Shown one piece after another: positions 1-46,628 of a stretch of DNA of 46,628 bases (positions within the stretch are counted from its first letter, which is position 1; every line of letters starts with the position of its first letter). Under the pieces are notes generated by a model. It did not search any database, was not told where the DNA came from, and saw nothing but the letters and a program-made list of their open reading frames with translations. The position numbers and the translations under genes were made by a program. The DNA comes from Acidobacteriota bacterium. GTDB taxonomy: Bacteria > Acidobacteriota > Terriglobia > 20CM-2-55-15. Location: contig JAHFTY010000008.1 in the NCBI GenBank assembly GCA_023265365.1, positions 1 through 46,628 on the forward strand, read 5' to 3'.

Positions 1-216
1 ATCCAAGTTCCGGGAGAGCTGTGTTGGGATGATGGAACGCCATTGACCGAAAGCGAGGCCGCTGCCGTTCTTGATCGGATTTGCCGCACGCTCACACAGT
101 ACAAGAGGCGGCCATGCCGTAACGTGGTTGATGACAAGTTGTATGAACAGATAGCGGCTGCTCAACGGGCAAGGCGAACACGCGGGAGGGATTCGTCACA
201 GGCCGCCAATCAGTAA
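1..216 (+). CDS. Hypothetical protein, C-terminal fragment (5' end outside window)
   Basis: Open in frame 1 from base 1 to TAA at 214-216: IQVPGELCWDDGTPLTESEAAAVLDRICRTLTQYKRRPCRNVVDDKLYEQIAAAQRARR...; next ORF starts 4 nt downstream. Confidence 0.55.
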   Translation: MQVPGELCWDDGTPLTESEAAAVLDRICRTLTQYKRRPCRNVVDDKLYEQIAAAQRARRTRGRDSSQAANQ

Positions 217-220
217 CCCA

Positions 221-624
221 GTGAGCGTCAGCAAGACTGAGCCAGATCGGTTAAATGAAATGAACTTGGATAAGACCATTACGGCCGTGCTTGCCTTACC
301 GCACTCAGTTTGTTCTTCAGAGGATAAGTCTCTGCGTACCCTTTTGGAGGAGAGCGGTTACTTTGATTGTCATGAAAAGGTTTCAGAGGAACGCATTAGA
401 CGATCGATCGCCAGAGATCCGAACCTGATTCGTGAGTGGATGGAATTCTCGGAGAATAAGCGCAGCAACGAGGGATGGTATTTGAGAATGAGCAGGAACG
501 GCGGTTTCATAGTGGTTACATGTCGTCAAAACTTGCGGTTGTTGATTCGACAGAATACTCAAGCTCACTGGACGCCGTCGCATCCTTCGTCAAGCGGGAA
601 ATTGAGGCGATCAGAAATGGATAA
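221..624 (+). pseudogene. Small hypothetical protein with an apparent -1 nt frameshift near 512-517
   Basis: Frame 2 reads ...REWMEFSENKRSNEGWYLRMSRNGGFIV; frame 1 continues as GYMSSKLAVVDSTEYSSSLDAVASFVKREIEAIRNG* (stop 622-624). Restoring one G at atagtg(g)gttac joins them. Confidence 0.5.
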
Positions 625-673
625 ACGACTTGCCCCTTGTTCTCAACAAGGTCGCGAATCGAAGGTACTGACA

Positions 674-1021
674 ATGACAAGGGTTCTATTGACGCTTGTT
701 GACCCATGGGATTTCGTCTCATCTGTGGGTGCCGGGCCGTATCGTGGAACAATTCGGAAGGTCGGTTCAGATAAACGGAGTCGACCGGCAATCCTTCTGG
801 AACTTGATTTCCCTCTTGAGATTTCCCGTGGGAGCTACCGATATTTTGTCGCTACCGCTCGTCATGACCGGAGCGATCTCGGGAATCTTCAAGCCGGAAC
901 AACGGTCGGGGTCAATGTCCTCCACTTGCCGGAAAACCGCCTAAACGACCCGGATCTTTTTGAGATGGCGTGGTGGCGTGGTGGACCCGGCGTCCTGATT
1001 GCAGACCTTCACGTTGAATAA
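674..1021 (+). CDS. Hypothetical protein
   Basis: ATG at 674 gives MTRVLLTLVDPWDFVSSVGAGPYRGTIRKVGSDKRSRPAILLELDFP...; same frame as the 221 ORF but probably a separate gene. Confidence 0.5.
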   Translation: MTRVLLTLVDPWDFVSSVGAGPYRGTIRKVGSDKRSRPAILLELDFPLEISRGSYRYFVATARHDRSDLGNLQAGTTVGVNVLHLPENRLNDPDLFEMAWWRGGPGVLIADLHVE

Positions 1022-1070
1022 TCTCCAACCCAAAACTCGATGATCTGTCGGGTCGGATGAGTACGGACCA

Positions 1071-2183
1071 TTACTGTTTAAGCATGAAATTCCGGAATCT
1101 TTCGAGGGCGCTTCGGAGCGTCTTTTCCGAAGCGGCGAAGCAGAGGCGCATGTAGCCTTCGCCTGACGGTCCGAACGCGACGCCGGGCGCCATGGCGACG
1201 CCGCCTTCGGTGACCAGGCGCCGGGCCAGGGTTGCCGAATCCTTCAGGCCTTCAATCTGAGGGAACGCGTAGAAGGCGCCTTCGGGATCGGGCAGCGACA
1301 CGCCCGGAATTTCCGCAAGCTCCTTCATGACAAGAGCGCGGCCCTTTGCGTAATCGGCGCGCAACTGGGCCACGTACGGTTCGCCGTCCCGCAGTGCGAC
1401 AATCGTCGCCTGTTGAGTCATGGTCGCCGGATTCGACGTGACGAACTCCGCGGCTTTCGTCATCAGCCCGATCAGCCGTTCGTTTCCGATCGACCATCCC
1501 AGGCGCCAGCCCGTCATGTTGTAGGCTTTCGACAATCCATTCACCACGAGCACATGTTCCAGTTCCGGATCGAACCTCGCAATCGACGGCGCGACATTCT
1601 GCTCGAAGCAGAGCCGCTCGTAGATCTCGTCGCTCAGGATCACGAGGCCGTGCTTTCTGGCGAGTTCGACGAGGGCCTTTTGTTCATCGGCGCGGATGAC
1701 CCAGCCCGTCGGATTCGAGGGACTGTTCAGGATCAGCATCCGCGTGTTCCTGTCGATCGCCGCGCGCACCCGGTCCAGATCCAGGCGGAACCGGTGGCCG
1801 TCCCTCACCAGCGAGACCAGCCGCGCCTCGGCGCCGCACATCTCCACGCAGGTTGCGAAAATGGCATATGTGGGCGAGATCACAATGGCGTTGTCCCCCG
1901 GACCGACGCACGTCCGAACGCCGACGAAGATGCCGGCAGATGCGCCGACCGTGCCCAGAACGTTCGGGACATCCGCACGAACGCCCTGAAGCTCATGGAA
2001 TTTTGAAGCGATCGCTTCCCGAAAGTCCCGGCTGCCGGCGGTATGCGTATAGCCGGTGTGTCCTGCGAGCGTTGCGTCGTAAGCCGCCCGGCAGATGAAT
2101 TCCGGGGTTGGCTGATCCGACTCTCCGTAGCAGATCTTCACGACATCGGGAAGAGTCTCCGCGAGCGCGGAGATCGAGATCAT
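1071..2183 (-). CDS. Pyridoxal-phosphate-dependent aminotransferase (AspC-like, class I/II)
   Basis: 384-aa ORF; PLP Lys context NGLSKAYNMTGWRLGW, NSPSNPTGWV and DEIYERLCFE motifs. Start probably internal Met (MISISALAETLPDV). Confidence 0.88.
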   Translation of the reverse strand: MISISALAETLPDVVKICYGESDQPTPEFICRAAYDATLAGHTGYTHTAGSRDFREAIASKFHELQGVRADVPNVLGTVGASAGIFVGVRTCVGPGDNAIVISPTYAIFATCVEMCGAEARLVSLVRDGHRFRLDLDRVRAAIDRNTRMLILNSPSNPTGWVIRADEQKALVELARKHGLVILSDEIYERLCFEQNVAPSIARFDPELEHVLVVNGLSKAYNMTGWRLGWSIGNERLIGLMTKAAEFVTSNPATMTQQATIVALRDGEPYVAQLRADYAKGRALVMKELAEIPGVSLPDPEGAFYAFPQIEGLKDSATLARRLVTEGGVAMAPGVAFGPSGEGYMRLCFAASEKTLRSALERFRNFMLKQ

Positions 2184-2260
2184 CGGCGACTCTTTGACTT
2201 GAAGGACTTCAGGTCTGCATTGCATAGGGCGGATGTGATGTTCCGTGGGCTTTAATCCAA

Positions 2261-2304
2261 CGGACTACAGCGCCTGGTTCCGCAGAACCGGATTCTGTAG
2301 TCCG
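2261..2304. terminator. Two-level inverted repeat, possible terminator or REP-like palindrome
   Basis: cggactacag (2261-2270) / ctgtagtccg (2295-2304) with inner stem ggttc-cgca-gaacc (2276-2289), between the sulfite oxidase-like stop and the aminotransferase start. Confidence 0.45.
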
Positions 2305-2314
2305 GAGGTTTTGG

Positions 2315-3481
2315 TTACGAGGCGATCATGACCTTTCGAGGATGCTGCGAATTGTCTTCCAGGAAGGATTTCTTGGTTTCCAGGTCTTTTTCCGTCGGCT
2401 GCACGGCGCCATTGGCGTCGGTGACTTTTGAAACCAGCGTGTGTTCTCCCGGAGTGGCGCCGTTCCAGATGTAGGTGTAGAACTTCCACGAGTACTTCCC
2501 CGTCGTGGATGCATCCGCCGTTGCCGGCTGCCATGTACCGTCATCCACTTTCAATTCCACCGATTTGATCGGCGTTCCGTCATTCAGCACCACGACCAGC
2601 ACCTTGTGGCGGCTTCCCTCTTTCGTCACGCGCGCGACAAACGACTTCAGGTTCATGTGCGTCACGGAGGTTTCCTTCCACTTCATTTCGCCGTCGATCA
2701 TCTCGCCCTTCAGTGTGCGATACCAGCGCGCCTGGAATTTGCCGAGATACTGATCTTCCTGAACGTGGATCTGCGAAAGCCATTTCACGTTCGCGACTCC
2801 GTACCAGCCCGGCACGATGAGACGCAACGGGAAGCCCTGATGCTTCGTGAGCGGTTCGCCGTTCAACGCCCATGCCAGAAAGGGTTCCGCGGACATCGCC
2901 TTTTCGCGATTCAGGCTTCGTCCGAACTGCTGGTCGAGCGTGAATTTCTGCGTGCGCCACTCAATCTCTTCCTGGCCGTGATCCGCGCCGAAGAAAACGA
3001 ACTCGCGCGCCGGCGCCTGGACTCCCGCCGAATCGAGAACCGACTTCAGCGAAACGCCCGTCCAACGGCCATTGCCGATGAGGCCCTGCACGGGCCGCCG
3101 GTTGCCGGAACATTCGAAGCCCGCGATCAGCTCGGCGCTCGCCATTTTTTTCAGATCGTCGAGCGACAACGATTTCGGCCGATCGACGAAGCCGGTCACT
3201 TTCAGTCGAAACGCCACCGGATCCACATCGGGATGACCGTAATGCTGGGTGGTGAAGAACTGATCCTTCGGGGTGAACGTGCCGTTGATCTTTCGCGTCT
3301 CGACCAGGCGCCGGTCCACGGCGGGGTTCGGGTTGAAATTATCGGGGAACTCCGTGAAGGGAACCACCGTCTCGCCCTGTGCGAGAGCTGGAATCGCCCA
3401 CTCCGGAATGCCCAGTAAACTCAGTCCGGCCAGCGCGAGACTTCCCTTCAGGATTTCACGTCGAGTGTTCTTTTGAGTCAT
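2315..3481 (-). CDS. Sulfite oxidase-like molybdopterin-dependent oxidoreductase, Tat-type signal
   Basis: MTQKNTRREILKGSLALAGLSLLGIPEW signal; FECSGNRRPVQG (MoCo Cys), GVSLKSVLDSAGV, PGWYGVANVKWLSQIHV motifs. The upstream 42 aa in the ORF call look non-coding. Confidence 0.85.
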   Translation of the reverse strand: MTQKNTRREILKGSLALAGLSLLGIPEWAIPALAQGETVVPFTEFPDNFNPNPAVDRRLVETRKINGTFTPKDQFFTTQHYGHPDVDPVAFRLKVTGFVDRPKSLSLDDLKKMASAELIAGFECSGNRRPVQGLIGNGRWTGVSLKSVLDSAGVQAPAREFVFFGADHGQEEIEWRTQKFTLDQQFGRSLNREKAMSAEPFLAWALNGEPLTKHQGFPLRLIVPGWYGVANVKWLSQIHVQEDQYLGKFQARWYRTLKGEMIDGEMKWKETSVTHMNLKSFVARVTKEGSRHKVLVVVLNDGTPIKSVELKVDDGTWQPATADASTTGKYSWKFYTYIWNGATPGEHTLVSKVTDANGAVQPTEKDLETKKSFLEDNSQHPRKVMIAS

Positions 3482-3575
3482 GTTCGGCTCCTTTGCTCGC
3501 GACATCTTACAATTTCTTGCTAACCTCGCCCAACCTTTCCGGTAATAACAGTGTCCTTTCCCCTTGGAGGTGGCG

Positions 3576-4657
3576 ATGCTGCAGGACTTGAAATATGCAA
3601 TCCGCATGTTGTTTCAGACGAAAGGCCGGACTGCTGTGGTTCTGGTGTCACTCGCGCTGGGGATCGGCGCGAATACCGCGCTTTTCTGCGGCGTCAATGG
3701 AATGTTGTTGCGGACGGTCGCGGTAACAAATCCGGAGTCCCTGGTTCGGCTGAGGTGGGCGCGTCGTCTATGAGGGAAAGGCGGAAATCGCAACTTCGCT
3801 CATCGTGTCCGGCAACTATTTCCAGGTTCTCCAGGTTCCGGCGCTGATCGGACGGACGCTGAGTCCCGATGATGACAACGATGCCGCGCCTCCCGTCGCC
3901 GTAATCAGCCATGGTTACTGGGAAGAACTGGACATCGTTCATCGCCTCGATTACTCCGGAACAGCGCTGGTTGTCGAGAAACCGGAACAGGACGGCCCTT
4001 CCTCATCTCGAGGTGGACTCCGCGGCCCGGGGCATCTATGACGTCGGACCGGACACGCGCAAGTCCGCGATGATCCTCAGCGTGGTCGTCGGTCCGGTGC
4101 TGGTGATCGTCTGCCTGAACGTCGCCAATCTTCTGCTGTCGCGAGCCGCGGCACGCCACAGGGAGACCTCGGTCCGGTTGTCGATGGGGGCGACGCGCTT
4201 CCGTCTGGTCCGGCAGCTACTGACCGAAAGCCTGCTGCTGGCGTTTGCCGACGGAATACTGGGCATCCTCGTCGGTTACTGGAGCCGGCAGCTCCTTCCC
4301 TTTGGACGGCAGGCGCCACTGGACTGGCACGTCTGTGCATTCACGGCCTTCCTTTGTCTTGTGACCGGAGTCGCGTTCGGTCTTTTTCCTGCTCTCCGCA
4401 CAACCCGCGCGAACGTAACGGCGTCCATGAAGGAGAACAGCCGAAGCGTCGTACGATCGCGCACGTTCCTGAGCAAGGCGCTGCTGGCGGTTCAGGTCGC
4501 CATTTCGATCGTCGTATTGATTGGCGCGGGTTTGTTTTTACGGACGCTGCGGAATCTGCGCAGCGTGGAAGTCGGATTCAACACGCAGAACCTGGTGATT
4601 TTCGGCGTGAATCCCAGGCTGAACGGTTACGACGCCGTGCGCATGGGCGGTCTCTAG
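3576..4657 (+). pseudogene. Remnant of an ADOP-type MacB/FtsX ABC transporter permease
   Basis: Pieces in different frames: MLQDLKYAIRMLFQTKGRTAVVLVSLALGIGANTALF..., [25 protein letters not shown]...VISHGYWEE, then VVGPVLVIVCLNVANLLLSRAAARHRETSVRLSMGATRFRLVRQLLTESLLLA...; C-terminal half absent. Confidence 0.8.
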
Positions 4658-4674
4658 CTAGCTAGGATCAGACC

Positions 4675-4988
4675 GGCTTTGCACAAAAAGTCGCAGGAGG
4701 AAGAAATTTCCCCGCCTTGGCCAATGCGGGGTGCCGCCGAGCGGCGGGGCGGTACGTTCAACAGTCGATTCTTGAACAACACCACCCCGGCGCTTCGCGC
4801 CACTCCTCGTTGAGGAGGGGAAAACGCTTTTCCTCGATTTCGCTTATTGGGACTCCGATCCAGACGAAGTTCGCCGATAAGGGCGTTCTCGGAAAACCCT
4901 TTTCCGATTTCGCTTCATTGGGACAGCAGTGCCTCAACGAGGAGACATCTGAGTTGTTTTCTCGTCCTGCGACTTTTTGTGCAAAGCC
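4675..4988. repeat. Composite palindromic MITE-like element copy R1 (inverse orientation)
   Basis: 24-bp terminal inverted repeat ggctttgcacaaaaagtcgcagga at 4675 and its complement ending 4988; internal ccccgccttggcc.., accaccccggcgcttcgcgcc and ctcctcgttgaggag modules. Confidence 0.85.
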
Positions 4989-5192
4989 TCGCGAGGCAGC
5001 GGAAACATTGGGAAACCTCGGCGTGCTCGAACTCCACGCCAAACACGATGACCGGCCGAACATCCCGGGTTGGCGACTTTACAGCGGCCGCATTCCGCAA
5101 GTGGGGACGAGCCATGCGGAAAAAGCTAAACTACTAACGCATCAAGCAACAGTTCGAGTCTCAACAAAACCTTTTCCGGGGAGCAAAGCAGC

Positions 5193-5651
5193 ATGAAGAA
5201 CACACCCAAAGGATGGCCAAGAGTCAGTCCGGCGATCTTCTACGACGATGCGGCGGGCGCGATCGACTGGTTGTGCCGCGCCTTCGGCTTCGAGGTCCGC
5301 ATCAAGGTCGCGGGCGACAAAGGACGCATCGAACACTCCGAACTCGTCATCGGCGATGGCGTGGTCATGGTCGCGTCCAGCAACACGGATGCGCAGCCGC
5401 GGCTGCCGTTCAAAGCGCACTACAAGAGTCCCAGATCGCTCGGCGGCGCGACTACGCAGTCGCTGATGGTCTACATCGACGATGCCGAAGCACATTTCGC
5501 GCGCGCCAAAGCGGCAGGCGCCGGGATTTTCATGGAACCTTCGGTGCATGACTACGGCGACGACTACTGGGCGGACCGGAGCTATGGAGCCATCGATATT
5601 GAAGGCCACCATTGGTGGTTCACCGAGCGGATTCGCGATCCCAAGAGCTGA
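5193..5651 (+). CDS. VOC family (glyoxalase/bleomycin-resistance fold) protein
   Basis: PAIFYDDAAGAIDWLCRAFGFEVRIKV...DKGRIEHSELVIGDGVVMV...YGDDYWADRSYGAIDIEGHHWWFTERI. Confidence 0.85.
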   Translation: MKNTPKGWPRVSPAIFYDDAAGAIDWLCRAFGFEVRIKVAGDKGRIEHSELVIGDGVVMVASSNTDAQPRLPFKAHYKSPRSLGGATTQSLMVYIDDAEAHFARAKAAGAGIFMEPSVHDYGDDYWADRSYGAIDIEGHHWWFTERIRDPKS

Positions 5652-5691
5652 TGGCGGCGCCAAATCTCGACTCCACATCTGAATGCCCGGG

Positions 5692-6291
5692 CTAACTCAC
5701 GACGGCGCCTGCCGGAACGCCCGGCGTTGGTTTCTTCCGCAAGATCGCCGCGGACATGACCGTCATGATCAAACCAACCGGAAACGGTTCGACAAACGTA
5801 ATAGCCGCGTTGAAAAGCGGGTTCTGGTAGAGCCGCTTGAAATTATTCATCCGCACCACCTCGGCCTGCACCGTTTCCGGACTTGCGCCCGAAGCCTTCA
5901 ATCTGTCGATACTCACCGCGACGTACTGGTCCATGAACCCGGCCATGAAATGCATCTTGAAATACAGGATCTCCCAGGTCGCCACGTAGCAGAGACATGA
6001 AATCACCGTGATCAGAATGCCGACCGAGAATGCCCGCCCGAAGGTGATGGTTCCTCCCGCGACATTGTCCCGATAGGAACGGATCCCAAAAAACACGAAC
6101 AGGAACGACACCACGATCGCGGTGTATCCGACTAACTCGCCTTTGTCTCCAATCCGGTCGATAAATGGGATCGTGACGAGCATCATCGCCGTCGAGATCG
6201 CGCCCGACATCAGTCCGAATTTAACGATTGTCTTCCTCACCTGGCTGTCCTCCGCGGCCAAGATACGAGCCGGCGCGATTCCTGTCGTCAT
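5692..6291 (-). CDS. DUF4199-like membrane protein
   Basis: Hydrophobic 199-aa protein with GIRSYRDNVAGGTITFGRAFSVGILITVISCLCYVATWE; matches the DUF4199 pattern as I recall it. Confidence 0.75.
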   Translation of the reverse strand: MTTGIAPARILAAEDSQVRKTIVKFGLMSGAISTAMMLVTIPFIDRIGDKGELVGYTAIVVSFLFVFFGIRSYRDNVAGGTITFGRAFSVGILITVISCLCYVATWEILYFKMHFMAGFMDQYVAVSIDRLKASGASPETVQAEVVRMNNFKRLYQNPLFNAAITFVEPFPVGLIMTVMSAAILRKKPTPGVPAGAVVS

Positions 6292-6349
6292 CCTTTCGGG
6301 TGATTTTCGAGGCTTTCGCCAAAAATCATCCCTTTGAGTGAGCGCTTGA

Positions 6350-6814
6350 TCAAGGTATCAGGCCAAGATCCTTTCCGATTTGGGCCGCCTGCGTCCGCCG
6401 CTTCGCTCCGAGTTTGTCAAAAAGCCGGCTCGAGTGGGTCTTTACCGTGTTTTCGCTGACGAACAGCTTGCCGGCGATCTCCCGGTTGCTCAGTCCTCCG
6501 GCAATCAGCCCAAGTATTTCGAGTTCGCGAGGTGTGATGCCGAGTTCCTCGCGCTTCGCCTCATTAACGGTAAACGGCCCGGTTGAGGGTACCAGTATCT
6601 CCCGGACCACCACTCGTGCCTCTTTCGTCGTCAGCCTCGACCCGAGCCAGATCCCGAGGCCGGCGAAGACCGTCGCGACCAGGCCGCCATAGATCTCGAG
6701 AGAATGCTCCACCACCAGAAAGCGGTATTCCACGAGTTTAAGGACGGCGATGAGCGACCCGCTCAAAAGTCCATAAATGAGGACGTGTTTCTTCACGTCA
6801 AGAACCGCTCTCAC
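6350..6814 (-). CDS. Membrane-anchored LuxR-type helix-turn-helix regulator
   Basis: Two N-terminal hydrophobic segments then ITPRELEILGLIAGGLSNREIAGKLFVSENTVKTHSSRLFDKLGAKRRTQA. Confidence 0.88.
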   Translation of the reverse strand: MRAVLDVKKHVLIYGLLSGSLIAVLKLVEYRFLVVEHSLEIYGGLVATVFAGLGIWLGSRLTTKEARVVVREILVPSTGPFTVNEAKREELGITPRELEILGLIAGGLSNREIAGKLFVSENTVKTHSSRLFDKLGAKRRTQAAQIGKDLGLIP

Positions 6815-6819
6815 GATTG

Positions 6820-8109
6820 TCAGTGGTCATCCAGATCACCGGTCTTGTCCTTTAGCATCGCCACGCAGACGAGGCTGATCAGGCCTGTGATCGCGAGGTA
6901 GACGGCGATCGAGAGTGACGTCCCATACGTTTTATACAACCACACCGCAACGATTGGCGCCGGGCCGCCCGCCGTCAGAGAAGCGAGTTGATAACCGAGC
7001 GACGCGCCGCTGTAGCGCCGGGATCCCGGGAAACTCTCGGCGATAAACGCGGCCTGCGGCCCGTATTGCAGGTCGTGGAGCGGCAGACCGAGCACGATCG
7101 CGAGAAAGACCAGGCCTGTCTGTCTTGTATCCAGCAGGGCGAAGTAGACGAACGGAAACACCATCATGACCAGGCATCCCGCCATCGTCGTCTTCCGGCG
7201 GCCGATCCGGTCGGAGAGATGGCCGAATAAAGGAATCGTCCCCATCGATATCAGCGACTGGATCATGACGAAGTTCAGCAGGGTGGTCCGATTGAAACCC
7301 AGCACCGTCGTGCCGTAGGTGAGCACGTACAGCGTGAAGATGTAGAACGGCGTCTGCTGCCCGGTACGAAGCAGCGCGGTCAGGATAACTTCCCGCCAGT
7401 TCCGCCGCAGTACCTCCGCCACCGGCATTTTTGCAACGCGGCCTTCCGCTTTGAGCCTGGCGAAAACAGGAGTCTCCAGAATTCCGATTCGAATATAGAG
7501 TCCGATGAAAATCAGGATGAAGCTGAGCAGAAACGGCACGCGCCATCCCCACTCGAGGAACTGGCCGGAAGTCGTCGACGCAGTCATGACGGCGATCGCG
7601 CCGTTCGCCATCACCATTCCCGCGGGAGCGCCGAATTGAGCGAAGCTCGTTGTAAAACCGCGGCGCTTCGCGTCGGTCCATTCGCCGGCGAGCAGCACCG
7701 ATCCGCCCCACTCGCCGCCGACGCCGATTCCCTGCATGACGCGGCCGAGCGTCAGCAGCACGGCGCCCCAGACCCCGATCGTCTCGTAGCCCGGAACAAA
7801 ACCGATTCCCATCGTCGCGGCGCCCATCAACAGGAGAGTCGCGATCAAGGACGCCTTGCGGCCGACCCGGTCGCCATAGTGGCCGAAAATCGCGGCGCCG
7901 ACGGGACGCGCCGCGAACCCGACAAAGTAGGTTGAGAACGAAAGCAGGGTGCCGACGAACGGATCCGACTGCGGAAAAAACTTCTGAGGAAAGACGAGGG
8001 CGGCCGCTATTCCGTAGAGGAAGAAATCGTACCACTCGATCGTGGTTCCCACGGCCGACGCAACCACGGCCCGGACCAGTTGCTGCCGCCGCTTCGTTTC
8101 ATCAAGCAT
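6820..8109 (-). CDS. MFS transporter, metabolite:H+ symporter-like
   Basis: VVASAVGTTIEWYDFFLYGIAAALVFPQKFFP...GAAIFGHYGDRVGRKASLIATLLLMG; twelve hydrophobic segments plausible. Confidence 0.9.
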   Translation of the reverse strand: MLDETKRRQQLVRAVVASAVGTTIEWYDFFLYGIAAALVFPQKFFPQSDPFVGTLLSFSTYFVGFAARPVGAAIFGHYGDRVGRKASLIATLLLMGAATMGIGFVPGYETIGVWGAVLLTLGRVMQGIGVGGEWGGSVLLAGEWTDAKRRGFTTSFAQFGAPAGMVMANGAIAVMTASTTSGQFLEWGWRVPFLLSFILIFIGLYIRIGILETPVFARLKAEGRVAKMPVAEVLRRNWREVILTALLRTGQQTPFYIFTLYVLTYGTTVLGFNRTTLLNFVMIQSLISMGTIPLFGHLSDRIGRRKTTMAGCLVMMVFPFVYFALLDTRQTGLVFLAIVLGLPLHDLQYGPQAAFIAESFPGSRRYSGASLGYQLASLTAGGPAPIVAVWLYKTYGTSLSIAVYLAITGLISLVCVAMLKDKTGDLDDH

Positions 8110-8144
8110 CGGTGATCACCCATGATTCAGACCGCAAAGAATGG

Positions 8145-9500
8145 CTATCGCACGAACTCGAACGCGCTGGTCAGGTCGGCCACCATGGCGTCGCGGGTGG
8201 CGACCGGACGCAGGTTCCATCGGCGTTCGATGAAGGCCATGATGGACGTCGTATCGTACGGAGTGTGGTCCACGTAATTCTTCTTGGCGAACGGCGACAC
8301 GATGATCGCGGGCACACGAACGCCCGGCCCCCAGCGATCCACTTTCGGCGGCGCCACGTGATCCCAGCGTCCGCCGTTGTCGTCATAGGTGATGATGATG
8401 GCGCTTTTCTGCCAGTACGGACTCTTTCGGACCAGATCGACCAACTGGGCCACCTTCTGCTGGCCGCGCATGATCGAGGTGTAGCCGGGATGTTCGTTCT
8501 CTTCCCCAATCAGTTTGATGAAGGAGACGGAAGGCAGCTTTTCGGATTTGAGGTCTTCGTAGAAAACACTCTCGTCCTTCAGAAACTCTTTATTGAACTC
8601 GGTACCCTCGACGTACTTTTCGAAATAAACGAACGGCTGATGATGCACCTGGAAAAGACCGCCCGGCCGGCGCGCCATGGCGTCATCGTAACCGCCGGAG
8701 TAATAGCGCCACGAGATATTGCGCGAGGTGAGCCGGTCGCCGATCGTCGGCAGCGCCTGGGGCGGCACACGCCGGGCCGGATCGGTGGCATCCGCGGTGT
8801 AAGGCATTGAAAACGGATTCGCGTTGTTCACCACGTAGCCGTCGGGCGTGACGATTCCGTCCTTGATGATGGTGCCGTCCTTTTCAACTCGAGCCACCAT
8901 GTCCACCGGCGCATTCGGCCACCTCGGTGTGCATGCGCAGACAAACCACATGTGATTCAGAAACGATCCGCCGAAAGCGGCCATGAAAAAATTGTCCGCA
9001 AGGGTGAACTCCTGGGCGAGTTTTCCTTCAGGGAACTCCCTCGCGTCGTAGTAACTCATCGCCAGTCCTGACGCGTCGCTCCACGCCACGAAGCGGTCCA
9101 TCCTGCCTTTGTTGATTTGAAGCTGCTGTTGATAGAACCGGTGAATCGGATTCCCCGTCGTCTCGTCCGGCTTCACATACTTCGCCAGATCGAACGGCGC
9201 GACCGGCAGATCCGCCGGAAACCGCGGATCGGTCCGTGGCGGCCGGGTTCGGGTGTCGACGGGCTGAGGCAGGGTGGTGTAGGGCTTGCCTGACTTGTCG
9301 GTCTGTTTGACGGTGTTCTTCGCGTTTGCAATTCCGTTTGCCGCCGGAAAGAGACCGTAGAGGCTGTCGAAACTCCAGTTCTCCTGGTAGATGACAATGA
9401 TGTGCTGAATATCGCTCAGAGAAGCCGTCGAACGCTGGGCGGGAATAGCCATCATGACTGCGGGAACAAGAACGGCCAAAGCCAGGGCAATTCGTTTCAT
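8145..9500 (-). CDS. Phospholipase C/acid phosphatase-like phosphoesterase, secreted
   Basis: Signal MKRIALALAVLVPAVMMAIPAQ; IQHIIVIYQENWSFDSLYGLFPAANGIAN; IIITYDDNGGRWDHVAPPKVDRWGPGVRVPAIIVSPFA. The first 101 aa of the ORF call derive partly from repeat R2 and are rejected. Confidence 0.85.
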   Translation of the reverse strand: MKRIALALAVLVPAVMMAIPAQRSTASLSDIQHIIVIYQENWSFDSLYGLFPAANGIANAKNTVKQTDKSGKPYTTLPQPVDTRTRPPRTDPRFPADLPVAPFDLAKYVKPDETTGNPIHRFYQQQLQINKGRMDRFVAWSDASGLAMSYYDAREFPEGKLAQEFTLADNFFMAAFGGSFLNHMWFVCACTPRWPNAPVDMVARVEKDGTIIKDGIVTPDGYVVNNANPFSMPYTADATDPARRVPPQALPTIGDRLTSRNISWRYYSGGYDDAMARRPGGLFQVHHQPFVYFEKYVEGTEFNKEFLKDESVFYEDLKSEKLPSVSFIKLIGEENEHPGYTSIMRGQQKVAQLVDLVRKSPYWQKSAIIITYDDNGGRWDHVAPPKVDRWGPGVRVPAIIVSPFAKKNYVDHTPYDTTSIMAFIERRWNLRPVATRDAMVADLTSAFEFVR

Positions 9501-9619
9501 GGGTTCATATGGTATCGCGGCACTCCTCCGGAGCAGAATTGCGATTTCACTGACCCATGGCAGCCCGTGGCAGAAGACGCCTCGGCGCCCATTTTCGGTG
9601 GGGTCAGACCGCGAATGAC

Positions 9620-9894
9620 GGCTTTGCACACTCAGATGTCTCCTCGTTGAGGTACTGCTGTCCAATGAAGCGAAATCGAGGAAAAGCGTTTTTCCCCTCC
9701 TCGACGAGGAGGGGTGGCGCGAAGCGCCGGGGTGGTGCTGTTCAAGAAATTGATTTTGTTGAACGAACCGCCCCGCCGCTTCGCGGCACCCCGCCTTGGC
9801 CAAGGCGGGGAAAAGTCCTCGTCCTGCGACTCCATGGCTTCATGTCATAACCAGACCGCATCGCCCGACGTTTTTTCTCGCTCAGGGAATGTTG
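9620..9894. repeat. Composite palindromic element copy R2 (right terminal repeat missing)
   Basis: ggctttgcac at 9620, then gatgtctcctcgttgagg, cccctcctcgacgaggagggg, ggcgcgaagcgccggggtggt, ccccgccttggccaaggcgggg; ends directly beside the VWFA stop codon (9895). Confidence 0.8.
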
Positions 9895-12012
9895 TTAGCG
9901 CACGAGCAGAGCCAGTCGCGGAAACACAAACTTGCCGGCGGTGTCGTCGATCACGTTCACCTGGCATATGTAGAAGCCTGGCTTGAGTCTGCTCAATGGA
10001 ACGTCCAGTTCAATCGATGCCGCTTTTCGGTCCGGCGTGTTGATCTCATTGGTTTCGACGATTGGGGTCTCGAATACCCGGGTTGTTCCTTTAAAAAAGG
10101 TGGCGTTGGTGAGAATGCGCGTCGCGGGTTTCGCCGGTTCGTAGACTTCGTAAAAGAGGTAGAGGTGCTGATCCGATGAGAACACGTGGGTGACGCTCGG
10201 GACCAACTCCGTGCCATTTCTGAAGAGCGGATTGTCTTTCTTCGCCTTTGCCGCCTGCTTCTGGCTCGACGCCACCACGGAACTGATCTTCACCGGCGCG
10301 TCCTTCAGATTCGGCACGAAAAGATCCGTTTCGAACGAACCGACCTGGCCGGTCTGGTTTTCACGCAGCACGAACTTGATGTTGTAATTGCCGGGCGGCA
10401 GGAGGAAACCCGCATCGTACTGGACATTCTTCCGCTTCACGTCCTGTGTCGTGTTGAGGGCCAGCTTCACCGTGTCGCGTATGTTCCCGAACGGAATGCG
10501 GCCTCGCTGATCGCGGACGACTCCGATAATGTCCAGCGTCGCCTTGTCCTGGTCGCTGTCGCGAATGAACGGGATAGCGGAGCCCGGGACCACGAGCGAA
10601 ACGGGAACGAAGTACCGGAGGTCGGCGAGGCGGAAATATCCGGTGGAGAGATAAACCGGCAGATCCGTCCCCGGCAGGCCGGACGCCAGTTGTTCCTGCA
10701 GTTGCGTTTCCCGGTTTTCCTTCGTGGTGTGCTGAAAGTCGGCGTCCGCGTAATACCCGCGCCGGAAATCGAGTTTTGAGACGTCCTTCCGCTTCGCGGT
10801 CACCGTGATCCGCCGGAACCTTCCGTCCCTCACCGTATTCGTGCTCGTGTATCCGAGGACGTAATACATCGCCGAGTCTTCCTGAACTTTCGTAAAGGCC
10901 GGCCGGAAGTCGTTCGTGTCGAGGAAAGCTTTTCCGCCCGTGTCGCCTGCGAGAGTGACAAGTGTTTCCTGGGATGTGAAGTTCGAATCGAAGGCCTGCT
11001 GCATCGAGCGTCCGGAGAACATGGCCGCGCCGCCTCCACCTCCTCGACCGCCACCGCCTCGACCGCCACCGCCTCCTCCGCCTCCGCGCCCGCCGGATGA
11101 TGCACCCGGCGCGAGCGCTTGAAGGCCTCGAACATCGACGGTATAGATCGACATGTTGGCGCGAACTGCGGCGTTGGTGGCCGCCCGAACCTGAGACTGA
11201 TTCTCCACGCCGGTCTGGCTCATGCCGGAACTGAAGTAGATCAGCGATTTTTTCTGCTCGATGCCGGTCAGCGTCTCCGCGATGTCCTTCAGCGCGTCCA
11301 GCCGCCGGTCGGTGTTGAAGACGTTGTATTCGGTATCGTCCGCAGTGAACGAATCGTCGGTGACGCCTTCTTCCGCGGCGGCCGCTCCTGCGGTTCCCTC
11401 CTCGTGACCGGTCGCTGCGCCGGGATTAAACGAATGCACGACGGACTTGAGGATCTCGCGATCGGATGTAAAGTCCTGCGCGACTTCGAGTGCGCTCGAA
11501 AGAGAAACCACCGCGACCACATCGGCGGACTTCATCTGTTTGTCCACGTAGTTCTCCGCCGCCTCTGCCGCGCGCTTGATCTCTTCGGGCTGCATGGAAC
11601 TGAGATCGAAGAAGAGAATCATCAGCCGCCGGTCGCGAAACGTCTCTTTGGTGACGAGGGCGGGTTTGGTTTCTGCCGGATTCGACTTTGCGTTCAAGGC
11701 GCCCAGAAGGTTCGGCGCCTGCATTTCGTTGTTCAGGACGGCGTCTGTATTCTCGACGTCGATCGACAGGACTTTCTGAACCTTCCCATCTTCGAGGACT
11801 GTGAAGTCGTCCGCCTTGAGGTCTCGTACGAAGTTGCCGTCCTTGTCCCGCGCCGTGACGTTGACGAGAACCACCTCCGTGGTCGTCTTAAACGTGAATT
11901 GCGGAGCGCCTTGGGGTGTCGCGAAGGTCGACGCGAGAAACGTCAATGTCAGAAGAAGCAGCAATCCGATTCCAGGCGCCGCGGCGAAGCTCGGATTCCT
12001 CGGAATACGCAT
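9895..12012 (-). CDS. VWFA-related exported protein with polyglycine tract
   Basis: Start MRIPRNPSFAAAPGIGLLLLLTLTFLASTFATPQG; VVLVNVTARDKDGNFVRDLKADDFTVLEDGKVQKV; RLMILFFDLSSMQPEE; GGRGGGGGGGGRGGGGRGGGGG. Confidence 0.85.
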   Translation of the reverse strand: MRIPRNPSFAAAPGIGLLLLLTLTFLASTFATPQGAPQFTFKTTTEVVLVNVTARDKDGNFVRDLKADDFTVLEDGKVQKVLSIDVENTDAVLNNEMQAPNLLGALNAKSNPAETKPALVTKETFRDRRLMILFFDLSSMQPEEIKRAAEAAENYVDKQMKSADVVAVVSLSSALEVAQDFTSDREILKSVVHSFNPGAATGHEEGTAGAAAAEEGVTDDSFTADDTEYNVFNTDRRLDALKDIAETLTGIEQKKSLIYFSSGMSQTGVENQSQVRAATNAAVRANMSIYTVDVRGLQALAPGASSGGRGGGGGGGGRGGGGRGGGGGAAMFSGRSMQQAFDSNFTSQETLVTLAGDTGGKAFLDTNDFRPAFTKVQEDSAMYYVLGYTSTNTVRDGRFRRITVTAKRKDVSKLDFRRGYYADADFQHTTKENRETQLQEQLASGLPGTDLPVYLSTGYFRLADLRYFVPVSLVVPGSAIPFIRDSDQDKATLDIIGVVRDQRGRIPFGNIRDTVKLALNTTQDVKRKNVQYDAGFLLPPGNYNIKFVLRENQTGQVGSFETDLFVPNLKDAPVKISSVVASSQKQAAKAKKDNPLFRNGTELVPSVTHVFSSDQHLYLFYEVYEPAKPATRILTNATFFKGTTRVFETPIVETNEINTPDRKAASIELDVPLSRLKPGFYICQVNVIDDTAGKFVFPRLALLVR

Positions 12013-15000
12013 CAGAATCTGTACCTCAGGATGATCTGGATCTTCCTCATGGATCCCACGGACGTGACTCGCCCGAAAGACGGCGAGTTCACTGTCGTGT
12101 CGATCGATCGATACTGCGGCACGTTGAAGACGTTCGTGGCCTGCGCCCGCAGGTCGATCGCGCGATCGCCGATGGCGAAATTCTTGCTCAGGGCCATATC
12201 GAACTGGTGGGTGGCCGGCCCTCGAATGGTGTTGCGTGCGGCATTGCCGTAGGCGCCCGCCGCGGGAATGCTGAACGCGGCTGTGTTGAACCATCGCCCG
12301 ACGCCCGGATCGTCGACGGCGACGGCCAGGCCGGTCGCGTTCGCCCGAAGTGTCCCGTTCGTACCGCGCCGGATGTCGGCCGTATCGCCGATCACCCGCG
12401 CGGTGAAAGGAGTGCTCGAAGCGAAGTTCCATGTACCGTTGAGCTGCCATTCCCCAAGAACGCGGTTGAAGATGCCGCTACCCGTGAGCCAGCGCCGATT
12501 CAATCCGAAAGGCAACTGCCACAGGAAATCGCCGTTGAAACGATGCGGCTGGTCGAAACTCGACAGAGCTCGCTCGGCTGCCAGGTTCGACGCGTCCTGC
12601 GCCACATTCCCTGCCGCTGCGCCAAAGCTCGACGCGTTGTCGATCGCCTTGGACCAGGTGTAATTCCCGCCGGCTGAAATTCCGTACTGGAGCCTGCGGC
12701 GAACCTGCAGGCGTCCGACGTGGGCGATCGAGTTCCCGGTGGAGGATTCCCAGGTGAACGGCTGAACACCCGCGATTCGCAACCCGGCCGCGGTTCGATT
12801 GGGCGCCTGCAGAATATCGAGACGCGTTCCCTTGGTCCCGGTGTAGTCCACGCTCATCGTCAGACCTCTCGGCAGCTCGCGCTGCACACTGAGATTCCAC
12901 GTCTGCGCGTACCCAACCCGGTAGTTCTTATCCACGCCGAAGTTATTCGTCACCGTGGAAACCGGCGGCTCTGGAAAACCATTCTGAAGCGTCAGCGGCA
13001 ACTGCGCTGAAGCGATATTCGTTTGAGTCACCGAAAACGGCGGCTGAAACGCGAACTGTTGAACCATGCTGTTGTACACGCCGCTGTTGTAACTGACCCC
13101 GTATCCGGCACGCATGATCGTCCGGGTCGCGGCCCGCCAGGCGATGCCGATCTGCGGCGCCCAGTTATTGCGATCGGGATTGATGAGTCCTTCCGGAAAC
13201 AGGCCGGAAAAGAGACCCGTCGCTCCCGGAAGCACCAGGGCAACCGCCGAAAAATCCGGGGACGCGTCGAGGTTCACGAGGCGGTCGCCGGCCTCCGACA
13301 ACGGGGAGCTGAACTCGTATCGGAGGCCCAGATTCAGTGTGAGCTTCCCCAGAATGCGCCAGTCATCCTGCACAAACACATCATAGGAGTTGCTGCGAAA
13401 CCGGTACGTATTCGATCCGTACTGCACCGACGTGAGCTGCGGCAATCCTCGTAGAAAATCCGCGAAATCGTAACCGGTCGCGGCTCCATTGAACGTGAAC
13501 GTGCCGCGGGCATTCGTACCGGTGTGCGAATCCAGCCGGTTGAGCCGGAAGTTGCCGCCGATCCGCACGTTGTGCCTGCCGCGGAACCATCCCAGGTTTT
13601 CTCCAAGACTAAGTGTCTGATTCAGCCGCAGGGATGGCCGCATATCGTTGAGTGCGCTGTAATTCGTGAACGTCAGCGTCGGCAGCCCCCAATCGAGCGG
13701 GTCCTTCGAAACTCCGGAGATTCCCAACAGGCCCGCGACGTCCCGCTTGTTGGAGAACAAATTGTTCGCCGAGGTTCGATTCCGGTTGTAGCTGAAGTTC
13801 GTGTTGGTGGAAAACCGGCCGAACGATTTCGAAAAGGAAATTGGCAGATTCAGGCCTCGCGTCTGGTTGGTCCCGCCGACCGTCGGGAATGCATTGTTCG
13901 ATGTGCTGTTCTGACTTCGATACTGGAGTCCGAAACTCACCGAAGTTCCCCGGGCGCCCCGCCCGCCACGCCCGCCCCCGGCTCCGCCGCCGCGAGCCCC
14001 TCCTCCGCCTCGTTGTCCTCGCTGAGGGGCCGCTCCGAAATTGTGATTGACGCGGACATTGAGGTCGTTGCCGTTGTTCTGGTTCGTGGTGACGTAATGA
14101 AAGTTCTGTACGGCGCCGGGAAGATTCGGCTCGGGGATATAGGCGAGCAGGCCTTTCGCGACAGGATTGACGGCGGATGGCGGAACGGTCAGCGGAAGGC
14201 CGCGCGCCGAAAAATCGCCGTTGCGTTCGGCGAGGGTCGGGACGGTCGAGAAGGCATCGAACGGATTCCGGACGAGCGAGCCGTTATAGCTCAGGTTGTA
14301 ATTGGTGCGGGGCGAGTTGACGATCCTGGGGATCACAAGCGGACCGCCGATCGTCGCGTTGAGACGATTCTGAGCGTACTGCGGCTTTACGCCGGCCGCG
14401 CCTTTCAGGGAGTAGGGAGCGGCATCGAGAGCCGAAGAGCCCAGCGTGTAGGCGAAATTCACGTTCGGGCGATTGACGTTCCTCCTGCCACGCTGCCCGC
14501 CCAACTGGAATCCTCCCCCGCCCGGACCGCCACGAGGACCGCCTCGACCACCAAAATCCCCGCCGGGACCGCCGCGGCCGCCGCCTTCACCGGGAGTGCC
14601 ACCTTGTCCTGCCCCCGGGGGAGGACCGAAAGCGCCGAAGCCGCGTTCACCACCGAAGTCGGCGGCCAGTCCCAGCAACATCAGTCTGTTTTCGTCGAAC
14701 ATGCCGCCGAATGCCGGAGAAGCGGTGTTACCGGAAATCGCGACGGACTCCGTCGGCGCATCCGCCGACATGCCCGGAAGGCCCAATCCCTGAGGCGCAA
14801 GGACTCCCTCAGGTTGAGCGGTCTCGAGGGGATCCGTCGCTTCCGCGGCTGGAGCGGCTGGAACGTTGGGAGGGCGCGGTGGGACGGCAGACCGTTGAGT
14901 CCGCGAGAGCAGAGACAATTCGAAGTCCAAGCGCACCGGCCTGGTCACATCTGAAACTTCCGCATCCTTGTTCGATGCCGCAAAGGCCGGCATCTCCGCA

Positions 15001-15290
15001 GACACAACGTACTTGCCGGCGCCGGGCACGCGCAGAAGGTACTGACCGTTCACGTCGGTGCTGGTGGTGACGGTCGTCAGAGTCTGGGTATTCAAAGCAA
15101 CGACGACGACGCCGGGCAGAGGAATCCTGTTCGACTGAATGACTCCCTGAATCTGGCCGGGCGAAGGAACCTGGGCGAGGTTCGTGACGGCGATCACGGC
15201 GAGAACAAAAATAACGATCGTCAACCTGGGCCGAAATAGCGGGCGAGCCACGTCTGACCTCCGGAAATGAATACGGCTCTCCGCCGGCAT
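12012..15290 (-). CDS. TonB-dependent receptor-like outer membrane protein with carboxypeptidase regulatory-like domain
   Basis: QIQGVIQSNRIPLPGVVVVALNTQTLTTVTTSTDVNGQYLLRVPGAGKYVVSAE; beta-barrel NVRIGGNFRLNRLDSH..., C-terminal IQIILRYRF. Confidence 0.88.
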   Translation of the reverse strand: MPAESRIHFRRSDVARPLFRPRLTIVIFVLAVIAVTNLAQVPSPGQIQGVIQSNRIPLPGVVVVALNTQTLTTVTTSTDVNGQYLLRVPGAGKYVVSAEMPAFAASNKDAEVSDVTRPVRLDFELSLLSRTQRSAVPPRPPNVPAAPAAEATDPLETAQPEGVLAPQGLGLPGMSADAPTESVAISGNTASPAFGGMFDENRLMLLGLAADFGGERGFGAFGPPPGAGQGGTPGEGGGRGGPGGDFGGRGGPRGGPGGGGFQLGGQRGRRNVNRPNVNFAYTLGSSALDAAPYSLKGAAGVKPQYAQNRLNATIGGPLVIPRIVNSPRTNYNLSYNGSLVRNPFDAFSTVPTLAERNGDFSARGLPLTVPPSAVNPVAKGLLAYIPEPNLPGAVQNFHYVTTNQNNGNDLNVRVNHNFGAAPQRGQRGGGGARGGGAGGGRGGRGARGTSVSFGLQYRSQNSTSNNAFPTVGGTNQTRGLNLPISFSKSFGRFSTNTNFSYNRNRTSANNLFSNKRDVAGLLGISGVSKDPLDWGLPTLTFTNYSALNDMRPSLRLNQTLSLGENLGWFRGRHNVRIGGNFRLNRLDSHTGTNARGTFTFNGAATGYDFADFLRGLPQLTSVQYGSNTYRFRSNSYDVFVQDDWRILGKLTLNLGLRYEFSSPLSEAGDRLVNLDASPDFSAVALVLPGATGLFSGLFPEGLINPDRNNWAPQIGIAWRAATRTIMRAGYGVSYNSGVYNSMVQQFAFQPPFSVTQTNIASAQLPLTLQNGFPEPPVSTVTNNFGVDKNYRVGYAQTWNLSVQRELPRGLTMSVDYTGTKGTRLDILQAPNRTAAGLRIAGVQPFTWESSTGNSIAHVGRLQVRRRLQYGISAGGNYTWSKAIDNASSFGAAAGNVAQDASNLAAERALSSFDQPHRFNGDFLWQLPFGLNRRWLTGSGIFNRVLGEWQLNGTWNFASSTPFTARVIGDTADIRRGTNGTLRANATGLAVAVDDPGVGRWFNTAAFSIPAAGAYGNAARNTIRGPATHQFDMALSKNFAIGDRAIDLRAQATNVFNVPQYRSIDTTVNSPSFGRVTSVGSMRKIQIILRYRF

Positions 15291-15377
15291 TTGTTACACC
15301 GGATCGGGACAAGCCCAATGTTAAGAGTTGTTAAGGAAGGGTACCGGACAGGCTCAGACGCCTTCGGAAAGCGACGC

Positions 15378-15920
15378 CTACAGAAACTCGGCAATGGCGG
15401 TTTCCCACCTGCCTTGAGCGCGGAGGATCAATTCCACCACTTCGCGGATCGCGCCGGCGCCTCCGCTGCGGCTCGTGACGTAGGCTGACGATGACTTCGC
15501 TTCAGGGCACGCGTTTGCGACCGCCACGGGGAAACCAACGCGGCGCAGGATGGGAAGGTCCTGCACGTCGTCGCCGATATAGCAGATTCTTTCGAGCTGC
15601 AATCCCGTTTTCGCGACGATCTCGCTAAACGCATCGATCTTTTTCCGGCCGAGGCCGAGGTAAACGAACTCGAATTTCAACTCCTGCGCGCGGCGCGTCA
15701 CGGCTGGAGATCCGCGGCCGGAGATGATCCCCAGCCGGATGCCCGACCGGCGCGCAATTCCGAGCGCGGAGCCGTCCTGTGAGTCGAAAGCTTTCGCTTC
15801 CACAACCGATCCGTCGGGCATCGGAACGAACAGAAACTTCCCATCGGTCATCACGCCGTCGACGTCCAGCAGCAGCAGTTCGATTCTCTCGGCGAGGCGG
15901 TTGACGTCCATTCCGTTCAC
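15378..15920 (-). CDS. kdsC: 3-deoxy-D-manno-octulosonate 8-phosphate phosphatase
   Basis: [53 protein letters not shown]; next to kdsA. Confidence 0.88.
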
Positions 15921-16747
15921 GTGGCCGTCAAAACCGAACGGATGGCCGTCAATTGGCGGAGCAGACCGGGCAACAGGCTGAGATCCAGCGCGTTTGGCCC
16001 GTCGGACAACGCTTTGGCAGGATTATCGTGAACTTCCATAAACAGGCCGTCGACGCCCGCCGCGACACCCGCACGGGCGAAGTGCGGAATGTATTGAGGC
16101 TGGCCACCGGAACTCTGCCCCTGGCCTCCGGGTAGCTGAAGGCTGTGGGTCACGTCGAAAACAACCGGCACGCCGAAGCTTCGCATGATCGGAAAGGATC
16201 GGAAATCGACGACGAGATTGTTGTATCCGAAGGACGCGCCACGCTCCGTCAGGATGCAGCGGCCGCCGCCCGCTTCACCTATCTTCTCGACGACGTTTTT
16301 CATCTCCCAGGGCGCCAGGAACTGTCCTTTTTTCACATTCACGATCTTCCCGGTTCGGGCTGCGGCGACGATGAGATCCGTCTGCCGCGAAAGAAACGCC
16401 GGGATCTGCAAAACGTCGAGGACTTCGCCGGCGGCGCGGGCCTGTTCGATGTCATGAATGTCCGAGAGGACGGGAACGCCGAGTTCCTTCCGGACGTCCG
16501 CGAGAATCTTCAGACCTTCGTCCATTCCGGGTCCGCGGAAAGACTTAATCGAAGTCCGGTTCGCCTTGTCGAAGGACGCCTTGAAGATGAATTGGACCTG
16601 CTGTTCAGACGCGATGCGCTTGAGTTCGCGGGCCATGAAAAAGGTGTGATCCCGGCTTTCGATGACACATGGGCCGAGAATGACGAAGAAGTCGCGCTGA
16701 AGATCGACGTCAAAATCCGAGATTCGAAGCCCGAATTCCGGCATCAC
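15917..16747 (-). CDS. kdsA: 3-deoxy-8-phosphooctulonate synthase
   Basis: [83 protein letters not shown]. Confidence 0.95.
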
Positions 16748-16750
16748 CTT

Positions 16751-19151
<2,401 letters not shown>

Positions 19152-19374
19152 TAACGCCCGTTTCAATATAGCATGACGCTTTCGAACAACTTGGTGGAAA
19201 GCTGATATCGGGCGGGGGCCAAAAGAGGTCCCGACCGGCGATCAAAACTTCTCGGCGGCTTGGCAAGTCAGTTGCTCGGATAAATTGCGAAAATGTTTGG
19301 GTTGAAACCACGGCGTCAATATAATGAGCCGACTGAGCCTCCCCCCAGGTTCTGACAACCCAAAGAGAGGGTCT

Positions 19375-20334
19375 ATGACTCTTAAGATGAGCAGCATTGT
19401 AGGAGCAGGCTTGCTGTTGGTTACACTCGTCAGTCTCGGTGTGTTCGCTCAGAACCAGGAAAAACAAAAGAATCCCGACGCGCCACGGAGCATCAAGGTA
19501 GATGTCGAACTGGTGACCGTCAACGCCACCGTGACCGACAACCAGAACCGGGTGATCACGGGCCTGGACAAGGAACATTTCAAGGTCTGGGAAGACAAGC
19601 TGGAACAGAAGATCGAGTACTTCACCGCCGAAGACGTTCCGCTCAGCCTCGGACTCGTTTTCGACATCAGCGGAAGCATGAAGGAAAAGATCGGAACCGC
19701 CCGCGACGCGGCGGTCACCTTCCTGAAAACCGGAAGTCCCGAAGACGAATACTTCCTCGAAGTTTTTTCCAACCGGCCCGAGATGACCGAAGACTTCACG
19801 ACAGACATTTCGCGCCTCCAGAACAAACTGGTTTTCGAGACCACGAAGGGCATGACCGCCATGTACGACGCGGTTTACCTGAGCCTGGAAAAACTCAAGG
19901 AAGGCACGAACCCCAAAAGAGCTCTCCTTCTCATCACCGACGGTGAGGATAATCGCAGCCGGTACACGTTTTCAAACGTCAGAGAATTCGTGAAAGAACA
20001 GGACGTTCAGATCTACGCCATCGGCATCACCAACGATTGGAATTCTCAACTGGGCGCCGGACGCTCGGGCCGCGCCATGATTGAGGAACTTGCGGACCTC
20101 ACCGGCGGGCATGCGTTTTTCCCGGACTCCGTTTACGATCTCGAAGACATCTGCACCAAGATCGCCGTCGAACTGAAGAACCAGTACGTTCTCAGCTACA
20201 AGTCGTCCAACGAGACCAAGGACGGCAAGTGGCGCAAAATCCGCGTGAAGGTGGACGGGCCAAAGGGTGTAGGCCCCCTGAACGTTCGCTCCAAGAGCGG
20301 GTATTACGCCGCCGAACCTGGAATTGAGAAGTAG
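19375..20334 (+). CDS. VWFA-related exported protein
   Basis: Signal MTLKMSSIVGAGLLLVTLVSLGVFAQ; VTDNQNRVITGLDKEHFKVWEDKLEQKIEYFTAEDVPLSLGLVFDISGSMKEKI (MIDAS DxSxS). Confidence 0.85.
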   Translation: MTLKMSSIVGAGLLLVTLVSLGVFAQNQEKQKNPDAPRSIKVDVELVTVNATVTDNQNRVITGLDKEHFKVWEDKLEQKIEYFTAEDVPLSLGLVFDISGSMKEKIGTARDAAVTFLKTGSPEDEYFLEVFSNRPEMTEDFTTDISRLQNKLVFETTKGMTAMYDAVYLSLEKLKEGTNPKRALLLITDGEDNRSRYTFSNVREFVKEQDVQIYAIGITNDWNSQLGAGRSGRAMIEELADLTGGHAFFPDSVYDLEDICTKIAVELKNQYVLSYKSSNETKDGKWRKIRVKVDGPKGVGPLNVRSKSGYYAAEPGIEK

Positions 20335-20346
20335 ACGTTTGTTCTC

Positions 20347-21327
20347 ATGTCGCGCTTAATCGCCATCGCAACCATCGCGCTCTCGTTTTCCGTTCTGCTG
20401 CTCGCGCAAACGCCGCAGCAACCATCAGACCTTCAGAAGCAGGGGAACAAAGACTTCGTCCTCAAGGTCGACACCACACTCATTCAGGTTCCAGTCTCCG
20501 TTCACGACAAGGACGGGCGTCCGGTCAACAACCTGACGAAAGATCTCTTCCAGGTCTTCGAAGACAAGGTCCAGCAGCTGATCACGCTTTTTAAACACGA
20601 GGACGTTCCACTCAGCCTCGGACTCGTCATCGACAACAGCGGCAGCATGCGCAACAAACGCGAGCGCGTGAACAGCGCGGCGCTTTCTTTTGTTCGCGAC
20701 AGCAACCCGGAAGACGAGACATTCATCGTTAACTTCGATGATTCCGCCTACCTCGAACAGGAATTCACCAGCAGCATCGGCGACCTGGTCGACGCACTCG
20801 ACAACCTCGACACGCGCGGCGAAACGTCACTTTACGATGCCATCTACCTTTCCGTCGACAAGGTCGTGAAAGAAGGAAAGCGCGACAGCAAGGCCCTGCT
20901 CGTGGTGAGCGACGGCGAAGACAACACGAGCAAATACAAGTTCGAGGATGTGCTGAAACGCCTGAAGGAGTCGAAAGTCACTGTCTACGCCATCGGACTT
21001 CTCGAGGACAACGATCAACGCGGCGGTCTCTTCAAAGCGCCTCCTTCAAAGAGGGCCCGCCAGGTTCTGGAACAATTCGCCGAAGCCACCGGCGGCGTCG
21101 CTTACTTCCCCAAAACCCTGGACGAGGTCGAGGAACTCTGTAAACAGATCGCTCACGACCTGCGAAACCGGTACACCATCGGTTACACACCCACCAACAC
21201 CAAACTCGACGGCACCTGGCGCGACGTCCGGGTAACCATCAATTCTCCGAAAGCCGCGAACAAACTGACCTGGCGCAGCAAGCCCGGCTACTACGCGCCG
21301 TTGAGCCCCCCGTCTAATCAGAACTGA
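20347..21327 (+). CDS. VWFA-related exported protein
   Basis: Signal peptide; VPVSVHDKDGRPVNNLTKDLFQVFEDKVQQLITLFKHEDVPLSLGLVIDNSGSMRNKRERV. Confidence 0.87.
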   Translation: MSRLIAIATIALSFSVLLLAQTPQQPSDLQKQGNKDFVLKVDTTLIQVPVSVHDKDGRPVNNLTKDLFQVFEDKVQQLITLFKHEDVPLSLGLVIDNSGSMRNKRERVNSAALSFVRDSNPEDETFIVNFDDSAYLEQEFTSSIGDLVDALDNLDTRGETSLYDAIYLSVDKVVKEGKRDSKALLVVSDGEDNTSKYKFEDVLKRLKESKVTVYAIGLLEDNDQRGGLFKAPPSKRARQVLEQFAEATGGVAYFPKTLDEVEELCKQIAHDLRNRYTIGYTPTNTKLDGTWRDVRVTINSPKAANKLTWRSKPGYYAPLSPPSNQN

Positions 21328-21348
21328 GGTATACTCGGTTCCCTTGCC

Positions 21349-22475
<1,127 letters not shown>

Positions 22476-22476
<1 letters not shown>

Positions 22477-23504
22477 TGACCATCAACTCCCCTCCTGGAA
22501 CAGGAGCGGACCTTGCGCCGGGACGAAAAAAACACGCATTGTTGACGGCGCCCTGGGGAGGTCCCTTTGCGGAACTCCTGGTCCGGTGGTTTGAAGAGAA
22601 CCGCCGGCCGCTGCCGTGGCGCGAAACCTACGATCCGTATCATGTCTGGGTTTCGGAGGCCATGCTTCAGCAGACGCAGGTCGAAACGGCATTGCCTTTC
22701 TACGAACGATTCATCGCGCGGTTCCCTTCCCTCCAGTCACTCGCCGGCGCCGAAGAGTCCGAGGTGCTGAAGTTGTGGGCCGGGCTTGGCTACTACCGTC
22801 GGGCAAAAAACCTTCTGGCGGCTGCGCGAATCGTGGCCGCCCGTCACGACGGAAGAGTGCCGTCCGACTATGACGCGCTCATTGCGCTTCCCGGCGTCGG
22901 CCCGTACATGGCGGGCGCGATTCTGAGTATCGCCTTCAACAAACCATTTCCGGTCGTGGACGGAAATGTCCGGCGCGTTCTTTCACGGATATGCGGGTGG
23001 ACGGAGGAAAACCCGAAAGGTCTGTGGGCGGCTGCGGAACAGATCGCGTGCAGCGGAGAGCCGAGGTCGGTCAATCAGGCCATCATGGAACTCGGCGCAA
23101 AAGTCTGCTCATTCAAGGCGCCCCGTTGCCTGCTGTGCCCGATCCGGAGCGCGTGCGTGGCTTTCAAGACCGGAATGCAGGACCGGATTCCACCCGTCAG
23201 GAAACGTCCCGATACCGTTCATGTCCACCTTTTCGCGGTGGTTCACAAGCGGCGCGGCCGCTACCTGATGAAGCCATCAGACGGTATGTGGGAGTTCCCG
23301 ACGTTCACCGAACTCCCTCCGGGTGAATTCAAGCAAACAGGCTCCTGCCGGCACACCATCACCCATCACCGGCTGGACGTCAGCGTGTTTACCGGCCCTC
23401 TGGGTCCGCACGACGGCTTCGAGTGGCAAGCGTTGGAACAAGTGCCAGTCTCCTCACTGACGAAAAAGATCGCCGCACTCGCCCAGGTCGGCGGCAGAAA
23501 TTAG
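22476..23504 (+). CDS. mutY: A/G-specific adenine glycosylase
   Basis: LPWRETYDPYHVWVSEAMLQQTQVETALPFYERF; ALPGVGPYMAGAILSIAFNKPFPVVDGNVRRV; 4Fe-4S CSFKAPRCLLCPIRSAC (CX6CX2CX5C). Confidence 0.95.
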
Positions 23505-23508
23505 CGGA

Positions 23509-23801
23509 CACCACCCCGGCGCTTCGCGCCACCCCTCCTCGTCGAGGAGGGGAAAACGCTTCTCCTCGATCTCGCCTTATTGGGACTCACCGAGCGCGGC
23601 GCCCATTCCGAACCGCTGCGGGAAAACGCTTCTCCTCGATCTCGCCTTATTGGGACAACACTGCCTCAAGGTGGGGGCCCTCTCAAACAGTGGTTTTTTT
23701 CGCAATGCCTGGAATAGCCGTGCCATACAGCACAGCCTCAAGGTGGAGGACCCTCTCAAACAGGCCAGTTCCTCAAGAGGGGCGGCGCGAAGCGCCGGGG
23801 T
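23509..23801. repeat. Composite palindromic element copy R3, short terminal repeats, internal direct repeats
   Basis: accccggcgcttcgcgcc (23513-23530) and complement ggcgcgaagcgccggggt (23784-23801); gggaaaacgcttctcctcgatctcgccttattgggac at 23550-23586 and 23620-23656. Confidence 0.8.
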
Positions 23802-23821
23802 ATTGTCCGCCACGGCGAGGA

Positions 23822-26800
23822 TCAGGGCTTCAACGGGGCAAGGCCGGCCTGCAACAGTTTCGAATTCAGGTTCGTGAGATCGATACCTTTCAGGGAATTC
23901 CATCGGGACACCAGTGACTCGAGAGCCCGGCGGCGTTCCGCTACGGCTGCGGCGAGTTGGGTGGTGGGCGCATCATCGGAAGCCTGGAGCATTGCCAGCA
24001 ATGGAGTCAGAGTCCCGCCGATCGTCGAGAGTGTGTCGCGGCCGGGTTCTCCGCCGCGCTGACCTCCTGCGCTGCCTTCGAGTGCGGCAGCTTTTGTATC
24101 GAAAGCCTGGATTGCGTCTAAAACGGCGCCCTGAGGAATGGCGTTCAACTGCGCGCGCAGGGAGCGGAGTTGCTGGAGCGTGGATTGCGCCTGAAGTACG
24201 CCGTCGTAGAGGGCCTTCGAAAGCATCGACTGCTGCGTGATACCGGGGACGGGCGTTTTCACGCGGGGATCCATCTTTACGGTGAGCGGCTGTGTGTAAC
24301 TCTTGCCCTCGACCGTCAGCCTTACGGCGTACTGCCCCGGAGGCACCCACGGCGAATTCAGGCCCGGAGCCGTGTTCATGTAGATCGCGGAGATCGGGTA
24401 ATTCGGCTGCCCGGCCGGCAACGGTGTGTAGTGCAAGTCCCACAGGAACCGGTGCATTCCGGCGGCCGTTGAAAGCACCTGGGCGGGCCGGACCCAGTAC
24501 GGCGGTACGGTGAGCGTTCGCAAATCGACCGCCGGAGTCGGATCCGCGCTGGAGTAACGGCGGACCCGGCTACCCGCCGAATCCAGAATCTCAATCGCCA
24601 CCGGGCCGGTGGCGGAAGCCTTCAATACGTAATCGATGATCGCGCCGTCCGGCGGATTCGGACCGGCGGGCTCGTCCGGTGGAAGAGGTGTGTCCGTGTT
24701 TTTGTTCCACTTGAAACGAATGGCCGTTTGCGGTTTGAAAAGGAAGGCGAACAGAGGTGGCCGGCATGTTGAGACGCAGTGACTGCCAATGGTCGCCATC
24801 GTCAAAAGACACGGCCACGTGCCGTTCCGTTCCCGCGTACAGTAATCCTTTCCTCTTCGGATCTTCCCGTACCACATCGGCGGGTCCGAAATCCGGAAGA
24901 CCGTTCGTGATGGGCATCCAGGTTTTGCCGCCGTCGTGCGTGCGGTAAATGTGCGGCTTCATGTCGTCCAGACGAAGCGTGTTGATTGCCGCGAACGCTG
25001 TCAGCGGATCGAAGCGGCCGGCATCGATGACAGACACTTTCGAAAACGGAGTGAGTTGGGGCGGCGTGACATCGGTCCAGTGGAGTCCGCCATCCGCGGT
25101 GGTGTGAATCAAGCCGTCGTCCGTGCCGGCCCAGATACGGTTGATGTCGACGTACGACGGAGCGATCGTGTAAACCACGCCGCGCTGCGTGGCTTTCGCC
25201 GAATCCGCCGGCCTGTACTTTCCGATCGTCGGCGGCACCTCGAATGTTTTCCGCGTCAGGTCCGGGCTGATTTCCTTCCAGCTTTCGCCCCCGTCCGCCG
25301 TTCTCCAAACCTTATTGGACCCGAAGAACATCACTCGCGGGTCCGCCATCGAAAACACGAGGGGCGCTGTCCGAAGCGTGCGGAAGTCGGCGGGCCGAAC
25401 CGGTTTTGGCGTGACGTTTTTTGTCTGGCCGGTGCGCCGGTTGTAGCGCGTAACCTTCCCGCCGTAGACGAGGTCGGGATTGAGCGGGTCCGGGGCAACA
25501 TAGCCGTACTCCTCGACGCCAACGGGACGCCATTCCCGGAAGGTGATCTGGCCGTCGTCGCCCCGGCTCGAAACGCAGGCGGAGCCGGACTCCTGCTGGC
25601 CGCTGCAGACCCGGTAGGGGAAGGCGTTGTCCGTCATGACGTGGTACATCTGCGCTGTCGGCTGGTTATACCAGGAACTCCAGGATTCTCCGCCGTTGAC
25701 CGTGATCACGGCGCCCTGATCGCTGGAGAGAATCAGGATGTCGGGATTATTGGGATTGATCCATGCCCGCTGATAATCGTCTCCGCCCGGCGCTCCGCGA
25801 AACGCGTTCCAGGTGCGGCCGCCATCGGTGGATTTCCAGGTCACGACGGCCGCGATATAAACGATATCCGGGTTCTTCGGATCCACCGCCGGCGATTCCT
25901 CGCTGAGGCGCGCCATCGGTCGATTGTCGGTGGAGATGCGCGTCCAGTTGTCGCCGGCATCGTCGGAACGGTAGATGCCCGTGCCGGATCCGCGAGCAGA
26001 GTTGACGGTGGCGTAGAGACGCCTGGGACTGGAAGGCGCGACCGCCAATTCCGCCAGAACCACTCCGTCGGGGTCCGCAGGCAAGCCCTTTGTCAACTTC
26101 GCCCATGTATTTCCGCCATCCACCGACTTGAAGATTCCGCCGTTGGTTCCGCTCCACACGCCGTTTTCCCAGGGCCCCTGACGCGATTCCCAGAGCGTTG
26201 CGTAGATGGTGTTGGAGTCCGCGGGGTCGAATTCGAGATCGAATGCGCCGGTGTTTTCATCCTTGTAGAGGACTTTCTGAAATGTCCGCCCTCCATCGGT
26301 GGATCGAAACACGCCGCGCTCCTCGTTCGCCGCGTAAGGATGGCCGAGGACCGCAACGAAGAGCCTGTTGGGATTTATCGGATCGACGATGATTTCCGGA
26401 ATCTGCTGGCCGTCTCGAAGTCCCAGATGGGTCCACGTTTTTCCGGCATCGGTGGATTTGTAAATGCCGTCGCCGACGGAAAGATCCGGCCGCTGCAATC
26501 CCTCGCCGCTTCCGACATAAATAGTGTTGGGGTCCGATGGCGCCAGGGCAATCGAACCGATGGAGCCGGTAGGCTGATCGTCAAAGATGGGTTTCCAGGT
26601 GCGCCCGAAGTCCGTCGTCTTCCATACACCGCCGTTATTGACGCCAATATAGAAAACGTTCGGCTGGCTCGCGATGCCGGTCGCAGCCTTGGTCCGGCCC
26701 GCGCGATACGGGCCGATGTGCCGCCATCGCATCTCGCCGAACAGGTTCGGACTGTATTGCTGTGCGGTGGTGAATGAGATCGACGACAGGATGAGCAGAA

Positions 26801-26837
26801 CCGAGCATGCAATCCGCTTCGAAACACACGATGCCAT
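23822..26837 (-). pseudogene. Sortilin/VPS10-like BNR-repeat exported protein, split by an out-of-frame deletion near 24738-24755
   Basis: Start MASCVSKRIACSVLLILSSISFTTAQQYSPNLFGEMRWRHIGPYRAGRTKA; repeated STDGGRTF/STDAGKTW motifs; frame break after LRLNMPATSVR, with LFKPQTAIRFKWNKNTDTPLPPDEPAGPNPPDGAIIDY continuing in another frame. Confidence 0.85.
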
Positions 26838-26863
26838 AATGCCTCCGATGTCGAGCCGATTAC

Positions 26864-28453
26864 TCAGCCTCTCCCATCCTTCCGCTTCACGGGTGGAACC
26901 GGCATATCCGGGCTGAGACGCGGGCGCCTCGTGTGCCACTCGGTCGCCCTTTCGTACGCGGTGGCCAGGGCGAGCACCCGGCCTTCGGAGAACCGCGGAC
27001 CGGCGATCATCAAGCCAATCGGCAGGCCGTTCGCTGAAAATCCGCAGGGAATCGAAACCGCCGGGATTCCGAAAGTGTTGAACGGAACGCAATTCGACGC
27101 CTGGAACGGCTCGGTTTCGTTCCCCGTGTTCTCTTCGCGCTGCAAGGCTGCGTCGATGGTTTCCGGAATCACGCGCATGGTCGGAAGAACGACCAGGTCG
27201 TAATTGGCGAAGGAATCGTCAATCGTCTTGCGAAGCCGCTGGAGCTCCCACTGCGCCTTGATGTAGTCGACCACGCGGTTCGAACAGTTCTCACTCGCCA
27301 CATCGTTCAACCGGCGATGCGCCGCTTCGATGGTGCGCCGCTGATTGAGGGAATAGCTTCCGGATTTCCGTTGATACCATTCCCAATGGAACGCCTCGAT
27401 CTCACCGTCGAAGTAGGCCCTGGAGTACTTGCCCGGAGCAGGCAGATGCATGTCTTTCACGCTTCGCGTGAGACGAGTGACCACACGGATCGCCTCTTCC
27501 ACCGCTTTGCCGGTGTCATCATCCAGGAAGTCGAAAAATGGAGCGCGCGGTACGCCGATCCGCAATTGGTTGACAGGCTGCTTCAACGCCGCGACGTAGT
27601 CTTCCCGGGCATGCTCCACGCTGGCCACGTCGTGTTTGTCATAGCCGGCGATTCCCGCAAGGAGCATCGCGGCGTCTTCGGCGGTCTTCGTCATCGGGCC
27701 GCAATGATCGAGGGAATAGGTGCGGGGAATGATGCCGCGAATGGAAACCAATCCGTACGTGGGTTTCAGGCCGACGATTCCACAATAGGACGCCGGCATT
27801 CTTATGGATCCGCCGGTGTCGGTCCCGAGTGCGCCCAGCGTCATGTCGGCAATCACGGAGGCGCCTGAACCGCCGGACGATCCGGCGGGAATCCGGTCCA
27901 GCGCCCACGGGTTCCGGACCGGCCGGAAATACGTGGACGCCGAGCTGTCGCCCATCGCGAATTCCTGGAGTCCGGCTTTGGCGATAATGATGGCGCCGGC
28001 TTCCTTCAGGCGCCTCACGCAATCGGCATCTTCGTCCGGAACTCGGTCGTCGAACACCGCGCTCCCCCCTGTGGTGCGCGTGCCCGCCGTGTCAATGTTG
28101 TCCTTTAACGCGATCGGAATCCCGTGAAGCGGGCTTCGAAACCTGCCCGCTTTGGCCTCCGTATCGAGCTGTTTGGCCTGAGCCAGCGCCTCTTCGGTCA
28201 TGATCGTGATGTACGCGTTCACCTTCGGGTTGTACACCTTCGCCCGGTCGAGGCACGCCTGGGTAAGTTCCGTGCACGTCATTTCACCCGCACGAATCTT
28301 TTTCGATGCTTCCGCGATGGTCAGTCTTGCCAGTTCATCGCCAGGGGCGTACGCCGATTCGGAACCGGCAACACCCGGAAACGCGGTGGCTCCTGCGGCG
28401 GCAGCGGCAGTGAGCCGAATAAAGTCACGACGGCTGATGTCTTGTTCGCCCAT
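26864..28453 (-). CDS. Amidase-signature family enzyme with Tat signal
   Basis: MGEQDISRRDFIRLTAAAAAGATAFPGVAG (RRDF Tat motif); GIPIALKDNIDTAGTRTTGGS; PAGSSGGSGASVIADMTLGALGTDTGGSIRMPASYCGIVGLKPTYG. Confidence 0.93.
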   Translation of the reverse strand: MGEQDISRRDFIRLTAAAAAGATAFPGVAGSESAYAPGDELARLTIAEASKKIRAGEMTCTELTQACLDRAKVYNPKVNAYITIMTEEALAQAKQLDTEAKAGRFRSPLHGIPIALKDNIDTAGTRTTGGSAVFDDRVPDEDADCVRRLKEAGAIIIAKAGLQEFAMGDSSASTYFRPVRNPWALDRIPAGSSGGSGASVIADMTLGALGTDTGGSIRMPASYCGIVGLKPTYGLVSIRGIIPRTYSLDHCGPMTKTAEDAAMLLAGIAGYDKHDVASVEHAREDYVAALKQPVNQLRIGVPRAPFFDFLDDDTGKAVEEAIRVVTRLTRSVKDMHLPAPGKYSRAYFDGEIEAFHWEWYQRKSGSYSLNQRRTIEAAHRRLNDVASENCSNRVVDYIKAQWELQRLRKTIDDSFANYDLVVLPTMRVIPETIDAALQREENTGNETEPFQASNCVPFNTFGIPAVSIPCGFSANGLPIGLMIAGPRFSEGRVLALATAYERATEWHTRRPRLSPDMPVPPVKRKDGRG

Positions 28454-28492
28454 GTTGTGAACTCCACCTCAAGAATTTGGTTTTCTCCGGGA

Positions 28493-28695
28493 CGGGGCTT
28501 TGCACAAAAAGTCGGTTCGGCGGTGAAGAGAAGTCGAGGAAATGCGTTTTCCCCTCCTCAGCGAGGAGGGGTGGCGCGAAGCGCCGGGGTGGTGTTGTTA
28601 TTCTGTTGAACGAACCGCCCCGCCGCTCCGCGGCACCCCGCCTTGGCCAAGGCGGGGAAATTCCTTCGTCCTGCGACTTTTTGTGCAAAGCCCCG
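28493..28695. repeat. Composite palindromic MITE-like element copy R4 (most compact copy with perfect TIRs)
   Basis: Perfect 22-bp TIRs cggggctttgcacaaaaagtcg (28493-28514) / cgactttttgtgcaaagccccg (28674-28695); 203 bp total; four internal palindromic modules. Confidence 0.92.
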
Positions 28696-28867
28696 AGACG
28701 GCACGAATCTGACACCGAGCTTCGGTCATGTCAAGGGACCGTGCGGCTAAGGATCACAAGAGGAAGGAAGGCGGGCGGCCCTCCGATTACCTTGTGGTGC
28801 GCGGGCGGGAAGAACGCTTCTGGCAAACGTCGGGTGATGAACCGGGCGAAGACCGCCGTGAGGTGAA

Positions 28868-28898
28868 TCAAAGGCTGCCCGTTCGAGGCAGCCTTTGA
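28868..28898. terminator. Strong hairpin, candidate intrinsic terminator
   Basis: tcaaaggctgcc-cgttcga-ggcagcctttga, 12-bp perfect stem, followed on + strand by atttctttt. Confidence 0.65.
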
Positions 28899-28944
28899 AT
28901 TTCTTTTACAGCTCGCGGATATGATTGGTATCGCGTTACCAGGT

Positions 28945-29655
28945 TTATGGCTGGACGGCGAAGCAGTACAGCAGACCGGCGCCGCCGGTTTGAACCAGGT
29001 TCGGTTGACTGCAGCCGCGGCTGCCGTGAGTCGAGTTCCAGGAGCTGTTGTTGCCGCCCTGCTTGTCGGAATGGCCGAGTTGCGCGGAACCGCGGCCGTC
29101 GGCGTTACTGGTGTAGTTGGTGCACGTGTGATCGTTGGCGTCGGTATAGGCGTGGCCGTCCGGCTGCGAACCCGTGAGGATGTCGTGTTGATTCGGCGTG
29201 TCGCCGACGCCGTTGACGACCGTGTTCTTTTCAGTCAGCGAGAACTGCTTGCCCAGCGCATTCCCGATGCGCGCCTGTTCGATCGTATCGCCGTGAAGCT
29301 CGGCCACGTTCATCCCAACCCGCTGGCCCCGCGCGTTGTACCACGGACCAGCCCCGATCCGATCGCGGGCGTTGACGGCGTTCGGGCCCTGAGTGCTCAG
29401 GTACGCGCGCCATGTGGCCGCACCGCGGCCGGCGTCCGTCGCGAGTTTCTGGCAGTAGGCGTCCGCCCCGTCCAGTCCGCCGTAGTTTGCGCCATCGCCT
29501 TTGCCGGCGCTGGTCACAAAGAAGCTCATCGGTTGTGGAGCAGCCTGCGCGCCCCGCTGCGGCGCGGCTCCGCCACGAGGCGGCTCCTGTGCGATCAAAG
29601 CAAAACCACCAATCAGTACAGATAGTGCAGCGACGATAATGCGTGTCTGGTTCAT
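28945..29655 (-). CDS. Exported endostatin/C-type-lectin-like fold protein
   Basis: Signal MNQTRIIVAALSVLIGGFALIAQ, RGGAAPQRGAQ linker, MSFFVTSAGKGDGANYGGLDGADAYCQKLATDAG...TWRAYLSTQ...ARDRIGAGPWYNARG...HDILTGSQPDG...SWNSTHGSRGCSQ...GGAGLLYCFAV. Fold assignment is from memory. Confidence 0.6.
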   Translation of the reverse strand: MNQTRIIVAALSVLIGGFALIAQEPPRGGAAPQRGAQAAPQPMSFFVTSAGKGDGANYGGLDGADAYCQKLATDAGRGAATWRAYLSTQGPNAVNARDRIGAGPWYNARGQRVGMNVAELHGDTIEQARIGNALGKQFSLTEKNTVVNGVGDTPNQHDILTGSQPDGHAYTDANDHTCTNYTSNADGRGSAQLGHSDKQGGNNSSWNSTHGSRGCSQPNLVQTGGAGLLYCFAVQP

Positions 29656-29803
29656 TGTTCAGTCCTCCATTTCATGCGCTGGCTATTCTACCAATATCTG
29701 CACGGACGTCACGTTTTGGGTGTGATTCTTTACGAATAACGGCATCGAAATACGTCCGGCGGCTTCGCGCCAATGCCCATCCGGATTCCAGACTCGCGGC
29801 GAG

Positions 29804-30739
29804 TTGCGGCAAGCGCCAGAGCCATCCTTCGCCATTCTGCGGGTGCTGGCGGACCGGCGACCATTGCCGGCACGATTCCTGGTGTTGGGTAGCGCGTCGC
29901 CCGAATTGGCCGCGGGCGCCTCGGAGTCGCTCGCGGGACGTGTGGCGATTGTCCCAATGTCCGGATTCGACTTATCCGAAGCGGGTGAAGCATCCCTCCG
30001 CTCGCTCTGGTGGCGCGGAGGATTTCCGCGCTCCTTTCTGGCCGCATCCGATGTCGAGAGCCGGCGCTGGCGGTCCGATTTCATTCAGACTTTTCTCGAG
30101 CGGGACCTGCGGCGTTTCGGTGTGCAAGTCGCGCCGGTGGCGCTCCGGCGGTTCTGGAACATGGTGGCGCATCATCACGGCCAGATCTGGAACGCTTCAG
30201 AGATCGGCCGCTCACTCGGGGAAGCGCACACGACGGTCAAGCGGCACCTCGACATCCTTTGCGGTGCTTTCGTCATGCGGCAATTACCTCCATGGTTCGA
30301 AAACATCAGCAAACGGCAGGTGAAATCCCCGAAGGTGTACCTGCGCGACAGCGGTCTGTTACACGAACTGCTGGGTATCGCTTCTTTTGCAGCACTGGAA
30401 TCGCATCCCAAGCTCGGTGCGTCCTGGGAGGGATTCGCCCTGGAGGAGGTGCTTAGGATCGCCGGCGATCGCGAGGCATATTTCTGGAACACGCAGGGTG
30501 GAGCGGAACTGGACCTCCTTCTTTTTTTAAACGGGAGACGGTACGGCTTCGAATTCAAGTATGCCGATGCGCCCGGTATCACAAAATCGTTGAACGTGGC
30601 GCACGATGACCTGCAATTGAAACGCGTGTTTGTTGTTCATCCCGGCGAAAAGTCATATGTACTCAACGAATGGGCGGAGGCGGTTGCGATAGCCGATCTG
30701 AGAGCGAAAGTGGAGAAGCTTGCCTCCCGTCGCAGGTGA
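29804..30739 (+). pseudogene. DUF4143-type ATPase lacking its N-terminal P-loop domain
   Basis: FAILRVLADRRPLPARFLVLGSASPELAAGASESLAGRVAIVPMSGFDLSE...WWRGGFPRSFLA...FIQTFLERDLRRFGV...YFWNTQGGAELDLLLFLNGRRYGFEFKYADAP; no Walker A upstream. Confidence 0.75.
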
Positions 30740-30753
30740 AGACGCGGTTAGTC

Positions 30754-31020
30754 TCAGGGAGACGGAAACCAGGATGGCCGGGAAATCCGTTGCGACTCGT
30801 CTAACGACTCTCGGACGCGAGTTGTGAAGACCCGATCTTTTGAGAATCGGTCGTGGCGTGACGAAGCTTCAATTCGCGCCAATTGCGATCCGCGTCCCAG
30901 CAGCGACGTCTTTCCCATCTGGCGAGACCCTTTGATCGGGACGATGCTCTTGCCCGCCTTGATGGCCTGAAGGAACTCCGGATCCGTGCGGCGCTCGATG
31001 TATATTGTCGAAGTACATTT
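30754..31020 (-). pseudogene. Remnant of an AAA-like (AAA_35-type) ATPase, P-loop fragment only
   Basis: Minus-strand frame without [53 protein letters not shown]...; [10 protein letters not shown] is a Walker A. Confidence 0.7.
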
Positions 31021-31093
31021 CCCTGCCGGAGTAATTGATGGAGAGTGGATTCAGTCTCAGCCGAATAAAGAATTCCGGCATTCAAGCATAAAC

Positions 31094-31131
31094 GCGGAAG
31101 GGAATTCCGAGATTCCGGAATTCCCTTCCGC
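31094..31131. terminator. 15-bp perfect inverted repeat downstream of the 912-aa ORF
   Basis: gcggaagggaattcc (31094-31108), 8-nt loop, ggaattcccttccgc (31117-31131). Confidence 0.55.
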
Positions 31132-31163
31132 ATTAGTCGACTGGAATCTTTGGAAGACCCAGT

Positions 31164-33890
31164 CTACTGCTTTGGTCCTACGATCGGCCCAACGGTGGAA
31201 CTGAACGGTAGAACCGTTCCGTTGGCGTTGCAGGCTGCAACGGCTGCTGCCGCTTGAGCGGCGACGGAATTCTTGTCCGCGTTACTCTGCGACTTGCTCA
31301 CCGTCACTGCCGAGCAGGAGTAGCTGGTGTTGCCCGAGGCATCGGTTGCCGTCAGCCTCAGGAGGTAGACTCGTCCGTCCGCGTTACCCTGCCGTTCCCT
31401 GCGCAGACCAATACTGGCGGTGTTTCCATTGAAAGTGACCGCTGCATCCGGCTGAAAGTTGCCGTCACCGGTCGTGTTCAGCGGCTCGTCCTGTGTGATC
31501 GACATGCCGATCACCGGCTTCGCGTCGCAAATATCGCTGACTCCAATGCTGCCCACCGGAACCATGTCGTGATTCACCGGCCACAGCGTTGTCGAGGTCA
31601 GCGCGGGGGTGATCGCCGGCTTCGTCGTGTCGACGACCGTAGCGGTAGCGGTCCCGGTGGTGCTGTTGCCTGCCGCATCCGTCGCCGTGAACGTCACCGT
31701 CGTCGCACCCAGTGGGAACGTTGCCGGCAACGGCGGATTACTGGTCACGGTGACCGGGGGACTGCACGCGTCGGCGCTTGAGACATTGAAGTCGGCCATC
31801 GAGAACGACGTTCCGGCCGCTGTCGCCTGCTCCTTCTTCGCCGGATTCGCGCTCAAAGTCGGCGGCGTCTTGTCGACCACGGTCACCTTTGCCGTCGCCG
31901 ATGCCGACGCACCCTTGCTATCGGTAATCGTCAACGTGACCAAGGTTGTACCCAACGGGTACGGCCCCGGCGGCACCATCGTGATCGTAACTGGGTCGCC
32001 ATCCGGATCAAACGAACCGTCATCGATGCTTCCGGCGCCCTGGCAATTGCCATCCGCGATTACCGTTATGTCCTTCACCTTCGCCACTGGCGGGTTATTC
32101 GGAGACTTCCACGTCTTATTGACCGTATTGGAAATCACGCTGTTTCCAATTCGCGCGCGAATAACGTCCGTACCGGTATTGGGACCGTTGTAGGTGTACG
32201 TAAGACTGGCATTCCCATTCTGATCCGTCTGGGCTGTACCGATTGTCACGCTCCCGCTCGGACCACTGAGTACATCGAATGTGATTGTCACCCCAGGAAC
32301 CCCAGTGCCGCCAGCGCTCGTCGCAGTGGCGGTGACCGTGTGATTCTCACCAAAGAGATTTGTGTCGTCGGGCGGAGTTAACGTGAGGTTCGTCGGTAGG
32401 ATGAGGGGTGTTGCCGATAGGATCAACAGAGATAGGGCGGTGTCGCCAGCGATATTCTGATACCAGGTCCCAGGGTCGCCGCAACACCAGGCCAAGTCCC
32501 AATTCCCGCCCGTTGTCGAGTTCCCGCTGAGCTGCGAGGTTACCAGGAAACCCTTATAATCCTTATGCCAATCCTTATCTGCACGAGTTACATTCGGCAG
32601 AGTCGTGACGGCATACAGCTTCAGCCCCTTGAAGGAATTGAACATCGCGTAAATGCAACCTTTGTTACCGTTGCCGCTGCAACTGCCAGCACCGTTGTTC
32701 CAATTGGCGTTGAGGTAATTGACGGTTGTCTGCGGTGTTATCGTTGTGACTCCGTTGGTGTCACTCAATCCCAACCCGCGGAAGTTCAATGCCTGGAGAC
32801 GAATGCCGGCTCGCGTCATTTCTGCTTCGGTCGAGGTGTAACCGAGTGCGCCGTTTGCGTTCGTGGTCCTTTTGATTTCGAGTTCAAGCTCGTTGTCGAC
32901 AAAGCCTGGAATAGTGGCGCCGAAGGCTTGTGCGTCTAATAGGGCAAGGACGTTCCACCCGATCGCAGAGCCATCCGACTGGTTATCGTTAAACCCATAT
33001 CTCCAGCCCCCTCGATAGGTCCCCGAGTCCGCCTGCGAATAAGCAATCGCTGCCACAAGCCGCTGGACGATCGTCAAATAGGTATTCCCGGTCGTGCCGG
33101 CGCCCACCGTGGCTACGCGGTTGGGCTCGCCGCTTCCTGCAATCGCAAGCAAGAGAACCGCGTCCGAGTATCCAGGGTCGTACGTGCCGTGGTACAGGGC
33201 GGAACAGGGCGCAGCGCCGATACCTGCGCACGGGTCTCCCGCTGCCTGCCCGGTTACGTTAACAGCCGTCAGGTTCAGAAAAACATAATTCAATCCGCCC
33301 TGCACCAGTGGCGCGTAGATGTCATTGGTCGTTACCGTATGGCCGTGGTTTTCAAAAGCCAGAACGGCCATCGACGTAAATGACGCCGCGTCCCAACCGG
33401 TCGCCACGGTCCAGTTGACATTATCTACAACGCCATCGTGAAGATTCTCGCGATTCACAGCACTGTAATACAGGTAACGAAGTCCGTTTTCGATCGCGAT
33501 GCTCGTGTCAACCTCAAGTTTCTGATCCGCCGTGAGGAAACTGTCATTGGATACCGCAATCGTGCTCGTCGCCTCCTCGGTACCCACCTTCAATTTGGCC
33601 GTGAAGGCCGCCTGAGGCAGGGCCGTAGCAAAGGTCTTCGTGGTTGCAATGTAGGATTGTGAACCAGCAACCACTGAGCAGGCCTGAGTCGTGAGGTCGC
33701 TGAACTCAAACACGCAGGAACTGCCGGGAGGCAGCGTCGTGTTGCCCCAAACGACCACTGGAGTTCCAGAGAGCGCGTCTCGGTTGGGCATCATCTTCGT
33801 GGTCGCATAGGCATCGCTCAAACCTAGCGTGCACAACGCAATCACGGCGAACAAACCGGCCAAACAACTTTTGGGAATCTTGCGACTCAT
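31164..33890 (-). CDS. Large exported multidomain protein: alpha/alpha-toroid (prenyltransferase/squalene-cyclase-repeat-like) N-terminal half, then Big_1-like and HYR-like domains
   Basis: Signal MSRKIPKSCLAGLFAVIALCTLGLSDAYA; GGWRYGFNDNQSDGSAIGWNVLALLDAQAFG...; GVPGVTITFDVLSGPSGSVTIGTAQTDQNGNASLTYTY; FPLGATTVTFTATDAAGNSTTGTATATVVDTTKP. Confidence 0.75.
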   Translation of the reverse strand: MSRKIPKSCLAGLFAVIALCTLGLSDAYATTKMMPNRDALSGTPVVVWGNTTLPPGSSCVFEFSDLTTQACSVVAGSQSYIATTKTFATALPQAAFTAKLKVGTEEATSTIAVSNDSFLTADQKLEVDTSIAIENGLRYLYYSAVNRENLHDGVVDNVNWTVATGWDAASFTSMAVLAFENHGHTVTTNDIYAPLVQGGLNYVFLNLTAVNVTGQAAGDPCAGIGAAPCSALYHGTYDPGYSDAVLLLAIAGSGEPNRVATVGAGTTGNTYLTIVQRLVAAIAYSQADSGTYRGGWRYGFNDNQSDGSAIGWNVLALLDAQAFGATIPGFVDNELELEIKRTTNANGALGYTSTEAEMTRAGIRLQALNFRGLGLSDTNGVTTITPQTTVNYLNANWNNGAGSCSGNGNKGCIYAMFNSFKGLKLYAVTTLPNVTRADKDWHKDYKGFLVTSQLSGNSTTGGNWDLAWCCGDPGTWYQNIAGDTALSLLILSATPLILPTNLTLTPPDDTNLFGENHTVTATATSAGGTGVPGVTITFDVLSGPSGSVTIGTAQTDQNGNASLTYTYNGPNTGTDVIRARIGNSVISNTVNKTWKSPNNPPVAKVKDITVIADGNCQGAGSIDDGSFDPDGDPVTITMVPPGPYPLGTTLVTLTITDSKGASASATAKVTVVDKTPPTLSANPAKKEQATAAGTSFSMADFNVSSADACSPPVTVTSNPPLPATFPLGATTVTFTATDAAGNSTTGTATATVVDTTKPAITPALTSTTLWPVNHDMVPVGSIGVSDICDAKPVIGMSITQDEPLNTTGDGNFQPDAAVTFNGNTASIGLRRERQGNADGRVYLLRLTATDASGNTSYSCSAVTVSKSQSNADKNSVAAQAAAAVAACNANGTVLPFSSTVGPIVGPKQ

Positions 33891-34016
33891 AGTTACCATC
33901 ACCGCGGCCTCGACCGACTCGGTTGCTGATTGGTCGCTGAATGCGCATACAAGCGGACATTTTCATTTACTGACAGGGGAGGGCAGTGCGCGGGGGATTT
34001 GGAGGATTGAGAAGGC

Positions 34017-34048
34017 GTGAAAGAATTGGCGGGCGCCAATTCTTTCAC
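34017..34048. terminator. 14-bp perfect hairpin downstream of the NTF2-like gene
   Basis: gtgaaagaattggc-gggc-gccaattctttcac. Confidence 0.6.
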
Positions 34049-34053
34049 ACGTG

Positions 34054-34590
34054 CTACTGGCCGTCCGTCAGTCCGGCGACCTTCTGGTAAAGAGCGCCGT
34101 GGATCATTTGGAGGAGCCATTCGCCATTCGCTGCTTTCTTCACAACGATGCTGGCGGTGCCACGGACGTTCTTCGGCTTGTCCTGAAACGTCTCTCCAAC
34201 GACATAGTTGAATGAAACCCAACCGGTATCGTTGTACATCTGACCGTGCGTTCCGGAGATTTCGATTTTTTTCGGGGGAGTGCCCGACGTCAATGCGGTT
34301 ACCCAGCGTGCCACCGCAGGAGAATGCCCGTCTTCATCAAGGTAAACGCAATCCGGCGCAAGCATTTTGGTCAGGGTTGCGGCGTCCTGCTTGTTGATCG
34401 CCTCTGCAATCTTGTTCGCAATATCGAGCATCGGGCCCGTCGCCGGAGGGACCTGCGGACCACGCTGGCCCGCGCCGGCGCCCCGGGCTGCGGCGCCGGC
34501 GGCCGGCGGCGGGGCCGGGGGATTCTGAGCGGCCAGAACGACGGATATTCCAAGTGACAGAACGGCGAACAACACCATCAGTTTTTTCAT
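34054..34590 (-). CDS. Exported NTF2-like / DUF4440-type protein
   Basis: MKKLMVLFAVLSLGISVVLAAQ signal; IANKIAEAINKQDAATLTKMLAPDCVYLDEDGHSPAVARWVTAL...GTASIVVKKANGEWLLQMIHGALY pattern. Confidence 0.75.
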   Translation of the reverse strand: MKKLMVLFAVLSLGISVVLAAQNPPAPPPAAGAAARGAGAGQRGPQVPPATGPMLDIANKIAEAINKQDAATLTKMLAPDCVYLDEDGHSPAVARWVTALTSGTPPKKIEISGTHGQMYNDTGWVSFNYVVGETFQDKPKNVRGTASIVVKKAANGEWLLQMIHGALYQKVAGLTDGQ

Positions 34591-34730
34591 ATTTCTCCTT
34601 TTCCGAACGATCGAACTTGAGAGCGAACCACGATTCCGAAGCACCGATGGTACGGGCAGCCGAGTTGAAAACACAAGAAACTAGCTAACGGCAACTGAAG
34701 TGCTTATTCGAATAGCGAAGGATTCGGATC

Positions 34731-35522
34731 ATGAATGCCAGATGGCTGAGGTTCGGTCTTACATTCGCCGGTATCGCGACAATCCTGTCGGCCGCTCCGT
34801 CCGCTGACAAGCTAAAGCGATTGTTTCCAGACCGTCCCGCCATTCCCGCCGCAGAGAGAACCCCCAAGTTCCGTTTTGCCCGAATGAAATACTCGGGCGG
34901 CAACCCGGAGTATGTCAAAAACTGGTACACCGACTATCCGTCGATGGACAAACATCTGACGCTGCTGGCGAAGCGTTATACCAATATGGAAGTGGGTGAG
35001 CCCGCTCTCGTGGAACCTTCAAGCCCGGATATCTTCAACTACCCGCTGATTTATTCGGTCGAGCCGGAACAGATGTTCCTTGGACCGGAAGACGCCGCCA
35101 ATCTGCGCGAGTATCTGGATCGCGGAGGTTTCTGGTTCGCAGATGATTTCCACGGCGAAGACGAGTTCAACCAGTTTGCCGATCAGATCCGCCGCGTGAT
35201 GCCGGGGGCATCGCTTGTGGAGCTCGACACGTCCCACCCGTTGTTTCAGGCCGTCTACAACATTGATGCGATCATCCAGGTGACCAATGACGGCATCGCC
35301 CGATGCCCGGAGTGCGATCAATGGGAAAATGGTCCGACCGGCCGGATCCCAAAAGTCTTTGCCGTCCGGGACAGCACCGGACGCGTCTGCATCCTCATGG
35401 CGTGGAATACCGACCTCGGTGACGGACTCGAATGGGCCGACGATCCCACTTATCCGTCGAGGTATTCCACCTATGCCTTCAAGTTCCTGACCAACGTCAT
35501 TGTTTACGCGATGAGCCACTGA
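34731..35522 (+). CDS. DUF4159-like exported protein
   Basis: FRFARMKYSGGNPEYVKNWYTDYPSMDKHLTLLAKRYTNM...LGPEDAANLREYLDRGGFWFADDFHG...HPLFQAVYNID. Confidence 0.8.
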   Translation: MNARWLRFGLTFAGIATILSAAPSADKLKRLFPDRPAIPAAERTPKFRFARMKYSGGNPEYVKNWYTDYPSMDKHLTLLAKRYTNMEVGEPALVEPSSPDIFNYPLIYSVEPEQMFLGPEDAANLREYLDRGGFWFADDFHGEDEFNQFADQIRRVMPGASLVELDTSHPLFQAVYNIDAIIQVTNDGIARCPECDQWENGPTGRIPKVFAVRDSTGRVCILMAWNTDLGDGLEWADDPTYPSRYSTYAFKFLTNVIVYAMSH

Positions 35523-35691
35523 CCTTCCGGTCGAAACTCCAGCCTCTGCGCGCCGTAGACGGCGGCCGTCGTCTTTGCTTACCGAAGGAACTGCCTTCAT
35601 TTGCGGGCGCGGTCCATGACCGCCGGCGGATACTCGCCGGCCGCCGCTATGAAGTTGTCAGGATATGCGTTTGGCCTTACAGTGATCCGCC

Positions 35692-36588
35692 ATGAAGCCG
35701 CTTCACATTACTCTGCTTCTCCTGGCGCTGGCGCAAGCGAGGGTGGACACGGCGCCCGTCCGGATTCCGGTGACGATTCACGATAAGGACGGCAATGTTG
35801 TAACCAACCTTGCGAAGGACAACTTCCAGGTTTTTGAAGACAAGATTCTTCAGGACATCACCCTTTTCAAACGCGACGACTCGCCGCTCAGTCTCGGCCT
35901 TATCATCGACAACAGCGGCAGCATGCGGAACAAACGCGAGCGCGTGAACAACGCGGCGCTTAGCTTCGTTCGGGAAGGCAATCCGGAAGACCAGACATTC
36001 ATCGTCAACTTTGACGACGCCGTGCATGTCGAACAGGAATTCACGGGCAGTATCGGCAACCTCATGGACGCTCTGGACAGGCTTGACTCCCGCGGAGAAA
36101 CCGCGCTCTACGACGCGATCCAACTCTCAGTCGATAAAGTCATGAAGGAAGGCCGGCAGGAAACCAAGGTCCTGCTGCTGATCAGCGACGGTGTCGACAA
36201 TCGGAGCCGGTCCTCCTACGACGACGTGCTCAAACATCTGAAGGAATCGAAGGTGACGCTGTATGCCATCGGCCTCGGCGAAGATAACTCTCCCCGGGGA
36301 TTGTTTCGCGCACCACCCGGAAAAAAAGCGCAGCAGATGCTCGCCGCACTCGCCGACGCGACCGGCGGAACGGCCTATTTCCCGAAAGCGCTCGATGAAA
36401 TCGAAGAGATCTGTAAGCAGATCGCTCACGAACTGCGAAACCGTTACACGATCGGTTACACATCGAAATCCACCGCGAACGACGGCGCATGGCGGGAAGT
36501 CAAGGTCGTGGTGACGCCCCCGAAAGGCGGGCCGGCAAAGCTGGACCCGCCTCGCCACAGACAGGGGTACTTCTCACCGAAAAGCTGA
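35692..36588 (+). CDS. VWFA-related exported protein, paralogue of 20347-21327
   Basis: IPVTIHDKDGNVVTNLAKDNFQVFEDKILQDITLFKRDDSPLSLGLIIDNSGSMRNKRERVNNAALSFVREGNPEDQTFIVNFDD. Confidence 0.87.
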   Translation: MKPLHITLLLLALAQARVDTAPVRIPVTIHDKDGNVVTNLAKDNFQVFEDKILQDITLFKRDDSPLSLGLIIDNSGSMRNKRERVNNAALSFVREGNPEDQTFIVNFDDAVHVEQEFTGSIGNLMDALDRLDSRGETALYDAIQLSVDKVMKEGRQETKVLLLISDGVDNRSRSSYDDVLKHLKESKVTLYAIGLGEDNSPRGLFRAPPGKKAQQMLAALADATGGTAYFPKALDEIEEICKQIAHELRNRYTIGYTSKSTANDGAWREVKVVVTPPKGGPAKLDPPRHRQGYFSPKS

Positions 36589-36642
36589 GATCGGGAACAG
36601 ATTCCTTCGTTTTGTGATTCTTGTGCATGACGGCGAAGGGGA

Positions 36643-36665
36643 GGGCGCCGGTTTCGCCGGCGCCC
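36643..36665. terminator. GC-rich hairpin between convergent genes
   Basis: gggcgccgg-tttcg-ccggcgccc between VWFA stop (36588, +) and amidase stop (36678, -). Confidence 0.5.
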
Positions 36666-36677
36666 GGGAGAGCGAAG

Positions 36678-38123
36678 TCAGTCTGCGAAGGCCGGACGGC
36701 GTTCGTGCCAGTTGGTCGCCTGTTCGTACGCATAGGCCATTTCGAGAATCTTCCCGTCCGTCATCGGGGCACCGACAAAGTTAAGGGCCATCGGAAGTCC
36801 ATCCGAAGTGAATCCACAGGGCACGGATACGCCGGGAAGACCGGCAACATTGCCCAGCGTTCCAAGATTTCCGCCGCCTCCTCCTCCGCCAGGGCCGCCG
36901 CCTGCCGGATCGTCGGGATTGGCGCCGCCCGGATTACCGTTGGTTGCCGGCGGGGTGACGATCAGTCTCGCTCCGTTTGGATTTCGCGGCGCGATCAGGG
37001 CATCGAAACGCTGGTACATCTTTGCGGTTTCGAGGACGATCGCATGGCGGATGCGGAGAACCTTCATGTAGTCGGCAGCCGGTATCAACATTGCCGCTTT
37101 CCATCCGAGCCACTTGTCCTTGTTGATGAGCGCTTCCTGCAATTCGCCCTTTCGCGCAAACCTTTCGAATACCGTGCCGCCTTCGACCTGCCATACGAAC
37201 CGTGAAACGATGTTGTAAGGGTAGTCGGGCAGATCGACTTCCTCGAGATCGCATCCGAGATCTTTCAGCGTCTTGATGACCTGCTCGTATGCGGGTTTGG
37301 CCTTTGCGGAAACCTGGTCCCATTCCCTCTTCACCACGCCGATTCGCCGGCCGGACATCCTGGCCTTCGGATCGAAAGCGAACGGCGCAGTCACCGATGT
37401 CGGATCGCGCGGATCGGCGCCGTGAATCGCCTGAAACACGGTCGCGCAGTCGAAGACGCTGCGCGAAAGCGGTCCGAGCTTGTCCATCGTCCAGCTGAGC
37501 GGCATCGCTCCGTAGCGGCTGACGCGGCCATAAGTCGGACGCAGCCCCGCAACCCCGCACGCTCCCGCCGGCCCGAGAATCGACGCCGTCGTTTCCGAAC
37601 CGATCGAGAACACCGAGAAGGATGCCGCGGCGCACGCGCCGGGACCCGTCGATGATCCGGTCGTCCAATGATCGAGCTTCCACGGATTATGAACCGGGCC
37701 ATTGAACGCCGCAGTGGGCGGGCCGCCGGCCAGTTCGGTCATGCTCAGCTTGCCCAGCAGGATGGCGCCGGCGTCGCGAAGTTTCTCCACGACCGCTCCG
37801 TCGTGATCGGGAACCTGGTTGACGAAGAGGCGGGATCCCCAGGTCGTGCGGATGCCCTTGGTGGCGACCAGATCTTTGACCGCGTACGGAATGCCGTGCA
37901 ACAGTCCTTTGTATTTTTTGGCTTTGATTTCCTGCTCGGCTTTCTCCGCCTGTTCCATCGCGAGGTTTTTCGTGACCGTGATGAAACAGTTCACCTTCGG
38001 ATCCAGCGCCTCAATGCGCTCGAGGTACGCCTGGGTGAGCGCCACGGGCGAAAGCTTTCCGGATTTGATCTGGGACGAGAGTTGTTCGAGCGTCTGTGTG
38101 CAAAGAGCGTCGTTGGTATTCAT
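36678..38123 (-). CDS. Amidase-signature family enzyme with Gly-rich insertion
   Basis: MNTNDALCTQTLEQLSSQIKSGKLSPVALTQAYLERIEALDPKVNCFITV; GIPYAVKDLVATKGIRTTWGS; TTGSSTGPGACAAASF...SETTASILGPAGACGVAGLRPTYG. Confidence 0.92.
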   Translation of the reverse strand: MNTNDALCTQTLEQLSSQIKSGKLSPVALTQAYLERIEALDPKVNCFITVTKNLAMEQAEKAEQEIKAKKYKGLLHGIPYAVKDLVATKGIRTTWGSRLFVNQVPDHDGAVVEKLRDAGAILLGKLSMTELAGGPPTAAFNGPVHNPWKLDHWTTGSSTGPGACAAASFSVFSIGSETTASILGPAGACGVAGLRPTYGRVSRYGAMPLSWTMDKLGPLSRSVFDCATVFQAIHGADPRDPTSVTAPFAFDPKARMSGRRIGVVKREWDQVSAKAKPAYEQVIKTLKDLGCDLEEVDLPDYPYNIVSRFVWQVEGGTVFERFARKGELQEALINKDKWLGWKAAMLIPAADYMKVLRIRHAIVLETAKMYQRFDALIAPRNPNGARLIVTPPATNGNPGGANPDDPAGGGPGGGGGGGNLGTLGNVAGLPGVSVPCGFTSDGLPMALNFVGAPMTDGKILEMAYAYEQATNWHERRPAFAD

Positions 38124-38127
38124 CGGG

Positions 38128-38415
38128 TTATTTGTCCGCGTGAAAAACAAATGCGGGTTCGAGGGCGATGGGCAACTCAAAATCGCGAATCGTTTGAAGC
38201 TGGCGAATCGTGGTTTCGAGCTGAGGCTTCAAGGACTTCATCTCATCCGGCAAAGTCGGCTTGTAACCCATGTGCTCCAGCAGCGTCAGTGCGGTCTCGT
38301 CGGACAACTTTCCGGTTTGTCGTGATTCCTGGACGGCAGCTTCGAGCACGCTTCCGGTAAGAAACGTTCCAGCCACCATCTTTGAAAACATGCGTCGGCT
38401 GATTGGTTTTTTCAT
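38128..38415 (-). CDS. Small Tat-signal protein upstream of the amidase
   Basis: MKKPISRRMFSKMVAGTFLTGSVLEAAVQE (SRRxFxK Tat motif); ends 4 nt before the amidase ATG. Confidence 0.7.
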   Translation of the reverse strand: MKKPISRRMFSKMVAGTFLTGSVLEAAVQESRQTGKLSDETALTLLEHMGYKPTLPDEMKSLKPQLETTIRQLQTIRDFELPIALEPAFVFHADK

Positions 38416-38433
38416 GCGCGGGAGTATATACCA

Positions 38434-38469
38434 AGATTCCGGTGTCAGTGGTGCCTGACACCGGAATCT
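38434..38469. repeat. 15-bp palindromic REP-like element
   Basis: agattccggtgtcag-tggtgc-ctgacaccggaatct; 17-nt half-site recurs inverted at 18414-18430. Confidence 0.65.
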
Positions 38470-38472
38470 CCC

Positions 38473-39381
38473 TCACTGCCGGCCGCCTCCCCTGCCTCCG
38501 CGCTGGCCGCGGGGCGGGGCTTTCATCGCGCGGTACTGGGCGACCGCGGCGTTCGCTTTGAACTCGATGGCGACGCGGCCGAACTCGGCGGTGGCTTTTG
38601 TGGGATCGCCGCTGACGCTGGACTCCTGCTTGTTCCTTTCGCTGGCCGCGATGCGATTGACGCGGACGCTGTCCGGCCTGATGTACATCATCTGCGACGT
38701 GTCCTGGACGCCGGCGTGACTGCCGACCGTTTGCGCGTCCCAGCCGAACTGGGCAAGCAGCCAGGCTTCGAGGTATTCGTGGCCTTTGTCGTAGAAATCG
38801 GTGCACGCGAAAACCTTTGTGTCCGATCCTTCCCATTCCTTGTTCAATCGTTCTGCAACGGCCCGGAGCCCATTCTGGTTTCCGCCGTTGTCGCCGATCA
38901 GAATAATGTCCTTGAACCCGCCCGTTTTCAGACTGCGTGCCGCCGCCTCGACGATGCGCTCGAAGCAGAGGCCCGGACACGAGAGCACGCCAGGCGTCTC
39001 TTCGGTGGCCTGGCCCTCGGGTACGTACTGGATGACCGGCGCGATCAACGCGTTTCCGAGCTTCGCGGCGATGAGTTCCGCGCCCTTCCGGGAATGGTAG
39101 TTGTGCTTTCCCATGGTCATGTGGAACCCGTTCTTCTCGGTGCCGCCCGTCGGGACGATACCGACGGTGTTGCCGCCGGCAATGGCGTCACGCACTTCGT
39201 ACCAGGTGAGATCCTCGATAAAACGGCTCGGAACCGGGGATGCCTTTGGCGCCTCGGGCGGAGATCCTCGCTGACCGCCGCCGCGCTGTCCGGCTCCCGA
39301 CGGAGGGGTAGCCTGCGCAAACACCATCGACGCGATCAGCAGCGTCAATAAAATGAGACAGAGCGGCTTATTGATCTTCAT
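38473..39381 (-). CDS. Creatininase family protein, exported
   Basis: MKINKPLCLILLTLLIASMVFAQATPPSGAGQRGGGQRGSPPEA; NTVGIVPTGGTEKNGFHMTMGKHNYHSRKGAELIAAKLGNALIAPVIQYVPEG; FKDIILIGDNGGNQNGL. Confidence 0.88.
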   Translation of the reverse strand: MKINKPLCLILLTLLIASMVFAQATPPSGAGQRGGGQRGSPPEAPKASPVPSRFIEDLTWYEVRDAIAGGNTVGIVPTGGTEKNGFHMTMGKHNYHSRKGAELIAAKLGNALIAPVIQYVPEGQATEETPGVLSCPGLCFERIVEAAARSLKTGGFKDIILIGDNGGNQNGLRAVAERLNKEWEGSDTKVFACTDFYDKGHEYLEAWLLAQFGWDAQTVGSHAGVQDTSQMMYIRPDSVRVNRIAASERNKQESSVSGDPTKATAEFGRVAIEFKANAAVAQYRAMKAPPRGQRGGRGGGRQ

Positions 39382-40196
39382 CGCTCCTCCTGATTGCCGC
39401 CCTGCGCCATCAACTGTTTGATCTGCGAAACGGCATTGTCGATCTTGATCTGCAGGAAAATCTGCCCGAGCTGCGGCGTCGCCCGCGTGGGATCGCCGCT
39501 CACGCCGTTGGCCGGAGTTCCCTTTTCGAGTTTGGTGAGACGGATCCAGTTCGCATTGATGAACATCACCTCGGACGTATCCATGATGTTTGCGTGGTTT
39601 CCAATCTCCGCCTGGGGGATACCCAGTTTTGAGGCGATGTATTTTTCCTGATCGGCGTGCGACTTCGTGTAGTAATCGGGAATGAACAGCACGCGAACGC
39701 CGGCGCCTTTCCATGCGGCGTTCAGCTTTTCGGCGACCGCCTTCATCCCGTTCTGATTCCCGCCGGAGTCCCCAAGGAAAATGACGTTCTTGAAGCCGCT
39801 GGCCTTCATGCTGTTGGCGGCCGCTTCCAGAAGATCGGTGAAGCCCTTGTCGTCCGGCAACGAGATCGAGCCGGGCTTCAGCATGTGGCCGGCGGCCGGT
39901 TCCCACGCGCCCTCGGGAACGTAAGCGATGATCGGCGCGACGAGCGTATTGCCAAGGGTTCGCGCAATTTTGTCGGTCGTGTATTTCAGCACGTAATTGT
40001 GCTTCCCGATGATCATGTGCGGACCGTTGTCTTCCGTTCCGCCGGTCGCCACGATCACATTCCGGGCGCCGCCCCTGATGAGATCGCGAATCTCATCGAA
40101 TGTGAGGTCTTCGAAAAACACGGTATCGGGCCGCTGCGCGTGGAGGAGCATGGGCAGCAGCAAGAGGATCACGAGGCTCGTGGCCAGAGGTTTCAT
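39378..40196 (-). CDS. Creatininase family protein, exported
   Basis: MKPLATSLVILLLLPMLLHAQ; RNVIVATGGTEDNGPHMIIGKHNYVLKYTTDKIARTLGNTLVAPIIAYVPEG; FKNVIFLGDSGGNQNGM; overlaps the next gene as ATGA. Confidence 0.88.
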   Translation of the reverse strand: MKPLATSLVILLLLPMLLHAQRPDTVFFEDLTFDEIRDLIRGGARNVIVATGGTEDNGPHMIIGKHNYVLKYTTDKIARTLGNTLVAPIIAYVPEGAWEPAAGHMLKPGSISLPDDKGFTDLLEAAANSMKASGFKNVIFLGDSGGNQNGMKAVAEKLNAAWKGAGVRVLFIPDYYTKSHADQEKYIASKLGIPQAEIGNHANIMDTSEVMFINANWIRLTKLEKGTPANGVSGDPTRATPQLGQIFLQIKIDNAVSQIKQLMAQGGNQEER

Positions 40197-40239
40197 GGGA
40201 ACCTTTCTTGTGTGGCCGCGGTTACGCGGATGACGTTAC

Positions 40240-41412
40240 TTACAGACTCGTCATGAAGTCGTGGAGCCGTTTCACGCCCTTCTCGATTGTCTCCATCGAG
40301 GTGGCATAGGAAATCCGGACATGATCGTTCGTTCCGAAGGCTTCGCCGGGAACGACGGCGACGTGCTGTCTTTCGAGCAGCTTCACGGAAAAATCCAGGC
40401 TGTCCTTGATTCCCTTCCTGTACGCCGATGAAATGTTCGGATACGCGTAGAAGGCGCCGCCCGGCTCCGCGCACGCCACTCCGGGAATCGCCCGGAGACG
40501 TTCGACGATGAACTGCCGGCGCTTCGCATATTCACGCAGCATTTCGGCGACGGAATCCTGCGGGCCCGTCAACGCTTCGATGGCGGCTTTCTGAGCAATG
40601 GAGTTCGGGTTTGACGTGGAGTGGCTTTGCAGTTTCAAACACGCCTGCACAATTTCCTGGGGCGCGAGCATGAAGCCGATACGCCAGCCGGTCATTGCGT
40701 AAGTTTTCGAGAGGGAGCCCGCAACCATGACGTGACTCCGGAACTCCGGATGGCCGCCGATCGAGAAGGGTTTGCGATTGTCGTAAAGGAAGTAGGCGTA
40801 GCACTCGTCGTCGAGAAGATAGATATCGCGTTGCTTGCAGAGCTTCGCGATCCGGATGAACTCGTCGTCGTCGATCACGGCGCCGCTTGGATTGTTCGGC
40901 GAGTTCGCCACCACCAGGCGCGTCTTTGGAGTGATCGCTTTCTCAAGCATGGCCGCGGTCAGCCGGAAACCATCGGCTTCACTGGTGTGGAGAAACACCG
41001 GGTTGGCGCCGACAAACCGGGCGATGTCCGCGAAGGACACCCAGTACGGTGTCGGGATGATCACGTCGTCACCTTCATCGATCGCCGCGGCAAATATGTT
41101 GAAGATCGCGTGTTTGCCGCCGATGTTCACCAGACACTCGGAGACGTCGTACTTCGAACCGAAATCGCGCGTATGCTTCTCCACAATGGCTTTCTTCAGA
41201 TCGCGAATTCCGCCCACAGGCGTGTATTTCGTGAAGTTGGAGTGGATGGCCTCGATTCCGGCATTCTTGATGTTCTCCGGTGTCGGGAAGTCCGGCTCGC
41301 CGGGGCCGAAGTCGACCACGTCGACGCCCTGGTCACGGAGTTTGCCTGCGGCCTCGCCCACGGCCATCGTTTGTGAAACGGAAATCCGGGATATGCGTTC
41401 AGCTAGTTTCAT
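40240..41412 (-). CDS. Pyridoxal-phosphate-dependent aminotransferase (aspartate aminotransferase-like)
   Basis: DVVDFGPGEPDFPTPENIKNAGIEAI, VVANSPNNPSGAVID, DDECYAYFLYD, GSLSKTYAMTGWRIGFML. Confidence 0.93.
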   Translation of the reverse strand: MKLAERISRISVSQTMAVGEAAGKLRDQGVDVVDFGPGEPDFPTPENIKNAGIEAIHSNFTKYTPVGGIRDLKKAIVEKHTRDFGSKYDVSECLVNIGGKHAIFNIFAAAIDEGDDVIIPTPYWVSFADIARFVGANPVFLHTSEADGFRLTAAMLEKAITPKTRLVVANSPNNPSGAVIDDDEFIRIAKLCKQRDIYLLDDECYAYFLYDNRKPFSIGGHPEFRSHVMVAGSLSKTYAMTGWRIGFMLAPQEIVQACLKLQSHSTSNPNSIAQKAAIEALTGPQDSVAEMLREYAKRRQFIVERLRAIPGVACAEPGGAFYAYPNISSAYRKGIKDSLDFSVKLLERQHVAVVPGEAFGTNDHVRISYATSMETIEKGVKRLHDFMTSL

Positions 41413-41415
41413 TCG

Positions 41416-41904
41416 TCATAAATCCTTTTTGAATTTTTTCATGAGGCGGCGTTCCACCGATTCGGGAACCAGGCCTTTTACAGCACCGCCGAGTTGAGCA
41501 ATCTCTTTGACAAGGCGCGAGCTGAGGTAGGAATAGCTCTCGGCCGGAATCAGAAACACGGTCTCGACTTCGGAATTCAGGCGGCGATTCATCATCGCCA
41601 TCTGGAGTTCGTATTCATAGTCGGATATCGCGCGAATCCCCCGAACGATGACTTGCGCCTGCGACTCGCGAGCGTAGTCCACGAGAAGACCGTTGAACAC
41701 GTCGAACCGGACGTTCTTGAAACGCGGCTGCACGATCTCATGCATGATCTCCAGCCTTTCATCGGGCGAAAACAGCGGCTCTTTCTGCGTGTTCGTGAGG
41801 ATCGCCACGATGACTTCATCGAACAGGCGCGCGCTCCGCTCGATGATATCGATGTGCCCGTTGGTCAGCGGATCGAACGAACCGGGATAAAGGGCTCGAG
41901 TCAT
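41416..41904 (-). CDS. coaD: Phosphopantetheine adenylyltransferase
   Basis: MTRALYPGSFDPLTNGHIDIIERSARLFDEVIVAIL; VIVRGIRAISDYEYELQMAMMNRRL; YSYLSSRLVKEIAQLGG. Confidence 0.97.
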   Translation of the reverse strand: MTRALYPGSFDPLTNGHIDIIERSARLFDEVIVAILTNTQKEPLFSPDERLEIMHEIVQPRFKNVRFDVFNGLLVDYARESQAQVIVRGIRAISDYEYELQMAMMNRRLNSEVETVFLIPAESYSYLSSRLVKEIAQLGGAVKGLVPESVERRLMKKFKKDL

Positions 41905-41918
41905 TCAACCTCCGGTCT

Positions 41919-42449
41919 TTAGAAGCTCAGCACGCTGTCACCCTGTTGGAGCGTCCGTACCTTCTTCAGCTTCCCCGAACTCCCGGGCAAAGGCGATCTT
42001 TTCGAGTGCTCCAGTATCAAGAGACCTTCTGCGGACACCGAAGGGCGATCCAGCGCATCCTTATAGACCTGCTCGCGGTCGTAGGGCGGGTCGATGAACG
42101 CGATATCGAAAGCGATGCCGTCCCGGGCGCAAACCGTCAGCGCTCTGGCCAGATCCATTTCCAGGATTTTATAGCCGTGGGCGATACCGAGCGACTTCAG
42201 GTTTTCACGGATCATTGCCGTCGCTTTGCGTGATTGGTCCACAAAGATCACCATCGAGGCTCCGCGGCTGATCGCTTCGATTCCGATCGCGCCGACGCCG
42301 GCGCAGCCGTCAAGAAACGTACAGCCTCTCACAGTCTCGCCGAGGATGTTAAACAAAGTTTCCCGCAGCTTGTCGCTCGTCGGGCGCGTTCCCGGAGGCG
42401 GCGTGGCCTTGAGATGCCGGCTCTTGAATTGTCCGGAAATAATACGCAT
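41919..42449 (-). CDS. rsmD: 16S rRNA (guanine966-N2)-methyltransferase
   Basis: MRIISGQFKSRHLKATPPPGTRPTSDKLRETLFNIL; FLDGCAGVGAIGIEAISRGA; IAFIDPPYDRE. Confidence 0.93.
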   Translation of the reverse strand: MRIISGQFKSRHLKATPPPGTRPTSDKLRETLFNILGETVRGCTFLDGCAGVGAIGIEAISRGASMVIFVDQSRKATAMIRENLKSLGIAHGYKILEMDLARALTVCARDGIAFDIAFIDPPYDREQVYKDALDRPSVSAEGLLILEHSKRSPLPGSSGKLKKVRTLQQGDSVLSF

Positions 42450-42462
42450 TTAGTTAATGACG

Positions 42463-42500
42463 CGCCCCGCCCCGGCGCTTCGCGCCACCCCTCCTCGCGG
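42463..42500. repeat. Left part of an interrupted short palindromic module, split by R5
   Basis: gccccgccccggcgcttcgcgccacccctcctcgcgg before R5; matching ctgaggaggggaaa just after it (42848-42861). Confidence 0.6.
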
Positions 42501-42507
42501 AGACCGA

Positions 42508-42838
42508 GGCTTTGCACAAAAAGTTGCAGGGCGAGAAAACAACTCAGATGTCTCCTCGTTGAGGCACTGCCAATGAAGCGAAATCGAGGAAAAGCGTTTT
42601 CCCCTCCTCAACGAGGAGGGGTGGCGCGAAGCGCCGGGGTGGTGCTTCCAAGAAAATTGATTTTGTTGAACGAACCGCCCCGCCGCTCCGCGGCACCCCG
42701 CCTTGGCCGCCTTGGCCAAGGCGGGGAAAAGTCCTCGTCCTGCGACTCCACGGCTTCATGTAATAACCAGACCGCATCGCCCGACGTTTTTTCTCGCTTA
42801 GGGAATGTTGGATCCAAACCGACTTTTTGTGCAAAGCC
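42508..42838. repeat. Composite palindromic MITE-like element copy R5 (longest copy)
   Basis: ggctttgcacaaaaagt (42508-) and actttttgtgcaaagcc (-42838) ends; contains all modules plus a 64-bp block shared with R2. Confidence 0.88.
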
Positions 42839-42887
42839 CTGAGACCGCTGAGGAGGGGAAACCTGGGGGTGGCGCCGTCCATATCCC

Positions 42888-44984
42888 TTAGCCGACCGTT
42901 ACCAGTCCCGCAGGATTGACGCCGCCGCCCCGCGTCGACAGCCGCTGGATCAACCGTTCGCGTTCTTCATCGCGCGTGGCCCACAGCTCGGCCTCTTTCT
43001 GGGCGAGGTTGAGCAGGTACGCATCGGTCAGGAGATTCGCGTTCCGAAATTCAGGCAAGCCGGACTGGCGCGTGCCGGCCACCTCGCCCGGACCGCGGAT
43101 CTGCAGGTCCACTTCGGCGAGCTTGAATCCATCGGTGGTCGACACCATCGCCTTGATCCGCTGGCGGCCCACTTCGCTGACGGCGTGTCCCGTCATCAGA
43201 ATGCACAGCGACTGGTGCGCTCCGCGGCCGACCCGGCCGCGAAGCTGATGAAGCTGTGCGATGCCGAAACGCTCGGCATGTTCGATCAGCATGACGGTGG
43301 CATTTGCGACATCGACGCCGACCTCGATCACCGTCGTCGAGACGAGAATGTCGATCTCACCGGCGGCGAACGCCGCCATGATGGCTTCCTTCTCCTCGCT
43401 CTTCAACCGGCCGTGCAGCAGCGCGAGCCTCCGGTTCGCAAAGATTTCCGCGAGCTTCGTAAAACCCTCGGTCGCCGACTTCAAATCGATCTTCTCGGAC
43501 TCCTCGATCAGGGGATAGACAATGTAGCACTGGCGTCCTTCCTCGATCTCTTTCCGAATCATCGAGAGGACCCGCTCGGTCTCGCGCTCCGTGTAGTGAA
43601 CGGTGCGGATCGGGGTCCGTCCCGGCGGCATCTCATCGATGACGGACAGATCGAGATCGCCGTAAAGCGTCATGGCCAGCGTGCGCGGAATGGGTGTCGC
43701 CGTCATGACCAGCGTATTGGGATTCTCACCTTTCGCCATCAGTTGAAGCCGTTGCAGAACGCCGAAACGGTGCTGCTCGTCGACGATCACCAGGCCCAGT
43801 TTCCGGAATTGCGTATGCTCCTCGATCAGCGCGTGGGTGCCGATCACCAGGTGCAGTTCACCCGACGCGATCTTCTCGACCGTTGCCTGTTTCTCGCCCT
43901 TGCGGATTCCACTCCGCATCACGCCGATGTTGTAGTTGAGACCGCCGAGGATTCGCCTTGCATTGATGAAGTGCTGTTCGGCGAGGATTTCGGTGGGAGC
44001 CATCAGGGCCGCCTGATATCCGTTTTCGACGGCGATCACGATCGATTCGAAAGCCACGATGGTCTTGCCGCTGCCGACATCGCCCTGCAGCAGCCGGTTC
44101 ATCGGATACTCGGCCTTCAGGTCTTCGACGATCTCCTTCAACACCCGCTTCTGGGCGTTTGTGGGGTGAAACGGCAGAATGCGTTTCACCTGATCGCGAA
44201 CACGGTCATCCGTGTGGAATCGGACGCCTTTGACGGTGCGCGCCTGATGGCGCCGCAAAGCGAAAATCAACTCGAGAAGGAAAAACTCTTCAAAGATAAA
44301 CCGGTGATGGTACGGCGAGTCGCGATGATTGAGTCTCGTCAGGTCGTCGGACGTCTCAGGGAAATGAATGCGCTGCAGCGACGTCTTCAGGTCCGGAAGA
44401 CCGCACGACTCGCGCACCTCTTCGGGGAGAGGATCCTCGATGTTGCTGCCGAGCTGCGCCAGAGCGGTGGACACGATTCGGCGGAACTGACGGCTGGTGA
44501 TGCCCGCGAGCTCTTCATAGATCGGAACAACACGGCCGATATCCAGAGAGGACGGATCGTCCGTTTCTTCGATCACCTCGAACTCCGGATTAAAAAAGAC
44601 GAAGGTCGATTCATAGTGGTCGAACTCGACTCGTCCGAACATCACCAACCGGCGGCCCGCCGAAAACACCTTGTTCTGCTGAAGGTAGCCGCCATGAAAC
44701 CACTTCGCGTGAACGAAACTGGTGCCGTCCGTGAGAATGACGTCCAGAATCCGGCCGCGGGTGCGCGTCTCCAGAACGCGGCTGCGATACACCTTTGCCT
44801 GAATAGCGGTTTCCTGGCCGACCTTGAGCGCGTTCAGGGGCACAAACCGCGCTCGATCCTGATACGCGCGGGGGAGATGGAGGAGCAGATCCTCGACGGT
44901 CCGGATGCCGCGGGAACGCAGGAGTTCCCCGCGTTTGGGCCCGACTCCTTTGATGTATTGAACCTCTGAGTCCAGCTTCAGCAT
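42888..44984 (-). CDS. recG: ATP-dependent DNA helicase RecG
   Basis: MLKLDSEVQYIKGVGPKRGELLRSRGI; LLQGDVGSGKTIVAFESIVIAVENGYQAALMAPTEILAEQH; VTATPIPRTLAMTLYGDLDLS. First 20 aa of the ORF call come from repeat R6. Confidence 0.96.
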   Translation of the reverse strand: MLKLDSEVQYIKGVGPKRGELLRSRGIRTVEDLLLHLPRAYQDRARFVPLNALKVGQETAIQAKVYRSRVLETRTRGRILDVILTDGTSFVHAKWFHGGYLQQNKVFSAGRRLVMFGRVEFDHYESTFVFFNPEFEVIEETDDPSSLDIGRVVPIYEELAGITSRQFRRIVSTALAQLGSNIEDPLPEEVRESCGLPDLKTSLQRIHFPETSDDLTRLNHRDSPYHHRFIFEEFFLLELIFALRRHQARTVKGVRFHTDDRVRDQVKRILPFHPTNAQKRVLKEIVEDLKAEYPMNRLLQGDVGSGKTIVAFESIVIAVENGYQAALMAPTEILAEQHFINARRILGGLNYNIGVMRSGIRKGEKQATVEKIASGELHLVIGTHALIEEHTQFRKLGLVIVDEQHRFGVLQRLQLMAKGENPNTLVMTATPIPRTLAMTLYGDLDLSVIDEMPPGRTPIRTVHYTERETERVLSMIRKEIEEGRQCYIVYPLIEESEKIDLKSATEGFTKLAEIFANRRLALLHGRLKSEEKEAIMAAFAAGEIDILVSTTVIEVGVDVANATVMLIEHAERFGIAQLHQLRGRVGRGAHQSLCILMTGHAVSEVGRQRIKAMVSTTDGFKLAEVDLQIRGPGEVAGTRQSGLPEFRNANLLTDAYLLNLAQKEAELWATRDEERERLIQRLSTRGGGVNPAGLVTVG

Positions 44985-44992
44985 TGCTTCAG

Positions 44993-45098
44993 CACCACCC
45001 CGGCGCTTCGCGCCACCCGTCCTCGGCGAGGAGGGAAAACCCAATCACCTGACATTTCCCCTCCTCAACGAGGGGTGGCGCGAAGCGCCGGGGTGGTG
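44993..45098. repeat. Short palindromic element R6 abutting the recG start
   Basis: 26-bp perfect terminal inverted repeat caccaccccggcgcttcgcgccaccc (44993-45018) with its complement ending at 45098; 106 bp total. Confidence 0.88.
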
Positions 45099-45133
45099 CC
45101 ACTGATTCATTCACACCGCCACGGACTGCGGGA

Positions 45134-46212
<1,079 letters not shown>

Positions 46213-46232
<20 letters not shown>

Positions 46233-46628
46233 GTTTACTCCTCAGCGTCACAACAACGAGCGCTGCTGTCAGTGCAGCGTTGAAGTAGGCGAAGACGTCG
46301 CCATACTTCGTATAAAACGTCTGGTCTGTCCGGAAATACGCTCTGCCGTCGACCACCATCCGGCGTCCAATCGCGGTGGGCTGTTCCACGCGGCCGTAGG
46401 GATCGATTATCGCGCTGATTCCCGTGTTTGCGGTACGGACCTCGTATCTCCGGTTCTCCACCGCCCGGACCACTCCCATTCGAAGATGCTGGAACGGCGC
46501 GGACGATTCGCCGAACCACCCGTCATTCGTGATCAACACGATCATCTCCGATCCTCGCTTGACGAACTGCCGGACGAGGTCCGGAAAAATACTTTCATAA
46601 CAGATGATCGTGGAAAACCGATGCCCCT
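46213..46628 (-). CDS. lnt: Apolipoprotein N-acyltransferase, C-terminal part (runs off window)
   Basis: GHRFSTIICYESIFPDLVRQFVKRGSEMIVLITNDGWFGESSAPFQHLRMGVVRAVENRRYEVRTANTGISAIIDPYGRV; catalytic-Cys context ICYES open to window edge. Confidence 0.92.

Follow-up and report, generated by a model that had tools for sequence, protein, structure and literature searches.

The palindromic repeats of this 46,628-nucleotide stretch of an Acidobacteriota genome (hereafter the window) are two different layers superimposed: a REPIN-like core and a MITE with terminal inverted repeats (TIRs). The core is made of tagged two-hairpin units, and units of the same architecture bracket genes for DUF559 nucleases in other genomes. 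The core probably derives from the ends of DUF559 cassettes and was most likely spread in trans by the nuclease, with a subset of copies moved as a MITE, putatively of DDE type. An earlier note on this DNA had seen a MITE/REP-type, non-autonomous family of nested palindromes, a description that holds in outline (given the 9-bp duplications and the REPIN-like doublet) but that treats two superimposed things as one.

Repeat copies and unit architecture

Repeats are present at all six loci of the earlier note, within a few bases of where it had placed them, as follows:

4675..4988 (minus strand), TIR-ended composite element of 314 bp, without target duplication
4675-4693 and 4970-4988, TIRs of this 314-bp element
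4710-4753, its GGGGCGGT-type unit
about 4779-4819, its GGGGTGGT-type unit, with one internal deletion
9620..9894 (plus strand), long-type element with eroded ends
9620-9629, its truncated TIR, followed by consensus positions 35-299 at 98% identity
9694-9736 (plus) and 9767-9810 (minus), its units
23502..23812 (no strand), outward-facing unit pair with outer ends TAGCGGACACCACCCC ... GGGGTATTGTCCGCCA and two occurrences of the aaaacgcttctcctcgat box
23510-23552 (minus), intact unit of this pair, and near 23766-23803 (plus), its decayed unit
28487..28495 (no strand), left target duplication CCGGGACGG of the 28496-28692 MITE, 8/9 identical to the right copy
28496..28692 (plus strand), short-type MITE of 197 bp, with perfect 19-bp TIRs at 28496-28514 and 28674-28692
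28551-28593 (plus) and 28614-28657 (minus), its core units, with a shortened linker
28693..28701 (no strand), its right target duplication CCGAGACGG
42464..42507 (minus strand), left half of an older unit that hosts the 42508 MITE in its hairpin loop
42498-42506 (cggagaccg) and 42839-42847 (ctgagaccg), duplication around the 42508 MITE
42508..42838 (plus strand), full-length long-type MITE of 331 bp, with TIRs at 42508-42526 and 42820-42838
42601-42643 (plus) and 42674-42726 (minus), its units
42700..42717 (no strand), 9-bp tandem duplication of GCCTTGGCC within a palindrome, a possible excision footprint
about 42850-42859, right arm (gaggagggg) of the older unit hosting the 42508 MITE
44993..45098 (no strand), outward-facing unit pair without TIR, with units at 44993-45035 (minus) and 45058-45097 (plus)

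The terminal repeat GGCTTTGCACAAAAAGTCG and its reverse complement indeed stand at both ends of three loci (4675-4988, 28496-28692, and 42508-42838), with one mismatch at 42508. The idea of a single module order common to all six applies to the loci at 4675, 9620, 28493, and 42508, each with a complete core, but not to 23509-23801 and 44993-45098, which are pairs of one unit type with the tags outward and without the ccccgccttggccaaggcgggg module. Outward pairs with GTCCGCC-extended ends were sought as a subfamily, of which only a small one was found. An Rfam search of the window for non-coding RNA returned no match.

Each unit consists of two hairpins and a tag, in the order stem B (CCCCTCCTC..GAGGAGGGG), stem A, and tag (GGGGTGGT or GGGGCGGT), and each core consists of two such homologous units set tag to tag over a linker of ~30 bp. 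Among close neighbour pairs, 37 of 46 are arranged tag to tag, nearly all of them 27-31 bp apart (mostly 29-31), and the consensus of these 37 cores is nearly invariant; i.e., the doublets display the inverted hairpin pair and conserved spacer of a REPIN. In the units of relatives, the stem-A sequences differ and yet still pair, at 5.5 of 7 outer positions as opposed to 3.76 ± 0.25 for shuffled ones.

Abundance and gene context

That these repeats are not a product of chance follows from (i) 355 places in the 4.72-Mb genome that closely match the main unit versus 0 in a reversed control, (ii) 49 sites genome-wide for the terminal repeat (at most one mismatch) versus 0 for the reversed pattern, (iii) 125 structural units in 708 kb versus 0 after shuffling, and (iv) a folding z of -6.65 for the core. 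Copies in the genome are thus far more numerous than the six originally seen. Conserved outer ends, which the earlier note had made a feature of the family, are absent from most of them; TIR-ended copies exist but form a minority. Repeat-related DNA accounts for 2.7% of a 754-kb sample of the genome, this being the set of stretches (16% of a draft assembly of 362 contigs) on which our account of arrangement, footprints, and gene context is based. Elements lie a median of 39 bp from gene 3' ends and 94 bp from 5' ends, and are found in 23 of 29 convergent gaps compared to 9 of 41 divergent ones (p 2e-6).

The MITE layer

The TIR-ended copies are true MITEs with IS903-like ends, having TIRs of 18-19 bp and a target duplication of constant length. 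Across 21 distinct TIR pairs (relatives included), 13 are flanked by 9-bp duplications of at least 8/9 identity, for an expectation of 0.6, and perfect duplications occur only at 9 bp (8 cases) or 10 bp (1 case). IS903B has ends GGCTTTGTTGAATAAATC and a 9-bp duplication (PMC10569121), and IS903-type MITEs of the IS5 family share with the present ones the ends GGCTTTG...GTC, the 18-19-bp length, and the 9-bp duplication. They differ in that the interior of the present MITEs is a captured REPIN-like core, and in that no IS903-type transposase was found in the draft assemblies of the host genome or its relatives. A search of these drafts for an autonomous element with matching ends, via PF01609, PF00872, PF13737, and the open reading frames beside the TIRs, likewise yielded none: no DDE_Tnp_1 or Transposase_mut gene adjoins a TIR, and no DDE_Tnp_1_5 was detected in a search run without a positive control. 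One TIR-like end in a relative (G003, locus L106) lies beside an IS1182-type element that sits within another repeat, a proximity judged coincidental.

Association of the units with DUF559 genes

In several phyla, DUF559 genes are flanked by units of the core's architecture with the tags inward, as are DUF559 genes in relatives from the host's own family. With the requirement of an inward-facing hairpin unit tagged GGGG[TC]GG[TA], 34 of 55 independent DUF559 loci carry a unit on one side or both (both in 17 cases) versus 0 of 58 controls, and it is on this tag that we propose DUF559-bracketing repeat cassettes as a class. For the 80 DUF559 loci from several phyla, the figures are 49 of 74 with a unit on at least one side versus 3 of 276 offset positions, and 67 of 76 versus 52 of 276 for untagged GC-rich hairpins alone; as offset positions are mostly coding DNA, these contrasts are somewhat overstated. 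One unit-DUF559-unit cassette of ~460 bp occurs at ~98% identity in a pair of contigs whose phylum assignments differ, and its homology stops beyond the hairpins, by 12 bp at one end and 8 bp at the other; being near-identical amid unrelated flanks, it behaves as a mobile unit, for which a target duplication is not evident.

Units are missing from just one genus of the family (g3), which has no DUF559 either, while one genome (G007) has units and no detected DUF559. In the host genome (G000), no DUF559 gene was detected; an assembly gap is possible, as multicopy cassettes can drop out of a 362-contig draft. Within the 16% sampled, no unit-bracketed gene of DUF559 size was present, and three distant inward pairs considered as DUF559-like cassettes were rejected, since the genes inside them, where there are any, are unrelated.

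By its match to the solved homologue 3hrl (E 7.5e-28), DUF559 is nuclease-like, and the cassette protein is a member of the DUF559/COG2852 Vsr-like endonucleases, along with PDB 3hrl, E. coli YcjD, and Caulobacter VsrA, the last being required for a DNA damage response (PMC12907096). In the papers searched, such enzymes are described as repair-type or orphan nucleases rather than as repeat-associated, and no paper in the open-access literature searched links DUF559 to palindromic repeats or mobility.

Proposed mechanism

Two-hairpin tagged units of this kind form the ends of small mobile cassettes encoding a DUF559 (Vsr-like PD-(D/E)XK) endonuclease. The nuclease would recognise ends made of hairpin plus tag and cleave at them, and cores would most likely have spread in trans, copied through repair. 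A subset of cores, enclosed by 18-19-bp TIRs, would have travelled as MITEs with the help of a DDE transposase, putatively of the IS903/IS5 type that makes 9-bp duplications. Judged by its sequence, the window core looks like a unit-DUF559-unit cassette in which the gene has been replaced by the ~30-bp linker. That DUF559 mobilises the units is inferred; the bracketing could also fit DUF559 as a passenger, or a tendency of the gene to pick up hairpins that act as terminators.

For many palindromic repeats of bacteria, those of the GTAG class apart, no enzyme is known. For CGTC REPs this is on record (PMC3733652). Our findings suggest that a little-studied nuclease family may serve these repeats as transposase serves classical ones. 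More tentatively, and with somewhat less than even confidence, DUF559 may represent a further kind of enzyme, beside HUH (Y1) and DDE, that disperses palindromic repeats, in which case the GGGG[TC]GGT unit would be the recognition end, unit-DUF559-unit the autonomous element, and gene-less doublets its MITE-like derivatives. This would also point to a primary role for DUF559 proteins other than the Vsr-like repair function under which they have been annotated until now. With one tagged-hairpin class repeatedly bracketing a small nuclease family, the enzyme question becomes directly testable, DUF559 being a concrete candidate that is easily purified (about 120 residues, with a solved relative in 3hrl).

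Alternative explanations

Classical REPs/REPINs mobilised by a RAYT (Y1), either since lost or acting from a single Y1 gene, would resemble the present repeats in their hundreds of intergenic hairpin units tagged at one end, their inverted heterodimers with conserved spacer, their placement at gene 3' ends with a preference for convergent ends, and their related units on either side of a gene whose product processes DNA (PMC3116915, PMC3733652). The present units, however, have two hairpins and the tag GGGG(T/C)GGT, those of GTAG and CGTC being absent, and where such systems have a Y1 HUH transposase, the gene bracketed in relatives encodes a DUF559 PD-(D/E)XK nuclease. The search for a RAYT with the same repeat in its flanks, which the earlier note had advised, led to the sole Y1 gene of the host genome (L061), flanked by gggacagtcccc / ggggactgtcccc; these flanks are unrelated to the window repeats and fit GGGGWSAS, the repeat reported for "TIRYT" genes (PMC3733652), elements that the host genome holds as this single gene. 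RAYT was therefore rejected as the partner, and we regard this explanation as unlikely.

It is also unlikely, if a little less so, that there is a single MITE family in which the TIR-ended element is mobile, TIR-less copies are its decayed remnants, and the palindromes are cargo. The TIRs and 9-bp duplications are real, and TIR stubs persist in some TIR-less copies (window 9620-9629); yet units outnumber TIR sites by 355 to 49, many copies end in other arms, units occur in genomes nearly devoid of TIRs (80 units and one TIR-like site in G001), and the TIR elements of relatives frequently differ in length and interior. A role as host-selected bidirectional terminators or as stabilisers of mRNA 3' ends, with DUF559 genes simply adjoining, would account for the proximity to gene 3' ends and the enrichment in convergent gaps, but termination explains neither the fixed doublets with their conserved linker, nor the inward-facing tagged units on both sides of a gene, nor the near-identical cassette in unrelated contigs, and we consider this improbable.

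Among copies altered in the 22-bp palindrome, 4 of 11 have 9-bp duplications inside it, which is suggestive of excision in numbers too few to claim it. MITEs are often inserted into the hairpins of older units, as at 42508, and such landings account in part for the nested, mosaic look of the repeats.

An abundant REPIN-like repeat family

The window repeats belong to an abundant, REPIN-like family. The genome (G000; 4.72 Mb in 362 contigs, with the window as contig C257) contains 355 matches to a 31-bp unit sequence at no more than three mismatches, with none for the reversed pattern, and 49 sites of the 19-bp terminal repeat compared to none for the control. In a 754-kb sample of the genome, repeat-related sequence is found at 112 places and makes up 2.7% of the total. 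All six places first read from the window sequence are present at their original coordinates; the module set ascribed to all six holds for the four loci with a complete core, with the other two differing in composition.

Repeat places in the window
4675-4988: complete core
9620-9894: complete core
23509-23801: outward-facing pair, single unit type, without the 22-bp palindrome module
28493-28695: complete core
42508-42838: complete core
44993-45098: outward-facing pair, single unit type, without the 22-bp palindrome module

Each unit is composed of two hairpins plus a tag, and direct reading of the sequences indicates homology between the two unit types, whose stems both carry paired changes.

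Make-up of the core units
Unit 1: CCCCTCCTC-nnn-GAGGAGGGG, T, GGCGC-GAA-GCGCC, GGGGTGGT
Unit 2: CCCCGCCTT-GGCC-AAGGCGGGG, T, GCCGC-n-GCGGC, GGGGCGGT

Neighbouring units less than 200 bp apart in the sample are arranged tag to tag in 37 of 46 pairs, with a spacing that is nearly always 27-31 bp, and the 37 resulting cores yield a nearly invariant 117-bp consensus. Folding of the 28548-28660 core gave a z-score of -6.65. Across the bacterial family, the sequence of the second stem varies while its pairing is kept (5.5/7 outer positions over 26 types, versus 3.76 ± 0.25 with shuffled partners). The bacterial family includes Candidatus Sulfopaludibacter (Acidobacteriota, Bryobacterales): record L185 and relative G001 have DUF559 proteins with 100% identity. 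Within this family, units are found in genera g1, g2, and g4, and g3 is without them; in the rest of the class, the exact unit pattern is almost absent. A search of the window against Rfam families returned no match.

Genomic placement

Placement is intergenic, as 93 of 98 element midpoints lie outside called genes (calls being those of a simple codon-usage script and not of a standard annotator). Elements lie close to the 3' ends of genes, and gaps between convergent genes contain them more often than divergent gaps do (23/29 versus 9/41; p = 2e-6). Their neighbours in the window are ordinary, encoding an FtsX-like permease, a glyoxalase, a phosphoesterase, an HhH-GPD glycosylase, an amidase, and RecG. 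A short FtsX-like permease reading frame (3911-4657) stops just ahead of the 4675 element and is possibly a truncated gene.

Association with DUF559 genes and a proposed origin of the cores

Classical REPs have a RAYT as their partner, and a RAYT with flanks matching the window repeats had been suggested as a check. The sole Y1 (RAYT-like) transposase of the genome, at L061 (G000:C232:32019-32345), is bracketed by the inverted repeats gggacagtcccc / ggggactgtcccc, which fit the GGGGWSAS motif and are unrelated to the window repeats; we thus reject it as their partner. Repeats of the GGGGWSAS kind have been reported for TIRYT genes, several of these acidobacterial.

DUF559 genes in relatives have units of the same architecture on either side, with the tags pointing inward. 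Upon widening the test to 80 loci from many phyla and scoring any tagged hairpin that faced the gene from no more than 220 bp away, we detected one or more such hairpins at 49 of 74 DUF559 loci, with 26 having them on both sides, compared to 3 of 276 offset positions, which were mostly coding DNA. With orthologous loci merged, the values were 34/55 and 17/55, respectively, versus 0/58 in the control. The unit architecture is therefore associated with DUF559 genes across phyla; association is not mobilisation. Hairpins also bracket DUF559 genes outside the bacterial family (L272 of genome G056, L271, L273, and L274), with variant tags such as GGGGGTTGT in L272; since such variants occur, our tag definition undercounts bracketed genes. 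No DUF559 gene was detected in the draft G000 genome.

The unit-DUF559-unit arrangement is a discrete cassette. Two copies, on contigs assigned to Nitrospinota (L198:158-620) and Thermodesulfovibrionales (L199:1687-2149), are ~98% identical over ~460 bp. Their homology ends 12 bp and 8 bp beyond the two hairpins and the flanks are unrelated, meaning that the cassette is present at two unrelated sites. The window cores share its arrangement, with the linker located where the gene would be. From this likeness, we infer that the cores would have derived from unit-DUF559-unit cassettes, with DUF559 nucleases having presumably moved them.

A MITE layer with 9-bp target duplications

Superimposed on the REPIN-like family is a MITE with 9-bp duplications. 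Among 21 distinct TIR pairs from G000 and relatives, 13 display a 9-bp direct duplication (at least 8/9 matches at the exact ends), versus 0.6 expected from shuffling; perfect duplications are 9 bp (eight pairs) or 10 bp (one pair) only.

TIR pairs in the window
4675-4988: no duplication
28496-28692: duplication CCGGGACGG / CCGAGACGG
42508-42838: imperfect duplication, one-base offset

Core and TIRs are separable, since a 104-bp TIR element without a core exists (L046). MITEs are frequently located inside unit hairpins, as at 42508-42838. The TIR and duplication length resemble those of IS903 (IRL GGCTTTGTTGAATAAATC, 9-bp duplication; PMC10569121); as a search of the genome and its relatives for a transposase of this type found none, the assignment to an IS family is a guess.

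Tandem 9-bp duplications occur exactly within the 22-bp palindrome (for example, window 42700-42717 and, in the genome sample, L168:15783, L172:2459, and L176:6498) and are possible excision footprints of TIR elements. In many long copies, an alternative right arm, TTCCGACAGGTCACATCGCTGGAATCCAAGACCATCGTGCATTTC, replaces the TIR arm from consensus position 262 (for example, L177:3158, L158:18848, and L156:2120). Outward-facing unit pairs with a longer common end, GGGGTGGTGTCCGCCA, are present at 23502-23812 in the window and at L151:1918-2042.
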